This document shows positions 1 to 64,000 of a stretch of DNA of 64,000 nucleotides, piece after piece. The stretch covers positions 217,013-281,012 of the forward strand of contig MGPE01000005.1 in assembly GCA_001797335.1 (NCBI GenBank), written 5' to 3'. The DNA comes from Deltaproteobacteria bacterium GWA2_38_16 (lineage in GTDB: Bacteria > Bdellovibrionota > JACOXK01 > 2-02-FULL-40-11). The translations under genes were made by a program, and so were the position numbers. The notes under the pieces are model-generated. The model worked only from the letters and a program-made list of their open reading frames with translations, was not told where the DNA came from and made no database searches. The number at the start of each line of letters is the position of its first letter. Position 1 is the stretch's first letter.

Positions 1-740
1 TTTTTACAGGCATGTGAAACATCAACAGGCGTTGATTTCCCCATTGAAGAAATTGCGCGGTTTACGCGTACCCAAGATCTTTTATTGGTGGTCGATGCCA
101 TTAGTTATTTGGGTGTGTCTCCCTTAAAAATGGATGAATGGGGAATAGATGTGGTGGTGACGGGTTCTCAAAAGGGGCTCATGCTTCCTCCGGGGCTATC
201 CTTTGTGGCGCTCTCAAAAAGAGCTTGGGCGAGACAAAAAACATCTACACTTCCAAAATATTATTTTAATTTTTCAAAAGAATTAAAAGCGGTTTTAGAA
301 AATCAAACAGCATATACCCCAGCTATTTCTTTGATTTTGGGATTACGAGAAGTTTTAAAATATTATAAGGCAGAAGGGAAAGAAACTATTTTCCGTCGGC
401 ATAAAAAATATGCCCAGGCCATGAGAGAAGCTGTGAAAGCGTTGAATTTGGAACTCTTCGCAAAAAATCCCAGCAATAGTTTGGTTTCTATTTGTGTGCC
501 CCAGGGAGTAGATGGGAAAAAAATTATAACGTTATTGAGAGATGAATATCAAATGACAATCATTGGGGGCCAAGATCAATTAAAAGGAAAAATTATTCGC
601 ATTGGATGCATGGGATATGTGGGAGCTCAAGATCTTATTTCTGTATTTGAAGCGTTAGAAAAAGTATTAAAAACGTTAGGAGCCAATATTCCTGTTGGCA
701 AAGGGGTTGAAAAATTAAAAGCAGTGTTAGGAAAAGAGCG

Positions 741-744
<4 letters not shown>
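1..744 (+). CDS. Class V aminotransferase, C-terminal part (left edge cut)
   Basis: The frame is open from base 1, so the true start lies outside the window; 247 residues are visible. It resembles the PLP-dependent alanine-glyoxylate / serine-pyruvate aminotransferase family. The PLP-phosphate region carries the Asp of VVDAIS (about base 94), and the Schiff-base lysine is in TGSQKGLMLPPG (about base 172). The C-terminal small domain follows. It overlaps serA by 4 bases (ATGA), so the two are probably translated together. The pairing with serA suggests it supplies the transamination step of serine synthesis or serine/glyoxylate interconversion; the exact substrate is inference. Confidence 0.88.
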
Positions 745-3656
<2,912 letters not shown>

Positions 3657-3669
3657 ATTTGTTTTTTAT

Positions 3670-3742
3670 GGGCCGTTAGCTCAGTTGGTAGAGCATCTCA
3701 CTTTTAATGAGAGGGTCGATGGTTCGAGTCCATCACGGCTCA
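3670..3742 (+). tRNA. tRNA-Lys (anticodon UUU)
   Basis: A cloverleaf can be folded. The acceptor stem pairs GGGCCGT with ACGGCTC (one G-U pair), the D-arm is TAGCTCAGTTGGTAGAGC, and the anticodon stem UCUCA/UGAGA carries loop CUUUUAA. The T-arm is GGTTCGAGTCC. The discriminator base is A and CCA is not encoded. Confidence 0.96.
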
Positions 3743-3747
3743 CATGT

Positions 3748-3822
3748 GTCCCCATCGTCTAGTCCGGTCTAGGACACCTCCCTTTCACGGAGGTGACCCG
3801 GGTTCAAATCCCGGTGGGGACG
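3748..3822 (+). tRNA. tRNA-Glu (anticodon UUC)
   Basis: The acceptor stem pairs GTCCCCA with TGGGGAC, the anticodon stem CCTCC/GGAGG carries loop CTTTCAC, and the T-arm is GGGTTCAAATCCC. The discriminator is G and CCA is not encoded. It lies 5 bases after tRNA-Lys and probably shares its transcript. Confidence 0.95.
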
Positions 3823-4188
3823 CTATTTTTCTATTGTGTAGTTAAATAATCCTTCTTCTGAAGTTTCTTGGATCAGCTCTAGCTTGAATGAGAAAATTTT
3901 TCTAAAATGCTGGAGCCATTTAAATGTTTTTTGTTTAGTGACGACAACTAAAAGTTGACGTTGGAATAGAAAAGAAAAAATGATAAAAAGAAAAACATAT
4001 ATTTTAAAAAAAAGTGGATTTAAGGGCTTTACAGGGATTTGTGGATTTTGATTAAGAAGATGCCTAAGCTCAGATGATAGGGTGCCTTTTATCACAATAA
4101 AAGGGCTATGGCCTTGTTTAAGCAGGTCACCTGCGTATTTTTTAAGCCCAGCCCAACCCACTTCTGACAGTAATAATGCATTAAACAT
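3823..4188 (-). CDS. Small protein with one membrane-like segment, unknown function
   Basis: I do not recognise a family for these 121 residues. A strongly hydrophobic stretch (FFKIYVFLFIIFSFLF, around residue 80) could be one membrane segment, and the C-terminus is charged. It overlaps the 3' end of the CgeB-like glycosyltransferase by 8 bases on the same strand, which supports a real gene translated with it. Its stop codon lies directly against the end of tRNA-Glu. It could also be a decayed remnant of a larger surface-polysaccharide gene. Confidence 0.5.
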   Translation of the reverse strand: MFNALLLSEVGWAGLKKYAGDLLKQGHSPFIVIKGTLSSELRHLLNQNPQIPVKPLNPLFFKIYVFLFIIFSFLFQRQLLVVVTKQKTFKWLQHFRKIFSFKLELIQETSEEGLFNYTIEK

Positions 4189-5005
4189 ATTCTAAAATAG
4201 TATTGAGGCGATTTAAATAAGTATGCTTTTCTAGGACCAATTGTTGGCCTGCCTGTGCAATACTTTTGCGTTCCTCGTCATGTTTTAAATAGTAATCAAT
4301 AAGATCATATGAATGTTGAATGGAATCATACATCACTAAGTGTTTTTTATTTTCAAACAGAGCAGAAATATTTTCGGGTATATTGGTGTTGGTTAGCGTT
4401 AAGCATCCGCCAGCCATGGATTCAAAGATCCTCATTACTAAAATGGGCTGAAAATTAAATCCGAGTTTTGCTTGACCATAGATGGTTGCCATTTTTGTAT
4501 GATGAGCAGGTCCAATATAGGAGTTTGGATATCGTTCTCTTAAAAGGTCTAAAATAAATTTTCGAGGAATTCCTCCATCTGTTCCAATAAATGCAATATC
4601 ATATTTTGTGCTTAAAGGGTGAGGGGGGGTGTGAATATCTTCGTCGCATGCGAACGGCAGCCAAAAAATTTTTTTTCTTGGAAATTTATTTTTTAAAGTT
4701 GAATACCCCACGTGTGATGCAGCTCCAATGATATCGAATTGTGGAATAAGTTTTAAAATATGTTTATATGCATTTTTTAAATGGGTGTCATGTACGGTTA
4801 AAACACTGGGATGTAAACTTGAAGGCATGCGGTATTTCCAATAATCGTCATCAATTTTTAAATATAAGTCATATTGGTTTGGGATGTTTCCAAAATCGGT
4901 GGTATTAAAATGGGTGACCAAATGCCCTTGTTTTTTACAGGCTTTTTCATAGTAAATACCCGTGGTATCGGGTCTTGTTTTATTAAAAATAAGAGCAATT
5001 TTCAT
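4181..5005 (-). CDS. CgeB-like glycosyltransferase
   Basis: A 274-residue protein resembling the CgeB / Glyco_trans_1_2 group of GT-B glycosyltransferases. The N-terminal half has a short Rossmann-like start (KIALIFNK). The C-terminal half holds the diagnostic YDIAFIGTDGG and RIFESMAGGCLTLTN segments, the latter being the donor-binding Glu region, followed by the typical C-terminal helix. It probably adds a sugar to a surface polysaccharide or glycoprotein. It lies 9 bases after the epimerase gene on the same strand, so nucleotide-sugar supply and transfer are likely coupled. Donor and acceptor are unknown. Confidence 0.75.
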   Translation of the reverse strand: MKIALIFNKTRPDTTGIYYEKACKKQGHLVTHFNTTDFGNIPNQYDLYLKIDDDYWKYRMPSSLHPSVLTVHDTHLKNAYKHILKLIPQFDIIGAASHVGYSTLKNKFPRKKIFWLPFACDEDIHTPPHPLSTKYDIAFIGTDGGIPRKFILDLLRERYPNSYIGPAHHTKMATIYGQAKLGFNFQPILVMRIFESMAGGCLTLTNTNIPENISALFENKKHLVMYDSIQHSYDLIDYYLKHDEERKSIAQAGQQLVLEKHTYLNRLNTILEYV

Positions 5006-5014
5006 ACGGGAGAT

Positions 5015-6049
5015 TTAATCTTTAAAAAGATCTTGATGGGTATAAACCCAGTCGTATAGTTTTCGGATTCCTTGTTGAGGTGAAATTTTGGGTGCCCATT
5101 GCAAGTCCTTGTATATTTTTTGAATATTACAAATAAAGATGGGTTGATCCCCTGGTCTTAAAGTAGAAAATTTTAAATTAATATTTTTTTTATTCAAAAT
5201 TTTAAGTTCTTCAATAAGTTGTAGTAGGGATAAGGTACATTGAGGGCCCCCACCAATATTGTATGCTTTTCCACTGATTTTATCTGGATTTTCCACTGCC
5301 CCAACATAGCATGCGATGAGATCATCAATAAACAATATATCTCTGACTTGTTTTCCGTTTCCGTAAATCGTAATGGGTTTATTTAAGACGCTGGCAATGG
5401 TAAACCAAGCAACCCATCCTTGATCTTCAATCCCAAATTGTCTGTATCCATAAATACAAGACTGTCTAAAGGAAGATGCTTGAATCCCATAAATTCGAGA
5501 ATAATCTAAAACATATTGATCTCCGGTTCCCTTTGAACATCCATAGGGAGAATGAAAATCTAAGGGGTGGACTTCAGAAATGGAGTCTATGGGTTGTTGA
5601 AAGGCATAATGATCTTTTTCTTCAAGTACTTTTAAATGAGATAAACTTCCATATACCTTGTTGGTGGATGCATAGATTAAAAATGGATTTTTGCCTTTGC
5701 TTTTTAAGCTCCGTAATCCCTCTAAGATATTAAAAGTTCCAAGGGCATTGGTTTCAAAATCTTCTCGAGGGGCATCAATAGAGGTAGTAACGGCTACTTG
5801 AGCCGCCAGGTGTAAAACAGCCGTAGTGTTGGGATGAGAAAGAAGAAAATCTAAAACCTGTTCGCCATTTCGAATATCCCCTTTTGTGAATTTAAATTTA
5901 CCTTGTGTTTTAAGCCAATCTAAATTTTTAAGGGTGCCCTGACGCGAAAGATTATCAAAGATATGTACCTGATAGCCTTTTTTAAGAAAAGTTTGAGCTG
6001 CATTAATTCCAATAAATCCAGCTCCTCCAAATATGATGATTTCTTTCAT
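5015..6049 (-). CDS. CDP-paratose 2-epimerase-like NAD-dependent sugar epimerase
   Basis: A 344-residue extended short-chain dehydrogenase. It has the NAD motif GGAGFIG near the N-terminus, catalytic Thr in YASTNKVYG, and the YxxxK pair in SPYGCSKG. The segment FRQSCIYGYRQFGIEDQGW is characteristic of the CDP-paratose/CDP-tyvelose 2-epimerase branch rather than of GalE. It would invert a nucleotide-bound sugar for LPS or capsule. A plain UDP-sugar 4-epimerase cannot be ruled out, because no CDP-sugar synthesis genes are visible. It is transcribed divergently from the acyltransferase gene at 6134. Confidence 0.8.
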   Translation of the reverse strand: MKEIIIFGGAGFIGINAAQTFLKKGYQVHIFDNLSRQGTLKNLDWLKTQGKFKFTKGDIRNGEQVLDFLLSHPNTTAVLHLAAQVAVTTSIDAPREDFETNALGTFNILEGLRSLKSKGKNPFLIYASTNKVYGSLSHLKVLEEKDHYAFQQPIDSISEVHPLDFHSPYGCSKGTGDQYVLDYSRIYGIQASSFRQSCIYGYRQFGIEDQGWVAWFTIASVLNKPITIYGNGKQVRDILFIDDLIACYVGAVENPDKISGKAYNIGGGPQCTLSLLQLIEELKILNKKNINLKFSTLRPGDQPIFICNIQKIYKDLQWAPKISPQQGIRKLYDWVYTHQDLFKD

Positions 6050-6133
6050 GAGATTGAGCCTAAGTTTAGTTGTTGAAAATTTCTATGTCAAGATGATGAT
6101 GTGATGATATATAACTAAAACAGTGGAGAAGAT

Positions 6134-7708
6134 ATGACCCTTTTCGAATTTAATAAAGAAAAAAAGAAAGAGTTGGTTGAACTTGTTAGCCGACGGATAT
6201 TTGATTCCTATTCTTTAAAAAATGAACCTGATCTGGATCAAACGTTAGAGGAGATGATCTATTGGGAGAAAAAAAGAAGTAAAAAATACAAATATTGGGA
6301 TCAGTATAAAGAACAATATTTGCAAAGTTCTTTAGAAACTAAAAAAGAACTTTTAAAGGGATCTATTGATCACTATTCCCATCAAATTGTGGGTAATTTT
6401 AATCCTACGATCTATCATTTATCGGCGAAACTGATTCCTCCTTTTTTAAATTTATTGCTCGATGCTTTATCTTTAAAACGCCTTTGGCACTTTAGAGCCT
6501 CCATCGTGAATGAAAACATTATGATGACCGGGAATCTACCCTTCATTCGTTCTTTGGCGACTCGGGGAACACTGGTATTTGTTCCGACACATTTAAGTAA
6601 TTTAGATTCGATTTTGATGGGGACAGCACTTTATTATGCGGACTTGCCTCCAGTGATGTATGGGGCAGGGCTTAACCTTTTTAAAAATAAAATCATTGGA
6701 TTTTTTATGAATAATTTGGGGGCGTATAAAGTCGATCGCCTTCGTATTCATCAACTGTATAAAGATGTATTAAAAGAATATGCGGCTTCATCTATTCAAT
6801 TGGGCTTTCATAATCTTTTCTTTCCCGGGGGAACTCGAAGCCGTTCTGGAAGTGTAGAGAAAAAGCTAAAGTTGGGATTATTGGGAACGAGTTTAAAAGC
6901 CTACATTCGAAATTTGGAAGAATCAAAATTAACTCCCAATATTTATATTATCCCAGTTAATCTCAATGCTCATTTAACCTTAGAAGCAGAAACATTGATT
7001 GGTGATTTTTTAGCAGCGACTGGGCAATCTCGATACATCATTGAAAATGATGAATTTTCAAAATTAGGACGATTGTATTCTTATTTTAAAAATCTCATGC
7101 ATTTAAATTCTAAAACGTTTGTTCATTTTGGAGATCCTTTGGATCCTTTTGGTAATAAAGTCAATTCCGATGGTAAGTCGATCGATTATCATGGCAGGGT
7201 GATTGACATTTCACGATATGTAAAGCGAGAGGGTGTTATTGTCCATGATGATGATCGAGATCAAAATTATACGAAAGAATTGGCTAAGATGCTCATGGAT
7301 GTTTTTCACTGCAATAACCGTGTGCTATCGACAAATCTTGTGGCGTTTACATTGTATGAGATGATTGCCAATCGTTATCCAGATTTTGATATTTATAAAC
7401 TCTTAAGAACCTATACCTATCATAAAGCAATCCCATTAAAAGATGTGTATGAAAAATTAGAAAGGGTTAGGCAATTTTTGGAACAGCTCTCTGATCAAGG
7501 GCGTATTATCTATGCCCATTATCTAAAAAAATTAGATGCTCAGGATATTGTAAATGAAGCTTTAAAAATATTTGCTTCCTATCATCAAAGGAGAACCGTG
7601 TATCGAGTGGGAGATGAACTTTGGGTTGGGGATTTGCTTCTTTTGTATTATTACCATAACCGTTTGGTGGGGTATAATTTAGAAGATATGTTAAAGGGAA
7701 CTTTATGA
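6134..7708 (+). CDS. PlsB-like glycerol-3-phosphate / lysophosphatidate acyltransferase
   Basis: A 524-residue membrane-associated acyltransferase of the PlsB/PlsC fold. Block I is THLSNLDS with the HX4D catalytic pair. Block III reads FFPGGTRSRSG, where the family more often has FPEGTRS, so the usual Glu is replaced by Gly. A long C-terminal extension is PlsB-like. The start is supported by a GGAG 8 bases upstream. It overlaps gpsA by 4 bases, so synthesis of glycerol-3-phosphate and its acylation, the entry to phospholipid synthesis, are coupled. Position 1 versus position 2 specificity is not settled by sequence. Confidence 0.82.
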   Translation: MTLFEFNKEKKKELVELVSRRIFDSYSLKNEPDLDQTLEEMIYWEKKRSKKYKYWDQYKEQYLQSSLETKKELLKGSIDHYSHQIVGNFNPTIYHLSAKLIPPFLNLLLDALSLKRLWHFRASIVNENIMMTGNLPFIRSLATRGTLVFVPTHLSNLDSILMGTALYYADLPPVMYGAGLNLFKNKIIGFFMNNLGAYKVDRLRIHQLYKDVLKEYAASSIQLGFHNLFFPGGTRSRSGSVEKKLKLGLLGTSLKAYIRNLEESKLTPNIYIIPVNLNAHLTLEAETLIGDFLAATGQSRYIIENDEFSKLGRLYSYFKNLMHLNSKTFVHFGDPLDPFGNKVNSDGKSIDYHGRVIDISRYVKREGVIVHDDDRDQNYTKELAKMLMDVFHCNNRVLSTNLVAFTLYEMIANRYPDFDIYKLLRTYTYHKAIPLKDVYEKLERVRQFLEQLSDQGRIIYAHYLKKLDAQDIVNEALKIFASYHQRRTVYRVGDELWVGDLLLLYYYHNRLVGYNLEDMLKGTL

Positions 7709-8775
7709 AAAAAACAATAGGTGTTTTAGGAAGTGGTAACTGGGGAACCACGCTTGCCAATTTAATTGCTCAAAGAGGTCAGTCCGTATTGCTTTGGAGT
7801 CGAAATCCTTCGACCGTTCAAGAAATAAATCATTCTAAGACCAATCAAAAATATACTCCGGGATTAAAAATTTTAGATTCTATCCATGCGACTTCTTCTA
7901 TGAAGGAAGTGGCAGAATCATGTGAACTTATTTTTGTGGTGGTTCCTTCGAAGGTATTTAGAGAGGTAAGTCAGGAGTTGGGTACCTATGTTTCTGGAGA
8001 TCAGATATTGGTCAGTGGGACTAAAGGGATTGAAAATAAAACATTTAGAATGATGTGCGATATTTTAAAAGAAGAAACGTGTTGCAAAAAAGTAGGAGCA
8101 TTATCGGGGCCTAATATTGCCACAGAAATTATTCAAGGCGATCCTTCAGGATCTGTCATTGCTTCTCATTATAATGAAGTGATTGAGAGGGTGATGGGGG
8201 CTCTTCAGCAACCTTTATTTAAAATGTATGGAAATAAAGATGTTAAAGGGGTTGAAATTGGAGGAGCACTTAAAAATATTATTGCCATTGCTTCAGGAAT
8301 TGCCACAGGTCTTCATCTTGGGAATAATTCCAAGGCATTTTTAATTAGTCGTGGAATAGTTGAAATCTCTAGATATGGAAAATTTTTTGGAGCAGATCCT
8401 AAAACATTTTTTGGGCTCTCGGGTATTGGGGATCTTATGGCTACCTGTTACAGTGAACACAGTCGTAATAATACCTTTGGAAGAAAATTAGCCAGTGGTC
8501 AAACCATGGATGACATCTTAAAGGCCTCTAATATGGTGATTGAGGGAATTTATACGGTACAAGCGGTGCAAGCGCTCGCCCAAAAATTTAATATTTTTAT
8601 GCCAATTTCTGCGGGTATTTATCGAGTCCTCTATGAAAATGCCAATTTAAAAGAAGTAATCCGGGATTTGATGTCGGTTCGTGTGACCTACGAAAGTGAA
8701 GATTTTAAAGAAGATGTTTCTCATATTACGCATATGCTGGTGAATAAATACCCCATTCCTGAACATTTTCTATGA
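7705..8775 (+). CDS. gpsA: Glycerol-3-phosphate dehydrogenase [NAD(P)+]
   Basis: Reduces dihydroxyacetone phosphate to sn-glycerol-3-phosphate for membrane lipid synthesis. The 356-residue protein has the N-terminal LGSGNWGTTLA Rossmann motif, the SGTKGIE segment, GPNIATEI, the catalytic Lys region EIGGALKNIIAIASG, and GLSGIGDLMATCYS with the RNNTFGR substrate-binding stretch. It overlaps both neighbours by 4 bases: the PlsB-like gene upstream, which uses its product, and a HAD phosphatase-like gene downstream. Confidence 0.96.
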   Translation: MKKTIGVLGSGNWGTTLANLIAQRGQSVLLWSRNPSTVQEINHSKTNQKYTPGLKILDSIHATSSMKEVAESCELIFVVVPSKVFREVSQELGTYVSGDQILVSGTKGIENKTFRMMCDILKEETCCKKVGALSGPNIATEIIQGDPSGSVIASHYNEVIERVMGALQQPLFKMYGNKDVKGVEIGGALKNIIAIASGIATGLHLGNNSKAFLISRGIVEISRYGKFFGADPKTFFGLSGIGDLMATCYSEHSRNNTFGRKLASGQTMDDILKASNMVIEGIYTVQAVQALAQKFNIFMPISAGIYRVLYENANLKEVIRDLMSVRVTYESEDFKEDVSHITHMLVNKYPIPEHFL

Positions 8776-9560
8776 AAATTTTTCTCTATCGGAAACTTCC
8801 AGAAAACTTCGATCAGGATATTTATATTTGGGATGTCGATAAAACCTATCTTCACACCAACTTTGAATCATTTAAAGGGCTCATGAATATTCTTTTTGAA
8901 TTTGCTATTGATAAAACAGCTATTCCGGGGGCTAAGGAGCTTTTGCGAGAGTTAAGGCGAGGGAAAGAATCTAAAATTGGGCTGTCTCCTATTTTTTTTA
9001 TTTCAGCAAGCCCCGTGATGCTTAAAAAAGTATTAGAAGGGAAATTTTTAATTGATGGGGTTCAGCACGATGGCATTGTTCTTAAAGATTATCGGTCGTT
9101 GCGCCGATTGTTGGGGAAGGTGAGAATTAAAAATAATTTTCCCTATAAACTCATGTGTCTTTTGACACACCGGCTTTTGATGCCAGAGAAATCTACTGAA
9201 ATTTTATTTGGAGATGATTTTGAGCGGGATGCCGATATTTATTCTTTATATGCGGATATTTTATCCCACAAGATCGATCGTGAGGGAGTAAAAAAATATT
9301 TACTCAAAGAAAAATTAATTAAAAAAGAGATCGAAAAGATTTTAGCCTTGGTCGAGAAAAATCAGAAACGCTCTTCAAAAGAGGTGGTTAAAAAAATCTT
9401 TATTCATCAAATTAAACATCAAGATCCAAAGTGGTTTTTAAAATACGGGGATCGTTTAGTGGCGACTCAAGATTATAGACAAACAGCCGAAATTTTGTAT
9501 ACCATGGGCAAGATTTCAAAATCTGGGCTTAAGCGTATTTCGGATTCAGTATGGAAATAA
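8772..9560 (+). CDS. HAD-superfamily phosphatase-like protein (App1/DUF2183 type)
   Basis: 262 residues with the full HAD motif set: motif I DVDKT near residue 22 (DxDxT), motif II ISASP, a motif III lysine around YKLMCL, and motif IV GDDFERD. This resembles the catalytic domain of DUF2183/App1-type phosphatases, whose yeast member acts on phosphatidate. The C-terminal 80 residues are Lys-rich and helical. Its overlap with gpsA in a phospholipid operon makes a phosphatidate or lysophosphatidate phosphatase role plausible, but that is inference. Confidence 0.72.
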   Translation: MKIFLYRKLPENFDQDIYIWDVDKTYLHTNFESFKGLMNILFEFAIDKTAIPGAKELLRELRRGKESKIGLSPIFFISASPVMLKKVLEGKFLIDGVQHDGIVLKDYRSLRRLLGKVRIKNNFPYKLMCLLTHRLLMPEKSTEILFGDDFERDADIYSLYADILSHKIDREGVKKYLLKEKLIKKEIEKILALVEKNQKRSSKEVVKKIFIHQIKHQDPKWFLKYGDRLVATQDYRQTAEILYTMGKISKSGLKRISDSVWK

Positions 9561-9994
9561 AAGAAATTCAAAAATCTGTATTTTCTGTGCGGTTGGTGAA
9601 AGAGGAGGAAGTGATTCAATCTTTCACACAATGGGCGAGCGATCAAAAAATTGGATTTGCATCCTTTCAGGCTATTGGAGCGCTAAAAGAGGTGGAGTTG
9701 GGATATTATGATTTACACAAAAAAACATTTTTAAAAAAAATCTTTAAAGATGATTTGGAGCTCTTAAGTGGGCTTGGAAATATTTCTTGGGTAGAGTCTA
9801 AGACACCTTTTGTTCACTTTCATGCTTCTTTGGGGCAACGTGACTATGCAGTTATTGGAGGTCATGTATTTTCTGCCAAAGTGGCGGTAGCTTTTGAGTG
9901 CTTTGTGACTGTCTATCCCGTGAAAGTATTTAAAAAAGATGACCCAGACATTGGACTCAAAGTATGGAACTTAGAAAACTGTCAAATTTTTTAA
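9551..9994 (+). CDS. PPC-domain (DUF296) protein
   Basis: 147 residues matching the PPC/DUF296 fold, which occurs alone in bacteria and with AT-hooks in plants. Visible family features are the IGFASFQAIGALKEVELGYYD strand region and GGHVFSAKVAVAFECFV, which places the conserved histidine and glycine. It overlaps the HAD gene by 10 bases, and its stop shares TTAA with the stop of the convergent DoxX gene. The family is thought to bind DNA or small ligands as a trimer; the role in this lipid operon is unknown. Confidence 0.8.
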   Translation: MEIKEIQKSVFSVRLVKEEEVIQSFTQWASDQKIGFASFQAIGALKEVELGYYDLHKKTFLKKIFKDDLELLSGLGNISWVESKTPFVHFHASLGQRDYAVIGGHVFSAKVAVAFECFVTVYPVKVFKKDDPDIGLKVWNLENCQIF

Positions 9995-10473
9995 CTCTTG
10001 CAGCAGCTGCCTTTATCTTCTGTGGAATCGGTGCCGCAGCATTTTTTATGAAGCAGACAGTCTAGACCCCATTTTTGGCAGCCTATACAGGCCAGGGCCA
10101 AAGAAGCGCCCAGAAGAACAAAGGGGAATTCAAATCCACCTTGGGATGCAAAAAATCCATTTTTTAAGTGCACCGTCACAATGGCCATAAACATGGTAAA
10201 AGAAATCAGTGCTGCAAAAATTCGAGTACCTAGCCCTAAGAGGATTCCAATTCCACCCAAAAATTCTGTAAACGCTAAAAGATAACCCATAAGCTCAGGA
10301 GCCGGAAATCCCATTTGAGTTAAAAAGCCAATAGTTCCGGGAAGGCCACCTCCACCAAAAGTGCCTAATACTTTTTGGCTTCCATGCATGATAAAGGTGA
10401 TTCCAATAGTTAGTCTTAAAAATAATGAGCCCAGCTCTGGGCACAGCTTACAACACCATTTTGAATTGAACAT
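9991..10473 (-). CDS. DoxX-family membrane protein
   Basis: 160 residues with four hydrophobic segments and the DoxX signature (RLTIGITFIMHGSQKVLG, then FTEFLGGIGILLGLGTR). I place the start at the internal Met encoded at 10473 because AAGGAG lies 7-8 bases upstream of it; the open frame continues 20 codons further without support. The Cys-rich C-terminus (CLLHKKCCG...CCKS) and N-terminal CCKLCP are unusual and could bind metal. The family is loosely linked to redox and thiol stress in membranes; no specific role is assigned. Confidence 0.85.
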   Translation of the reverse strand: MFNSKWCCKLCPELGSLFLRLTIGITFIMHGSQKVLGTFGGGGLPGTIGFLTQMGFPAPELMGYLLAFTEFLGGIGILLGLGTRIFAALISFTMFMAIVTVHLKNGFFASQGGFEFPFVLLGASLALACIGCQKWGLDCLLHKKCCGTDSTEDKGSCCKS

Positions 10474-10556
10474 GTTTTTTCTCCTTTTAAAAAAGCATAG
10501 CAAAAAAAGATCGTATCTTGCAAGAGTTTGCATTTTATGTTTAACTTACCGACTGT

Positions 10557-11996
10557 ATGTCTTACGACGTTATTGTGGTAGGTGCAGGGGCGAGTGGCAT
10601 TTTTACTTCTCTCTTCTTAATTGAAGAAAATCCAAATCTCCATATTTTGCTTTTAGATAAAGGCAAACCTTTAGAAAAACGCGACCGAAAAGTAGGAACA
10701 GATCTTATGGAAGGATGGGGTGGAGCTGGAAGTTTTTCTGATGGAAAACTGGTATTTTCTACAGATCGTGAATATGGCGGAAATCTTCAAGAATATATCC
10801 ATGATATGAACCTTTTTGGAAGGCTCATGAAAAAAGTAGATGATGTCTACATGCGCTTTTCCGATGAGAAAAATATCCGCATCTATGGGGATGATGAAGA
10901 AAAAATTGAAAATATTAAAGTGAGAGCTGCCCGCTGTGGGCTTCACCTGCTCTCAGCCAGAATTCGCCATCTGGGGACAGATCATAACTACGATATTTTG
11001 GCCAATATGTATACATATCTGAAAGATAAGATCGATATTCGCTTTCATCAGGAAGTCTCTCGTTGTGAAGTTTTGGATAAGGGATTTGAGGTGCACGTCA
11101 AAGATTTAGAAAATATTAAAGAATACTCTGAGAAGTCTCCGTATTTAGTGTTAGGACCTGGACGACGTGGCATGACCTTCTTTAAAAAAGTGGCCGAGCA
11201 ATTGGGCTTAGAGCTTATTAATAATCAAGTGGACGTGGGAGTAAGAGTAGAGCTTCCCAACTGGGTCATGAAAGAAATTTGTGATGTAGTGTATGAACCA
11301 AAGCTTGTGGCTAGAACCCAAAAAACAGATCTAAGAGCTAGAACATTTTGTGTAAATTACGGAGGAGAAGTGGTGCAAGAGGAGGTAGATAAGCTCATCA
11401 CCTGTAATGGCCACAGCTATGCCGATGATTCTAAAAAAACAGCGAATACGAATTTTGCACTGCTTGTTTCGACCAAATTTACCCATCCTTTTAATGATCC
11501 TTATGGGTATGGGAAAGCAGTGGCTCAGCAGTGTAATGTTTTAGGAAATGGAGTGATTGTGCAGCGGTTAAGGGATCTTCGAGAAAACCGACGAACTACC
11601 GAAAAAAGACTTCATGAAATGAACATTCAGCCCACGTTAAAATCGGCCACTCCTGGGAATTTAGGCTATGCTTTTCCCTATACGCAGCTTACAGCCATTA
11701 CAGAGATGCTTGAGCTTTTGGATAAACTTATGCCTGGAGTGTGTGGGGGTGATACGCTTCTCTATGGTCCTGAAATTAAATGGTATTCCAGTCGCACTGT
11801 TTTAAAACCCAATTTGGAATCTACAATTAATAATCTCTATTGTATTGGAGATGGAGCAGGGATTTCTCGGGGTATTGTGCAGGCTTCTCAGTGTGGGATG
11901 ATTGTGGCCAACGATATTTTAGAAAAACAAAAGGGTGTCGCAAAAAGTAAGTTTCATTTGTATTCGCCTTCTGCTCCTCATCATCTTTCCCCATGA
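10557..11996 (+). CDS. FAD-dependent oxidoreductase (COG2509 type)
   Basis: A 479-residue flavoprotein. The N-terminal FAD motif is VVGAGASGIFTSLFL, followed by the family-specific EGWGGAGSFSDGKL. The C-terminal FAD motif is LYCIGDGAGISRGIVQAS. It matches uncharacterised FAD-dependent dehydrogenases whose substrate is not known. There are many cysteines but no obvious iron-sulfur spacing. It overlaps the VanZ gene by 4 bases. It starts 84 bases from the divergent DoxX start, so the two probably share a regulatory gap. Confidence 0.85.
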   Translation: MSYDVIVVGAGASGIFTSLFLIEENPNLHILLLDKGKPLEKRDRKVGTDLMEGWGGAGSFSDGKLVFSTDREYGGNLQEYIHDMNLFGRLMKKVDDVYMRFSDEKNIRIYGDDEEKIENIKVRAARCGLHLLSARIRHLGTDHNYDILANMYTYLKDKIDIRFHQEVSRCEVLDKGFEVHVKDLENIKEYSEKSPYLVLGPGRRGMTFFKKVAEQLGLELINNQVDVGVRVELPNWVMKEICDVVYEPKLVARTQKTDLRARTFCVNYGGEVVQEEVDKLITCNGHSYADDSKKTANTNFALLVSTKFTHPFNDPYGYGKAVAQQCNVLGNGVIVQRLRDLRENRRTTEKRLHEMNIQPTLKSATPGNLGYAFPYTQLTAITEMLELLDKLMPGVCGGDTLLYGPEIKWYSSRTVLKPNLESTINNLYCIGDGAGISRGIVQASQCGMIVANDILEKQKGVAKSKFHLYSPSAPHHLSP

Positions 11997-12319
11997 AGCA
12001 GTGGGGGCCTGTGATTTTGTGGTGTGCTCTTATCTTTTATTCTTCTCATCATCCTGTTCCAGAACCCTTTACAGAAGCGCATACCTTCCCAGGGGTTGAT
12101 ATTCTCTATCATCTCTTTATTTATGGGATGTTGGGATTTTTGTGCTTTCGGGCTTTTAAAAATTTAATATTTTCATTTTTATTTTGTGTGCTGTATGGTT
12201 TATCTGATGAGATTCACCAATATTGGATGACATTTCGGAGTTTTGAAATTCATGATTTGTTGATGGATGCGGTGGGGGGAATTTTAGGATCTAAAATATA
12301 TGAAAAAATCATCCGTTGA
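11993..12319 (+). CDS. VanZ-family membrane protein
   Basis: 108 residues with an N-terminal membrane segment, a central pair of hydrophobic segments, and the VanZ-like motif SDEIHQYW followed by RSFEIHDLLMDAVGGILG (conserved Asp, Glu and His in membrane context). VanZ-like proteins are small integral membrane proteins, one of which confers low-level teicoplanin resistance; most are of unknown role. It overlaps its neighbours by 4 and 20 bases. Confidence 0.82.
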   Translation: MKQWGPVILWCALIFYSSHHPVPEPFTEAHTFPGVDILYHLFIYGMLGFLCFRAFKNLIFSFLFCVLYGLSDEIHQYWMTFRSFEIHDLLMDAVGGILGSKIYEKIIR

Positions 12320-12974
12320 AAGAAAAGTGATCGGTACCTCTGTAGAAGGAACATCGATAGAAGCTTGGAAAATTGGACATCAAGGAGAAATTATTCATTT
12401 TTATGGGGGATTTCATGGAGATGAGCCTGAAGGGGTTGAAATTGCACTAAAGCTCAAAGATTATTTAATCCAACATGATGCTGATCTTTTTCAAAACAAA
12501 ATAGTGTTGATTGTCCCTTTGGTAAATCCTGATGGGTATAAAAATAAAACGCGGGTCAATAGCCATAAAGTAGATTTAAACAGAAATTTTCCAACGAAAG
12601 ATTGGACTAAAGAAGCTCTTGAGCCTAAGTACTATCCGGGACCAAAGCCAGCTTCTGAGCCAGAGGTACGGGCTATACTTGATCTTATGGATCAATTTTA
12701 CCCTCAAAAAATTATTTCTTTCCATAGTCTTATCCCGCATCAACTCAATTATGATGGACCTGCCAAAAAATTGGCTGAAGCTATGTCTTGCTATAATCAC
12801 TATCCCGTGACAGATCACATTGGATATCCTACTCCAGGTTCTTTAGGAAATTATGCTGGGCAAGAACGAAATATTGCGCTTATTACTTATGAACTTCCTG
12901 AAAAGATTTCAAAAGAAAAAGCCTGGGAAGAATCCAAAGAAGCCCTCTTAGAAGCCATCCGATTTGTGTTGTAG
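12300..12974 (+). CDS. M14-family zinc carboxypeptidase / amidase
   Basis: 224 residues. Zinc ligands His39 and Glu42 lie in GGFHGDEPEG and the third ligand is His142 (IISFHS). Substrate Arg95 is in DLNRNFP and catalytic Glu198 in ITYELP. There is no signal peptide, so it is probably cytoplasmic, as in the MpaA-type murein-peptide amidases it resembles. It may trim peptides during cell-wall recycling; that role is inferred from family. The start codon lies 20 bases inside the VanZ gene. Confidence 0.85.
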   Translation: MKKSSVERKVIGTSVEGTSIEAWKIGHQGEIIHFYGGFHGDEPEGVEIALKLKDYLIQHDADLFQNKIVLIVPLVNPDGYKNKTRVNSHKVDLNRNFPTKDWTKEALEPKYYPGPKPASEPEVRAILDLMDQFYPQKIISFHSLIPHQLNYDGPAKKLAEAMSCYNHYPVTDHIGYPTPGSLGNYAGQERNIALITYELPEKISKEKAWEESKEALLEAIRFVL

Positions 12975-12981
12975 CCTTGGT

Positions 12982-13013
12982 TTGACAATCAGTAAAAGTT
13001 AGTCCAATATAGA
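12982..13013 (+). promoter_or_regulatory. Possible sigma-70 promoter for the sensor kinase
   Basis: An exact TTGACA (12982-12987) is followed by weak -10 options, CAATAT at 17 bases or TATAGA at 20 bases spacing. Confidence 0.4.
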
Positions 13014-13049
13014 GAATATCCCCATGTTACCGTTTTTTTGGGAGGTATC

Positions 13050-14981
13050 GTGAATGCCAAAGAGGGTGTTTTATGGGTAGGACGAAAATCAACGCTTATA
13101 GAATTATCTCACGCATCTCGTTTTAAGGTTTATCAAGCCAAATCGCTTCTGGAAGCTAAAGTTTTTTTAAGAGAAAGACCCATCAAAGTTATTGTTTCAG
13201 ATGTGGTTCATTTCTTTGATCAGCTTAAAACCCTTTTCCCAGAACCCGTTCGTATTCTTTTAATGGATAAACTGGATGTTTCCTCTACGCAGGCCGCGAT
13301 TAACCGAGGAGAGGTATTCCGATTTTTACCAGAGACATCTGCTGTATCTGAAATTGAAGATGCCATTGATCAAGGAGTTCGTCATTTTGATCTGGTATCT
13401 CAGCATCAAACCCTTCTTTCTAATTTAAAGGTTCAAAATAGAAAATTAGAAAAGCTCATCCAAAAATTAGAAGAACAAGTATCCGTAAGAACAGCGAGGC
13501 TTCAAGGCGTTGAAGGAGAACTGAGTAAAACCAAGCGATACCTGGAACAGCTCAATGCCTTGATTGCTTGGATCAATGCTAGCTCATCGGTAGAAGAATT
13601 ATCCCAGCGGGTAGAAAAAGCCTTAAAAGGGGTATTGCCAGTTGAAAAAATTGTTCTTTCTGAAACCACAACCGAAGAAGTGGTGAAAGAAGTAAAAAAA
13701 CTGGGGCTTCCTTCCATTGTGATGCCTTTGATTTATCAAAAGGAAGAAAAAAAGAAGTGTGTGGGGCATTTATATTTTTTATGCAAAAATGAGGAAGACA
13801 TTGTTGCTCTCTATGAAAAAGTAGATTTGATTAAACAAATTTCCGATACCGTAGCGTTGACCTTAGAAAAAATTTATATTTTTAATGCTTCCGTTGAACG
13901 GAAAGAAGAATGGCAGAAAACCTTTGATGCCATTTTTGATCCCGTGGCATTAGTGAATAAACATTACGATATTATTCGAGCCAATTTATCCTATAGTCAA
14001 ATTTCAGGGATTAAGATTCAATCCTTGGTCGGGAAAAAATGTTACGAAGTATTTCAAAAAAGAAAAACTCCCTGCGAGGGATGTTTATTATCGCAAACGC
14101 TTCAGAAGAAAAAACCAGCCCAATTTGAATTAAAAAGCACAGCGCAAGATACTTTTTATGCGACCTCTTCTTTTCCTTTGGAAGTAGATAATCAAGAATT
14201 GGCTGTATTGTACTATCGAAATCAAGGCGAAGAAAAAAGACTGAGAGATCAACTGCTTCAAGCTGAAAAAATGGCAGAGATTGGGATTCTGGCAGGGAGC
14301 GTCGCTCATGAAATTAATAATCCCTTGGGAGGGATTTTAGCCTTCACCCAAATTCTTCTTTCAGAAGTTCCAAAGGATTCAACGTTCTATCAAGATTTAA
14401 AAGAAATGGAAGAAGCCACTCTGCGCTCTAAAGAAATTGTGGAAAATTTGCTTTATTTTTCAAGAATTTCTAGAGAAGAGGATTTAGAGGCGATTGATCT
14501 TATTTCTGTCATTGAAAAAGCATTGACTTTGGTGAATTTAAAAATTCGCCATAAAAATATTACTATTGAAAAACATTTTCAAAAGACTTCTCCGTCTACA
14601 AAAATTTTTGGTGATTTTAACCAACTGGTTCAAGTGTTTTTAAATATATTTCAAAATTCTATTCAGGCTATTTTAGAAAATGGGAAGGCTAAAAAAGAGG
14701 GGAAAATTGAACTCTGGGTAGAGCATGAAGAAGACCAAAAACAGGTATTGGTCAAGATTCGTGATAATGGAAAGGGTATTGAAGCTGAACATTTAACCAA
14801 TATTTTTAATCCTTTCTTTACGACTAAAAATAAAACAGAACATCCGGGCCTTGGACTTTCGGTTAGCTATCAAATTATTAAAAATCATCATGGGAAAATT
14901 AGTGTTGAAAGTGAGCCTGACAAAGGAACGACCTTTATTATTTTGCTTCCTTATAGGGCTATTGTTTTGTCACGTTCTTGA
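13050..14981 (+). CDS. Sensor histidine kinase with degenerate receiver, GAF-like and PAS domains
   Basis: I choose the GTG start at 13050 because GGGAGG ends 4 bases before it, giving 643 residues. Domain order: receiver-like domain (about 1-110; acceptor-like Asp in VIVSD, but the usual Lys-Pro switch reads LPE), coiled coil (about 125-165), GAF-like region (about 170-280), PAS domain with a PCEGC cysteine pair (about 290-385), then HisKA with His420 (AGSVAHEINNPLGG) and HATPase (RDNGKGI, GLGLSV). There are no membrane segments, so it senses a cytoplasmic signal. The next gene encodes its likely partner, a sigma-54 activator. Confidence 0.9.
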   Translation: MNAKEGVLWVGRKSTLIELSHASRFKVYQAKSLLEAKVFLRERPIKVIVSDVVHFFDQLKTLFPEPVRILLMDKLDVSSTQAAINRGEVFRFLPETSAVSEIEDAIDQGVRHFDLVSQHQTLLSNLKVQNRKLEKLIQKLEEQVSVRTARLQGVEGELSKTKRYLEQLNALIAWINASSSVEELSQRVEKALKGVLPVEKIVLSETTTEEVVKEVKKLGLPSIVMPLIYQKEEKKKCVGHLYFLCKNEEDIVALYEKVDLIKQISDTVALTLEKIYIFNASVERKEEWQKTFDAIFDPVALVNKHYDIIRANLSYSQISGIKIQSLVGKKCYEVFQKRKTPCEGCLLSQTLQKKKPAQFELKSTAQDTFYATSSFPLEVDNQELAVLYYRNQGEEKRLRDQLLQAEKMAEIGILAGSVAHEINNPLGGILAFTQILLSEVPKDSTFYQDLKEMEEATLRSKEIVENLLYFSRISREEDLEAIDLISVIEKALTLVNLKIRHKNITIEKHFQKTSPSTKIFGDFNQLVQVFLNIFQNSIQAILENGKAKKEGKIELWVEHEEDQKQVLVKIRDNGKGIEAEHLTNIFNPFFTTKNKTEHPGLGLSVSYQIIKNHHGKISVESEPDKGTTFIILLPYRAIVLSRS

Positions 14982-15006
14982 CACTTTGTTTATGACCATG
15001 ATAAAC
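14978..15006 (+). promoter_or_regulatory. Possible sigma-70 promoter for the NtrC-type gene
   Basis: TTGACA (14978-14983) overlaps the kinase stop codon. A weak GATAAA (15000-15005) follows at 16 bases spacing. Confidence 0.35.
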
Positions 15007-15080
15007 TACAACTAGTTTAAGTCTTACCTCATATTAAATAGTCCGCTTGAAGAGTAGCACCAACCTTTGCTAGGAGGAGT

Positions 15081-16451
15081 ATGTATCGTTGTCGGATATT
15101 GGTAGTAGAAGATGACGTGTCTTATCAATCTGTGCTCGAGCGATTTTTAAAAAAAGAGTTTAATATCAAGGTAGTAGGGGATTGTTCCCAGGCCATGAAA
15201 CAGGTGGGAAGCGGGCATTTTGACCTTTTATTGATGGATATTAAGCTTCCTGATGGTAGTGGGCTCGATCTCATGGATAAAATTCGGCATATCTTGCCTT
15301 CTGTGCCTGTCATTGTGATGACAGGAGGGGGATCTGCTGAAACCGCTATTCAGGCTATCCAAAGAGGGGCATTTCATTATTTAACCAAGCCTTTTTCGCT
15401 GACAGAGTTAAAACACCTAGTCGACAAAGCCATTCATCATCACCGTTTGGAAAAGGAAAATTATTGGTATCACCAGGAACTAAAATCCAAGTATCAGTTT
15501 GACAATATTATTGGCAATAGCCCCGCTATTTTGGAGGTTTTTAAGCTTGTTGAAAAAATAGCTCAGTCCGATAGCACGGTTTTAATTCAAGGGGGGAGCG
15601 GAACTGGAAAAGAGCTCATTGCTAAAGCCATCCATTACAATAGCCCGAGAAGTGAAAAACCATTAGTAACGGTCAATTGTGGAGCTCTTCCAGAAGAGCT
15701 TTTAGAAAGTGAGCTTTTTGGGCATGTGAAGGGAGCATTTACAGGAGCCCATGTATCTCGGCAAGGACGATTTGAACTTGCAGATCAAGGAACCATTTTT
15801 TTAGATGAGGTTGGGGATATGAGTCCTAGGCTTCAGGTAAAACTCCTTCGAGTGCTTCAAGAGCAAAAATTTGAGCCGGTGGGGACATCTCAAACCATTC
15901 AAGTGAATGTTCGTATTATTGCAGCGACCCATCAGGATTTAGAAGTAGCCTTGAAGGAAAAACGCTTTCGCGAAGATTTATATTATCGGTTGAATGTGAT
16001 TCCCATAGTCGTTCCCACGTTGGCCAGAAGATCTGGAGATATCCCTCTCTTATTAGTTCATTTTTTGGAAAAATTTAATCGGGAACAAAAAAAGAATGTG
16101 ACGGGGTTTTCAAAGGAAGTTACTCAAGCTTTGTGTCAGTATGAGTGGCCGGGGAATGTTCGGGAATTGGAAAATTTGGTTGAAAGACTGGTGATTTTAA
16201 AGGGAGAGGGTGAAATCCTTTCTCGAGATTTACCGGATAAATATTTTAGCGTGTCGTTAACCAGTCAGCAGTCTTTGTGTTTACCTCCTGAAGGGATGGA
16301 TTTTAATCAAACGATGGAGACGATTGAAAATGAACTCATTCGACAGGCTCTCATGCGAACAGCAGGCAATAAAAATAAGGCAGCAGGACTCTTAAGATTA
16401 AAGCGGACGACGTTGGTTGAAAAACTAAAGAGAAAAAAGGCAATTTTTTGA
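15081..16451 (+). CDS. NtrC-family sigma-54-dependent response regulator
   Basis: 456 residues. The receiver domain has phospho-acceptor Asp53 (LLMDIKLPDGSG) and switch Lys103 (TKPF). The AAA+ domain has Walker A GGSGTGKE (171-178), the sigma-54-contacting GAFTGA loop (218-223), Walker B FLDEVGD (240-246) and arginine-finger region. The C-terminal Fis-type helix-turn-helix (NKNKAAGLLRLKRTTLVEKL) binds DNA. AGGAGG precedes the ATG. It lies after a histidine kinase and directly upstream of a sigma-54 promoter and fliA, so it most resembles FleR/FlgR-type flagellar activators; that match is inference. Confidence 0.95.
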   Translation: MYRCRILVVEDDVSYQSVLERFLKKEFNIKVVGDCSQAMKQVGSGHFDLLLMDIKLPDGSGLDLMDKIRHILPSVPVIVMTGGGSAETAIQAIQRGAFHYLTKPFSLTELKHLVDKAIHHHRLEKENYWYHQELKSKYQFDNIIGNSPAILEVFKLVEKIAQSDSTVLIQGGSGTGKELIAKAIHYNSPRSEKPLVTVNCGALPEELLESELFGHVKGAFTGAHVSRQGRFELADQGTIFLDEVGDMSPRLQVKLLRVLQEQKFEPVGTSQTIQVNVRIIAATHQDLEVALKEKRFREDLYYRLNVIPIVVPTLARRSGDIPLLLVHFLEKFNREQKKNVTGFSKEVTQALCQYEWPGNVRELENLVERLVILKGEGEILSRDLPDKYFSVSLTSQQSLCLPPEGMDFNQTMETIENELIRQALMRTAGNKNKAAGLLRLKRTTLVEKLKRKKAIF

Positions 16452-16524
16452 CGCTTTCCTGAAGTACAACGACAAAATAATGGATGTGATTTTAGAATGG
16501 CTATTGAAATGATTTAGATTTTTT

Positions 16525-16541
16525 TTGGCATGCCTTTTGCT
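16525..16541 (+). promoter_or_regulatory. Sigma-54 (-24/-12) promoter for fliA
   Basis: TTGGCATGCCTTTTGCT fits the consensus TTGGCACG-N4-TTGCW with one mismatch. The GG and GC elements have the required 12-base register. The expected start is near 16552, with AAAGGAGG at 16586-16593 ahead of the fliA ATG. No clear dyad for the activator was seen upstream. Confidence 0.78.
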
Positions 16542-16598
16542 TTCATAAAAAGGTATAGGGACACACTATTTACATAATATAACTTAAAGGAGGATAAC

Positions 16599-17360
16599 AT
16601 GAGTGAACTTCTTGTAAAACTAAAAGAACACCGACGAAAATTTACGTTAGCAGATAAACAAGCGTTGATCTTAGAGTATACGCCACTCATTCGGTATATT
16701 GCCCAAAGGATAGCTGTAAAACTTCCTCCCAATGTGGATATAGACGATTTAATTAGCTCAGGGGTCATTGGGCTCATGGATGCCATTGATAAGTATGATC
16801 CCAAGCGAGACAATCAATTTAAAACCTATGCTGAATTTAGAATTCGAGGAGCTATTTTGGATGAATTAAGAAGCCAGGATTGGGTTCCCAGATCCATTCG
16901 TGAAAAATCCAAGGTATTGGAAAAAGCCTATCGAAGGCTTGAACAAAAACATGGCCGAAAAGTTAGTAATAAAGAAGTGGCCAGAGAATTAAAAATGGAT
17001 TTGGAAGAGTTTCAAGAAATGGTAACGATGACGCGATCGGTTTCCATGGTCAGTATTGATGAGGCGCAACAATTCCCGTTTAAAGATAGACGAGAACTCA
17101 TTGGACTCTTTGAGGAGCTCAAAGCCAATAATCCTCATTTTTATACGACTCTGAAAGATATTAAAAAGGTTGTCCAGCAATCTCTCCAGGAACTTCCGGA
17201 AAGTGAACGGATGGTTTTGGCACTTTATTATTATGAAGACATGAATTTAAAAGAAATTGGATCAGTGCTGGATGTGACAGAGTCTCGGGTGTCGCAACTT
17301 CATTCTCAAGCGATTAAACGTCTTCAGACAAAAATTAAAAAAGTGGCAGAGGGGATTTAG
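16599..17360 (+). CDS. fliA: RNA polymerase sigma-28 factor (flagellar/WhiG type)
   Basis: 253 residues of the FliA/WhiG group of sigma-70 factors. Region 2 is seen in LILEYTPLIRYIAQRI and DLISSGVIGLMDAIDKYDP through FKTYAEFRIRGAILDELRSQDW, the diagnostic flagellar-sigma stretch. Region 3 is around WVPRSIREKSK. Region 4 is ESERMVLALYYYEDMNLKEIG with the helix-turn-helix ESRVSQLHSQAIKRL. It directs late flagellar and chemotaxis genes in known systems. No anti-sigma FlgM or other flagellar gene is in the window, so targets lie elsewhere. Confidence 0.93.
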   Translation: MSELLVKLKEHRRKFTLADKQALILEYTPLIRYIAQRIAVKLPPNVDIDDLISSGVIGLMDAIDKYDPKRDNQFKTYAEFRIRGAILDELRSQDWVPRSIREKSKVLEKAYRRLEQKHGRKVSNKEVARELKMDLEEFQEMVTMTRSVSMVSIDEAQQFPFKDRRELIGLFEELKANNPHFYTTLKDIKKVVQQSLQELPESERMVLALYYYEDMNLKEIGSVLDVTESRVSQLHSQAIKRLQTKIKKVAEGI

Positions 17361-17364
17361 GTAT

Positions 17365-18075
17365 ATGACCGTACATTCTTTGAAAGAGCGGCATCTCGAA
17401 CAAACCCTCGTGTGGTTATTTCAAAGCTACATGAGCCTCGAAAAAAGATTTCAAGGGCTTTTTAGCGAGGCTATTCGAGCCATTGTTTCAGCCTTAGAAG
17501 CCAAAGATAAGTATACCCACGGCCATTCCATTCGAGTGTCAGAGTATGCGTTACTTATTGGCCGTGCCCTAAAACTGAGCGATGAAGAATTAATACATTT
17601 AGAAGTGGGAGCGCTGCTTCATGATATTGGTAAAATTGGGACGCCGGAGCATATTTTAACAAAACCCGATCGATTGACCAAAGAAGAATTTGAAATCATG
17701 AAAGAGCATCCGGTCAAAAGTGCTGAGATTTTATCTCATATTGAACTTTTAAAAGAAGTGGTGCCCATTGTGAAATATCACCAAGAAAGAATGGATGGTT
17801 TAGGGTATCCCGATGGACTCAAAGGGAAGCAAATTCCTCTTTTAGCCAGAGCTGTTTTAATTGCCGATGCTTTTGATGCCATGACCTCAGATCGTCCCTA
17901 TCGAAAAGCGTTGCCCGAAAATACAGCTTATGAAGAACTGATTCGCTGTTCTGGGGATCAATTTGATGAGGAATTGGTTAAAATTTTTATTGCTGAACAC
18001 AAAAAGAAAAAACACTTGCCTTCCGAATCTCATTTTTTTATAAAAAAGCCAAAGAGAAAAGCTGTTGGTGAATGA
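17365..18075 (+). CDS. HD-GYP domain phosphodiesterase
   Basis: 236 residues. The HD pair is in ALLHDIGKIGTPE (residues 86-87), the downstream metal ligands in KYHQERMDGLGYPDG carry the GYP signature, and RAVLIADAFDAMTSDRPYR completes the family pattern. HD-GYP enzymes hydrolyse cyclic-di-GMP and typically repress biofilm and favour motility. There is no receiver or sensor domain, only about 40 N-terminal residues. The gene begins 4 bases after the fliA stop, so phosphodiesterase and motility sigma factor are likely made from one message. Confidence 0.9.
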   Translation: MTVHSLKERHLEQTLVWLFQSYMSLEKRFQGLFSEAIRAIVSALEAKDKYTHGHSIRVSEYALLIGRALKLSDEELIHLEVGALLHDIGKIGTPEHILTKPDRLTKEEFEIMKEHPVKSAEILSHIELLKEVVPIVKYHQERMDGLGYPDGLKGKQIPLLARAVLIADAFDAMTSDRPYRKALPENTAYEELIRCSGDQFDEELVKIFIAEHKKKKHLPSESHFFIKKPKRKAVGE

Positions 18076-19285
18076 AAAAGCACTTCTCGTCAGTCTTGAC
18101 GGAGATTCTTTAAAAGAAATTCAGGAATTAGCTTATACGGCTGGCGCCGTGGTCTGTGAGCAGGTATCTCAGCATTTAAAGCGCATTACGCCTACCTATT
18201 TTATGGGTGAGGGAAAAGCCAAAGAAATTGCACAAAAAGTGTCTGAACAAGGGATTCAAGTCGTATTGATTGATGAAGACCTTTCGCCTGCACAGCAAAA
18301 TAATTTAGAAGAGCTGTGTGGAGTGAAGGTCATTGATCGAACAGGTCTTATTTTAGATATTTTTGCTCAGCGTGCACAAAGCCAGGCAGGTAAATTACAA
18401 GTAGAATTAGCACAGCTCAATTATTTATTGCCTAGGCTCACAGGGCATGGAGTGGCCATGTCTCGGTTGGGAGGAGGTATTGGAACCCGAGGACCAGGGG
18501 AAACAAAACTTGAATATGACCGTCGGAAAATTAGGGATCGTATTTCGGTTTTAAAAAAGGAACTTAAAAATTTAAAGATAACCCGAGATATGCACCGGCA
18601 AAAACGCCAGGGAGTGCCCTTACCCATCGTGACGATTGTGGGTTACACCAATGCAGGGAAATCTACGCTTCTCAATACCTTAACGGCCTCTCATGTATTG
18701 GCAGAAGACAAACTTTTTGCAACGCTCGATCCCACAACCCGAAAGTTAATATTGCCCAATCATCAAAAAATCTTACTTACCGATACAGTTGGATTTATTA
18801 AAAAATTGCCCGTACAACTTGTGGAAGCCTTTAAAGCAACCTTAGAAGAAGTCACTGAAGCTGACGTGTTATTGCATGTGATTGACATTTCTCAACCTAA
18901 TTTTGAAGATCAAGCCAGAGAAGTACTAAAGATTTTGCATGAATTGGGAGTGTCCAAGACTCCCACCCTTCATGTGTATAATAAAATAGATGCATGTCCA
19001 AAAGACCAGCATGTGTTTTTAACTCGGCAACGGTTTCATCCGTTTTGTGTAATCTCGGCAGAACAAAAAATAGGATTAGATGTATTGTTAACAAAAGTTC
19101 AAGACTTGCTAACCCATTTTACCGAAGTTATTGAGGTCAAACTTCCAATGGAAGATCAAAAAATACTTTCTCAAATCTATTCGGAAGGGCAGGTGTTAGA
19201 AAAAAAGTATTTAAAAAACTCCATCCGCATTAAAGCCTCTGTCAGCCACAAGCTCGCCAACCGCTTAAAACAACTTTACTCGTAA
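18068..19285 (+). CDS. hflX: Ribosome-associated GTPase HflX
   Basis: About 405 residues. The N-terminal HflX domain (YFMGEGKAKEIAQKV, then DLSPAQQNNLEE) is followed by the Gly-rich linker GGGIGTRGPGETKLE and a GTPase domain with G1 GYTNAGKST, G3 DTVGFI and G4 NKID. HflX splits stalled or hibernating ribosomes. No ATG is available; GTG at 18068 (or TTG at 18065) overlaps the HD-GYP stop by 8 bases, implying translational coupling. It may read on the same transcript as fliA. Confidence 0.94.
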   Translation: MNEKALLVSLDGDSLKEIQELAYTAGAVVCEQVSQHLKRITPTYFMGEGKAKEIAQKVSEQGIQVVLIDEDLSPAQQNNLEELCGVKVIDRTGLILDIFAQRAQSQAGKLQVELAQLNYLLPRLTGHGVAMSRLGGGIGTRGPGETKLEYDRRKIRDRISVLKKELKNLKITRDMHRQKRQGVPLPIVTIVGYTNAGKSTLLNTLTASHVLAEDKLFATLDPTTRKLILPNHQKILLTDTVGFIKKLPVQLVEAFKATLEEVTEADVLLHVIDISQPNFEDQAREVLKILHELGVSKTPTLHVYNKIDACPKDQHVFLTRQRFHPFCVISAEQKIGLDVLLTKVQDLLTHFTEVIEVKLPMEDQKILSQIYSEGQVLEKKYLKNSIRIKASVSHKLANRLKQLYS

Positions 19286-19310
19286 ACTAACATGTCATAT
19301 ATTTTCGTCC

Positions 19311-20246
19311 ATGTTTCAGCAGATGGTGCTTTCCAGTATCGATCTTAAAAACAGATTTTTTGAAGTTAATTTCTTGCCCGATTTAACAGTCCTAAAAGAC
19401 TCTATCCAGAGAAAAGGAATTCTCCAGCCGATTATTGTAAAATGTCATTCTGACCCCCGACTTGATCGGGGGGAAGAATCTCTTCAGATAGTCAGTGGCT
19501 TTAGGAGGCTTGATTGCGCTCGTGCTTTAGGATTGACTCAAGTGCCTGCCTTGATCGTAGAAGGGGAATTGAGTGATCTAGCGCTCTTCGAAAGAGCGTT
19601 AGAAGAAAATCTTTTTAGCCGGCCATTTAACCTGATTGAAAAAACCATCGTACTTCAAAAATTAAAAGTTCAATTTCACGTTCCAGAATCTTTATTAATT
19701 GAAAAATACATGCCCATTATTGGTTTAGATCCTGCTGCAACGGTGTATCAGCGTTATCAAGAACTTTTAAATTTAGAAAACTCAATCCAAATCTATATAG
19801 TTCAGCAGAATTTGCCCTTGCATGTCATCGAAAGTTTTTTAGCCTATACCCAAAAAGAGCAAAAGATGCTTTCATCTTTCTTGAGTCCCATTCATTTTAC
19901 GGTTTCTGGTCTAAAAGAGTTTTTAATATGGGTTCGAGAGGTGATGGTGCGAGATAAAGTAGAGCTTAGTGAAATTTTATCTTCTGTGCATTCTTGCTCT
20001 CAGTATGAAGAGGTGAAAAAAGTATTAAAATTAAAACGCTATCCCAGGCTTTCAGAGCTAGAGGAGAAATTTAAAGTTTTTAAACAGTCTTTGTCTCTTC
20101 CGCTTGAAGCTCCTTTATTTTTTGAAGATAATAAAATCCAGATGAAATTTGGGTTTCGCAATAAAATAGAACTTAAAGAGTGGGCACAAAAAATAGATCG
20201 AGCGTTAGATAAGAAAGAACTAGAAGAGATGCTAAAGCTCTTATGA
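19311..20246 (+). CDS. ParB-like CTPase/nuclease-domain protein
   Basis: 311 residues with ParB N-terminal boxes: KGILQPIIV (box I), SGFRRLDCARALG (box II) and EENLFSRPFNLIEK (box III), which in ParB bind CTP. The central and C-terminal regions are helical and unlike canonical ParB. There is no ParA partner. A 38-base palindromic repeat (19444-19481) lies inside box I-II spacing and is translated as HSDPRLDRGEE (residues 46-56). It overlaps the radical SAM gene by 4 bases. A chromosome-segregation role is unlikely; a DNA-linked function with the SPL-like partner is inferred. Confidence 0.75.
   Translation: MFQQMVLSSIDLKNRFFEVNFLPDLTVLKDSIQRKGILQPIIVKCHSDPRLDRGEESLQIVSGFRRLDCARALGLTQVPALIVEGELSDLALFERALEENLFSRPFNLIEKTIVLQKLKVQFHVPESLLIEKYMPIIGLDPAATVYQRYQELLNLENSIQIYIVQQNLPLHVIESFLAYTQKEQKMLSSFLSPIHFTVSGLKEFLIWVREVMVRDKVELSEILSSVHSCSQYEEVKKVLKLKRYPRLSELEEKFKVFKQSLSLPLEAPLFFEDNKIQMKFGFRNKIELKEWAQKIDRALDKKELEEMLKLL
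19444..19481 (+). repeat. Palindromic repeat inside the ParB-like gene
   Basis: Starts GTCATTCTGA and ends AAGAATCT around the inverted arms CCCCCGA / TCGGGGG. It is read in frame without a stop. Confidence 0.8.
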
Positions 20247-21376
20247 TCCACTATCGTCCTCAAAAAATTTATATTGATCGTGCTGTTTGTGATTCGCCCA
20301 TTACGAAAAATATTTTAGATTCTTTTTCAGATATTCCTCGAGAATATATCGAAGGAAAACCCGAGTTTTTAAATACCCTTCATCAGTATCCAGATCCTAT
20401 TTTTGAAGGGAAAAAATATTTGTGGGTTACTAAAAATCATGGGAAATTAGTCAAAAAATGTGGGGCTTCGACTTCCAGTCTTCAAAATGTGGTGTGTTGT
20501 AATTACACTATTTTAGATTTTTCATTTAATTGCCATTTTGAGTGCATGTATTGTTTTTTACAAGAATACACCAATCTTCCTATGATGGTGGTGTATGCCA
20601 ATATTAAAGACATGCTTACATCCGTTCAGGAAGTTCTCAATTCAGCTTCTTCAAGAAACATTCGTATTGGAACCGGAGAAATGGCCGATAGTCTTGCCTT
20701 AGATGAGGTAACGGGGTTTAGTCAACATTTGGTTCCCTTTTTTGCTAATCAAAAAAAAGCACTTTTAGAATTAAAAACAAAATCTACATGCATTAAAAAT
20801 TTATTAAACATGGATCCAAAGGGACAAACCGTGATTGCCTGGACCCTAAGCCCTGAGTTATACGCACAAAAGTATGATTTAAAAACCGCTTCCATAAAAG
20901 AGCGTTTGGAAGCGGCCCGCTTGTGTCAAAAGGCAGGGTATAAGATTGCTTTTCATTTGGATCCTCTTATTCAAGAGCCTACTTGGAAAGAAGATTATAA
21001 GCAGTTGGTTGATGAACTGTTTGATCAATTTAATTTGGAATGGGTAAGCTTAGGGGCGTTAAGATTTAATGCTAATTTAAAAACAATTATTCAAAGGCGT
21101 TTCCCTAACAGTTTTTTAATTACAGGAGAATTTGTGTCTACCCCCGATGGCAAAAAACGCTATATTCGTTCCATTCGAGAAGAGATGTATGAAACCCTTC
21201 AAGGGTATATTCTTCAGAAAAAGACAAAAACACCCGTGTATTTATGTATGGAGTCGGATTTGGTATGGAAAAATGTGATGGGGTATGCGCCAGAAACTCA
21301 AGAGGCACTGGAAAGATATTTAACAGGGAGAGATTCCCCGATCAAGTCGGGGAATGACAGAGGGGTTGCCAAATAA
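20243..21376 (+). CDS. Spore photoproduct lyase-like radical SAM protein
   Basis: 377 residues. The radical SAM cysteines are Cys97, Cys101 and Cys104 in NCHFECMYCFLQ (CxxxCxxC). The IDRAVCDSP start, YLWVTKNHG, and RIGTGEMADSLALDEVTGF segments match the SPL family. In Bacillus this enzyme reverses spore photoproduct, but non-spore-formers also carry members of unknown substrate. The C-terminal tail GRDSPIKSGNDRGVAK comes from a palindromic repeat at 21331-21358. It is coupled to the ParB-like gene by an ATGA overlap. Confidence 0.85.
   Translation: MIHYRPQKIYIDRAVCDSPITKNILDSFSDIPREYIEGKPEFLNTLHQYPDPIFEGKKYLWVTKNHGKLVKKCGASTSSLQNVVCCNYTILDFSFNCHFECMYCFLQEYTNLPMMVVYANIKDMLTSVQEVLNSASSRNIRIGTGEMADSLALDEVTGFSQHLVPFFANQKKALLELKTKSTCIKNLLNMDPKGQTVIAWTLSPELYAQKYDLKTASIKERLEAARLCQKAGYKIAFHLDPLIQEPTWKEDYKQLVDELFDQFNLEWVSLGALRFNANLKTIIQRRFPNSFLITGEFVSTPDGKKRYIRSIREEMYETLQGYILQKKTKTPVYLCMESDLVWKNVMGYAPETQEALERYLTGRDSPIKSGNDRGVAK
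21331..21358 (-). repeat. Palindromic repeat at the 3' end of the radical SAM gene
   Basis: Inverted copy: AGATTCCCCGA, then TCGGGGAATGAC. It supplies the last coding residues of the gene just before the stop. Confidence 0.82.
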
Positions 21377-21394
21377 GCGGTTCTAGAGTATATA
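21366..21394 (+). promoter_or_regulatory. Sigma-70 promoter upstream of the 21433 gene
   Basis: TTGCCA (21366-21371), 17 bases, TATATA (21389-21394). The -35 overlaps the last codons of the radical SAM gene. AAGGAAAGAGG precedes the next ATG. Confidence 0.6.
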
Positions 21395-21432
21395 AAATTT
21401 CACCTTAAACATCCCTAAGGAAAGAGGTATTC

Positions 21433-22254
21433 ATGGTAAAAAAATCGTTTCTTATTGTTTTTTTCTTTTTTAATTTTGCACCTGTTTATGCACAAGATGA
21501 AGCCCGAGTGTTAGAGCAACCCGCCTATGTTGTGGTGGGGTACGGTGGAACATTTGAAGCACAAAATCCTCTAATGGTAGAACCTGACAAACAAGCTGAG
21601 GTTCAAAATCAATTAATTGAAGGAATGAAAAAACGCCTGTTGGAAGCCAATGCAGTTCTTTTAGAATGGCAGGTAAAAACCTCTTTTCATCCTACTGCTA
21701 TCTCTAATCAAGGAAAAGTGATTCCTGATTTATATTTTCCTTCTGAAAAAGAAGCCCGATTTTTAATGGTTCCTATGGTATTTGAAGGAACTCAGGGAAA
21801 TCTAAAAGAGGCACTAGAATTTTTAAATCAAAAACAATTGCCGCAGGGGCATTTTAAAGCAGAAGAAGTCAAAGAGGTTCGATATTCTTTAGAGTCATCC
21901 TATGGTTTTTATAATAAAGAACAAAAAGATATGGATCCATTCATGTCTACCATTGTTACAAAGGAAAAGGGATTTGCTGATTTATCGGTGGCGTTAAACG
22001 ATAAGGATAAAACATTGGATAGTCTAGTGAGGTTCTATAAAGGAAATAATGAGTATGAGATCCAAGGCCGTCATTTACTACGGTATGTGGCTGTCTATTT
22101 TAGTTTTGTAGACCCCTCCTGGATTCAAGAAGGGTATATTCCTCAGTCTCAAATTCTCGGTCAGGCATTGCCTGATGGACGGCAGATGATGCTGATTGGA
22201 CTCATTCAAGATGCCAAAGAGCTCGAAGAATTTTTAAAGGGTGAGCCCAAATAG
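21433..22254 (+). CDS. Secreted or periplasmic protein of unknown function
   Basis: 273 residues. The N-terminus is a clear signal peptide (KK, then a Phe-rich hydrophobic core, cleavage likely after PVYAQ/VYA). The mature part is soluble, rich in charged residues, with no motif I recognise; FVDPSWIQEGYIPQSQILGQ near the end may be a conserved core. It has its own promoter and AAGGAAAGAGG ribosome site. MarC follows 13 bases later. Confidence 0.7.
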   Translation: MVKKSFLIVFFFFNFAPVYAQDEARVLEQPAYVVVGYGGTFEAQNPLMVEPDKQAEVQNQLIEGMKKRLLEANAVLLEWQVKTSFHPTAISNQGKVIPDLYFPSEKEARFLMVPMVFEGTQGNLKEALEFLNQKQLPQGHFKAEEVKEVRYSLESSYGFYNKEQKDMDPFMSTIVTKEKGFADLSVALNDKDKTLDSLVRFYKGNNEYEIQGRHLLRYVAVYFSFVDPSWIQEGYIPQSQILGQALPDGRQMMLIGLIQDAKELEEFLKGEPK

Positions 22255-22267
22255 TATTTAAGTTTTC

Positions 22268-22924
22268 ATGGAACTAGAACTTTTTTCACTTCTTAATTTT
22301 TTTACCAGGGTATTCATGGGGATTTTTGTTATTTTAGATCCCTTTGGGGCTTCTTCTCATTTTTTGGCACTAACTTCTCATCAAAAAGATATGGTTAAAA
22401 AAGACATTGCTAAAAAAGCCTGTACAGTGGCCTTTGGTATTCTAGTATTTTTTAGCTTAGCCGGGGGGGCGCTCTTTAAGTACTTTGGATTAACCCTAGC
22501 GGCCCTAAAAATTGCAGGGGGAGTGTTGTTATTTACCGTGGCCTTAAACATGCTTCATGGAAAAAGAGCTGGAGTGAGAACAACCCCCGAAGAAGAAAAA
22601 GAACATGAGTCTTTAGAAGATATTGCAGTGATTCCCATGGCCATTCCTTTACTGAGTGGTCCTGGAACCATTACTACCGTCATGGTGTTTGCTGGGGAAG
22701 CTCACTCGCTTATCAATTTGGGAATGGTGATTTTAGCCAGTTTTTTAGCTCTTCTTATTTCCTATATTATTTTATCTAATTCTGTGTATCTTTTAAATAT
22801 TCTTAAAACAACGGGAATTAAGATCTTAACCCGGATTATGGGTCTTATTATGTCTGTCATTGCGGTACAATTTGTGATTAATGGAATTATTGATATTTTA
22901 CCAACGTTATTAAAAAAGATATGA
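22268..22924 (+). CDS. MarC-family integral membrane protein
   Basis: 218 residues with six hydrophobic segments. Family landmarks are the N-terminal FVILDPFGASSHFLALT, the central IAVIPMAIPLLSGPGTITTVMV, and the C-terminal RIMGLIMSVIAVQFVINGI. MarC proteins resemble amino-acid exporters, but function is mostly unproven (the multidrug-resistance link was withdrawn). It overlaps the next small gene by 4 bases. Confidence 0.9.
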   Translation: MELELFSLLNFFTRVFMGIFVILDPFGASSHFLALTSHQKDMVKKDIAKKACTVAFGILVFFSLAGGALFKYFGLTLAALKIAGGVLLFTVALNMLHGKRAGVRTTPEEEKEHESLEDIAVIPMAIPLLSGPGTITTVMVFAGEAHSLINLGMVILASFLALLISYIILSNSVYLLNILKTTGIKILTRIMGLIMSVIAVQFVINGIIDILPTLLKKI

Positions 22925-23145
22925 AGTCTATTTTTAAAATGATTGATCTGGTTGAAAAGGCGATGGCGTCTCACAAAACCGTTACCGTCATTGATAAGAG
23001 TGGAAAATTCTTAAAAGGGGAGCTCTACGATCACTATGTACGTTTGTCTGCTGATAAACTTCGAGGGAAAATTAAATTGAGATTGGTGGCAGATCAAAAA
23101 GAAGTTGAAGTAGATGTCAATGACATCCTAGACATTCAAATCTAA
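22921..23145 (+). CDS. Small hypothetical protein, SH3/Lsm-like beta pattern
   Basis: 74 residues. The sequence alternates strands (TVTVIDKSGKFLKGELYDHYV, IKLRLVADQKEVEVDVNDILDIQI), suggesting a small beta barrel, but I recognise no family. The ATGA overlap with marC supports translation. It ends just before a large inverted repeat. Confidence 0.55.
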   Translation: MKSIFKMIDLVEKAMASHKTVTVIDKSGKFLKGELYDHYVRLSADKLRGKIKLRLVADQKEVEVDVNDILDIQI

Positions 23146-23152
23146 TCGCACA

Positions 23153-23254
23153 CTTTTGAGTTTATACTTCGTTCTCGCATCGCTCAAATCCTCAACGTAT
23201 ATTAAATACGCCTCGGATTTTCGCTCAGCTCGGGGCCTTGTCTAAACTCAAAAT
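23153..23254. repeat. About 100-bp imperfect palindrome between convergent genes
   Basis: Outer arms TTTTGAGTTTA (23154-23164) and TAAACTCAAAA (23243-23253) are perfect complements. Inner arms CGTAT (23196-23200) and ATACG (23206-23210) close the hairpin; between them AAATCC pairs with GGATTT and CGCTC-type blocks recur. It could act as a bidirectional terminator or be a separate class of dispersed repeat. Confidence 0.7.
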
Positions 23255-23265
23255 TGAGCGATTAT

Positions 23266-26200
23266 TTATGGGAGGGTATCTTTTAAGAGGTCTTCTATTA
23301 GGTTTCCCTTAGTTTCTTCTTTTTCTTCTCCTTCAGGTTTTTTAGGTTCTTCCTTTTTCTTGGGAGAAAGAATCTTTTCAAATGCTCCTTGTACCGTATT
23401 CTGTAACAATTTCCCAACATCCGGAAGTGGAGTAGGGGAGGAGAGGGTGCCTGTCACCGTAAAAGGAATTTGTTTATTGAGATCTTCAGTTTCTGATAAA
23501 TAATAGTTTCCCGTGTAATCTAAGCTACCATCAAATCCCAATGCTCCTTGGCATTTTAAGAGGTGGCTTTTTCCTTTTAGGAAAATATCTAGGGTGATGA
23601 GTTTTTGATTTTTAATAATTAAAGAGGTTTGTAACACAGAAAAATCATCGCTTAAATTTACATTAGGTGCCACTTGATTTAAAATAGGAATGCCTGCAAT
23701 GGCTTCTGTTAAATTAAAAATTTTAAAATGGCCATTTTTAATAATGGTTTTTCCTTTACCGGCCATTGATTTTTGAATTTGTTCACCCTCTAGACCAGTC
23801 ATAGATACATTCATGTCGGCATCTAATGAACCAGAAAGTTTATCCTTAAGTTTACTAGACTGTGCCGTTAGAAATTTTTCCATATTGAGTTTTTGAAGAT
23901 GCGCTTCAATATCTGTGACAGGATCTTTTTTATTTAAGTTTAAGGTTGTTTTAGCATTAAATTTCCCATCATAAAAATCAAATTGTAGAGGATCAATGGT
24001 AAGGAGTTTATCTTTATAGGTCATTTTAGATTCTACATTCCAAAATTTAAAGGTTTTATAAGTGGCTTTGGTTAAAGAAATTTTACCATTGAAGGTGAGT
24101 CGTTTTAAGAGAGGATTTTCTGACAAGGGAGGTGAAGATGGTTTCTTTCCTGTTTTTTTTTCTATGGGTTTTTCTTCTTTTTCCTCTTGATCTTTTGAAA
24201 TGGGAAGATATTCAAGCGCTTGAGAGGAAAGGGTAAAATTGATATTGATCGGTTTTGTGTTATCTAAAAGACTTCCTTTTAGATCTGTTTCAAACCTTAA
24301 ATTTCCTGTTAGAGGGGCTTTTTTTAAAGAAGGTAAAAATTCCGAAAACTCAGAAAGGGATACCGAAGATGTTTGAAGATGGATGTTATCAGTCGTGGAG
24401 CCTTGGATGTCCAGAGCTGTTTCTTTAAGGAGAAGTTTTGTATCCTTGAAGGTTATAGAATCTTCCTGGGACTGGATATTAAGATCTAAGGTGAAAGGGA
24501 TTTTTTCTGGTTTTATAAAGGTGTTTTTAAGATGAATATCCATATCAGTTAAATTGATTTTTCCTAAAATGTTGAGTTTTTGAATTTTTCTTTTGGAATA
24601 GGAAACATCGCTTGTGACATCAACTAAAAAGGGGCCTTTAATTTGAACAGATTTAGATTGGATCAGGGTTTGGGGAATTTCTCCAGAAACTTCATGAAGA
24701 GCCAAAGTGCCGTTTAAAGATAAATCTTTAGGTCCATCCAGAGGTAATTGTAATTGGATAGATTTAAATTCAACAGTGCCTAAAAATTTATTTTTAATAG
24801 ATGGGAAGAATTGATTCCATTCTGAAAGGGAAAAGGGTTTGCTGTCTATGGCTAACTGGCATGTTTTTTTTGTATCAGAAGAAAAATTTGAAACGGTTCC
24901 TTTCATATGAGTTTCTAAGTTGTGAAATAATAGGTTTAGTGTGGATAGGGTAAGCTGATTATTCTTTAAACTGGCTTTTAAAGTAAAAGAAAGAGGGATT
25001 TGGGCAGGTTTATAAAATTCATTTTTAAATCGAAGAGCGGCTTGGGAGAGATCTGCTTTTGTATCCAGCGAAAGTTCTTTTATCTTTTTTTTTGAAATTA
25101 AAAAAGAGGTGGTGGTTGAAAAAAGGATTGGTCCTTCTGAGCTCCACGGTTTTGATTGTGTAAATTTTGGATTAAATTCCAGACGTCCCCCTTCAGAGGT
25201 CATGAGTTTTCCACTGATGTCTAAGCTTTCTATTTGGGTGGGATCTCCTTTTATAGTCAAAGAAGGGAGAGAAAGTTTTCCCTTAAAATGGATTGGAAAA
25301 GAGGGAGGGGAATATTTTTCCAAGGTATCAGAAGAAAAAGTGTTTGTAGAAAGGGTAAGATCTATGGAGGGTGTAGGAAGAAGGTGAATAAGGCCATTGG
25401 TTTTAAGGGCAATATCATCTATGGTTAAGGTGGTAGCTCCCAGAGAAATATTTTTTTCATTTTCTTTTTCTTCATAAATCCCATTTCCTTTAAGGCGTAG
25501 GAGTTTTCCCTTGGGTTTAGACCATTTGTTTTCAAAATTTAAAAGTAGTGGGGTTAAATCAAGTTCATAATCTTTTAAATCAATCCGGGTAGGTTTATTA
25601 TTTTTAATTTGAAAATGGCCTTTGAAGCGAACACTGCCCACTCCCTCCATCATGATTTTTTTATCGGTAAAGAGAGGTTGTAGAAAAGAAGGGATTTCTC
25701 CTTGTAGTTTTTGAACGTCAATGTCTCCTTCCCCCTCTTCCATTAAAAAGGGCGTCAAAGTGCCCTTTGAAGAAAGTTTAAGTGATACATCATATTCATT
25801 TTGTAACTTTTTAGAATTGCTCTTTTCTTTAGTTTCTTGTTTTGGAGTAGAAGCTTGTAAAGATGTTTCTATATCAAAGCGAGGATTTTTAAAATCTAAA
25901 AGCGTGCCTTTGAGCTGTACAGCGCCCATAGGGAGGTCTAAGGACAGATTTTCAAAAACAATGTTTTCTTTACTCAGAATGCCTTTAAATTTAATACGGA
26001 GTTTTTCTCCCATTTCTTTTTTAGCAAACGGAGTTTCAATTTTTAAAGAATCAAGTTCAGAAGAAATATTTATAGAGAATGGTTCTTTAGAAATCAGGGG
26101 ATTTGAAAAAGTCCCCTTCATATTTATGGGGCCTTCAAGGGTAATATTATTTTTAGTAGAAAGAGGAAGAGAGGCTTGAAACTGAAAAGAAAGTGGATCT

Positions 26201-26793
26201 TTTAAATTTAAAGGGCCTATATTTAAAGCAATAGTTTGGAGTTTTGTGGCCGTACCATTGGACTCAAAATAGGCTATTTCTCCATCAATGATTTCGACAT
26301 ATACACTGCTTCGAAGAATGAGTGCTCCTAAAAATCCTTTGGGCAATTGTTCCTTAAAAGAAACAGAGGGAGACGTTTTTGTGGGTGTCGGGGTTTCAGA
26401 TGGTTTTTCTTTAAAGAGTTTTGAAGAATTTAGCTCTTTTTTATCATTTTCATAAATTTGAATTTTAGGTTTTGTGAGCGTGATTTGAACATTAGGGGTT
26501 CCAAATAAAGATCTTAACGCACCAAAATAAACTTTAGCCTGTTCCACTTCTAAAAGAGGGGTTTGAGGAAAATCTGGGGGATTTAAAATTTTAATACCCT
26601 GCACTTCTATGCCAAGGCCTTGGATAATAGAAAGTTCTAATTTTCCTAATTCTACTTTTCCATTAAGTTCTTCTCCAATAGCTTTTTCAATCTGAGGTTT
26701 AAGGTAGTTAATGTCGACAAAGAAAGGGATGAGAAATGCTGTAACGACTAAAAGGAAAAGAATGATTCCAAGGCCAATGAGAACTTTTTTCAT
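23266..26793 (-). CDS. AsmA-family envelope protein
   Basis: 1175 residues. One N-terminal membrane anchor (KVLIGLGIILFLLVVTAFLI) is followed by a long, repetitive beta-rich periplasmic region and a C-terminal AsmA-like domain (GSLDADMNVSMTG, GHFKIFNLTEAIAGIPILNQ). Two Lys/Glu/Pro-rich low-complexity stretches interrupt it near residue 875 and at the C-terminus. AsmA-like proteins such as TamB and YhdP bridge the periplasm and carry phospholipid to the outer membrane. The ATGA overlap with pgi places both in one operon. Confidence 0.85.
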   Translation of the reverse strand: MKKVLIGLGIILFLLVVTAFLIPFFVDINYLKPQIEKAIGEELNGKVELGKLELSIIQGLGIEVQGIKILNPPDFPQTPLLEVEQAKVYFGALRSLFGTPNVQITLTKPKIQIYENDKKELNSSKLFKEKPSETPTPTKTSPSVSFKEQLPKGFLGALILRSSVYVEIIDGEIAYFESNGTATKLQTIALNIGPLNLKDPLSFQFQASLPLSTKNNITLEGPINMKGTFSNPLISKEPFSINISSELDSLKIETPFAKKEMGEKLRIKFKGILSKENIVFENLSLDLPMGAVQLKGTLLDFKNPRFDIETSLQASTPKQETKEKSNSKKLQNEYDVSLKLSSKGTLTPFLMEEGEGDIDVQKLQGEIPSFLQPLFTDKKIMMEGVGSVRFKGHFQIKNNKPTRIDLKDYELDLTPLLLNFENKWSKPKGKLLRLKGNGIYEEKENEKNISLGATTLTIDDIALKTNGLIHLLPTPSIDLTLSTNTFSSDTLEKYSPPSFPIHFKGKLSLPSLTIKGDPTQIESLDISGKLMTSEGGRLEFNPKFTQSKPWSSEGPILFSTTTSFLISKKKIKELSLDTKADLSQAALRFKNEFYKPAQIPLSFTLKASLKNNQLTLSTLNLLFHNLETHMKGTVSNFSSDTKKTCQLAIDSKPFSLSEWNQFFPSIKNKFLGTVEFKSIQLQLPLDGPKDLSLNGTLALHEVSGEIPQTLIQSKSVQIKGPFLVDVTSDVSYSKRKIQKLNILGKINLTDMDIHLKNTFIKPEKIPFTLDLNIQSQEDSITFKDTKLLLKETALDIQGSTTDNIHLQTSSVSLSEFSEFLPSLKKAPLTGNLRFETDLKGSLLDNTKPININFTLSSQALEYLPISKDQEEKEEKPIEKKTGKKPSSPPLSENPLLKRLTFNGKISLTKATYKTFKFWNVESKMTYKDKLLTIDPLQFDFYDGKFNAKTTLNLNKKDPVTDIEAHLQKLNMEKFLTAQSSKLKDKLSGSLDADMNVSMTGLEGEQIQKSMAGKGKTIIKNGHFKIFNLTEAIAGIPILNQVAPNVNLSDDFSVLQTSLIIKNQKLITLDIFLKGKSHLLKCQGALGFDGSLDYTGNYYLSETEDLNKQIPFTVTGTLSSPTPLPDVGKLLQNTVQGAFEKILSPKKKEEPKKPEGEEKEETKGNLIEDLLKDTLP

Positions 26794-28043
26794 CTCACCT
26801 GTTTATTTTGTAAAAATTCAATGGCCCATTTTTTGCCATTTTCAACAGCCGGTTGGTCAAAAGGATTGATTTCATAGAGAAACCCACTGATGGCTGTAGC
26901 CAACTCAAAATGATAAAAAAGCGCCCCTAATGTATAAGCCGATAATTCAGGTAAAGAAATTCGGCAAAATGGATTTTCAAATTCAGTGAGGGATTTTTCA
27001 GTGGCTTTTTCTTCAGCTTTTAAAATATTTTCGAGGGGGATATTTTTAAGGTATGAGAAATTTTTTAAAATAGGTGAATTTGGGATATTTAAATGATGTT
27101 CATGTTTTTCTAAGGTAATCAGCGTATACCATTTATCCTGAGGTCCTTGTAAAAAAAGTTGAAGAAGTGAATGTTGATCTTGAGTTCCAATGGCCTTTAG
27201 AGGGGTAGGGCCTGAAGAATCCGATTTGGCTAAGCTTTCAGCCCAGAGTTGACAAAACCAATCCCCAAGGGTGCTGAGTCTTTCGTCATAGGGAAATAAA
27301 ACAGTGAGAGGTTTTTTAAGTAGCCGATGAGCTCCATAGGCCAAGGTTCCATAGAAGTAGGCATCATGATTATGTTGATCCACCCATTGAGCACCTTCTA
27401 AGAGGTCATCAATTGAAATTCCAGCTACGAGCATGGGGAAAAGTCCAACAGGAGACAAAACAGAATACCGCCCCCCCACATTAAAAGGAATGGGAAACAG
27501 GGGAAGGGAATACTCTTTGGCTATGGTATTTAAGAAATTTTCTTTTGGTTCGGTGGTGACAATGACTCGTTCTTTTAGCTCTTTTGGAGAAATGGTATTT
27601 TTTAATTTTTCAAAAATAATAAAAAAGATACTTAAGGTTTCCAGGGTAGATCCTGATTTTGAAATAACATTAATGGCTGTCTTTTTTAAATCAATGGTTT
27701 CTAGAAGATGGTTTAAGGTATCTGGGTTTGGATTTTCTAAAAAATAAATTTTGGGAGTTTTGGAATTTTTTAAAGCATGAAGTGCGGCCTTAGCCCCAAG
27801 ACTGGATCCCCCAATTCCAATGACTAAGAGGGTGTCGCAGGTTTGAGATATTTTTTTCGCTACTTTTTTAAGTTCGGATAAATTTTTTTGATAAGGGAGT
27901 TTTGAAAAACCAATTTCTCCTAGCTCTATTTTTTGTTTAAAATTTTTCTTAGCCACTTCTCGTTTCTTAAAAAGGGTGTGGAGCTGTACCGTCGAAAATT
28001 GATCGGTGAGTTTTGAGAAATCTAGTGTGAGAGGTTCATTCAT
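26790..28043 (-). CDS. pgi: Glucose-6-phosphate isomerase
   Basis: Interconverts glucose-6-phosphate and fructose-6-phosphate. I start at Met MNEPLTLDFS (28043), giving 417 residues, typical of the shorter bacterial type; the open frame continues 42 codons further upstream but would run into the divergent gene. Motifs: IGIGGSSLGAKAALHAL, ISKSGSTLET, NVGGRYSVLSPVGLFP, FPYDERLSTLGDWFCQLWAES, and a late catalytic Lys region. No Shine-Dalgarno is visible at the chosen start, and a TTGACA-type promoter lies very close to it. Confidence 0.92.
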   Translation of the reverse strand: MNEPLTLDFSKLTDQFSTVQLHTLFKKREVAKKNFKQKIELGEIGFSKLPYQKNLSELKKVAKKISQTCDTLLVIGIGGSSLGAKAALHALKNSKTPKIYFLENPNPDTLNHLLETIDLKKTAINVISKSGSTLETLSIFFIIFEKLKNTISPKELKERVIVTTEPKENFLNTIAKEYSLPLFPIPFNVGGRYSVLSPVGLFPMLVAGISIDDLLEGAQWVDQHNHDAYFYGTLAYGAHRLLKKPLTVLFPYDERLSTLGDWFCQLWAESLAKSDSSGPTPLKAIGTQDQHSLLQLFLQGPQDKWYTLITLEKHEHHLNIPNSPILKNFSYLKNIPLENILKAEEKATEKSLTEFENPFCRISLPELSAYTLGALFYHFELATAISGFLYEINPFDQPAVENGKKWAIEFLQNKQVR

Positions 28044-28052
28044 ATTGGGGCT

Positions 28053-28081
28053 AGTATTAAAGGAGAGAGCACTATTGTCAA
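28053..28081 (-). promoter_or_regulatory. Possible promoter for pgi
   Basis: On the minus strand TTGACA (28081-28076) is followed by TAATAC/AATACT at 16-17 bases. Its predicted start is within a few bases of the pgi ATG. Confidence 0.35.
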
Positions 28082-28132
28082 TTAAAAACTCTTTAAAAAT
28101 AAAAATTTTATTTTTCAGCCTCTTTGTTTCAA

Positions 28133-28162
28133 TTGACAGTATTTCATAAATTGATTTATGAA
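28133..28162 (+). promoter_or_regulatory. Possible promoter for the thioesterase gene
   Basis: TTGACA (28133-28138), then TATGAA (28157-28162) at 18 bases spacing. The predicted start falls only a few bases before ATG 28174. Confidence 0.35.
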
Positions 28163-28173
28163 TGATCACTTAT

Positions 28174-28641
28174 ATGAAAACCGTAAAAGAATCCGCTGTT
28201 GAAATGACAGAGATTGTCATGCCACAAGATACCAATACCTTAGGGACTATTTTTGGTGGAAAGGTCATGCAGTGGATGGATATTGCGGCGGCTATTTGTG
28301 GTTTTCGTCATTGCCGAACTGCGGTCGTAACGGCTTCTGTAGATACATTAAGTTTTCATTACGCAATTAAAACTGGAAATATTGTTTCTATTAAAGCCAG
28401 TGTGAATTATACGGCTAATACCTCTATGGAAATTGGGGTGTGTGTTTATGCAGAAGATCCTTTGTCTGGAGAAAAAAAACATGCTTCCAGTGCTTATTTT
28501 ACTTTTGTAGCGGTAGATGGAAAAGGGCGGCCTATAGCTGTTCCTAAAGTTATTCCGGAAACAAAAGACGAGAAAAGAAGATACCGGGAAGCTCAGGAAC
28601 GAAGAAAAATTAGACTTCAAATGAGGAAAAAAAGCACATGA
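28174..28641 (+). CDS. Acyl-CoA thioesterase, hotdog fold (YciA/ACOT type)
   Basis: About 155 residues. The start at 28174 gives [21 protein letters not shown], the usual family beginning; an in-frame ATG at 28162 is possible. The hotdog signature is [21 protein letters not shown], with the catalytic Asp region, and [14 protein letters not shown] follows. The C-terminus is basic. It hydrolyses acyl-CoA thioesters; chain-length choice cannot be read from sequence. It overlaps rph by 4 bases. Confidence 0.9.
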
Positions 28642-29351
28642 GACCTGGGAATAGAAAAAATGATGAACATCGTCCTTTTAAAATTACCCATAACTTTCTT
28701 TTATATCCTCAAGGTTCGGTACTGGTAGAGTGTGGTAATACGAAAGTGATTTGTACGGCCATTGTAGAAGAAGAGGTCCCTCCTTTTTTAAAGAAAACGG
28801 GAACAGGGTGGATAACAGCAGAATATTCGATGCTTCCTGGGGCAACCTCTGTTCGTTCTAAACGAGAACGTTATAAGGTGGGTGGCCGGACGGCTGAGAT
28901 TCAGCGACTCATTGGTAGATCTTTAAGGGCAGTGGTGGATACCAAGCTTTTAGGAGAACGATCTGTTTTGATTGATTGCGATGTAATTCAGGCCGATGGG
29001 GGAACTCGGACGGCATCTATTACAGGAGCTTTTGTGGCGTTAACGCAAGCACTTCTTAAATTAAAAGAAGCTGGAAAAATTTCAAAATTTCCTATTCAAG
29101 ATTTTTTGGCTGCCACCAGTTTGGGAATAGTTGATGGAGAGATGAGATTAGACTTAGAATATACAGAAGATTCTAAAGCCGATGTGGACATGAATTTAGT
29201 GATGACCAGTTCTGGAAAAATTGTTGAGATTCAAAATACAGCTGAAAAAGTTCCTTTTTCTAAGGATACTTTAGATGGCATGTTTGAATTGGGTTGGAAA
29301 GGGATTCAATCTCTAATTCAAATTCAAAAAAGTATTATTCGCCTGCCTTAA
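28638..29351 (+). CDS. rph: Ribonuclease PH
   Basis: Phosphorolytic 3'-5' exoribonuclease that trims tRNA precursors. It has 237 residues, normal length. Landmarks are [16 protein letters not shown], the [14 protein letters not shown] phosphate and RNA-binding region, [18 protein letters not shown], and the acidic catalytic stretch [20 protein letters not shown] followed by [15 protein letters not shown]. Since none of the four tRNAs here encodes CCA, 3' trimming followed by CCA addition is expected in this organism. Confidence 0.97.
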
Positions 29352-29352
29352 G

Positions 29353-29712
29353 CTATTTAAAGAAGATCATTTTTAAAGAGATTAAAAACAAAACAACTCC
29401 AAAAATTTTTTCCAAGACAACGCTTGAAAGTGAGGTGGCACATTTTGCTCCCAGCCATCCGCCCAGAAAAAATCCAATACACACAAAGGCTGCAATTTTT
29501 AAATTTACATGTCCTTGTTGATAATACTGAAGGGCCGCCAGAAGTCCAATGGGAGGGACCATCAGGGCCAATGTTGTTCCTTGTGCTTCATGCTGTGATA
29601 GGCCAAATAAAAAAATAAGGGCTGGAATAATAATAATTCCCCCTCCAATACCAATGAGCCCACTTAAAGTCCCTGCCACAATTCCTAAGAGTGAATACCA
29701 CAGTATCATCAT
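29353..29712 (-). CDS. TauE/SafE-family transporter, half-size
   Basis: 119 residues with about four hydrophobic segments. The TauE/SafE hallmark LSGLIGIGGGIIIIPALIF is at the N-terminus, followed by QGTTLALMVPP. Typical members have about 250 residues with two such repeats; this one has a single repeat, so it would need to dimerise. It is convergent with rph, with one base between stops. Substrate (sulfite, sulfoacetate or other anion) is not assigned. Confidence 0.8.
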   Translation of the reverse strand: MMILWYSLLGIVAGTLSGLIGIGGGIIIIPALIFLFGLSQHEAQGTTLALMVPPIGLLAALQYYQQGHVNLKIAAFVCIGFFLGGWLGAKCATSLSSVVLEKIFGVVLFLISLKMIFFK

Positions 29713-29728
29713 CTATTTTTTCCTCCCT

Positions 29729-29754
29729 GTCATCCCCGATCAGATCGGGGATCT
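29729..29754 (+). repeat. Intergenic palindromic repeat
   Basis: GTCATCCCCGATC, then GATCGGGGATCT; near-perfect hairpin directly upstream of the minus-strand tauE-like gene. Confidence 0.85.
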
Positions 29755-29828
29755 AGTTTTATAGACATTATATGCTGGGGAGTGTAAATTTTAAATGACT
29801 ATTTTTTAAAAAAATATTAACATTTTTT

Positions 29829-29889
29829 GTCATTCCCGCGAAAGCGGGAATCTATAAGAATGGATCCCCCGGTCAAGCCGGGGGATGAC
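29829..29889. repeat. Composite pair of palindromic repeats
   Basis: A first hairpin (29829-29853: GTCATTCCCGC GAAA GCGGGAATCT) and a second inverted hairpin (29862-29889: GGATCCCCCGG, then CCGGGGGATGAC) form one unit. The same two-hairpin unit recurs inside aroE at 60555-60606. Confidence 0.88.
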
Positions 29890-29923
29890 AACGTAGTATT
29901 CGCCAAAATTGGAGTGATTATAA

Positions 29924-29998
29924 CGGGGTGTGGCTCAGCCTGGCTAGAGCACCTGCTTTGGGAGCAGGGAGTCGCCGGTTCAAATCCGGCCACCCCGA
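29924..29998 (+). tRNA. tRNA-Pro (anticodon UGG)
   Basis: Acceptor stem CGGGGTG / CACCCCG, anticodon stem CCTGC/GCAGG with loop TTTGGGA, T-arm CCGGTTCAAATCCGG. Discriminator A; CCA not encoded. Confidence 0.96.
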
Positions 29999-30006
29999 AA
30001 TTTTAG

Positions 30007-30408
30007 GTGATTTCCTTAGAAAAGCAAAAAGTATTAGAAGAGAGGATGCGAAAACTGGGGATCTTGGAACAAGATCTCGAAGAGTCTTTTGTCCGGTCTC
30101 AAGGAGCGGGAGGACAGAAGGTTAATAAAAGTTCTAGCTGCGTTCGACTAGTGCATCGCCCAACAGGGATTGAGGTAAAATGCCAGATCTCAAGACACCA
30201 GACAGAAAATCGTTTTTTAGCCCTCCGGATTTTATGTGATAAATACGAAACCCAGATACTAAAGGTCCAGTCTGAGAAAGATCGCGAAATCTATCGAATC
30301 CGAAAGCAAAAAAAACGTCGTTCCCGCCGATCTAAAGAAAAGATGCTGGCCGATAAAAAAGCGCATGCCCAGAAAAAACAACTCAGAAAAGTGATCAAAT
30401 ATCCTTGA
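30007..30408 (+). CDS. Peptide chain release factor-like protein (GGQ domain only)
   Basis: 133 residues carrying the class I release-factor catalytic loop SQGAGGQKVNKSSSCVRL (the GGQ that triggers peptidyl-tRNA hydrolysis), followed by ISRHQTENRFLALRIL and a very basic tail (QKKRRSRRSKEK). Codon-recognition domains are absent, so it resembles ribosome-rescue factors of the ArfB/C12orf65 type. The start is GTG, 8 bases after tRNA-Pro, without an evident ribosome site. Confidence 0.85.
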   Translation: MISLEKQKVLEERMRKLGILEQDLEESFVRSQGAGGQKVNKSSSCVRLVHRPTGIEVKCQISRHQTENRFLALRILCDKYETQILKVQSEKDREIYRIRKQKKRRSRRSKEKMLADKKAHAQKKQLRKVIKYP

Positions 30409-30454
30409 GTTTATTATGGGTTCTGGTAATGGTTTGAACTGCGGAGGGTCTCAT

Positions 30455-32161
30455 ATGACACTATCAAAAAAAAACAAAAACTTAGAAAAATTAGGAAAAG
30501 ATTATTGGGAGTTCCTAATGAAAGAAAATCCCACGTGGGCCACTTTCTTGGGAGACAAACGATATAATGATCGATTAGAAGAGATAGGCCCCAAGGCTCG
30601 CGCCAGATGTGTTGCCCAGCATAAAAAATTTTTAAAGCGTCTTAAAAAAATTAAACCTACTCAGCTGTCTTATGCAGAAAAAATCTCATATTCCATCTTA
30701 AAATTAAAACTTAAAGAATATATTGATGCGCAAAAATATAAGGATTGGGAATGGAATATGGATCATTTATTTGGTCTTCATATTCAACTTATGGATCTTT
30801 TAGAAATTCATCCTTTAAAGACCAAGAAAAATTATCAAGATCTCTTAAGCCGTTATAAACAAATTCCAAAAGCATTTGACCAGTTTTTAGGAGACTTAAG
30901 AGTAGGGCTAAAGTCGGGAAGGGTGGCTCCTTATGTTGCTTATGATAGAACACTAAAACAACTGGAACAATTTTTGGCTCAAAAGCCCATGGAGTGCCGT
31001 TTTTCAGATGCAGTCAAAAATTTTCCAAAAACCTTTTTAGAAAAAGATAAGCAAAAATTAAGAGGCGATTTTGAAAAAGTGATTACCACATCTGTGGTTC
31101 CTGCTTATCAAAAATTTCATCAATTCCTAAAGGAGGAATATCAGGGAAAAGCCCGGCGAGAAGTGGGGGTTTCTGCTATTCCTGGAGGGAGAGAAAATTA
31201 TTGTTTTAGAGTTAAAGTCAATACGACTACTGATAAGACTCCAGAAGAATTGCATCAGTTGGGTTTAGAGGAGCTCGAGAAAAATAAGGAAGAAATTTTA
31301 GCCATTTCTCGAAAATTAGGGCATTCGGGGGACTTAAAAAGTTTTCTAGAACAAATTAAGGGAGATCGTGCCAATTATTTTACCTCTCGAGAAGCACTGA
31401 TGAATAAGCATCAAACAACTCTAGAGGGAATGAAGACACTGCTTCCAAAATATTTTGGAAAGCTTCCTTCTATTCCTTTTGAAATTAAGGAAATGGAAGC
31501 GTATAAAGCTCCGTCTGCTCCGGCTGCGTATTATTATCCTCCCGCGGAAGATGGATCTAGACCTGGTATTTTTTGGATGAATACGCATAAACCAGAAGAC
31601 TGGGCCAATTATTCTATGGAAACCTTGGCCTTTCATGAGGCTATCCCTGGGCATCACTTACAAATTTCCCTAGCAACCGAACAAAAAAATATTCCTCAGT
31701 TTCAGCGCCATATTGGATTTACCGCCTATGTAGAAGGATGGGCTCATTATACGGAACGGTTGGCCGATGAAATGGGAGCATATTCTTCTGATCTGCAACG
31801 GGTGGGAATGCTCATGGATCAAGCCTGGAGAGCGATTCGGCTCGTCGTAGATACGGGAATTCATTACTTGGGATGGTCTAGAGAAAAAGCTCTGAACTTT
31901 ATGCGGGAAACCAGAACTGCTAACGACATGGAAATGAATAATGAAATTGATCGTTATATCGTATGGCCAGGACAAGCCCTGGCTTATAAAGTAGGACAGC
32001 GAACCATTTATGATTTAAGAGAGTGGGCCAAGGGGCAATTGAAGGATAAATTTGATATCCGCGGATTTCACGATGTGGTTCTCTTAAGTGGTCCTGTTCC
32101 CTTGACGACCCTAAAGGACATGATAGAAGACTGGGTGGAGACAAAACAAAAGAATGTCTAA
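30455..32161 (+). CDS. DUF885-family putative metallopeptidase
   Basis: 568 residues from ATG 30455, chosen because GGAGGG ends 6 bases upstream. The family's zinc-like motif is FHEAIPGHHLQIS, followed by the helper Glu in AYVEGWAHYTERL, and the C-terminal ANDMEMNNEIDRYIVWPGQALAYKVG is a strong DUF885 signature. No signal peptide. Members resemble M-type peptidases, but substrates are largely unknown. It overlaps hldD by 8 bases. Confidence 0.88.
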   Translation: MTLSKKNKNLEKLGKDYWEFLMKENPTWATFLGDKRYNDRLEEIGPKARARCVAQHKKFLKRLKKIKPTQLSYAEKISYSILKLKLKEYIDAQKYKDWEWNMDHLFGLHIQLMDLLEIHPLKTKKNYQDLLSRYKQIPKAFDQFLGDLRVGLKSGRVAPYVAYDRTLKQLEQFLAQKPMECRFSDAVKNFPKTFLEKDKQKLRGDFEKVITTSVVPAYQKFHQFLKEEYQGKARREVGVSAIPGGRENYCFRVKVNTTTDKTPEELHQLGLEELEKNKEEILAISRKLGHSGDLKSFLEQIKGDRANYFTSREALMNKHQTTLEGMKTLLPKYFGKLPSIPFEIKEMEAYKAPSAPAAYYYPPAEDGSRPGIFWMNTHKPEDWANYSMETLAFHEAIPGHHLQISLATEQKNIPQFQRHIGFTAYVEGWAHYTERLADEMGAYSSDLQRVGMLMDQAWRAIRLVVDTGIHYLGWSREKALNFMRETRTANDMEMNNEIDRYIVWPGQALAYKVGQRTIYDLREWAKGQLKDKFDIRGFHDVVLLSGPVPLTTLKDMIEDWVETKQKNV

Positions 32162-33125
32162 ACCTATTTTAGTGACTGGAGCCGCAGGATTTATTGGAAG
32201 CGCTTTTGTAGAATCCTGTAATCGATTGAATATTCCTGTTATTTCTGTAGATGAGCCCACTTATTTTACGTCTCGATCAGAGCATAAAGCATTGCAATTT
32301 GGACAGATTATTGATCGAGAGAGATTATTTGAGTGGTTAGAAAGCAAACGTCCTGTGCTTTCAGCCATTGTTCATATAGGGGCTTGCACAGATACAACCG
32401 AAATGGACGAAGCCTACCTTTCTAAAATGAATTTAGAGTATACAAAAAAAATATGGGAGTATGCAACAAAGCATGCCCTTCCTTTAGTCTATGCGAGCAG
32501 TGCAGCAACCTATGGAGATGGAGCTTTAGGATATGATGATGATGAGCGTTTGATTCCAAAACTAAAACCCATGAATCCTTATGGGGAATCTAAACAACAG
32601 TTTGATCTCTGGGCATTGGAACAAGAAAAACAAGGAAAGCATCCCCCCAGTTGGAGTGGGTTTAAATTTTTTAATGTGTATGGATTTGGTGAACGGCATA
32701 AAGAAAAAATGTCTTCTGTCGTGATTCAGGCGTTTGATCAAATTAATCAAAAAGGATTTATTAAACTTTTTAAAAGCCATCGTGAGGGAATTCCTCATGG
32801 CCATCAGGAAAGAGATTTTGTGTATGTGGGAGATGTGATCCAAGTCCTTCACTTTGCTCTTCAAAAACCCATCCAACGAGGGATTTATAATTTAGGGACA
32901 GGAAAAGCCCGAACTTTTTTAGATTTGGCCCGAGCCGTTTTTAAAGAGCTTCACAAACCAGAAAAGATTGAGTTTATGGATACGCCCATTCAAATTCGTG
33001 GGCGGTATCAGTATTTTACCCAAGCCAAAATGGATCGATTAAAAGCGCAAGGATACCACACGCCTTTTACCAGCCTGGAAGAGGGTATTCATCAGTATAT
33101 TCAAAAGTTACACAAATTTTATTAA
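32154..33125 (+). CDS. hldD: ADP-L-glycero-D-manno-heptose-6-epimerase
   Basis: Makes the ADP-heptose used in the inner core of lipopolysaccharide. 323 residues with TGAAGFIGSAFVE (NADP Rossmann), the HldD-specific IGACTDTTEMD, catalytic YASSAATYGDG and YxxxK in NPYGESKQQFD, then FFNVYGFGERHK and the SHREGIPHGHQERDFVYV loop. It is the clearest single indicator of a Gram-negative cell with heptose-containing LPS. No other LPS core gene adjoins it. Confidence 0.95.
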   Translation: MSKPILVTGAAGFIGSAFVESCNRLNIPVISVDEPTYFTSRSEHKALQFGQIIDRERLFEWLESKRPVLSAIVHIGACTDTTEMDEAYLSKMNLEYTKKIWEYATKHALPLVYASSAATYGDGALGYDDDERLIPKLKPMNPYGESKQQFDLWALEQEKQGKHPPSWSGFKFFNVYGFGERHKEKMSSVVIQAFDQINQKGFIKLFKSHREGIPHGHQERDFVYVGDVIQVLHFALQKPIQRGIYNLGTGKARTFLDLARAVFKELHKPEKIEFMDTPIQIRGRYQYFTQAKMDRLKAQGYHTPFTSLEEGIHQYIQKLHKFY

Positions 33126-33136
33126 AGGAGGTACTC

Positions 33137-33763
33137 ATGTTAGAAAAAATTATGCCTAGGGAAGGTCGATTTTTCGATCTTTTTGAGCAAATTTCTGCTT
33201 TAATTGTTGAGGGGGCCATTGAGTTTCGAGAAATGCTCAATCATCTTCCTCAAGCTGAAAAACATTCTCAAAACATTAAAGATATAGAACATAAGGCAGA
33301 CGAAATTACACATAAAACAGTAGAGATGCTTCATAAAACATTTATTACCCCTCTCGATCGGGACGATATTCATAAACTCATTACGGGATTAGATGATATT
33401 TTAGATTATATTGAGGCCTGTTCTCAGCGTATGTTTTTGTATGGAGTGACTAAGGTGACGCCTGAGGCTTTTCAACTGGCTGATGTGTGTGTTCGCTCGG
33501 CTGAGTGTATTCAGAAAGCAGTTTCAGGATTAAAAAATTTAAAACATCCAGAAGGAGTGATTAAGGACTGTGTGGAGATTAATCGATTAGAAAATGAGGC
33601 AGATTATCTTTTAAGAATTGCGATTGCCAAACTCTTTAAAGAAGAACCAGATGTGAGGCAAGTCATTATGCTTAAAGAAGTGTATGATTTTTTAGAGACC
33701 GCAACCGATCGATGTGAAGATGTGGCCAATACTATTGAAGGGATCGTCCTCGAATATGCATGA
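33137..33763 (+). CDS. DUF47/PhoU-like phosphate transport regulator
   Basis: 208 residues, all-helical, of the DUF47 family. Recognisable segments: EHKADEITHKTVEMLHKTFITPLDRDDIHKLI and LKEVYDFLETATDRCEDVANTIEGIVLEYA at the end. It has a strong AAAGGAGG site. DUF47 genes commonly precede low-affinity phosphate transporters and are thought to control them; here the transporter start overlaps its stop by 8 bases. Confidence 0.93.
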   Translation: MLEKIMPREGRFFDLFEQISALIVEGAIEFREMLNHLPQAEKHSQNIKDIEHKADEITHKTVEMLHKTFITPLDRDDIHKLITGLDDILDYIEACSQRMFLYGVTKVTPEAFQLADVCVRSAECIQKAVSGLKNLKHPEGVIKDCVEINRLENEADYLLRIAIAKLFKEEPDVRQVIMLKEVYDFLETATDRCEDVANTIEGIVLEYA

Positions 33764-34751
33764 GCTTTGGTTTATTATCATCATTATTGCTGTTGCTTTG
33801 ATCTTTGATTTTATCAATGGTTTTCATGATGCGGCTAATTCCATTGCCACCATTGTTTCTACCCGTGTGCTTCGTCCTCACCAGGCAGTTATCTGGGCTG
33901 CTTTTTTTAATTTTGTTGCTTTTTTATTTTTTGGACTTCATGTGGCCAATACTATTGGAAAGGGGGTGGTAGATCCTACCATTATTGATCCTGTGGTTGT
34001 TGTAGCTGCATTGGTTGGTGCCATCGCCTGGGATTTGATTACTTGGTATTATGGAATTCCATCCAGTTCTTCCCATGCCTTAATTGGAGGATTAGCAGGC
34101 GCAGCCGTAGCAAAATCTGGGATTTCTGCTTTAAATTCAGCAGGATTTATTAAAATTAGCGTCTCTATTGTGCTCTCTCCTCTTATTGGATTTATGCTGG
34201 CATTTATTTTTATGTTTTTAGTTTCTTTGATTTTTTTTAGAACTATCCCTCGTAAGATTGATCAATGGTTTAGGCTCTTACAATTTTTTTCCGCCTCATT
34301 ATATAGCTTAGGGCACGGAGGCAATGATGCTCAAAAAACCATGGGTATTATTGCGGTTCTTCTTTTCTCAGCAGGTTTTTTAGGGCCCACATTTCATATT
34401 CCCTTGTGGATTGTGCTTTCCTGTCATGCTGCGATGGGGTTAGGAACCCTTTTTGGAGGATGGAGAATTGTTAAAACCATGGGAATGAAGATTACAAAAT
34501 TGAAACCTATCGGAGGGTTTTGTGCGGAAACCGCCGGTGCTTGTACACTCTTTTTTGCAACAGGTTTAGGAATTCCAGTTTCAACCACTCATACCATTAC
34601 AGGTTCTATTATGGGAGTAGGGGCAGTTACCAAATTCTCTGCGGTTCGATGGGGAGTTGCAGAACGGATTATCTGGGCGTGGATTTTTACCATTCCAGCC
34701 TCTGCTTTTATTGCTGCTGTAACGTGGTCTTTAACGCATATTTGGTTTTAA
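33756..34751 (+). CDS. Pit-family inorganic phosphate transporter
   Basis: 331 residues from ATG 33756, which overlaps the DUF47 stop; an upstream in-frame Met exists only inside that gene. The two inverted Pit repeats are visible: DFINGFHDAANSIATIVSTRVL with PSSSHALIGGLAGA, and LYSLGHGGNDAQKTMGIIA with PVSTTHTITGSIMGVG. About ten membrane segments. Cotransports phosphate with a cation across the inner membrane. Its stop shares TTAA with the convergent lysC stop. Confidence 0.95.
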   Translation: MHELWFIIIIIAVALIFDFINGFHDAANSIATIVSTRVLRPHQAVIWAAFFNFVAFLFFGLHVANTIGKGVVDPTIIDPVVVVAALVGAIAWDLITWYYGIPSSSSHALIGGLAGAAVAKSGISALNSAGFIKISVSIVLSPLIGFMLAFIFMFLVSLIFFRTIPRKIDQWFRLLQFFSASLYSLGHGGNDAQKTMGIIAVLLFSAGFLGPTFHIPLWIVLSCHAAMGLGTLFGGWRIVKTMGMKITKLKPIGGFCAETAGACTLFFATGLGIPVSTTHTITGSIMGVGAVTKFSAVRWGVAERIIWAWIFTIPASAFIAAVTWSLTHIWF

Positions 34752-36049
34752 CACTGAAAAAATTCTTTGTGTAAAACCGTTAAAGCATTTTTGGTCTGAC
34801 TTTCTTTCAATAGGAAACTTAAATTAATTTTAGAGGCTCCCAACGAAACCATTCTGACTGGAATTTCATGTTGGCTTAATATAGAAAAGATACGAGCAGG
34901 AACCGTGTGGTCTTGTCTTAATCCTTCCCCCACAACACTCATAATAGACTGATGCTTTTCAACCGATACTTCGGAAAATGTTTCAAGCTCTGATACGATG
35001 GAGGAAAGATGCTGTTCATTATCGATAGTGAGTGAGACAGATACTTCAGAAGTTGAGACCATATCTACAGAGGTTTTGTGTCTTGAAAATATTTCAAAAA
35101 TGCGTGCTAGAAAACCGTATTGATCGAGCATTCGGGTGGAAGTGATATTAATAACAATTAACCCATTTCGGTGAGCAATGGCTTTGACCGTCCCTTGAGT
35201 TTTTGGAGTATGTTTGTAAACCGTCGTTCCAGGATGAGAAGGATCATTGGTATTTAAAATTCGAACTGGGATATTTTTTTCCATGGCTGGAAGCATCGTG
35301 GCAGGATGAATGACTTTAGCTCCATAGTATGCCAGTTCTGAGGCTTCCTCAAAACTCATTTCTCGAATGGGTTTTGCATCGGGGACCATTCTAGGATCTG
35401 TGGTCATGATGCCACTGACATCTGTCCAAATTTGAATTTCTGTTGCATGAAGTGCTGCCCCAAAAAGAGATGCAGAATAATCACTGCCCCCCCTACCCAG
35501 AGTGGTGATGTTTCCCTCTGGATCTTTAGCGATAAATCCTGTAGTGACAATAATTTTATCTTTATAAGAAAGAACAGCTTTTTGGATATCTTGATAAGAT
35601 TCTTTAAGGGGTGTGGCGTGTCCAAAATTTGAATTGGTTTTAAGTCCTAAATCATAAGAAGGAACATAAAGAGAAGAGGTAAAGTAATTTCCAATAATTT
35701 TTGCTGAGCAGCGTTCTCCAAAAGAAAGAATCCGATCTTTAGTTCTCAAACTACATTCTTGAAGAAGATGAATGCCTTGAAGAAGTTGAGTAAGTTCTTG
35801 AAATTCCTCATTCAATAGATCTTTTGAAAGTCCTAACTCGTGTAAAACGGTGAGATGCCTTTCTTGAAATTCAGCGATGTTATAGTCCGTCATTCCAGAA
35901 CAAAGATCAGTGAGGTGATGGGTGATACCACTTAAGGCTGAGACAACAACCAAAGGGTTTCGTGAACGTTGAGAGGAAACAATGTCATGTACTTTTTTAA
36001 TTTGTGAAGCGTTTCCAACCGATGTGCCTCCAAACTTCATAATGATCAT
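34748..36049 (-). CDS. lysC: Aspartate kinase
   Basis: Phosphorylates aspartate at the head of lysine, threonine and methionine synthesis. 433 residues with N-terminal KFGGTSVGNA, the FIAKDPEGNITTLGRGGSDYSA catalytic stretch, and two C-terminal ACT domains (INITSTRMLDQYGFLARIFEIF and ARIFSILSQHEIPVRMVS), where lysine or threonine feedback acts. It overlaps lysA by 4 bases; lysA is upstream in the transcript. No lysine riboswitch is visible ahead of the pair. Confidence 0.96.
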   Translation of the reverse strand: MIIMKFGGTSVGNASQIKKVHDIVSSQRSRNPLVVVSALSGITHHLTDLCSGMTDYNIAEFQERHLTVLHELGLSKDLLNEEFQELTQLLQGIHLLQECSLRTKDRILSFGERCSAKIIGNYFTSSLYVPSYDLGLKTNSNFGHATPLKESYQDIQKAVLSYKDKIIVTTGFIAKDPEGNITTLGRGGSDYSASLFGAALHATEIQIWTDVSGIMTTDPRMVPDAKPIREMSFEEASELAYYGAKVIHPATMLPAMEKNIPVRILNTNDPSHPGTTVYKHTPKTQGTVKAIAHRNGLIVINITSTRMLDQYGFLARIFEIFSRHKTSVDMVSTSEVSVSLTIDNEQHLSSIVSELETFSEVSVEKHQSIMSVVGEGLRQDHTVPARIFSILSQHEIPVRMVSLGASKINLSFLLKESQTKNALTVLHKEFFQC

Positions 36050-37293
36050 AGGGTTTCACCTCGAATTAAATCTTCGAAAGATTCGCGACGGCGGCAAATT
36101 TTAAATTTCCCCCCACTGACCAAAACCTCTGCGGCTCGGGGGCGGGAATTATAATTTGAGGACATCGAAAATCCATAAGCTCCTGCACTCATAATAGCCA
36201 AACAATCTCCTGGATGTAAGGGGATGAGTTTTCTATTTTTTCCTAAGAAATCTCCAGATTCGCAAATAGGTCCCACAATATCTACGGACGTCATCCCGAG
36301 CGAAGCGAGGGATCTTTGCACGGGCCAAATGTCTTGATAGGCTCCGTAGAGAGTAGGGCGAATCAAATCATTCATGGCGCCATCCACAATTACAAAGTTT
36401 TTCTGAGGCATGTTTTTGGTATACAGAACTTTTGTGAGCAATATCCCTGCATTTCCCACAATAGCTCTTCCTGGCTCAATCAGAAGTTTTAGTTTCAGGT
36501 CTTTTAATTCTTTTAGGGCTGAGGTGATATATTGTTGAGGAGAGGGAGGTTCTTCATGGGTGTAGGGGATTCCTAGTCCACCTCCTAAATTGATATGTTC
36601 CAGAGATAAACCAAATGATTTTATTTTTAGAATAATTTTTTTAAGTTCTTTAATGGTTTCAAGAATGGGAGAAAGGCTAAGCATTTGAGATCCAATATGG
36701 CAATCAAGCCCTGTAAAATGAATGTGGGTATAATTTTTATGATGTTTATATAAGTCAATGGCTTCACGAATAGGAATTCCAAATTTATTTTCTTTAAGGC
36801 CCGTAGCAATGTAGGGATGGGTTTTGGGATTGATGTTTGGGTTTACTCGTAAAGACACGGGGGCTTTTTTTCGAAGTTTTCGAGCCAGGGTGTTTATAGC
36901 GTCTAGTTCTTGGGATGATTCTACATTAAAGCAGAGAATATTTTTTTGAAGAGCATATCGTATTTCTTCATCTTTTTTTCCAACACCCGAGAAAACTACT
37001 TTTTTAGGATCTCCACCGGATTTGATAACGCGAAAGAGTTCTCCTCCTGAAACAATATCAAACCCAGCTTCTAATTTGGCTAAGAGTTTTAAAATGGATA
37101 TATTGGAATTGGCTTTAACAGAATAGCACACCAGATGTGGAGAATTTTGAAATGATTTTTGAAATGCTTTAAAATGTCTTTCGATGGTGGCTTGGCTATA
37201 GACATAACAAGGCGTTTTGACATGCTCGGCAATGTGGGCCAGAGAAACTTCTTCACAAAAGAGAGTATTTTTTTTATAGTGAAAATAATGCAT
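36046..37293 (-). CDS. lysA: Diaminopimelate decarboxylase
   Basis: Final step of lysine synthesis. 415 residues; PLP lysine Lys60 (CYSVKANSN), HIGSQMLSLSP, the glycine loop NLGGGLGIPY, EPGRAIVGNAG, and the catalytic CESGDFL segment in VGPICESGDFLGKNR. A 26-base palindromic repeat (36290-36315) encodes residues about 327-335 (RSLASLGMT) between PVQ and VDIVGP, a loop where family members normally run straight on. The enzyme otherwise keeps all key residues, so it is probably active. Confidence 0.95.
   Translation of the reverse strand: MHYFHYKKNTLFCEEVSLAHIAEHVKTPCYVYSQATIERHFKAFQKSFQNSPHLVCYSVKANSNISILKLLAKLEAGFDIVSGGELFRVIKSGGDPKKVVFSGVGKKDEEIRYALQKNILCFNVESSQELDAINTLARKLRKKAPVSLRVNPNINPKTHPYIATGLKENKFGIPIREAIDLYKHHKNYTHIHFTGLDCHIGSQMLSLSPILETIKELKKIILKIKSFGLSLEHINLGGGLGIPYTHEEPPSPQQYITSALKELKDLKLKLLIEPGRAIVGNAGILLTKVLYTKNMPQKNFVIVDGAMNDLIRPTLYGAYQDIWPVQRSLASLGMTSVDIVGPICESGDFLGKNRKLIPLHPGDCLAIMSAGAYGFSMSSNYNSRPRAAEVLVSGGKFKICRRRESFEDLIRGETL
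36290..36315 (+). repeat. Palindromic repeat inside lysA
   Basis: GTCATCCCGAGCGAAGCGAG, then GGATCT; translated antisense as part of LysA. Confidence 0.87.
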
Positions 37294-37325
37294 AAGATTA
37301 AAGAATATTAAGTATCAAAAAAACA

Positions 37326-37355
37326 TTGAAAAAACAAATAGTTTGTAGATATTAT
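37326..37355 (+). promoter_or_regulatory. Sigma-70 promoter for tRNA-Arg
   Basis: TTGAAA (37326-37331) and TATTAT (37350-37355) with 18 bases spacing; start predicted about 10 bases before the tRNA. Confidence 0.6.
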
Positions 37356-37371
37356 TCATGTTTAACATTAT

Positions 37372-37443
37372 GCGCCTATAGTTCAATGGATAGAGCGTAA
37401 GCCTCCGAAGCTTAAGATGGTGGTTCGACTCCACCTAGGCGCA
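37372..37443 (+). tRNA. tRNA-Arg (anticodon CCG)
   Basis: Acceptor stem GCGCCTA / TAGGCGC, anticodon stem TAAGC/GCTTA with loop CTCCGAA, T-arm GGTGGTTCGACTCCACC. Discriminator A; CCA not encoded. Its 3' half overlaps the end of the minus-strand GT87 gene. Confidence 0.95.
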
Positions 37444-38578
37444 AATATTTTTTTTCTCTAAGAGAACTGAAGAGTAAAAATGCTAATAGGGTTCCTAACC
37501 ACCAAAGTACTACTCCATGATCAAATAAAATATTTCGGCTGATGGTTTGTCCAACAAAGGTTTTGGAAGAGAAAGCAAAAAGAACCCAGGTTGCAAGAAG
37601 ACTTATTTTCCATCCTATCGTGATGGAATCCCGATATATAAAGATAAGAAAAAGGGTAGGCAAAAGGATAATAAGATGGTGTTCCCAAACAATGGGCGTA
37701 ATAAAAAACATACTTAAAAGAACAATGCTGAGTTCATACCATAGATTTTCAATGGCATTTTCAATCGATTTTCGGCATGAGAAAAGAATAATAAAGCCAA
37801 ATAAGATAGCCGTTCCTAAAAATAAAATGCTTTGATAATGGGGAAAAGCATTTTGAAAATGGCGCATCAATATCCCCGTGATAGAATGATTATGGGGAGA
37901 AAGAAGATGGGGATGGTGGGTTACGAGTGATACATATTGTTTTAGGCTTTCTATATTTTTCTCCCAGCCGATAAACAGTGTTGGAAAAAGGATATAAAAG
38001 ATTAACCACCCTACGATGGCAAAGCACAGCCTAAATTGTTTTTTTAAAATAAAATAGGGCAAAAGTAAAAGAGGACTTACCTTGGCACTTATAAACAGTG
38101 AGAAAAAAAATGCAGATAGAATTTTTCGATGAAAAAAATGAACCGCTAAAATGAGCCCAAAAACGAGAAGAATATTGATTTGCCCATTGAGAAAGGTTTT
38201 CGCAATGGGATAAAATAAAAAAACGAGAGGAATAAAAAGTTTTTTGTCTTTAAAAGGATTGAGATGAAATTGTTTTGAAAGAAGAAGAATAGAGCCATAC
38301 AGTAGAGCACAATTCATTAAGCACCAAAGAATACAAGCCAAGGATGTTCCTAAAAGAGCCCAAGGGACAAAAAATAATGCCCAAATGGGAAGATAGACAA
38401 AGGGGAGGTAATCGTTTCTATCATAGATAGAATGTCCATGAATGAAATTGAGAGCCGCATTTAGATAGGTTTTAAAATCTCCACTTTCATTGACAGCGTG
38501 TTTTATTAAAAGAATGGCCAAGACAAGGGTGATCGTGGTTAAGAAAAAATATAAAAATATTTTTTTATTAAATTTCAT
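37412..38578 (-). CDS. GT87-family (DUF2029) membrane glycosyltransferase
   Basis: 388 residues with about ten hydrophobic segments. The GT87-like landmarks are the GDFKTYLNAALNFIHGHSIYD periplasmic loop with the acidic residue after the first membrane segment, FYPIAKTFLNGQINILL, and SAKVSPLLLLPYFI. Such enzymes transfer mannose or arabinose from polyprenyl phosphate. The last 11 residues (YLRLGGVEPPS) are antisense tRNA-Arg sequence. Its ATG directly abuts the stop of the arginase-like gene (TAAATG). Confidence 0.82.
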   Translation of the reverse strand: MKFNKKIFLYFFLTTITLVLAILLIKHAVNESGDFKTYLNAALNFIHGHSIYDRNDYLPFVYLPIWALFFVPWALLGTSLACILWCLMNCALLYGSILLLSKQFHLNPFKDKKLFIPLVFLFYPIAKTFLNGQINILLVFGLILAVHFFHRKILSAFFFSLFISAKVSPLLLLPYFILKKQFRLCFAIVGWLIFYILFPTLFIGWEKNIESLKQYVSLVTHHPHLLSPHNHSITGILMRHFQNAFPHYQSILFLGTAILFGFIILFSCRKSIENAIENLWYELSIVLLSMFFITPIVWEHHLIILLPTLFLIFIYRDSITIGWKISLLATWVLFAFSSKTFVGQTISRNILFDHGVVLWWLGTLLAFLLFSSLREKKYLRLGGVEPPS

Positions 38579-39643
38579 TTAGAATGTCATGCTTTGAATG
38601 ATGCTGATAACATAAGTGCTAGCCGTAGAAAGTGTTTTTTGAGGTTCGCCTTTGTGGTCTAAATGAAGAGGAGGGGCAACTTCCACAAGATCGCCTCCAA
38701 TCACTTCAAATTCTTTTCCCACTTTTTGAATGAGTTCAGAGATAAAGCTTGGGGTTAAGCCTTTAGGTTCTGCGGTACCTGTCGAAGCAGCGTATTTCAT
38801 ATCTGTCCCATCGATGTCATTAGAGATATAAACACGGTTTACGTGTAAAGATCGAAGATGAGAAAGAATATGTTCTTGAGCCTGTTTAGGATTTTTTAAG
38901 ATATCTTTAGCCCAAAATTGTTTAACATGTAGGGTTTTCTCCCAATATGCTTTGGTTTTTCCGGATCGACGAATGCCCACTTGAACCAGTCGCTCCTGTC
39001 GTTCAATGAGATCATTGGCATGATAGGCCCAGGTTCCAAAACAATAATCAATCCCAAGGCGAGATTTTAAAAGATCGGTATGCGCATCGAAATGAAGGAT
39101 GCTAAACGTTTTTTTGAAATGATCGTGATAGGCTTGAATGATGGGCCAGCTGATGGAATGATCCCCTCCTAATGTAATGATTTTAGCTTTTGGATTTAGA
39201 GAAAAAATAATTTTTGATACGTCTTTTAAAATAGAAAGAGGGCTAACGGGAAGTTTTTCAGCTTTATTTTTTGGATAAAGATATTTTCGATGTTTTTGAA
39301 TTTGCTTGGAGCTCAGCATTTCATCATACAAAAGTTGGGGAATGGTAATGACATCTCCTATGTCGATGACTTCTTGGGATTTAATATATTTTAAAAACGT
39401 TTTGTTTTGGTAAAGTATTTTTCTTAATTCTAAGGGGCCCATATTGGCACCTCTCAAATACCCAGCGCCACAATCCGAGGGAACGCCCAATAGAATAACT
39501 TTAGCTTTTGGGATTTTTGAAAAACTTTTTTTCCAAAGGGACAAAACCTTGAGTGGCAGGGTGGTGGTGGGTCCTGCGGAGACAACATAGATGCCTTTGC
39601 CAGGTGGGCGGAGGAAGAGTGCCAGTTTCTGAAAAGAATGCAT
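38579..39643 (-). CDS. Arginase/agmatinase/formiminoglutamase-family ureohydrolase
   Basis: 354 residues with all manganese motifs: GGDHSISW, the DAHTD pair (ILHFDAHTDLL) and SNDIDGTDMKYAASTGTAEP (DxD). GVPSDCGAGYLRGANMGPLELR marks the family's N-terminal region. An extra 40 residues precede it. It cleaves a guanidino compound, releasing urea; agmatinase (polyamine synthesis) is as likely as arginase, and sequence alone does not decide. It is transcribed together with the GT87 gene, which looks functionally unrelated. Confidence 0.87.
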   Translation of the reverse strand: MHSFQKLALFLRPPGKGIYVVSAGPTTTLPLKVLSLWKKSFSKIPKAKVILLGVPSDCGAGYLRGANMGPLELRKILYQNKTFLKYIKSQEVIDIGDVITIPQLLYDEMLSSKQIQKHRKYLYPKNKAEKLPVSPLSILKDVSKIIFSLNPKAKIITLGGDHSISWPIIQAYHDHFKKTFSILHFDAHTDLLKSRLGIDYCFGTWAYHANDLIERQERLVQVGIRRSGKTKAYWEKTLHVKQFWAKDILKNPKQAQEHILSHLRSLHVNRVYISNDIDGTDMKYAASTGTAEPKGLTPSFISELIQKVGKEFEVIGGDLVEVAPPLHLDHKGEPQKTLSTASTYVISIIQSMTF

Positions 39644-39706
39644 ACAAAGTGAAGATAGCCTATATCTACTATCTTTTTCAATAGGTTATGTTATAGAAAA
39701 TAAATA

Positions 39707-40447
39707 ATGGAAAAATTAGTAAAACGATTTCCTTCTCTCATTGCTCCCATTCACTACTTCATTACACTTCTTTTATATGTACAGTGCTCTCTTATTATTG
39801 GAGTATCGGCCTTTCCTTCAGTCTATGGTGTATATATGTATTGGACAAAGACGGAACTTTGGTTTTTACCCCTGAGACTTTTAGGAATGTCGATTGTTTT
39901 AGCTGCTGGATTTTTCTTGTATGCCATGGTTGTTATTTTTGTGGTGGCATTTATTTGTTTTATATTTCGGCTCAAAATTAAAGAAGGGCGATATTATATT
40001 TATTCTACCAACGCCATTAAATGGGCCAATTATAATAGCCTTATTTTAATTGTTCGCTATACGTGTATTAATTTTTTAAGGGTAACCCCTTTTATTACTC
40101 TTTTTCATCGAATGATGGGAGCTAAAATGGGAAGAAATGTTCAGATTAATACAGCCGTGATTGGAGATTCTTGTTTTTTAGAAGTAGGGGATAATTCCAT
40201 TATTGGAGGCGATGTAACACTTGTCGCTCATGTGGCAGAACATGATACGCTTGTCATCAAAAAAGTAAAAATTGGAAAAAACGTAACACTTGGAATTATG
40301 TCTATCATTATGCCAGGCGTTGAAATTGGTGATCATGTGATGATTGCCGCAAATTCAGTTTTAAAGAAAGATACCAAAGTACCTTCTCATACGGTATGGG
40401 GAGGTATCCCTGCCAAACAACTTTCTTCTAAAGTACCTTCCGCATAA
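39707..40447 (+). CDS. Membrane-anchored left-handed beta-helix acyltransferase-like protein
   Basis: 246 residues. Roughly the first 140 contain two to four hydrophobic segments; the rest is a hexapeptide-repeat beta helix (GRNVQINTAVIGDSCFLEVG, SIIGGDVTLVAHV, KIGKNVTLGIMSIIMPGVEI, GDHVMIAANSVL). The layout resembles the C-terminal module of Pls/PosA-type synthetases more than a plain sugar O-acetyltransferase. Its 3' end overlaps the convergent RND gene by 20 bases. Confidence 0.78.
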   Translation: MEKLVKRFPSLIAPIHYFITLLLYVQCSLIIGVSAFPSVYGVYMYWTKTELWFLPLRLLGMSIVLAAGFFLYAMVVIFVVAFICFIFRLKIKEGRYYIYSTNAIKWANYNSLILIVRYTCINFLRVTPFITLFHRMMGAKMGRNVQINTAVIGDSCFLEVGDNSIIGGDVTLVAHVAEHDTLVIKKVKIGKNVTLGIMSIIMPGVEIGDHVMIAANSVLKKDTKVPSHTVWGGIPAKQLSSKVPSA

Positions 40448-43400
40448 ATTTCTTTTTAAAAATATCTGTGGCGTCATTTACGGCGCTATAAATGCAGGGA
40501 ATAATAAATAAGGTTAAAAGGGTTGAGAAGAAAAGCCCCCAGCTAAATGCCAAGGCTGTGGGAGCCAAAATAGGATCACTGCCTCCAATGCCATAAGCTA
40601 CGGGGCCTAATCCAAAAATAGTGGTAGAAGCTGTAAGAATAATGGGTCTCAAACGTTCTGCACATGCATTGATGATGGTTTGAGTAAGATTATTATTATT
40701 TTCCTCTCTTTTTTTATGTGTATTAATAAAATCGATAAGAATAATAGCATTATTAACGACGACACCGGAGAGGCCAATAACGCCAATCAAGGCCATAAAA
40801 CTAAAGGGTTCTCGATGGAAAAAAAACGCAATGACCACTCCAATGAGGCTCAGAGGAACGGTCATTAAAATAATAAAGGGTTGCAAGAGCGATTTAAAAA
40901 TAACACACAAGAGAAAAAAGATGGCTAAAAATGCTAGAAGAAAGGCCCGTTTTAAACTGGCCAATGATTTTTGAGAATCTTCTTGTTCCCCTCCATATTT
41001 GGCTGAATATCCCACAAATTTTTCACTTAAATCTTTAAATTGATATTGAAGTTTTTTATTTATTTTTAGGGAGGTGGCCAGTTTTTGATCCACCATGGCC
41101 GTTACAGAAATAGTTCTCTTATAATCATAATGATTGATGTATGAAATTCCTTGTCCTTCAGTTATTTTGGCTACCTCTTGAAGGGGAATAAGATTTCCTC
41201 TTTCATTGGAGACAAAGATATCTTTAAATATATCGGGTTGATTACGATAGGATTCGGCCAATCGAACCCGGATATAGATTTCTTCATTGGCTTTTTTAAT
41301 GGTAGTGGCAATGGTTCCTTCAAAAGCGGTTCGAATGGTTTGAGCAATTTTACCAACAGAAAGTCCGGCTTGAGAGGCCTTGAGCTCATCTACAACAATT
41401 TGAAATTCTTTTTTACCACTTTCAAAGCTATCTTCAACTTCGCTCACTCCTTTTTCTTTTCGAAGTTCATCTTTATAAAGATTGGCAATGTGTTTTAATG
41501 TTTCGATATCATCCCCTCTAATTTCAATAGAGACCGGTTTTCCAATCGGGGGGCCTGGAGTGACTTTCATAAAACGTACTTGATCAAATCCTTGGACTCC
41601 TTCTCCTTTTTTCTGAAGATCTGAAACAATTTGATCAGCTGTTCTTTTTCGTTTGGATTCAGGTGTTAAAAAAACAGTGATTTGAGCCACATGACTTCCT
41701 CGATTCATAAAAGGGTCATGTACATCTTTTTGAATAATTCCTACTTGAGTGGTAAAAGTATCGAGTTCTTGAGAAGAAAGGGTGGTGGCCACTAAATCTT
41801 CCAAAACCTTCATTCGCTTATCGGTTTCTTCAATGGGGGTGCCTATGGCTGTTTTAGCTTTGATAAAGAAGAGTTCAATCCCCCTCGCTGGAAAGAGGAT
41901 AAACCGAATAACCTGGGTTCCTAAAATAATGCAGACGATGAGCGTTAGAACCGTTCCGCCTAGGATCCGATATTTATAGGTTAATGTTTTTTCTAAAAGA
42001 AAGGTGTATTTTTCTTTTAGCCAAAGAAACCACGTGGGAGAGATGAGTCGTTCTTTTTGAGGATTTATCCACTCGGCACAATGTCCCGGAAGAATGATCA
42101 TGGCTTCAAAAAGAGAAGCGGCTAGAGCAATAATCACCACAGCAGGAATTTGCCAAATAAATTTTCCCATAAATCCGGCCATGAATGCTAAGGGTAAAAA
42201 CGCAATCATGGTGGTTGTGACAGAGCCAATGACGGCTTTATATACTTCATGACTTCCCTGAAGGGCAGCTTCATGGGGAGAATGTCCTCTTTGCATGTGG
42301 CTATAAATATTTTCAGCAAAGACAATGGCATCATCTACGACCATTCCAGAGACAATAATGAGACCAAACATGGAGACAAGATTGATGGTTAAGCCAAAAA
42401 ATTTCATGGCAATAAGAGTGGTAAAAAAGGCAAAAGGGATACCCAAAACGGTAATCATTGCAATACGACGGGATAAAAATAAGAAAATAACAGCTAAAAC
42501 CAAAACCATTCCAAAAAGTCCATTGCTGGTTAAAACATTGAGCCGTCGTTTTACATAATAAGAACCGTCATTGGCGGTTTCAATTTTAAGTTCTGGAGGA
42601 ATGGTTTTTTTAAAACGTTCAACTTCTTGTTTAATCGTATTGACAATGGAGATAATATCTCCTTTTTCTTGTTTTAAAACGACAAGCGTAATGGCTCGTT
42701 CTCCCCTTAATTTTTCAATTCTATTTTCTTCGGCAAAGGTATCTTTAACGGAAGCAACTTCTTGAATTTTATTGGCATTTCCTAAATCGTTAGAACGAAT
42801 GATAACATTTGAAATCTGATCTGGAGTTTCAATTTCGCCCAAGGTGCGTACCATGAATTCTTGAGAATCAAATTTCATGGATCCACCCGGAAGATTAATA
42901 TTTTGAGCCTCTAGGCTTCCCACAATTTGAGAAAGAGAGAGGTGAAGATTTTTTAAAAGAGTTGGGTTTACTTCTACCCAAAACTCTCTGTCCCTCCATC
43001 CTCTTTTAGAAATGGAGCTAACCCCGGGGATGATTTCGAGACGGTCTTCTAAACTTTCTGCATATTTTCGTAGTTCTATTTCAGGGAGCCCAGAGAGATT
43101 AATTTCAATGGTGGAGATGTGCCGTGTTCGAATATCTTGTACTTGGGGTTTTTCGGCATCCGCAGGGAGATCATCAATGCGATCAATAGCACGTTGGATA
43201 TCCGTCTTTACTTGATCTTTTTCTTTTTGGGGGAGATCTTCAAAAAGAGTGGCAATGACCACAGATCGTCCCTCAATAGAGGAGGAGTGAAGTTTTTCAA
43301 TGCCATCCACTTCTTTTAAAGCTCTCTCAACAGGAATGGTTACTAATTTTTCAACTTCAGGGGGGGAACTCCCCGGATAAGCCGTAGTAACCGTTACTAC

Positions 43401-43529
43401 ATCCATGGCCACCAGAGGAAAAGCTTCTTTTTGAATCGTGAAAGCAACATATATCCCGCAAATAAAAATGAAAGCGGTGAGAAGGTTTAAAAATAGCGAT
43501 TGTTTTAAACAATAGTTAATAAATTTCAT
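40428..43529 (-). CDS. RND-family efflux transporter, inner-membrane pump
   Basis: 1033 residues with two six-segment halves, each with a large periplasmic loop. The proton-relay pair is in GLIIVSGMVVDDAIVFAENIYS, corresponding to the DD of AcrB-type TM4; the second half shows GVIGLSGVVVNNAIILIDFI. It belongs to the HAE/AcrB-like group, with substrates from drugs to lipids. It overlaps the TolC-like gene by 4 bases. No periplasmic adaptor gene lies in the operon. Confidence 0.94.
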   Translation of the reverse strand: MKFINYCLKQSLFLNLLTAFIFICGIYVAFTIQKEAFPLVAMDVVTVTTAYPGSSPPEVEKLVTIPVERALKEVDGIEKLHSSSIEGRSVVIATLFEDLPQKEKDQVKTDIQRAIDRIDDLPADAEKPQVQDIRTRHISTIEINLSGLPEIELRKYAESLEDRLEIIPGVSSISKRGWRDREFWVEVNPTLLKNLHLSLSQIVGSLEAQNINLPGGSMKFDSQEFMVRTLGEIETPDQISNVIIRSNDLGNANKIQEVASVKDTFAEENRIEKLRGERAITLVVLKQEKGDIISIVNTIKQEVERFKKTIPPELKIETANDGSYYVKRRLNVLTSNGLFGMVLVLAVIFLFLSRRIAMITVLGIPFAFFTTLIAMKFFGLTINLVSMFGLIIVSGMVVDDAIVFAENIYSHMQRGHSPHEAALQGSHEVYKAVIGSVTTTMIAFLPLAFMAGFMGKFIWQIPAVVIIALAASLFEAMIILPGHCAEWINPQKERLISPTWFLWLKEKYTFLLEKTLTYKYRILGGTVLTLIVCIILGTQVIRFILFPARGIELFFIKAKTAIGTPIEETDKRMKVLEDLVATTLSSQELDTFTTQVGIIQKDVHDPFMNRGSHVAQITVFLTPESKRKRTADQIVSDLQKKGEGVQGFDQVRFMKVTPGPPIGKPVSIEIRGDDIETLKHIANLYKDELRKEKGVSEVEDSFESGKKEFQIVVDELKASQAGLSVGKIAQTIRTAFEGTIATTIKKANEEIYIRVRLAESYRNQPDIFKDIFVSNERGNLIPLQEVAKITEGQGISYINHYDYKRTISVTAMVDQKLATSLKINKKLQYQFKDLSEKFVGYSAKYGGEQEDSQKSLASLKRAFLLAFLAIFFLLCVIFKSLLQPFIILMTVPLSLIGVVIAFFFHREPFSFMALIGVIGLSGVVVNNAIILIDFINTHKKREENNNNLTQTIINACAERLRPIILTASTTIFGLGPVAYGIGGSDPILAPTALAFSWGLFFSTLLTLFIIPCIYSAVNDATDIFKKKFMRKVL

Positions 43530-44974
43530 AAAATGGCCTTTAAATAATATCCCAATAGAGTTCCTTCGCTCTTTCTAAAATCGATAACCGTTTTTTGATA
43601 TTCGAGTAATGATTGTATGTGTTGAGTGGCGCTATTTAAATAATCTTCTTGGAACTGAATCACAAAATTAATACTGGAGCGTCCTTGGTTAAACTTTTTT
43701 TCTTCTTGAAACATTTTTTGTTTTAGGAGTTTTTTAATTTTCCCTGATGTTTTTGCTTTTTCGGCCTCCGTGCTTAATGTTCTTATTTTTTGGTCAATGT
43801 CTAGAGTAATTTCTTGCTCCAATTTTTGAAAGGTATAAAGAGCATTTAATTTTTCTGCTCGGCTTTGAAGGTAAGTGCTTTGGGCAGCATTATTGCCCAA
43901 GGGAAATTTGACAGAAACGCCCGCATAGTAGGTGGGGTAATCAAAAGAATTAATATCTGACAAAGCATCATTATAGTGTTTATTGAGCCCATTAGAGGCA
44001 ATGGTTCCAACTAAATCAATTTGTGGGTAAAGAGCATTGCGGGAGACCTTTAAATCTAAATTTTTAGATTCTATATCTTCTTTTGCTATTAAAAAATCTT
44101 TTCTGGCCTGAAAGGCCTTTTTTAAAGCAGTGTTTTTTTCAAATTTTTCTTCTTCAAAAGAGAGTGCATCTTTGGGAGTAAGAATCATGGGTGATTTTTC
44201 TTGAAGTGCATTTTTAAATTTTTCATGGATCAACTGCCAGTGGTTTTGGGCTTCCAAAAGGTCATTCTCTCTAGCCAATACGTTGGCATGAGAGGCCAAA
44301 AGATCGGTTTCTTCAATGGTCCCAAGTTTTATCTTTTTTTGATTGGCCTGATAGAGTTTTTGAGCATGTTCTAATGCCTGTTGTTTAATTTCTACTGTTT
44401 CTTGAGCGGCCGAAAATTCCCAATAAAGTTTTGCCACAGAAGCTAAGGTGGTTGAAATTTTTTGTTCAGCACTTAAATTTTTTATTTTTTCTTTTAAATA
44501 TCCAATTTTTAAGTTTCTTCGATCATTTAAACCTAAAAAATTTTTTAAAATGGGTTGAGTGATATTGAGTTCAAGCCTGGGATCCCAATAAAGGGGATTG
44601 GTAGAAGATGTAGCCGTTGTTTCTTTATATACATTTTTAAATTGGAGGTCGAGCGTGGTTCCAGAGAGCCACAGTTTTTTGGTTAATCCTACATTTACAT
44701 TGGCGGTTTTGTTTTGAGGACCGCTTAATAAAGCGCTTACAGGTTTGTCTCGATCATCTTTCCAGTCGGTGAGTGCTGTAAAGGTGGTGTCATAAACAGA
44801 TTCAGCGGTATGGACAAAGGTTTTTCCAAAATCCTTATCAAGATCTGCAATTTTAATGTCTAAGTTGTTTTCAAAAGCAATTTTTAAAGCTTGTGGAAAA
44901 CTGATAGAACGTGAACTGGCGTTCAGAGGTGATGCCAACAAAAGAACTGCTAATAGACTTAGCAGATATGTCAC
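43526..44974 (-). CDS. TolC-family outer-membrane efflux protein
   Basis: 482 residues. A signal peptide (LLSLLAVLLLASPLNASS) is followed by SFPQALKIAFENNLDIKIADLD, the family's first helix, and two long helical hairpin repeats (YPQIDLVGTIASNG; LSTEAEKAKTSGKIKKLLKQ). It forms the trimeric outer-membrane duct. It lies 6 bases after nth in the same direction and overlaps the RND gene. Confidence 0.92.
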   Translation of the reverse strand: MTYLLSLLAVLLLASPLNASSRSISFPQALKIAFENNLDIKIADLDKDFGKTFVHTAESVYDTTFTALTDWKDDRDKPVSALLSGPQNKTANVNVGLTKKLWLSGTTLDLQFKNVYKETTATSSTNPLYWDPRLELNITQPILKNFLGLNDRRNLKIGYLKEKIKNLSAEQKISTTLASVAKLYWEFSAAQETVEIKQQALEHAQKLYQANQKKIKLGTIEETDLLASHANVLARENDLLEAQNHWQLIHEKFKNALQEKSPMILTPKDALSFEEEKFEKNTALKKAFQARKDFLIAKEDIESKNLDLKVSRNALYPQIDLVGTIASNGLNKHYNDALSDINSFDYPTYYAGVSVKFPLGNNAAQSTYLQSRAEKLNALYTFQKLEQEITLDIDQKIRTLSTEAEKAKTSGKIKKLLKQKMFQEEKKFNQGRSSINFVIQFQEDYLNSATQHIQSLLEYQKTVIDFRKSEGTLLGYYLKAIL

Positions 44975-44979
44975 TGAAA

Positions 44980-45621
44980 TTATCCTTTATGGATGACTCC
45001 CACTTTTGGGCACCATTTTTCTATAGAGCATTTAGAACACAAAGGTTTTCGAGCAATGCAAATTTGCCTTCCATGATGGGTGATCACATGAGAAAAAAGT
45101 GTCCATTCTGGTTGTGGGATAAGTTTCATCATATCAAACTCTACTTTAACAGGATCTCGATTTTTTGTCAGCCCCATTCGTTGGGTGAGTCTTAGAACGT
45201 GAGTATCCACGACAAGGCCAGGGGTATTAAAAGCATTGCCTAAAATAACGTTGGCTGTTTTCCTTCCCACACCAGGAAGTTCTACCAATTCTTCTAAGGT
45301 ACGAGGGACTTGTCCTTTATGAAGCACTGCTATTTTTTTACAAGCTCCAAGAATACTTTTTGTTTTATTTACAAAAAATCCCGTGGATCGAATGAGTTTT
45401 TGAAACTCAAGTGGGTTAGCATTGGCATAGTCTTTAGCCGTTTTATATTTTTTAAATAGGGGAGGAGTGACGATATTCACTCTAATGTCTGTGCACTGTG
45501 CAGAAAGTTGAGTCGCCACAATGAGTTCTAGCGGGTTCTTAAAGTTAAGTGCACACTTGGCATTGGGGTAGTTTTTCTTAAGCTGTGTAAAAATTTTTAA
45601 GGTTCGTGCTTTTAGATTCAT
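44980..45621 (-). CDS. nth: Endonuclease III
   Basis: Base-excision repair glycosylase/AP lyase for oxidised pyrimidines. 213 residues: helix-hairpin-helix ELPGVGRKTANVILG with nucleophile Lys121, catalytic Asp139 in VVDTHVLRL, and the C-terminal 4Fe-4S loop with spacing C-x6-C-x2-C-x5-C (CIARKPLCSKCSIEKWC). It overlaps polX by 4 bases, giving a repair gene pair. Confidence 0.97.
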   Translation of the reverse strand: MNLKARTLKIFTQLKKNYPNAKCALNFKNPLELIVATQLSAQCTDIRVNIVTPPLFKKYKTAKDYANANPLEFQKLIRSTGFFVNKTKSILGACKKIAVLHKGQVPRTLEELVELPGVGRKTANVILGNAFNTPGLVVDTHVLRLTQRMGLTKNRDPVKVEFDMMKLIPQPEWTLFSHVITHHGRQICIARKPLCSKCSIEKWCPKVGVIHKG

Positions 45622-47336
45622 CTATATGACTTCAAAAATTTCATAATGTCTTTCAGGGGCCAGGTGGTTAACACATCTTTAGGTTCTAACCATCCCTTTC
45701 GGGCAATGCCCACTCCATATTGAATGTCTTCAATCCCTTCTGTTTTATGGGCATCAGGATTAATGCTGATGGGGACGGACTTTGATTTAGCGTATTTGCA
45801 CATTCTCCAGTCCACATCAAACCGGTGAGGGTTGGCATTAAGCTCCACCGATTTTCCATAGTCTTTGGCCACATCCACAAGTGTATGGAGATTAACCGGA
45901 TATCCTTCTCTCATAAAAAAAAGATGACCTGTGGGATGTCCAACCATGGTGACATATTTATTTTTAAGGGCGGTCGTGATGCGTTTGGTCATGTCTTTTT
46001 CAGTCATATTAAATTTGGAGTGAACCGAAGCAATGACAAAATCAAATTGAGCCAATAACTCATCTTCAAAATCAAGTGTTCCGTCGGGTAAAATATCAAC
46101 TTCTGTGCCTTTTAAAATTTTAAAATTTTTAAGTTTACTATTAAGAACATCAATTTCTTTCCATTGTTTTTTCACGCGATCGGGTTTTAAGCCATTGGCA
46201 TAATAAGCTGCTTTTGAATGGTCTGAAATTCCAATAAACTCAAATCCCATCGATTGAGCCTTATGAACCATTTGTTCAAGAGTAGCTGCCCCATCGCTAT
46301 ACGTTGTGTGGTTGTGAAATGCTCCTCGGATGTCTTTAAATTCAACCAATTTTTTGGGAAGTTTATTTTTTTGTGCAGCATCAATTTCTCCTACATCTTC
46401 TCTTAATTCAGGTTCAATATAAGAGAGCCCTAGGGTTTTAAAAAGATCTTCTTCTGTTTTGCAGGGAAGAGATTTTTTACCTTTAAATAATCCATATTCA
46501 TTGAGTTTTAACCCCTTGTCTTTGGCAATGGATCGAAGGTGGGTATTGTGCTCTTTGCTCCCTGTAAAATAGTGAAGGGCAAAGGGATATTCAGTGTCTG
46601 TAACCACTCGTAAATCAACATTAATCCTAGATTTTAAAATAACAGCTGATTTGGTTTCTCCTTCGGCTAAAATGCGATTGACCAAAGGATAGGAAACAAA
46701 TGTTTTTATGACTTCTTTGGGATTAGAAGAAGAGATGAGTAGATCAATATCGCGAATGGTTTCTTTATGCCGCCTTAAACTTCCAGCGATAGAAATCCTT
46801 TGGGTATGAGAAGATTTTGATAAGTAATCCATATATGCATGGGCTTCATCCAATGCCTCTGGGAAGAGGTGGCTATCTTTACTTTTTTTAAGATACTCAA
46901 TACCCTTTAAAATATTAATTTCAGTTTTTTCTCCAAAACCTTCCACTTTTAAAAGTTTATGCTGTTTGCAGGCTTCTTCTAATTCTTCTACGGTTTTTAA
47001 TTTTAATTTTTGATAGAGCACTTTTACTTTTTTAGGCCCTAATCCCTGGATAGAGAGCATTTTTAAAACACCTTCTGGAAAAGATTTTTTAAGTTGCTGA
47101 TGGTCTTTGGAAAAACCTATTTGAATGAGTTCTGTAATGAGAGTTGCCAAATGATTCCCAATGCCTGGAATTTCTGTTAATTTTTTTTGTTCGGATAGTT
47201 TTTCTATGTCTTCTTCGATGCCTTCTACAGCACGGGCACCATTTTGAAAGGCCCTAATTTTAAATGGATTTTCATCTTTAAGTTCTAAAAGAACCGCCAT
47301 TTCTTCTAAAATTTCAGCAATTTCTTTTTTATTCAT
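45618..47336 (-). CDS. polX: DNA polymerase/3'-5' exonuclease PolX
   Basis: 572 residues. The N-terminal helix-hairpin-helix part (IPGIGNHLATLI; SIQGLGPKKVKVLYQ) precedes the Pol X palm with GSLRRHKETIRDIDLLI and the third acid near INVDLRVV. The C-terminal PHP domain (AFHNHTTYSDGAATL, GISDHSKA, EVDILPDG, ASVHSKF, GHPTGH) supplies Mn-dependent nuclease activity. It is a gap-filling repair polymerase. The next gene upstream, an SDR, ends directly before its ATG. Confidence 0.96.
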   Translation of the reverse strand: MNKKEIAEILEEMAVLLELKDENPFKIRAFQNGARAVEGIEEDIEKLSEQKKLTEIPGIGNHLATLITELIQIGFSKDHQQLKKSFPEGVLKMLSIQGLGPKKVKVLYQKLKLKTVEELEEACKQHKLLKVEGFGEKTEINILKGIEYLKKSKDSHLFPEALDEAHAYMDYLSKSSHTQRISIAGSLRRHKETIRDIDLLISSSNPKEVIKTFVSYPLVNRILAEGETKSAVILKSRINVDLRVVTDTEYPFALHYFTGSKEHNTHLRSIAKDKGLKLNEYGLFKGKKSLPCKTEEDLFKTLGLSYIEPELREDVGEIDAAQKNKLPKKLVEFKDIRGAFHNHTTYSDGAATLEQMVHKAQSMGFEFIGISDHSKAAYYANGLKPDRVKKQWKEIDVLNSKLKNFKILKGTEVDILPDGTLDFEDELLAQFDFVIASVHSKFNMTEKDMTKRITTALKNKYVTMVGHPTGHLFFMREGYPVNLHTLVDVAKDYGKSVELNANPHRFDVDWRMCKYAKSKSVPISINPDAHKTEGIEDIQYGVGIARKGWLEPKDVLTTWPLKDIMKFLKSYR

Positions 47337-48032
47337 TTAACGATACCTGCGCCCTCTATCGATAAAGAGGGTATTTCCCGTGATGCCCGTCATCTCTTTT
47401 AATAGATATAAAATGGTTTTAGAGATTTCTTGGGGATCAATCGTTATATCGTTTTTTAGTCGTTCTCTGTCTTCTGGAAAATCAATCGGGCCAGGACAAA
47501 TGGTATTGATTTGAGCGGAATCTCCTAAGACTTTCGCTAAAATTTCTGTCATTGAAATAAGCCCTGTTTTTGAAAGCCAATAGGGGATGTAATTCCCTCG
47601 AGTTTTTGGGCCAGAGCTATCGGCGATATTAATGATTTTTTGAATCTTGTGGTGTGTGGCTTCTTGAATCAAGAAAAAGGGACCTTTTAAATTGGCATCT
47701 AAAAAATTATCCCAATCTTTTTCTGAAATCTTACCAAAAGGGGTAGGGTAGAATTGCGCAGCATTGTTAATCAATATATCGATGTGCCCCATTTTTTTTA
47801 CCACATCTCTCACCATGGTCGTAATATCTAAAACCTTGGCCATATCTGCTTTAAAAATTTCTACTGTTATTTTTTTGTCTCTAAGTTCTTTTAAGAGTGA
47901 GTGAATTTCTTTTTCAGAAGTGTGATAGTGAAGCGCCAGTGTTGCACCTTCGTGTGCGAGGGATAAGGCAATTTCTCGCCCCAGACGTTTGGCGGCACCG
48001 GTAATTAAAATAACTTTGTTTTTTAGGGCCAT
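47337..48032 (-). CDS. SDR-family oxidoreductase (pteridine reductase-like)
   Basis: 231 residues. NADP motif ITGAAKRLGREIALSLA, where the Arg-Leu-Gly-Arg pattern is pteridine-reductase-like; ILINNAAQF; catalytic Ser in NIADSSGPK and YWLSK as YxxxK; then INTICPGPI. The substrate may be a pterin or an acyl chain; not decided by sequence. Its stop abuts the polX start. Confidence 0.85.
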   Translation of the reverse strand: MALKNKVILITGAAKRLGREIALSLAHEGATLALHYHTSEKEIHSLLKELRDKKITVEIFKADMAKVLDITTMVRDVVKKMGHIDILINNAAQFYPTPFGKISEKDWDNFLDANLKGPFFLIQEATHHKIQKIINIADSSGPKTRGNYIPYWLSKTGLISMTEILAKVLGDSAQINTICPGPIDFPEDRERLKNDITIDPQEISKTILYLLKEMTGITGNTLFIDRGRRYR

Positions 48033-48041
48033 ACGAATAAA

Positions 48042-48527
48042 TTAGTGTATCTGTTTGATTAAATGATTCAAGGTATTTATTGCTGGCGTGTAGTAAGGAT
48101 TCACCTCTAGCGCCTTATATAAGGAAGAAATAGCTTTATTGAGCATGCCTTTTTTAATCCACACCCGAGAGAGATTATAGTGAGGATAATGATAGGTTGT
48201 ATAACTTTTAGCTTTGGTTGCTTTTTTAAGATAAAACACGGCTTCATCGTATTGGCCTTTTTCAATAAGATATGCGCCAATATCGTTCCAAGGATTGCCG
48301 AATTCTGGATCCATCTCAATCGCTTTTTGACATTCCCCAATGGCTTCGTCGTACCAACCTAAAAAAGAATACGCCCATGCTAAGAAGGTATGTGCTTCGG
48401 GTGTTTCTGATTCCTCAAGGGATTTTTTGTAGAATTCAATAGCTTTGTGGATGTCGCCTCGCAGTTGCGATTCGAAGCCAAGTCTGAAATTCTTATCGTC
48501 CTTCAGCTTTTGTTCGACATCGGCCAT
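48042..48527 (-). CDS. Tetratricopeptide-repeat protein
   Basis: 161 residues with about four TPR units: GDIHKAIEFYKKSLEE, AYSFLGWYDEAIGECQKAIEMDP, AYLIEKGQYDEAVFYLKKAT and KGMLNKAISSLYKALEVNP. No signal peptide, so a cytoplasmic scaffold. Nine bases separate it from the SDR gene, suggesting one operon running through polX, nth and the efflux pair. Confidence 0.88.
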   Translation of the reverse strand: MADVEQKLKDDKNFRLGFESQLRGDIHKAIEFYKKSLEESETPEAHTFLAWAYSFLGWYDEAIGECQKAIEMDPEFGNPWNDIGAYLIEKGQYDEAVFYLKKATKAKSYTTYHYPHYNLSRVWIKKGMLNKAISSLYKALEVNPYYTPAINTLNHLIKQIH

Positions 48528-48630
48528 GGGACTTAACTACACTATAGCAAGCTTTGAAACTTTAGGCAAATTTTAAACAGCGGGAATCCAGTATTTTAAA
48601 TTTTTTAATTTCTTTTTTCCCTGTGACCTG

Positions 48631-48639
48631 TGGTAAAAT
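48631..48639 (+). promoter_or_regulatory. Possible extended -10 promoter for the giant lipoprotein gene
   Basis: TGGTAAAAT fits an extended -10 (TGnTAnAAT-like). No good -35 is visible. The region from 48528 to 48671 otherwise shows only AT-rich sequence. Confidence 0.4.
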
Positions 48640-48671
48640 AAAAGTATATTTTTGTGGAACGTGGGTTGATT

Positions 48672-51600
48672 ATGCAATTCTCATTAATTTTTAATAAATG
48701 TGTTAGATTTGTTTTTTTTGGCTTAATGGCCTTGGGTTTAAGTGTAGGGTGCGGAGGAGGCGGTGGTGGAGGAAGTGGCGGTGGGGCAAGTCCTGTCTCT
48801 GATGGAGGAACAAGTCCTGGCGGGAGTACTCCATCAACGCCTGAGTCTCCTGCGCAGCCTTCTCAACCTCAAACACAATCCATAGCTATTCATGCCCAAA
48901 ATTGGATGGCCTCATCAATGTTTGTGGCGTTATTTGGTTTTAAAGGGGAGTTTTTAACAGAAAAAGAAATTTTTAAAAAACAAAGCTCAGTGGGGCCATT
49001 ATTCTTCTTTGAAAAATCAGCGTATGCACAAGATGCTATTTCTGATTTTAATTTAGAATTAACTTCTCAAGAGAAAGAAGCAACAGCTTTTGCGGTTATT
49101 TCATCTACTTCTATTAAAGATCAAGATAGCGATGGGATAATTGATGCGATTGTTATTACGTTTTCTAAAACGCAAGTAATAGTCGATGAAAAATCTAAAA
49201 CAGTGGCCCGTGAATTAAAAGAAAGAGGTGGATTTATAATAAGTGAAAGTAATGGATTAGAACTTAATTTCGAAGCCTTAGAGGCTGCTTTGGCACAGAT
49301 TTCAGATCAAACAACAGCTCATTCTACCATGACTATTGCTGCGGCTATTCATGGGGCCAAGCAAGGATCTCTTAGCCCTGGTACAGCCGTTTTATATACT
49401 GAAAACTCTATCATCCAAGAACAGGGTGATGAGTGGGTGGATGAAGTAGCTGGGCTATTATTTAAAGATATCAAGTTTAATATATTCATGGATGAGGCAG
49501 CCAATAAAGAAGCGCTTTTGGAAATGAAAATGGGGTTTAATAAACCTTTTGGAATCCCTAATCCTTATATATCTGGTATTACTGCAATACGTAGTGGATG
49601 GGGAGATCAACGATTGTATGAGGCTGGATTGGGTCCCATTGTGCAGGGTTTAGATCCTAAGGCACAAAAAATTTGTTTATCCTATAAATCTGATGAAATA
49701 AAAAATATAATTTATCCGCGTTTAACTAAAGAGCATTTCGGGCTTTATAAATATTCTGATAGTGGTTCTATAAAAGATACTAATGATTTCGATATAAGCC
49801 AAGAAAATGGAAAAACCTGTATAGCCTTTCATGAACCTTTTGATCGTGATACTTTTTATACGCTTCACATCATGTTGAGCAGTTCGCCACTCAATGATCT
49901 ATTTTCAACATTCAAAACCTGTAATTGTGATCACTTAAATTCAACCTCTGAGTACATCCCGGAAGTTATCTTTAAAACCCAAAAGCAAGATTTTATGAAT
50001 TATGTTTCTGAGCAGGGTTTAAATCCTAATCAATTTGATTCGATGAGTGGATTTTCAAGCGATGCAAATGATTTATATGTCCGATATCGTTTTTATGATT
50101 CCTCTCGTTATTCGAGTGGGCCAAGATTTATGATTTTACCTCGACCTGAAGCCACGAGTGATTTTAAATCCCAATCATTTGCATTGCGATTAATGATTCC
50201 GATCATTTCAAATTCTTCTGTATGGACAGATTCAACCATTTTATCACAAAAAGGTATTTATTTATCTTCTGTCGCGGATGGGAATCCCGTAATGTTGGAA
50301 TACCCAATGCATTTAGAGGGTATGCCCTTTTATTTTACAAGAAATTCTGTGTATCATGAATGTTCAAGGCCTGAGGTTAATATCTCTGGAGGAGCGTTGC
50401 CTGGAGTGGGCAGTATTGAAGTATCAGGAATAACACTGACAGATTTAAATTCTAAGGTAACAAGCTATTTAGCAGAGCATAAATATTATGGTTATAATTC
50501 TTCATTATATCCCTCTAGTTTGGGTTCTGGAGTTTTTATTGATGGTAATAAATTAAAGCTAACCGTTCAGTATGATTTATATCCTAAAGAAGCTATTTGT
50601 AATTTGGTTACTTATGAATCAGACAAAACGTTTTCTGATATGGTGCTAACACTGTTAAGAGGTGAAAAGCTTCAGGAGCCAAAGCCTGAACCAGAGTTTT
50701 TCGAAGGTCCTCACTATGAAGATTTTTTAGACCCAGATCCAGGGACGACACTGACGACACATAATGATTTTTGGAAAATGCCTATGCTGATGGCTCAAGC
50801 GTATGCTCAAAGTGAGGCATCTGATGAAAACTATGACCCACAAGATCCTTATAGTGTTTTTTGGAATCGAATGGGATTGAGTGGGTTTGAGTTTTCTCCA
50901 CCTCCTTCCCATATGCCTTCAGTGGCTTTAAAAAGAGCGCAAGCACTTTTAAGTGATTTCGAATATTCGTCGCCAGGTTATATGGCGGTTCGATATACTC
51001 CCAGGGTCCAGCAGTTTTTGTGGAATATACAAGACGCTCCGAAAAATGCTTCTACAGTAGAAGAAAAAAATATTTTAAATGGAATTTTTGGGGAATCGTT
51101 TATTACTCAAGAATTGAGAGGAGATGAATTTTATGAGCGTGTTTCGGGATACATGAAGCAAAATCCTAAACACTGGGTGGCCATGGAAGCTATTTACACG
51201 ATACATCATGAAAATATTCTTCAAGGAATTGTAAACAGAGAGTGGGCCTTAGATCGATATTACAATTATGTACCATTTTTTGAAATGACCCCAATCGCAC
51301 GTAATGCGTGCTCACTTAAAATGAGAAATTTAAGAGATAAGATTTCACAAGCAGCGTCGGAATATTTAAATCGTCCTGCAACAGGGCCAGGTCATGGTGA
51401 TTTAATCGTAGCCTATTTTGCATATGTAGGGTCTGCAGCTGCCATCGGAGAATTAAAAGGATTAGAAGATGCTTCTTCTCCTATTTCTTTTTTGGCCGAA
51501 TGGGATAAAGAAAAATTAGATCCATCGTTAAAACCTGAGGATATGATGAGTATTGATGCTGGGCATTGCTTTGATGCTCTGAATGCTGTGGCAAGTGTGG

Positions 51601-52973
51601 CGCAGCTGGGGTATGCGGTAGGTCCAGCAACCAAATATTTAAAAGGTATGTTAGCTATAGAACGAGAAGCAAAGTTAGTGGGGGCTTTGGAAAAAGCGAA
51701 TGGGAAATTAGTTGTTCATACAGAGAATCTTCCCTCTCGTCCTCTTTCCGTGTTTAGACAAGAAGCTCCTCCTAGAAAATACTTTAATGAGTTGTTAGAA
51801 GTGTCTTCTCAGGGGAGTGATTTAGCAGAGCCTACACCTGTTGTTGTACGTCAAAAAACTTTTGCTCCTCTTCAAAAAAGGGCTATCAGTTCTTTAATAG
51901 AGCTTAAAAAGGAAGGATTTTCGTTACGGGCTGCATCAGCGTTGATGGATAAAGCGGCGTATTTACAATACCGATTTCAACAAGCCAAAAGGGCGGATAT
52001 TCGTTATGTACGTAGAGGTGCACCGCTGAGAGGTACTTTGGGAGCGTGTGTCCATAGTGGGGACGAAGTGACCGCACTCTGTGGAGAGTTCATTCGAGGT
52101 TCAAACCGGATTGCTGTTAGAAAGTTGCTCAATAATATAAAAGATTTTCAATACGGATCTTCTGAAATGGCCCAAGAGGCCGGAGCTGAAATTAAAAAAG
52201 CAATTTTATCTCTTGTCAAAAATGCACATGATATAGATAAAGAGGATATCTTAACAAGAGTTGTATTATTAATTGACTCTGGAAAAAGTGCTCAATGGGA
52301 AAGCATTATTTCTCTTCTTGAGTCCAAAGGTGTGTTAACCACACAAGATCGAGTTCATCATTTGATAGAATTGGCAATTGGAGCAGGGCATGAAGTGGAT
52401 CACTTCGAGCGTTTTTCTATAGGGAAAAAACTCTACATTCGAAAACAATTGGCTGCTCTTCGCCCAAGGCTTTCTTTGGAACAAATGCAAGAGGTTGAAC
52501 AATTTGCAAATAGTAATGCATCTTTAGCACAGGTGATTGGTCTTTTTGAGAAAATAAAAAATCCTAATTTAGCTCCAGATCTTGATTCTTTGAATACGTT
52601 AGTGACTGTTATTCAACAAAATATTACATTTGTGATGGAAAAATCAGCCTATCGTGCTGAGCAAAAATTCTTAAAAATGCTTAGAGATGATTCTTTGCTG
52701 CAAGATTTAATAGAAGAAACTTCTCAGGGAGGGCTTCGATTATCCCAAAAAGCAAAGGGGGCTATTCAAGGTGAGGAAAGCGAAAAAGATGTTTTAGATT
52801 ATTTTTCTGGTTGGTTTGATTCTGGCCATGATGATTTGACGTTAGATTTACGAATTACAAATCTTTATAAAACAGGTGAGGCGGCACAAAGAGTGAAAGC
52901 AGTTATTGGAAATAAAAACCTGGATGAAATGGAAGATTTTTTAGATGTCGCTGTCCGTGCTGGAGGTTGGTGA
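48672..52973 (+). CDS. Very large candidate lipoprotein of unknown function
   Basis: 1433 residues from ATG 48672 (GTG 48654 also possible). The signal peptide ends in a degenerate lipobox LSVGC, followed by a Gly-rich run and a Ser/Pro linker, so surface or outer-membrane anchoring is likely. About residues 90-700 look beta-rich and Ig-like, with one calcium-type loop DQDSDGIID near 155 and two internal AYAQ segments (about 120 and 715). From about 800 on it is helical. No enzymatic motif recognised. Its stop is one base from the MBL gene, whose ribosome site lies inside it. Confidence 0.75.
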   Translation: MQFSLIFNKCVRFVFFGLMALGLSVGCGGGGGGGSGGGASPVSDGGTSPGGSTPSTPESPAQPSQPQTQSIAIHAQNWMASSMFVALFGFKGEFLTEKEIFKKQSSVGPLFFFEKSAYAQDAISDFNLELTSQEKEATAFAVISSTSIKDQDSDGIIDAIVITFSKTQVIVDEKSKTVARELKERGGFIISESNGLELNFEALEAALAQISDQTTAHSTMTIAAAIHGAKQGSLSPGTAVLYTENSIIQEQGDEWVDEVAGLLFKDIKFNIFMDEAANKEALLEMKMGFNKPFGIPNPYISGITAIRSGWGDQRLYEAGLGPIVQGLDPKAQKICLSYKSDEIKNIIYPRLTKEHFGLYKYSDSGSIKDTNDFDISQENGKTCIAFHEPFDRDTFYTLHIMLSSSPLNDLFSTFKTCNCDHLNSTSEYIPEVIFKTQKQDFMNYVSEQGLNPNQFDSMSGFSSDANDLYVRYRFYDSSRYSSGPRFMILPRPEATSDFKSQSFALRLMIPIISNSSVWTDSTILSQKGIYLSSVADGNPVMLEYPMHLEGMPFYFTRNSVYHECSRPEVNISGGALPGVGSIEVSGITLTDLNSKVTSYLAEHKYYGYNSSLYPSSLGSGVFIDGNKLKLTVQYDLYPKEAICNLVTYESDKTFSDMVLTLLRGEKLQEPKPEPEFFEGPHYEDFLDPDPGTTLTTHNDFWKMPMLMAQAYAQSEASDENYDPQDPYSVFWNRMGLSGFEFSPPPSHMPSVALKRAQALLSDFEYSSPGYMAVRYTPRVQQFLWNIQDAPKNASTVEEKNILNGIFGESFITQELRGDEFYERVSGYMKQNPKHWVAMEAIYTIHHENILQGIVNREWALDRYYNYVPFFEMTPIARNACSLKMRNLRDKISQAASEYLNRPATGPGHGDLIVAYFAYVGSAAAIGELKGLEDASSPISFLAEWDKEKLDPSLKPEDMMSIDAGHCFDALNAVASVAQLGYAVGPATKYLKGMLAIEREAKLVGALEKANGKLVVHTENLPSRPLSVFRQEAPPRKYFNELLEVSSQGSDLAEPTPVVVRQKTFAPLQKRAISSLIELKKEGFSLRAASALMDKAAYLQYRFQQAKRADIRYVRRGAPLRGTLGACVHSGDEVTALCGEFIRGSNRIAVRKLLNNIKDFQYGSSEMAQEAGAEIKKAILSLVKNAHDIDKEDILTRVVLLIDSGKSAQWESIISLLESKGVLTTQDRVHHLIELAIGAGHEVDHFERFSIGKKLYIRKQLAALRPRLSLEQMQEVEQFANSNASLAQVIGLFEKIKNPNLAPDLDSLNTLVTVIQQNITFVMEKSAYRAEQKFLKMLRDDSLLQDLIEETSQGGLRLSQKAKGAIQGEESEKDVLDYFSGWFDSGHDDLTLDLRITNLYKTGEAAQRVKAVIGNKNLDEMEDFLDVAVRAGGW

Positions 52974-52974
52974 T

Positions 52975-53616
52975 ATGAACATTCACTGTTTTACGGTTGG
53001 GCCGTTTTTGGAACATACCTATATTGTGTCTGATCCCGAGTCAAAAGAAGCCATCGTTATTGATCCGGGCGGTGAGAACGAAAAAATTTTAAAATATTTA
53101 AAAGAGAAAGAACTGCATTTAAAAGGTATTTATTCTACCCATGGGCATATTGATCATGTAGCGGGGGCATATGAGTTACATCAATTAACCCAAATTCCTT
53201 ATCGATTAAATGTGAAAGATAAATTTTTATTAGATGAGCTTCCAACTATTAGTGCGTATTTTGGTTTTTCAGATATTAAAATCCCTGTAATTCATTCAAC
53301 GATTGAAGAAGGAGAAACGATAGAATTAGGAAAACAAAAAATAAATGTCATTGCGACCCCAGGCCATACGCCTGGGGGCTTATGTTATTTTACGGAAGGA
53401 AATATTTTAGTAGGGGATACGTTATTTCAAGGTTCTATTGGTCGGACCGATCTTCCTGGGGGAAATCATGAAGAGCTTCTTCAGTCGATTAAAACAAAAC
53501 TGTTAACATTAGATGATAAGCTTACTGTTTTTTGCGGCCATGGGCCTAAAACGACGATTGGCCGAGAGAAAGAATTCAACCCCTTCCTCATTAAAGGGCA
53601 TTCCCGGTTTTTGTAA
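52975..53616 (+). CDS. Metallo-beta-lactamase-fold hydrolase (glyoxalase II-like)
   Basis: 213 residues from ATG 52975, chosen because GGAGG (52962-52966) lies 8 bases upstream. Metal motifs: STHGHIDHVAG (HxHxDH), TPGHTPGG, LVGDTLFQGSIGRTD and FCGHGPKTTIGRE. This small single-domain group acts on thioesters such as S-lactoylglutathione or similar; the exact substrate is unknown. It stands directly after the giant lipoprotein gene and 53 bases before lipA. Confidence 0.92.
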   Translation: MNIHCFTVGPFLEHTYIVSDPESKEAIVIDPGGENEKILKYLKEKELHLKGIYSTHGHIDHVAGAYELHQLTQIPYRLNVKDKFLLDELPTISAYFGFSDIKIPVIHSTIEEGETIELGKQKINVIATPGHTPGGLCYFTEGNILVGDTLFQGSIGRTDLPGGNHEELLQSIKTKLLTLDDKLTVFCGHGPKTTIGREKEFNPFLIKGHSRFL

Positions 53617-53668
53617 AATATTTTATTGGCAGAGCATAGACTTTTGAGTAATACTTTTGGCTTAATCT

Positions 53669-54520
53669 ATGAAGCCAAACTGGATTCGAGTAAAGCTGCC
53701 TTCTGGGGAAAAATATCACTCTTTAAAAACTTTGAGCGAAGGCTTGCAATTAAATACTGTATGCCAAGAAGCCCGCTGTCCTAATATTGAAGAATGTTGG
53801 AATGGGGGAACGGCGACCTTTATGCTCATGGGAGATACTTGTACTCGGGGGTGTCGATTCTGCCATGTGAAAACCGGAAATCCAAAAGGGGTACTCGATC
53901 TTGAAGAGCCCCGAAAAATTGCCCAAGCTATCCAAGAACTTCAGTTAAAATATGTGGTGTTAACCTCTGTTGATCGCGATGATTTGCCCGATGGTGGGGC
54001 TTCTCATTTTTCAAGAACGGTTCATGAAATTAAAAAAATAAACTCCGAAATTACGGTAGAAGCCTTAATTCCGGATTTTAATGCTGATCCAAAATCTTTA
54101 GATACGATGCTCGAAAGTGGTGCAGAAGTCTTAGCTCAAAATATGGAAACGGTTAAGCGGCTTACCAAAAAAGTACGAGATCATAAATCGGGATATGAAA
54201 AAACACTGCATGTTTTAGAATACTTTAAAACAAAAAAATCTTCGATTGTAACCAAATCTTCTTTAATGGTGGGATTAGGGGAAACAGAAGCAGAAATTTT
54301 TGAAACGATGGATGATTTAAGATCGATTGGAGTTGACATTTTAACTTTGGGTCAATATCTTCAACCTTCAAAGAAACAATTGCCTGTGGAGTGCTATGTG
54401 CACCCCAGTTATTTTGAAAAATTAAAAGACGTGGGAATGAAAAAAGGATTTCGTTATGTGGCTGCAGGCCCACTGGTGAGAAGCTCCTATCGGGCTGGAG
54501 AATTTTTTAAATGGAAATAG
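53669..54520 (+). CDS. lipA: Lipoyl synthase
   Basis: Radical SAM enzyme inserting two sulfurs into octanoyl groups on lipoyl domains. 283 residues with both clusters: Cys32, Cys37, Cys43 in CQEARCPNIEEC (auxiliary) and Cys58, Cys62, Cys65 in CTRGCRFC (SAM). The C-terminal RSSYRAGEF holds the serine that ligates the auxiliary cluster. It overlaps the E1alpha gene by 10 bases, tying cofactor maturation to the enzyme that needs it. Confidence 0.97.
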   Translation: MKPNWIRVKLPSGEKYHSLKTLSEGLQLNTVCQEARCPNIEECWNGGTATFMLMGDTCTRGCRFCHVKTGNPKGVLDLEEPRKIAQAIQELQLKYVVLTSVDRDDLPDGGASHFSRTVHEIKKINSEITVEALIPDFNADPKSLDTMLESGAEVLAQNMETVKRLTKKVRDHKSGYEKTLHVLEYFKTKKSSIVTKSSLMVGLGETEAEIFETMDDLRSIGVDILTLGQYLQPSKKQLPVECYVHPSYFEKLKDVGMKKGFRYVAAGPLVRSSYRAGEFFKWK

Positions 54521-55620
54521 TTCAAATTTTAAAACCAGATGGAACGCTCGTAAATTCTTCTTTAGAACCAAAGCTTAGCCAAGAGCAACTTAAAAAACTT
54601 TATCATTATATGGTGCTGACGCGTCTTATGGATGAGCGGGGACTGATGATGCAACGCCAAGGAAAAATTGGATTTTATGTGACGAGCACTGGCCAAGAAG
54701 CGATAGTGGGGGGAGCATTGGCGTTAGAAAAAGACGATTGGGTATTCCCCGCTTACAGAGAACATGCTGTTGGATTATTTTTAGGGATGCCCCTTAAGAT
54801 TTTTATCGCCCAGCTTTTTGGAAATAGTGAAGATGCCAATAAGGGTCGACAGATGCCCAATCATTTTGCCTATGCACCGATACATTATGTGTCCATTTCA
54901 AGTCCTATTGCAACTCAAGTAGCACAAGCGGCTGGGGCTGCTATGGCCATGAAACTAAAAAAACAAAAAACAGTGTGTATTACGTATTTTGGAGATGGTG
55001 GAACCTCGGAAAACGATTTTCATGCAGGAATGAATTTCGCAGGTGTCTATAAAGCCCCTTGTATTTTTTATTGTTCAAATAACCAATATGCCATTTCTGT
55101 CCCGGTTGAAAAACAAACCGCTCAGCAACAGATTTCCGAAAAAGCAAAGGCCTATGGTTTCCCTGGAATTCGGGTCGATGGGAATGATGTTTTAGCCGTC
55201 TATAAAGTGGTCAAAGATGCGGTAGATAGAGCAAAGCGAGGAGAAGGGCCAACCCTGGTTGAGTCCTACACCTTTCGAATGGGACCACATAGTTCTTCGG
55301 ATGACCCTACGCGATATTGTCCAAAATCAAAATTAGACGAATGGGCTAAACAAGATCCTATTAAACGGTTTAAGGCCTATTTAATAAATAAAAAACTATG
55401 GTCAGAAAAAGAAGATGCTGCACTTATTGGAAAAATAAAACAAGAAATTTCAGATGTTATTACAGAAGTCACTCAAGCAAAGCCACCAGCACTCTCAACG
55501 CTTTTTGAGGATGTCTATAAAGAAATGCCGCTCACACTTCAGTGGCAAAAAGAGGCGCTTTTAGAAGAAGCCAAACAAAAAGGTTCATTCAAAGATTCGT
55601 CGGAGGCGTTCCCGCTTTAG
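54511..55620 (+). CDS. 2-oxoacid dehydrogenase E1 component, alpha subunit
   Basis: 369 residues. ThDP motif GDGGTSENDFHAGMNFAG ending in SNNQYAI. The MQRQGKIGFYVTSTGQEA start and FRMGPHSSSDDPTRY loop look more like branched-chain 2-oxoacid (BCKDH) E1alpha than Gram-positive PdhA, but both clades are close. It decarboxylates pyruvate or branched-chain 2-oxoacids with the beta subunit. The first gene after lipA in a complete dehydrogenase operon. Confidence 0.9.
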   Translation: MEIVQILKPDGTLVNSSLEPKLSQEQLKKLYHYMVLTRLMDERGLMMQRQGKIGFYVTSTGQEAIVGGALALEKDDWVFPAYREHAVGLFLGMPLKIFIAQLFGNSEDANKGRQMPNHFAYAPIHYVSISSPIATQVAQAAGAAMAMKLKKQKTVCITYFGDGGTSENDFHAGMNFAGVYKAPCIFYCSNNQYAISVPVEKQTAQQQISEKAKAYGFPGIRVDGNDVLAVYKVVKDAVDRAKRGEGPTLVESYTFRMGPHSSSDDPTRYCPKSKLDEWAKQDPIKRFKAYLINKKLWSEKEDAALIGKIKQEISDVITEVTQAKPPALSTLFEDVYKEMPLTLQWQKEALLEEAKQKGSFKDSSEAFPL

Positions 55621-55627
55621 GAGAATT

Positions 55628-56602
55628 ATGGCTACGCTAACCCTACTTCAAGCAATTAATGACGCACTTAAAACCGAAATGCGGTTGGATGATCGTGTGG
55701 TAACTTTTGGAGAAGATGTGGGATTTGTGGGAGGTGTTTTTAGAACGACCGAAGGCATTCAAAAAGAATTTGGAGAAGGTCGTTGTTTTGATACGCCACT
55801 CAGTGAATCTGGAATTATTGGTGCGGCTATTGGGATGGCGCTTTATGGATTAAGGCCCATTGCGGAAATTCAATTTTTAGATTTTATTTATCCCGCGTTT
55901 GATCAAATTATTTCAGAAGCGGCTAAAATGCGCTATCGCTCGGGTGCTCAATTTACGTGTCCCATGGTGATTCGTACTCCGTATGGAGGGGGGATTAAAG
56001 GAGGACATTATCACTCGCAAAGTACCGAAGCTTTTTTTGCCCATACACCCGGGCTTAAAGTGGTGATTCCATCGAATCCCTATGATGCCAAAGGACTTTT
56101 GATTTCGGCCATTCGTGACGAAGATCCTGTGATGTTTTTAGAACCCAAAAGACTCTATCGTGCATTAAAAGGGGAAGTTCCAGAATCTGCCTATACGGTG
56201 CCACTTGGAAAAGCGGTGGTTACCAAAGAAGGATCCGATGTCAGTCTTTTTTGTTGGGGGGCCATGGTGCCTGTGTGTATGGAGGCCGCCACAAAAGCTG
56301 CTCAAAAGAATTTAAATATAGAAGTGGTGGATCTCAGAACCATTACGCCTCTTGATGTAGAAACCGTACTGGCTTCGGCTCAAAAAACAGGGCGGGTTGT
56401 GATTGTACATGAGGCGGTAAAAACAGCGGGATTTGGTGCGGAAATTTCTGCACTCATTTCTGAACGTGCCATGGAGTATATGAAGGCCCCAATTTTAAGA
56501 GTGGCAGGATTTGATACCCCATTTCCTTATACGTTAGAGCATGTGTATATGCCAGATCCTGTGCGCGTACTCATGGCCATTGAAAAAGTGACGCAGTATT
56601 AA
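55628..56602 (+). CDS. 2-oxoacid dehydrogenase E1 component, beta subunit
   Basis: 324 residues, normal length. Motifs: GEDVGFVGGVFRTTEG, DTPLSESGIIGAAIGMAL, RPIAEIQFLDFIYPAFDQI, YGGGIKGGHYHSQSTEAFFAH and the C-terminal DTPFPYTLEHVYMPD. AGGAG precedes the ATG. Forms the alpha2-beta2 E1 with the preceding gene, 7 bases apart. Confidence 0.95.
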   Translation: MATLTLLQAINDALKTEMRLDDRVVTFGEDVGFVGGVFRTTEGIQKEFGEGRCFDTPLSESGIIGAAIGMALYGLRPIAEIQFLDFIYPAFDQIISEAAKMRYRSGAQFTCPMVIRTPYGGGIKGGHYHSQSTEAFFAHTPGLKVVIPSNPYDAKGLLISAIRDEDPVMFLEPKRLYRALKGEVPESAYTVPLGKAVVTKEGSDVSLFCWGAMVPVCMEAATKAAQKNLNIEVVDLRTITPLDVETVLASAQKTGRVVIVHEAVKTAGFGAEISALISERAMEYMKAPILRVAGFDTPFPYTLEHVYMPDPVRVLMAIEKVTQY

Positions 56603-56614
56603 TGAGGAGAATAT

Positions 56615-57718
56615 ATGGATTTTAAATTACCCGATATTGGTGAAGGCATTCACGAGGGAGAAATTGTAAAATGGCTTGTGAAAGAGGGCGATATCGTCAA
56701 AGAAGACCAGCCTCTTGTAGAAGTCATGACAGATAAAGCGACGGTTGAAATTCCTTCGCCTGCCAAAGGAAAAATCCAAAAAATTTATTGTAAAGAAGGG
56801 CAAATTGTCAAAGTAGAATCTGTGATTGTGACGATTGCGGAGGAAGGAGTTGCTCAAAGTCATCCTGAGCGGAGCTCGGGATCTCTTGCGACTCCTGCTA
56901 TTCGAAAACTCGCCAAAGATTTAGGAATAGATCTTTCAACGGTGAAAGGCACAGGCCCCGGCGGAAGAATCATCGAACAAGATCTTAAAACCAGTCATCC
57001 AGCCCCTTCCAGTCATACAAGCTCTTCTAGTCATCCCGAGCGGAGCGAGGGATCTCAAGAACGGATTCCTCTTCGTGGCATTCGAAAAACCATTGCTCAG
57101 CATCTGCAAAAAGCAAAACAACTGGCTCCTCATTATACCTATGTGGACGAGGTAGACATGACGGATTTGGTAAAACTTCGAGATGAAAAAGACAAAATTT
57201 CTTATATTGCATTTATTGCAAAAGCCCTAATTCCAGCGTTAAAAGAATTCCCCTATCTCAATGCTTCATTAGATGAGGTTACTCAAGAAATTATTCTAAA
57301 AAAATATTATCATGTGGGTGTGGCCGTAGCGACAGAAGATGGGTTGGTAGTCCCGGTGGTCAAAGATACAGATAAGAAAACTATTGATGATGTTGCCAAA
57401 GAAATTGTGCGTTTATCTGAAGATGTGAGACAACACAAAGCCAAGCCAGAGGAACTGAAAGGTGGAACTTTTACCATTACGAGCATTGGATCTATTGGGG
57501 GTGTGTTTTCTACTCCCATTATTAACACTCCAGAAGTGGCTATTTTGGGTGTGAATAAAATCGTTGAACGACCGGTGATTCGAGAGGGAAAAGTGGTCCC
57601 TCGCCATATGATGTATTTGTCTTTGACGTTGGATCACCGTGTAGTCGATGGTGCCATTGCCGCTCATTTTATGAATAAGTTGATTAGCATTCTTCAAAAT
57701 CCAAGGACAATTTCATGA
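56615..57718 (+). CDS. Dihydrolipoamide acyltransferase (E2)
   Basis: 367 residues. One lipoyl domain (about 1-78) with acceptor Lys41 in MTDKATVEIP, a peripheral-subunit-binding domain (about 88-124, ATPAIRKLAKDLGID, GTGPGGRI), and the catalytic core (about 148-367) with HRVVDG near the end. Two palindromic repeats encode SHPERSSGS (about 81-89) and SHPERSEGS (about 138-146), both in the flexible linkers that flank the binding domain. It overlaps E3 by 4 bases. Confidence 0.95.
   Translation: MDFKLPDIGEGIHEGEIVKWLVKEGDIVKEDQPLVEVMTDKATVEIPSPAKGKIQKIYCKEGQIVKVESVIVTIAEEGVAQSHPERSSGSLATPAIRKLAKDLGIDLSTVKGTGPGGRIIEQDLKTSHPAPSSHTSSSSHPERSEGSQERIPLRGIRKTIAQHLQKAKQLAPHYTYVDEVDMTDLVKLRDEKDKISYIAFIAKALIPALKEFPYLNASLDEVTQEIILKKYYHVGVAVATEDGLVVPVVKDTDKKTIDDVAKEIVRLSEDVRQHKAKPEELKGGTFTITSIGSIGGVFSTPIINTPEVAILGVNKIVERPVIREGKVVPRHMMYLSLTLDHRVVDGAIAAHFMNKLISILQNPRTIS
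56859..56884 (+). repeat. Palindromic repeat in E2 linker 1
   Basis: GTCATCCTGAGCGGAGCTCG, then GGATCT; translated SHPERSSGS. Confidence 0.87.
57030..57055 (+). repeat. Palindromic repeat in E2 linker 2
   Basis: GTCATCCCGAGCGGAGCGAG, then GGATCT; translated SHPERSEGS in the same frame as the first copy. Confidence 0.88.
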
Positions 57719-59094
57719 GGTACGATGCCGTTGTTATCGGAGGAGGGCCTGGAGGTTATGTGTGTGCCATTCGGCTGGCACAGCTCGGCAAAAAAGTAGC
57801 TTTGGTGGAAAAACATAAATTGGGAGGAGAGTGTTTAAATTACGGATGCATCCCCTCGAAAGCTCTTATTTTTGCAAGTAGTCTCTATGATAAAATCCAG
57901 CATGCTTCAGATTTTGGAATTGAAGTAGAAAATGTTCACCTCAATATCGATAAGCTCCACTCTTTTAGAACAGCACTGATTACAAAATTAAATACGGGAA
58001 TTGGTTTTTTATTAAAACATAATAAAGTGGATGTCATCTCTGGCCAGGCTCAATTTATTTCCCCTCAAAAAATAAGCGTAAATGGTTCCCAAGATGTAGA
58101 AGCGGATTCTTTTGTGGTCTCTACCGGCAGTGAGCCCATTCAAATTCCTGGGTTTGAATATGATGGAAATTTTATTATGGGTTCTAAAGAAGCCTTAGAG
58201 CTTTCCCCCCTACCTAAAAATTTATTGGTGTTGGGAGGCGGTGTTATTGGGTTAGAACTTGGCACATATTTTTCAAAATTGGGATCAAAAGTTTCTATTG
58301 TTGAAATGATGGATCAATTGCTTCCTGGTGTGGATAAGGAATTGGTATCGGTTGTAGAGCGGGCACTTAAAAAACGAGGAGTAGAAATTTATACGTCAAC
58401 CAAAGCCAAAAAAATAGAAAAATCGAATGGTGTTTCGTTAAAGATTGAAGCACCTGATGGTGAAAAAGTATTAACGGCGGATAAACTTTTAGTAACCATT
58501 GGTCGAAAGGCATCTGTGGGGACATTAGGATTAGACAAGGCTCAAGTGAAAGTTTCCGAAAAAGGATTTATTGTCGTGGATGAAAATTTAAAGACATCAA
58601 ATTCTCATATCTATGCCATTGGCGATGTGACAGGGCAGCCACTTTTGGCCCACAAAGCCTCTCATGATGGAATTTCAGTGGCTGAATATATTGTAAAAAA
58701 TAAAAATAGAAAAAAATCTCCCATGAGTTGGGCTATTTTTACAGATCCAGAAATTGCGGGCGTTGGGCTTAGCCAAGACGAAGCCCAAAAAGGGGGAAAA
58801 AATGTGATAGTTGGAAAATTTCCCTTTATGGCTTTAGGCAGGGCACTGGCCGTATCTGAACCCGAAGGATTTGTTAAAGTGATTGCCGATCGTGATACAC
58901 AAGAAGTGCTAGGGGTTTTTATGGTGGGGGCACATACATCTGATTTAATCTCTGAAAGTGCACTTGCCGTCACCCATCATTTAAGGTTAGAAGATATTGC
59001 AGATACCATTCACCCCCATCCAACGCTCCCAGAAGGATTTATGGAAGCGGCGCAAGTCGCATTAGGAAAGGCTATTCACATTCCAAACCGATGA
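57715..59094 (+). CDS. lpd: Dihydrolipoyl dehydrogenase (E3)
   Basis: 459 residues. FAD motif VIGGGPGGYVCAIRLAQ, redox disulfide Cys40/Cys45 in GGECLNYGCIPSKAL, NAD motif LVLGGGVIGLELGTYFSKLG, IYAIGDVTG and the C-terminal His-Glu pair in HPHPTLPEGFMEA from the partner subunit. It reoxidises lipoamide in the complex built by the three preceding genes. It overlaps lipB by 4 bases. Confidence 0.97.
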   Translation: MRYDAVVIGGGPGGYVCAIRLAQLGKKVALVEKHKLGGECLNYGCIPSKALIFASSLYDKIQHASDFGIEVENVHLNIDKLHSFRTALITKLNTGIGFLLKHNKVDVISGQAQFISPQKISVNGSQDVEADSFVVSTGSEPIQIPGFEYDGNFIMGSKEALELSPLPKNLLVLGGGVIGLELGTYFSKLGSKVSIVEMMDQLLPGVDKELVSVVERALKKRGVEIYTSTKAKKIEKSNGVSLKIEAPDGEKVLTADKLLVTIGRKASVGTLGLDKAQVKVSEKGFIVVDENLKTSNSHIYAIGDVTGQPLLAHKASHDGISVAEYIVKNKNRKKSPMSWAIFTDPEIAGVGLSQDEAQKGGKNVIVGKFPFMALGRALAVSEPEGFVKVIADRDTQEVLGVFMVGAHTSDLISESALAVTHHLRLEDIADTIHPHPTLPEGFMEAAQVALGKAIHIPNR

Positions 59095-59882
59095 AAATTA
59101 TTGATTTAGGCATTAAAGAATATGGAGAAGTGTGGGAGCTCCAAAAAGGGCTCGTGTTGGATCGAGCCCAAAATATTATTTCCAATACACTGCTTTTGGT
59201 CGAACACCCGCATGTGATTACCAAAGGACGCAGATCCAAAAATACAGATATTGTTCATGTGAATGCTCCTGTGTTTGAAGTCGAGCGGGGCGGGGAAGTC
59301 ACCTATCATGGACCCGGACAGCTTGTGGGTTATCCGATTGTCTATATTCATCGATTTGGGGTTAAAAAATACATGGAGCTTTTGGAAGAAGTCGTGATCC
59401 AAACCTTAAAAAAATTTGATATCCATGGTGAGCGAAAAGCCGGAGCCACAGGCGTGTGGGTTCACAGTCATCCTGAGCGTAGCGAAGGATCTCTTAAGAA
59501 AATTGCATCTCTCGGGGTAGCGGTCAAAAAATGGGTGACCTATCATGGATTTGCGCTGAATGTGAATACGGATTTAGAGTATTTTAAAATGATCCGCCCG
59601 TGTGGGTTTGACGCATCTGTGATGACATCGATAAAAGAAATTTTACAAAGAGATGTGGACATGCAAGAGATTAAGAGGGAGCTTTCCTATCAATGGAAAG
59701 TAATATTTGGTTCATGGGTGGGTGGCGCTGAAGGAGAGGCTCCGTCACCGCGCCCGCAGCGTACGCGAGGACGGATGATGGAGAGTGTCCTTCAGCGACA
59801 GGACCCAGAGATTGACGTGTTATCCAGTGATAGATCCTTCATCAGCGGGTACCCGCATCGTTTTCTCCGCGATGACTTCTAA
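59091..59882 (+). CDS. lipB: Octanoyl-[ACP]:protein N-octanoyltransferase with repeat-derived insert and tail
   Basis: Transfers octanoate from ACP to lipoyl domains, ahead of LipA. 263 residues against a usual 210-230. Key segments: RGGEVTYHGPGQLVGYPI, catalytic Lys in KKIASLGVAVKKWVTYHG, and Cys171 in MIRPCGFDASVMTS. A repeat at 59467-59492 adds SHPERSEGS (126-134) just before the catalytic lysine loop. The C-terminus beyond about residue 210 is encoded by two further palindromes (59726-59797 and 59832-59876), so that tail is likely not functional sequence of the family. Confidence 0.93.
   Translation: MKIIDLGIKEYGEVWELQKGLVLDRAQNIISNTLLLVEHPHVITKGRRSKNTDIVHVNAPVFEVERGGEVTYHGPGQLVGYPIVYIHRFGVKKYMELLEEVVIQTLKKFDIHGERKAGATGVWVHSHPERSEGSLKKIASLGVAVKKWVTYHGFALNVNTDLEYFKMIRPCGFDASVMTSIKEILQRDVDMQEIKRELSYQWKVIFGSWVGGAEGEAPSPRPQRTRGRMMESVLQRQDPEIDVLSSDRSFISGYPHRFLRDDF
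59467..59492 (+). repeat. Palindromic repeat inside lipB
   Basis: GTCATCCTGAGCGTAGCGAA, then GGATCT; translated SHPERSEGS. Confidence 0.87.
59726..59797. repeat. Second type of palindrome in the 3' part of lipB
   Basis: Arms CGCTGAAGGAGAGGCTCC (59726-59743) and GGAGAGTGTCCTTCAGCG (59780-59797) pair imperfectly. The centre is GC-rich, unlike surrounding sequence. Confidence 0.65.
59832..59876 (-). repeat. Degenerate palindromic repeat at the lipB/aroE junction
   Basis: Begins AGATCCTTC and ends GCGATGAC, the two ends of the dispersed family, with CGGGTACCCG inside. Its GATGAC end contains the aroE start codon. Confidence 0.55.
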
Positions 59883-60699
59883 ATGGATTGGGATCTTAGG
59901 ATTCCCTCTTACCCATAGCCTTTCCAAGCAGATTCACATAGAAAAATTACAAAAAGCCAATCTGAACTATGAATTTCGGATTTTGGAATGGTCTTCCGTG
60001 GATGTCGATCGACATCTCCAAGAATTAAAAAAAGATCCTACCTGTGTTGGGTTTTCTGTGACGATGCCCTATAAAGAAAAGATTATTTCCTATCTCGACC
60101 ACTGTGATGAATTTGCGAAAAAAGTTTCTGCAGTAAACTGTGTCAAAAATGTAGGAGGGCAGTGGTGGGGATATAATACCGATGCCCCAGGGTTTATGAA
60201 GCATTTTAAACTGTGGAATCCTTTGCCACCCAAAGAGGTTCATGTGGTTGTCATTGGAGCTGGAGCCACGGCAAGAACCTTAAGCTATGCATTGGCACAA
60301 GAAGGCTATCGAAATTTTACTTTCATCAATCGCACAGAAGAAAAAGCAAAAGCCTGGGCTCAAAAAATAAAAACTTTTTTCTCAAATATTCAAACTAAAG
60401 TTTTGAAATGGGGAGATCCTTCGCCCTGTGAGCTCAGGATGACGAATGTTTTTCTCATGAACACAACGCCTTTTAGCCCTGTCATTCTGAGCGCAGCGAA
60501 GAATCTCATTTCCCCTGCCTGGATTTTTGATGTGGCGTATAATCCACCAAGTTTGTCATTCCCGCGAAAGCGGGAATCTATGGATCCCCGCCTACGCGGG
60601 GATGACAGCCAGTGCCGCGAAAGGTGTTTTTACACAATGAACGGCTGGCCTATGTTTGAAGCACAAGCCGATCTGGCATTTAAAATCTGGACGCGATGA
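59872..60699 (+). CDS. aroE: Shikimate dehydrogenase with several repeat-derived inserts
   Basis: NADPH reduction of 3-dehydroshikimate in aromatic amino-acid synthesis. 275 residues from ATG 59872. Ser16/Ser18 (PLTHSLS), catalytic Lys68 (TMPYKEKI), Asn89 (AVNCVKN) and Asp104 (YNTDAPGF) are intact, as are NADP motif VIGAGATARTL, NRTEEKA and late Gln in FEAQADLAFKIW. Palindromic repeats encode parts of about 181-191, 204-212 and 228-245 (FPRKRESMDPRLRGDD). Activity is likely, since all key residues remain, but the C-terminal half is heavily rebuilt. Confidence 0.9.
   Translation: MTSKWIGILGFPLTHSLSKQIHIEKLQKANLNYEFRILEWSSVDVDRHLQELKKDPTCVGFSVTMPYKEKIISYLDHCDEFAKKVSAVNCVKNVGGQWWGYNTDAPGFMKHFKLWNPLPPKEVHVVVIGAGATARTLSYALAQEGYRNFTFINRTEEKAKAWAQKIKTFFSNIQTKVLKWGDPSPCELRMTNVFLMNTTPFSPVILSAAKNLISPAWIFDVAYNPPSLSFPRKRESMDPRLRGDDSQCRERCFYTMNGWPMFEAQADLAFKIWTR
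60414..60443 (-). repeat. Palindromic repeat inside aroE (first)
   Basis: Inverted copy: AGATCCTTCGCCC, then GAGCTCAGGATGAC. Translated about GDPSPCELRMT. Confidence 0.75.
60481..60506 (+). repeat. Palindromic repeat inside aroE (second)
   Basis: GTCATTCTGAGCGCAGCGAA, then GAATCT; translated VILSAAKNL, a different frame from the lipB and E2 copies. Confidence 0.87.
60555..60606. repeat. Composite two-hairpin repeat inside aroE (third)
   Basis: GTCATTCCCGC GAAA GCGGGAATCT (60555-60579) followed by GGATCCCCGCC...GGGGATGAC (60582-60606). Same unit as 29829-29889. Confidence 0.88.
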
Positions 60700-60700
60700 T

Positions 60701-60728
60701 AGATTCCCGCGCTTCACGCGGGAATGAC
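60701..60728 (-). repeat. Palindromic repeat between aroE and the rhodanese gene
   Basis: AGATTCCCGCG, then CGCGGGAATGAC. It starts 2 bases after the aroE stop and ends 2 bases before the convergent stop; it could act as a bidirectional terminator. Confidence 0.85.
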
Positions 60729-60729
60729 T

Positions 60730-61197
60730 TTAAGCTGCTTTTTTCTTAGGTTGCTGTTGTTTCGGTTGCTGCGGCTGTTGTAATGGGACGACCACAGATT
60801 GTTTAGCCGGCTGTTTGGGTTGAGTTTCTGCCTGTGGAGGTGCAGTAATCACATTGGGTTTATAATTCGGGTCACCTTCCACATGAAATTGATTTTTAAG
60901 CCAGCTATCTAATCCGCCTTCCAGTGCCCACACCCGAAATCCCATTTTACCTAGAATTTCTTGGGCAAATTCAGCTCCTCGGCATAGATGATTGGCAGAG
61001 TAGACGATAATATCAATGTGGCGATTAAGCCATTGATTGGCTTTTGTTTCTAGCTCTTGAAGGGGGATATTAATAGCCCCCGTGACATGAAGCTTTAAAT
61101 AATCATGAGCGGGTAAAACATCTACCAAGATAAAATCAGCATGATTATCCATCCGACTTTTTAATTCTTCAGGAGTTAATATTTTTTCTTTTTTCAT
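60730..61197 (-). CDS. Rhodanese-fold protein lacking the usual catalytic Cys, Q/P-rich tail
   Basis: 155 residues from the Met at 61197, chosen for GAGGAGG about 7 bases upstream. Rhodanese landmarks: FILVDVLPAHDYLKLHVTGAINIP and ALEGGLDSWL. In the active-site loop IIVYSANHLCRGAEFA, Ser67 stands where the catalytic Cys normally follows Tyr; Cys72 sits five residues later. Sulfurtransferase activity is doubtful. The last 45 residues are Gln/Pro/Lys-rich and disordered-looking. Convergent with aroE. Confidence 0.82.
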   Translation of the reverse strand: MKKEKILTPEELKSRMDNHADFILVDVLPAHDYLKLHVTGAINIPLQELETKANQWLNRHIDIIVYSANHLCRGAEFAQEILGKMGFRVWALEGGLDSWLKNQFHVEGDPNYKPNVITAPPQAETQPKQPAKQSVVVPLQQPQQPKQQQPKKKAA

Positions 61198-61210
61198 AAA
61201 ATTCCTCCTC

Positions 61211-61236
61211 GTCATCCCCGACTTGATCGGGGATCC
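61211..61236 (+). repeat. Palindromic repeat upstream of the rhodanese gene
   Basis: GTCATCCCCGA, CTTG, TCGGGGATCC; close to perfect hairpin. Confidence 0.86.
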
Positions 61237-61270
61237 ATTGTTTACACAGAACGTATCGGCCTTCTTTCCA

Positions 61271-61287
61271 TGAATCTTTAATGAGAA
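61271..61287 (+). repeat. Left 17-bp direct repeat bounding the accessory island
   Basis: TGAATCTTTAATGAGAA; an identical copy lies at 63694-63710. Confidence 0.8.
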
Positions 61288-61374
61288 AAATATAAAAAAA
61301 TGACTGGTAATTGACGAAGGATTATTCATTGGTTGTTAAAAATCTTGTGTCTAAATCTAAAAATAGCATACCTC

Positions 61375-61409
61375 TAGACAAACGTCTTTATGTAGACTAT
61401 AATAAAGAC
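61375..61409 (+). promoter_or_regulatory. Promoter with operator-like palindrome for the 61423 gene
   Basis: TAGACA (61375-61380), 17 bases, consensus TATAAT (61398-61403). The palindrome GTCTTTAT (61384-61391) / ATAAAGAC (61402-61409) overlaps the -10, the usual place for autorepression. Confidence 0.7.
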
Positions 61410-61422
61410 TAGAATAATAGTT

Positions 61423-61719
61423 ATGAAATATAAAGATATAGACAATTTTTTATTTGAATCTTTAACCGTATTAAAGGCGAAATTATCGGAATATAATGAT
61501 GCGGTAGCTAAGAATGATTATTTTTTGGCCGTTACAAAAAATGGCAAGCCTGAAACCGTGCTTATTAAATTTGATACTCTTAAAGAATTATTAAAAAAAT
61601 ATCATTCTTCTGCTCGTCATTATTTTGATGTGGCTCATCTTAAACGTAAAAAAAGGAATCCTATTAAAGAAAAATGGCTTAAAAAATGGAATCAATTAGG
61701 TCCATATGAAAAAAAGTGA
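61423..61719 (+). CDS. Phd/YefM-like small protein (putative antitoxin)
   Basis: 98 residues. LSEYNDAVAKNDYFLAVTKNGKPETVLI resembles the Phd/YefM DNA-binding fold, where 'TKNGKP' precedes a hydrophobic strand. The C-terminal third is basic and unstructured-looking, as antitoxin tails often are. It overlaps the nucleotidyltransferase gene by 14 bases and sits behind a promoter with an operator palindrome. Antitoxin role is inference. No Shine-Dalgarno visible. Confidence 0.6.
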   Translation: MKYKDIDNFLFESLTVLKAKLSEYNDAVAKNDYFLAVTKNGKPETVLIKFDTLKELLKKYHSSARHYFDVAHLKRKKRNPIKEKWLKKWNQLGPYEKK

Positions 61720-62338
61720 TTTATTAAAAAAAGAGTTAAGAGATGCTGCTTTAATTACTCGAAGAGACAAGCGTACGTTGGCGCTTTCTGTAGTACTCCA
61801 AAAAGCTTTATTGCCCTATAAGCTTTATCCTATTTTGGTGGGAGGGTCTGCTGTGGAGTATTACACAAGAGGGGAATATGCTTCTGGAGATATCGATTAT
61901 GTTTTGCCTACTTCAGATATTCTAAAAGAGATTATGGCTCAATTGGGTTTTAAAAAAGAGGGGAGGTTATTTATTCATCCGGAATTGCATTTAGTTATCG
62001 AATTTCCATCCTCCTATTTAGAGAAAAATGAAACTTTTGATGAAATTACAGAAGGCAATATTAAAGTAAGAATTATTGCTTTGGAAGATTTAATTATTGA
62101 TCGGTTAAATACTTTTAAGTGGGGAAAGGTAACAGCTGAAGGAGAAAACATATTGCTCCTATTGGATAAGCTGTCTGAGGGTGGATTTAGAAATCTTAAA
62201 CAAAAGGCAAAATTTCATGATGTTTTGGATATGCTAAATAAGTTAGTTTCATTAAAAGATAAAATTCAAAAAAAACACCTTACTAAAATAAAAGCGACAG
62301 ATTTACTAAAAGAAATCATTCATAAAAATAGATGTTAA
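61706..62338 (+). CDS. Nucleotidyltransferase-fold protein (putative toxin), first pair
   Basis: 210 residues. VGGSAVEYYTRGEYASGDIDYV carries the nucleotidyltransferase GG...DxD core (Asp-Ile-Asp), and a later VRIIALEDLIIDRL matches AbiEii/DUF6036-type proteins, where the conserved helix follows. Such proteins serve as toxins in some toxin-antitoxin and abortive-infection systems by nucleotidylating tRNA or proteins. The target is unknown here. Confidence 0.68.
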   Translation: MKKSDLLKKELRDAALITRRDKRTLALSVVLQKALLPYKLYPILVGGSAVEYYTRGEYASGDIDYVLPTSDILKEIMAQLGFKKEGRLFIHPELHLVIEFPSSYLEKNETFDEITEGNIKVRIIALEDLIIDRLNTFKWGKVTAEGENILLLLDKLSEGGFRNLKQKAKFHDVLDMLNKLVSLKDKIQKKHLTKIKATDLLKEIIHKNRC

Positions 62339-62348
62339 GGCAAAAAAA

Positions 62349-62386
62349 GACTAGTAATTGACAATTAGTCATTTATTAGTTATTAT
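62349..62386 (+). promoter_or_regulatory. Promoter for the second nucleotidyltransferase pair
   Basis: TTGACA (62358-62363), 17 bases, TATTAT (62381-62386). GACTA (62349) and TAGTC (62366) form an inverted repeat around the -35. Confidence 0.65.
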
Positions 62387-62397
62387 TATCTTATCCC

Positions 62398-62423
62398 GTC
62401 ATCCCAGGCGTGACCTGGGATCC
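62398..62423 (+). repeat. Palindromic repeat between promoter and second pair
   Basis: GTCATCCCAGGCG, then CCTGGGATCC; would lie in the 5' leader of the message. Confidence 0.84.
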
Positions 62424-62443
62424 AGTATGGAAAGGTTAAAAAA

Positions 62444-62980
62444 ATGAAAAAAATAAATAAAAAAGAATGGATGAAGGCTCTAGAGTGTTTGGATACACAT
62501 CTGGATAGGCCGATGAAGCTTTTAATTGTGGGTGGAGGGGCTCTTTTGTTGGCGCATGATTTACCGTTGGCCACCTCTGATATTGATGCGGTTCCTTTTC
62601 AATCGGATTGGACGCTCTCTCAGTTGGATCAAAAAGTAAAAGAAGTAGCTGAGAAACTGCATTTGAGCCCAGATTGGCTAAATCCTTATTTTATGAGTTT
62701 CTCTTATGTCTTACCTAAAGATTATGATGAGCGTCTGATCCCTATTTTTAAAGGGAAAAATATGAATGCCTTTGCATTGGGAGTAGAGGATCTATTGATT
62801 TTAAAATGTTTTGCAGGTCGAGAGCGCGATATAGGACATGCTCGTTTTTTAATAAAAAAGTGTAAAAATCTTACTCTCATTGAAAAACATCTTGAATCTC
62901 TTTTAGATCAACGTGTTCCTAAAGCACAAGAAGCCTTGGATTTTTTTGATGAAATAAAAGAGTTAATTGGAAAAAAATAA
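62444..62980 (+). CDS. DUF6036-like nucleotidyltransferase, second pair
   Basis: 178 residues. IVGGGALLLAHDLPLATSDIDAV shows the GGG...DxD nucleotidyltransferase core; FALGVEDLLILKCFAGRERDIGHARFLI is the usual downstream helix with conserved Lys and Asp. It is not closely similar to the 61706 protein, so this is not a simple duplication. Its stop overlaps the next gene by one base. Confidence 0.72.
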   Translation: MKKINKKEWMKALECLDTHLDRPMKLLIVGGGALLLAHDLPLATSDIDAVPFQSDWTLSQLDQKVKEVAEKLHLSPDWLNPYFMSFSYVLPKDYDERLIPIFKGKNMNAFALGVEDLLILKCFAGRERDIGHARFLIKKCKNLTLIEKHLESLLDQRVPKAQEALDFFDEIKELIGKK

Positions 62981-63696
62981 TGTCTCTTTTAAAACATATT
63001 CCTTCTGATTCAGATCTCATGAGGCTTTATTGGGAGCTTTCTCAAATCGGTGCTGATTGTGTGGGGGATAAAGTGCCCTGGAAATATTCCCTTAAATCGC
63101 CTAAATCCAAAGAAGAACTTATTTTATTGGCCTGTGAAATGCTGCGATATGATCCAAGGCTTTTATCTATTTTAATTATTTATTTTTTAAATCACTGGAA
63201 AGAGCTAAATCCTATGATGCTGAGAGAAGGTTTATTATCATTAAAAGCACCTCAGGTATTGGGAGTGTTGAAAGAGTTTATTTTTAATTATACTCAGGAT
63301 GATGAATTAAAATATTTTTTAGAATATATAACGCGTGGGATAAAACCAGTTTCTCCTCAGTTATTCTTTATTGGGTTATTTTCTGTTGGAAGCCAACGAC
63401 ATGAATTAACTTCTCAAAAAAGTTTAAAACAGTACATGCGATGGGGATTTTTAGGTATGGAGCGTCCCGTGGTGAATGTCATGACCAAGAAAGCCATTGG
63501 ATCGTATGATATGAAAACAAGACAAAAAATAATTGTAGATATTTCGCGCTCTAAAGAAAATTTTTCTATCAAAGAATATTTAGAAACGCTGGATTTTAGT
63601 ATTTCCAGGCAACAGGCACTTTATGATTTAAAGCATTGTAAAAACATTTTTCTTAAAGGCCATGGCCGCGGTGCTCGCTGGTGTCCCAAGAAGTGA
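62980..63696 (+). CDS. Partner of the second nucleotidyltransferase, possible C-terminal winged helix
   Basis: 238 residues with no clear family. The C-terminal 50 residues (KEYLETLDFSISRQQALYDLKH then IFLKGHGRGARW) fit a winged helix with a Gly/Arg wing, as in many DNA-binding antitoxins. The N-terminal part is helical. It overlaps the DUF6036-like gene by one base; the order toxin-like then regulator-like is reversed relative to AbiEi-AbiEii. Its stop codon starts the right direct repeat. Confidence 0.55.
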   Translation: MSLLKHIPSDSDLMRLYWELSQIGADCVGDKVPWKYSLKSPKSKEELILLACEMLRYDPRLLSILIIYFLNHWKELNPMMLREGLLSLKAPQVLGVLKEFIFNYTQDDELKYFLEYITRGIKPVSPQLFFIGLFSVGSQRHELTSQKSLKQYMRWGFLGMERPVVNVMTKKAIGSYDMKTRQKIIVDISRSKENFSIKEYLETLDFSISRQQALYDLKHCKNIFLKGHGRGARWCPKK

Positions 63697-63710
63697 ATCT
63701 TTAATGAGAA
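63694..63710 (+). repeat. Right 17-bp direct repeat bounding the accessory island
   Basis: TGAATCTTTAATGAGAA, identical to 61271-61287. The TGA is the stop codon of the preceding gene. Confidence 0.8.
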
Positions 63711-63720
63711 GAATTAGAAT

Positions 63721-64000
63721 TTACTGTGCGACGCAGCGGACAAAAAAGAAGTCGAAAATAGAAGGATTGATGGTGTAGAGACGGCCGTCTTCACCATTGA
63801 ATAAATCCTGGTCAGCATTGTTAAGATGAACTGAGGAAGACCAATACTGATGGTCTTTCATGTGGGGTAAAGCTTCACGAAAGCCATGGGTTTCCGCTAT
63901 TTTAAAATCAGATGCCGTTGGAACCGTTCCACCCATTTTTTCACAAATTCTTGTAGCTACAGAATGGAGTATAATACCATCTTTGATTTCATCGATAACA
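63721..64000 (-). CDS. DUF1566/Lcl-type domain protein, C-terminal part (right edge cut)
   Basis: The minus-strand frame stays open to the window edge, giving at least 93 residues. The visible C-terminus has the signature CEKMGGTVPTASDFKIAE, YWSSSVH, LFNGEDGRLYTIN and final FVRCVAQ, typical of the DUF1566/Lcl C-terminal domain found in secreted or surface bacterial proteins (Cys pair near each end). The N-terminal domain organisation is outside the window. It converges on the accessory island. Confidence 0.75.
   Translation of the reverse strand, partial: VIDEIKDGIILHSVATRICEKMGGTVPTASDFKIAETHGFREALPHMKDHQYWSSSVHLNNADQDLFNGEDGRLYTINPSIFDFFFVRCVAQ

Follow-up and report, generated by a model that had tools for sequence, protein, structure and literature searches.

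Short palindromic repeats with a CGTC tag are the closest described relatives of the hairpins reported here. In the parts of Di Nocera et al. (2013; PMC3733652) considered here, CGTC-tagged REPs are described as 8-9 bp stems that begin with AT, carry loops of 4-5 nt and are followed by CCA-like tails. They predominantly form head-to-head dimers, tail-to-tail pairs being rare, and copies lie inside genes, including DNA repair and tRNA synthetase genes, with different REPs at about the same recB site in two Xanthomonas species. The same passages assign dRS3 and RPE-6 to family CGTC-1 and RPE-4 to CGTC-4, and describe no dedicated transposase, the mobilising enzyme being not known when these repeats were named in 2013; we found no report of one in the later literature. 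Y1 enzymes recognize a tetranucleotide at the hairpin foot and distinct left- and right-end hairpins (PMC6006769).

We analyzed a stretch of 64,000 nucleotides (the window) from Deltaproteobacteria bacterium GWA2_38_16, whose genome comprises 2.0 Mb in 19 contigs with a completeness of 100. Units were searched for with the pattern GTCATYC-N8..20-GRATCY, and the reversed pattern or shuffled sequence served as the control. The window contained 16 matches, against 0.23 expected from shuffles; one of the 16, at 12210, is a chance match whose arms fail to pair. A sequence-only reading of the window had listed the hairpins, and a unit was present at each listed position, the one at 19444 having a longer core (Table 1). 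The genome-wide consensus search that the reading had called for, as a check on whether further copies exist, returned 177 perfect matches against 3 for the reversed pattern, which puts the genome's complement of this short mobile hairpin at about 180 copies. Under a stricter structural definition, about 80 units were found in a 463-kb sample of this genome and none in its reversed sequence; the sample includes the window and was picked for copy-rich stretches, so its densities are not genome averages. Single peptides such as HPERSEGS might appear ordinary, but that chance or gene-intrinsic codon patterns produce the hairpins can practically be dismissed, given the 177 matches vs. 3 and the complete lack of reversed-control matches for one class of unit (class A, below) across the 291 genomes of our phylum sample. 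The densest genome that we met, G010 of the same phylum, held 637 perfect pattern matches in 1.7 Mb.

Table 1. Repeat units in the window (positions counted from its first nucleotide)
Feature	Positions	Strand	Context
Chimeric unit	19444..19481	+	Class A arms (GTCATTCTGA...GAAGAATCT) enclosing class C core (CCCCGACTTGATCGGGG); within parB-like gene 19311-20246; missing from four sister-genus orthologues
Class C unit	21331..21358	-	Forms C-terminal tail of spore photoproduct lyase-like gene 20243-21376
Class C unit	29729..29754	+	Intergenic
Class B (dRS3-like) unit	29829..29853	+	Left half of head-outward doublet; intergenic, upstream of tRNA gene
Class C unit	29862..29889	-	Intergenic; right half of doublet with 29829..29853
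Class A unit	36290..36315	+	In lysA (36046-37293, - strand); read RSLASLGMT; site with remnants in three sister genomes, absent in two
Class A-like unit	56859..56884	+	E2 linker; read SHPERSSGS
Class A unit	57030..57055	+	Second E2 linker; read SHPERSEGS
Class A unit	59467..59492	+	In lipB (59091-59882); read SHPERSEGS; net +27 nt vs. own-family orthologues
Candidate decayed unit (AGATCC..GCGGGTACCCGC..GATGAC)	59832..59876	-	End holds aroE start codon; direct sequence reading
Class A unit	60414..60443	-	In aroE; different repeat at same codons in sister genera
Class A unit	60481..60506	+	In aroE; read VILSAAKNL
Class B unit	60555..60579	+	Left half of intragenic doublet in aroE; read SFPRKRES
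Class B unit	60582..60606	-	Right half of aroE doublet; read DPRLRGDD; independent single class B unit at site in G003
Plain-stem unit	60701..60728	-	Intergenic, immediately 3' of aroE stop codon
Class C unit	61211..61236	+	Intergenic
Class C unit	62398..62423	+	Intergenic

Each unit is built of GTC, a stem closed by AT, a further AT and CY, about 25-32 nt in all. Units stand alone or in head-outward doublets; most lie between genes, and some are in frame within housekeeping genes. Three shapes were distinguished. Class A (GTCATTCTGAGCGAAGCGAAGAATCT and longer forms) makes up about half or more of the sampled copies; all 47 of its units show a 5-bp outer stem, then GA opposite GA and finally 1-7 bp of inner stem. 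In class B (GTCATTCCCGCGAAAGCGGGAATCT), which has the dRS3 layout, 8 bp close a GAAA-type loop; in class C (GTCATCCCCGACTTGATCGGGGATCC) the stem measures 8-9 bp and the loop is of CTTGA type. With the AT counted in, the stem is 8 or 9 bp long in 33 of 34 plain-stem units. The base before GTC, the GTC itself being required by the search, was T in 49 units of all classes, A in 17, C in 11 and G in 4.

When the opposed dinucleotides of class A were left free, GA/GA was found 45 times and every other non-complementary pair at most 3 times. The base 5' of the first GA was C or T in 45 of 45 cases and the base 3' of it G or A in 44 of 45; 5'-YGAR is the context that favours stable tandem sheared G.A pairs. 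The inner pairs covary: among 35 distinct units, complementarity was found at the first pair in all 35 and at the second in 34, where shuffles reached at most 30 and 27, respectively. Thus the tag, the outer stem and the G.A pairs are fixed, and the interior of the unit is free to vary. Fold prediction for class A as DNA gave a 3-nt loop; the 26-nt form, at a predicted -1.9 kcal/mol, is weakly stable and no better than its own shuffles, and the longer forms have better predicted folds. At positions 7820, 8637 and 19269 of L018 an outer-stem variant, GTCATTGCGAG...GCAATCT, has its GA arranged in the same way; class A thus probably extends beyond the YCY stems.

The sequence-only reading had also claimed that copies inside genes are translated without stops. 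Copies do lie within the parB-like gene, lysA, E2 (two copies), lipB and aroE (four copies), but the copy in the radical SAM gene, the spore photoproduct lyase, only gives a C-terminal tail. However, a single unit is open in 4-5 of the 6 reading frames anyway, so translation without stops is weak evidence by itself; the case for coding insertion rests on the comparison with orthologues, which, at the level of aligned sequences, proves it. In lipB, the window reads GVWV[HSHPERSEGSL]KKIAS where sister genera read GVWV-QD-KKIAS; the sister genera have two residues only at this site (QD, EN or GS), no other LipB orthologue found in the family carries the insert, and the aligned chain of the solved homologue 2qht lacks such a segment. 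In aroE, what follows WGD is a class A unit in the window, a class B unit in the related genome G001, a lengthened class A unit in G004 and no unit in G003; at a second site, the class B doublet of the window is matched by an independent single class B unit (PCHPREGGDL) in G003, with G001 and G004 empty. At the lysA site the unit of the window is complete, that of G001 has another interior, and G005 has half a unit; G003 keeps just AGATCGATGAC, the two outer arms fused with the interior lost, and G002 and G004 have nothing. Nested units occur at 19444 and in the E2 linker of G001, where a class A unit is interrupted by further sequence (SHPERS..SEGS). Thus the window's inserted residues are missing from orthologues at these codons in lipB, lysA, aroE, E2 and parB; distant orthologues sharing them, which the reading had named as counter-evidence, were not what the comparison gave.

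The net length changes in aroE and parB differ from exact unit lengths, so either part of the resident sequence has gone or these loops are variable in any case; LysA loop length varies in solved homologues too. Viral contigs selected for carrying the repeat yielded no clean present/absent pair at near-identical DNA, so that support for recent movement is not direct. Further host genes in the 463-kb sample encode ArgS, a PP-loop TilS-type protein, MutS, RecO, QueA, ThiI, CtaA, NAD(P)H-hydrate dehydratase and a MobA-MoaA fusion; the fused MobA-MoaA frame (L030 5564-7162) has two inserted units, VIPSTKCEESL and CHPRLDRGSMEP. Some 93% of the sample is coding, yet only about 21 of 81-88 sampled units, a quarter or so, lie within genes; most genic insertions are thus either avoided or purged. 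The orthologues show that the repeats are a genuine family of mobile elements that insert in frame into coding sequence, a phenomenon that is itself known. New peptide segments in essential enzymes had been singled out as the most unusual feature of the window; the in-frame insertions are indeed seen against orthologues, but in-frame palindromes in housekeeping genes have already been reported, so that part is not new. What the paired orthologues offer is a natural series in which short mobile DNA adds, remodels and removes peptide loops in essential enzymes (ArgS, MutS, LipB, AroE).

Two further stretches of the window are recorded here as observations. Over 59715-59882, the lipB frame continues through palindromic sequence, absent from relatives, into aroE, and from the reading of the DNA the aroE start codon seems to come from the candidate decayed unit at 59832-59876. 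At 61423-62980, between and beside two repeats, lie small genes that are possibly toxin-antitoxin-like, namely a weak Phd/YefM-antitoxin-like ORF (below cut-off), an ORF without assignment and a DUF6036 nucleotidyltransferase.

We also analyzed how units are paired. Of 13 close neighbours in the sample of the window's genome, 11 were head-outward, one was in the opposite arrangement and one was on the same strand. Class A units paired only with class A, and B or C only with B or C, at spacings (inner ATC to GAT) of 2, 4, 10 or 16 and with unconserved spacer sequence. Among 25 doublets from the window's genome, G002 and G003, all of them same-class, 24 combined one ATCC unit with one ATTC unit, that is, differed at position 6, where 12.5 were expected (P about 7e-7); some G002 doublets are near-duplicates, so the effective number is slightly below 25. 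Position 8, two further in, was hetero in 6 of 25 and showed no tendency. Avoidance of perfect palindromes alone would not pick one position, and we therefore read the hetero doublets as two end types, the partners being perhaps distinct ends like those of a transposon. Homo doublets occur in viral contigs, G164 and G224, so the ATCC/ATTC pairing is a trend of the window's family.

Class A was found in all 8 sampled genomes of the window's own taxonomic class and in 12 of the 283 others in the phylum sample, several of these with a single match. Its distribution is patchy, one genus having members with 14, 1 and 0 copies. Viral contigs carry class A too, in at least 120 stretches (L120-L239), often in short gaps beside phage structural-type genes; when the genes near these repeats were clustered, they were of that type, with no transposase among them and one weak Y1 similarity. 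Viral contigs may thus offer a route of spread, bearing in mind that collections of them may include host DNA.

Taken together, these data make it likely that the units belong to the CGTC-tagged REP superfamily and are mobile, non-autonomous DNA hairpins, inserted in frame in some genes. An enzyme would recognize the fixed arms, the GTC tag and the G.A pairs on single-stranded DNA, much as IS200/REP hairpins are recognized by Y1 (HUH) transposases, and an ATCC unit joined to an ATTC unit in a doublet, with two different ends, would form the complete mobile unit. The mobilising enzyme would act in trans or have been lost; this enzyme step we put forward tentatively, at somewhat less than even confidence. 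Copies in genes would be survivors: with 4-5 of 6 frames open and net length having to be a multiple of three, neutral loop insertions would persist and disruptive ones would be purged. Old copies erode by loss or exchange of the hairpin interior, and the outer arms stay.

A different function was considered, namely termination of transcription or regulation at the RNA level, for which the hairpins would have been selected at gene ends, the genic copies being incidental. Most copies are indeed intergenic, and 19 of 80 have at least 5 T in the next 8 nt. But the other 61 have no T run, many copies lie within reading frames, the doublet spacings are fixed, and the tag and tail stand outside the stem, where a terminator does not need them; nor was there any Rfam match at the units, on which ground identity with an Rfam family was also rejected. 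A terminator role is therefore very unlikely.

If the units are mobile hairpins, the question is what moves them. One version of the preferred reading is that a RAYT or other Y1 transposase does so, as in GTAG REPs and REPINs, and is encoded elsewhere or was recently lost. The REP-like architecture, with a 5' tag at the hairpin foot, inverted doublets and interrupted stems, is of the kind that Y1 enzymes read (PMC6006769), and Y1 genes are present in G003, G004, G007, G010 and G018. However, the tag is GTC and not GTAG or GTGG, and the sole Y1_Tnp gene in the window's genome is IS200-like and frameshifted into two frames (L001 1462-1940, on the 12-kb contig 19 of G000). We found no Y1/RAYT gene in the incomplete assemblies of G001, G002 and G006, which have 72, 78 and 155 copies, respectively. 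Across 59 genomes, copy number was unrelated to the number of Y1 genes (Spearman 0.03); a unit lay within the fetched flanks at only 1 of 23 Y1 loci scanned, and neither of the two distant Y1 genes of G010 is flanked by units. A Y1 enzyme is thus a possibility that we rate somewhat below even. Spread may also need no transposase and proceed by template switching or strand slippage at replication forks, or by repair that copies one existing palindrome into another. This would suit the nested and interior-swapped units at conserved sites, the similar sites hit across genera and the lack of association with an enzyme, but it leaves unexplained why tag and tail are conserved outside the stem, why the tandem G.A is fixed and why doublets join ATCC to ATTC, and we consider it unlikely. 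A bolder proposal, which we regard as doubtful, is that class A is a distinct and widespread mobile hairpin whose tandem sheared G.A pairs would mark it for a non-Y1 enzyme, the complete unit being a doublet of 50-80 nt that encodes nothing and has ATCC as its left and ATTC as its right hairpin. The search for the enzyme is narrowed by the tandem-GA mark, by the pairing of ATCC with ATTC and by the copy-rich genomes without a Y1 gene.

As far as we could check, the tandem-GA class, the hetero ATCC/ATTC doublets and the remodelling series in orthologues are new, as are the copy-rich sister genomes in which no Y1/RAYT gene was found, the window's genome having just a broken one, and the presence of class A in many viral contigs. 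We found no description of a tandem G.A mismatch hairpin in the literature, the comparison covering the text of PMC3733652, and a literature text search with the repeat sequences and peptides returned only primers and unrelated matches.

Compared with the CGTC REPs, classes B and C share the AT-closed 8-9-bp stems, the 4-5-nt loops and the CCA-like tail, next to the GTC that the search itself required. The hairpins here also share the head-to-head dimers (11 head-outward of 13 neighbours), the in-frame intragenic copies and the absence of a flanking transposase gene, but they differ in the ATCC + ATTC doublets and in the base before GTC, which is mostly T here, against a published tag of CGTC, or TGTC/CCTC. 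In class A the stem is not an uninterrupted one of 8-9 bp with a 4-5-nt loop; it has 5 bp, then the tandem G.A and an inner stem that varies, mostly with a loop of 3 nt, so we call the class a variant and not a member of the four families. It is set apart by the stem and loop as worded in the text, and its prior inclusion under another description is possible. The likeness to dRS3 and to Rickettsia palindromic elements that the sequence-only reading had drawn was apt, dRS3 and RPE-6 being placed in CGTC-1 and RPE-4 in CGTC-4 in the passages of PMC3733652 considered. Its match of ATTCCC-N8-GGGAAT to the dRS3 layout fits class B (window 29829 and 60555), but this is only one of three shapes, and over half of the sampled copies are the tandem G.A hairpin; unlike dRS3, the repeats here coexist in several classes, and copies are scattered and not in large clusters. 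RPE-4 and RPE-6, by their published description, are likewise short palindromes in frame within housekeeping genes; their host is a different one, and class A probably differs from them in sequence and fold. REPINs and RAYT-associated GTAG REPs, and the BIMEs of E. coli, resemble the present repeats in having inverted doublets as units, and BIMEs combine two unit types (Y/Z) in one doublet. REPINs and GTAG REPs carry a GTAG or GTGG tag where these hairpins carry GTC, and the RAYT gene of REPINs is flanked by repeats, whereas the genome of the window is without a cognate RAYT.
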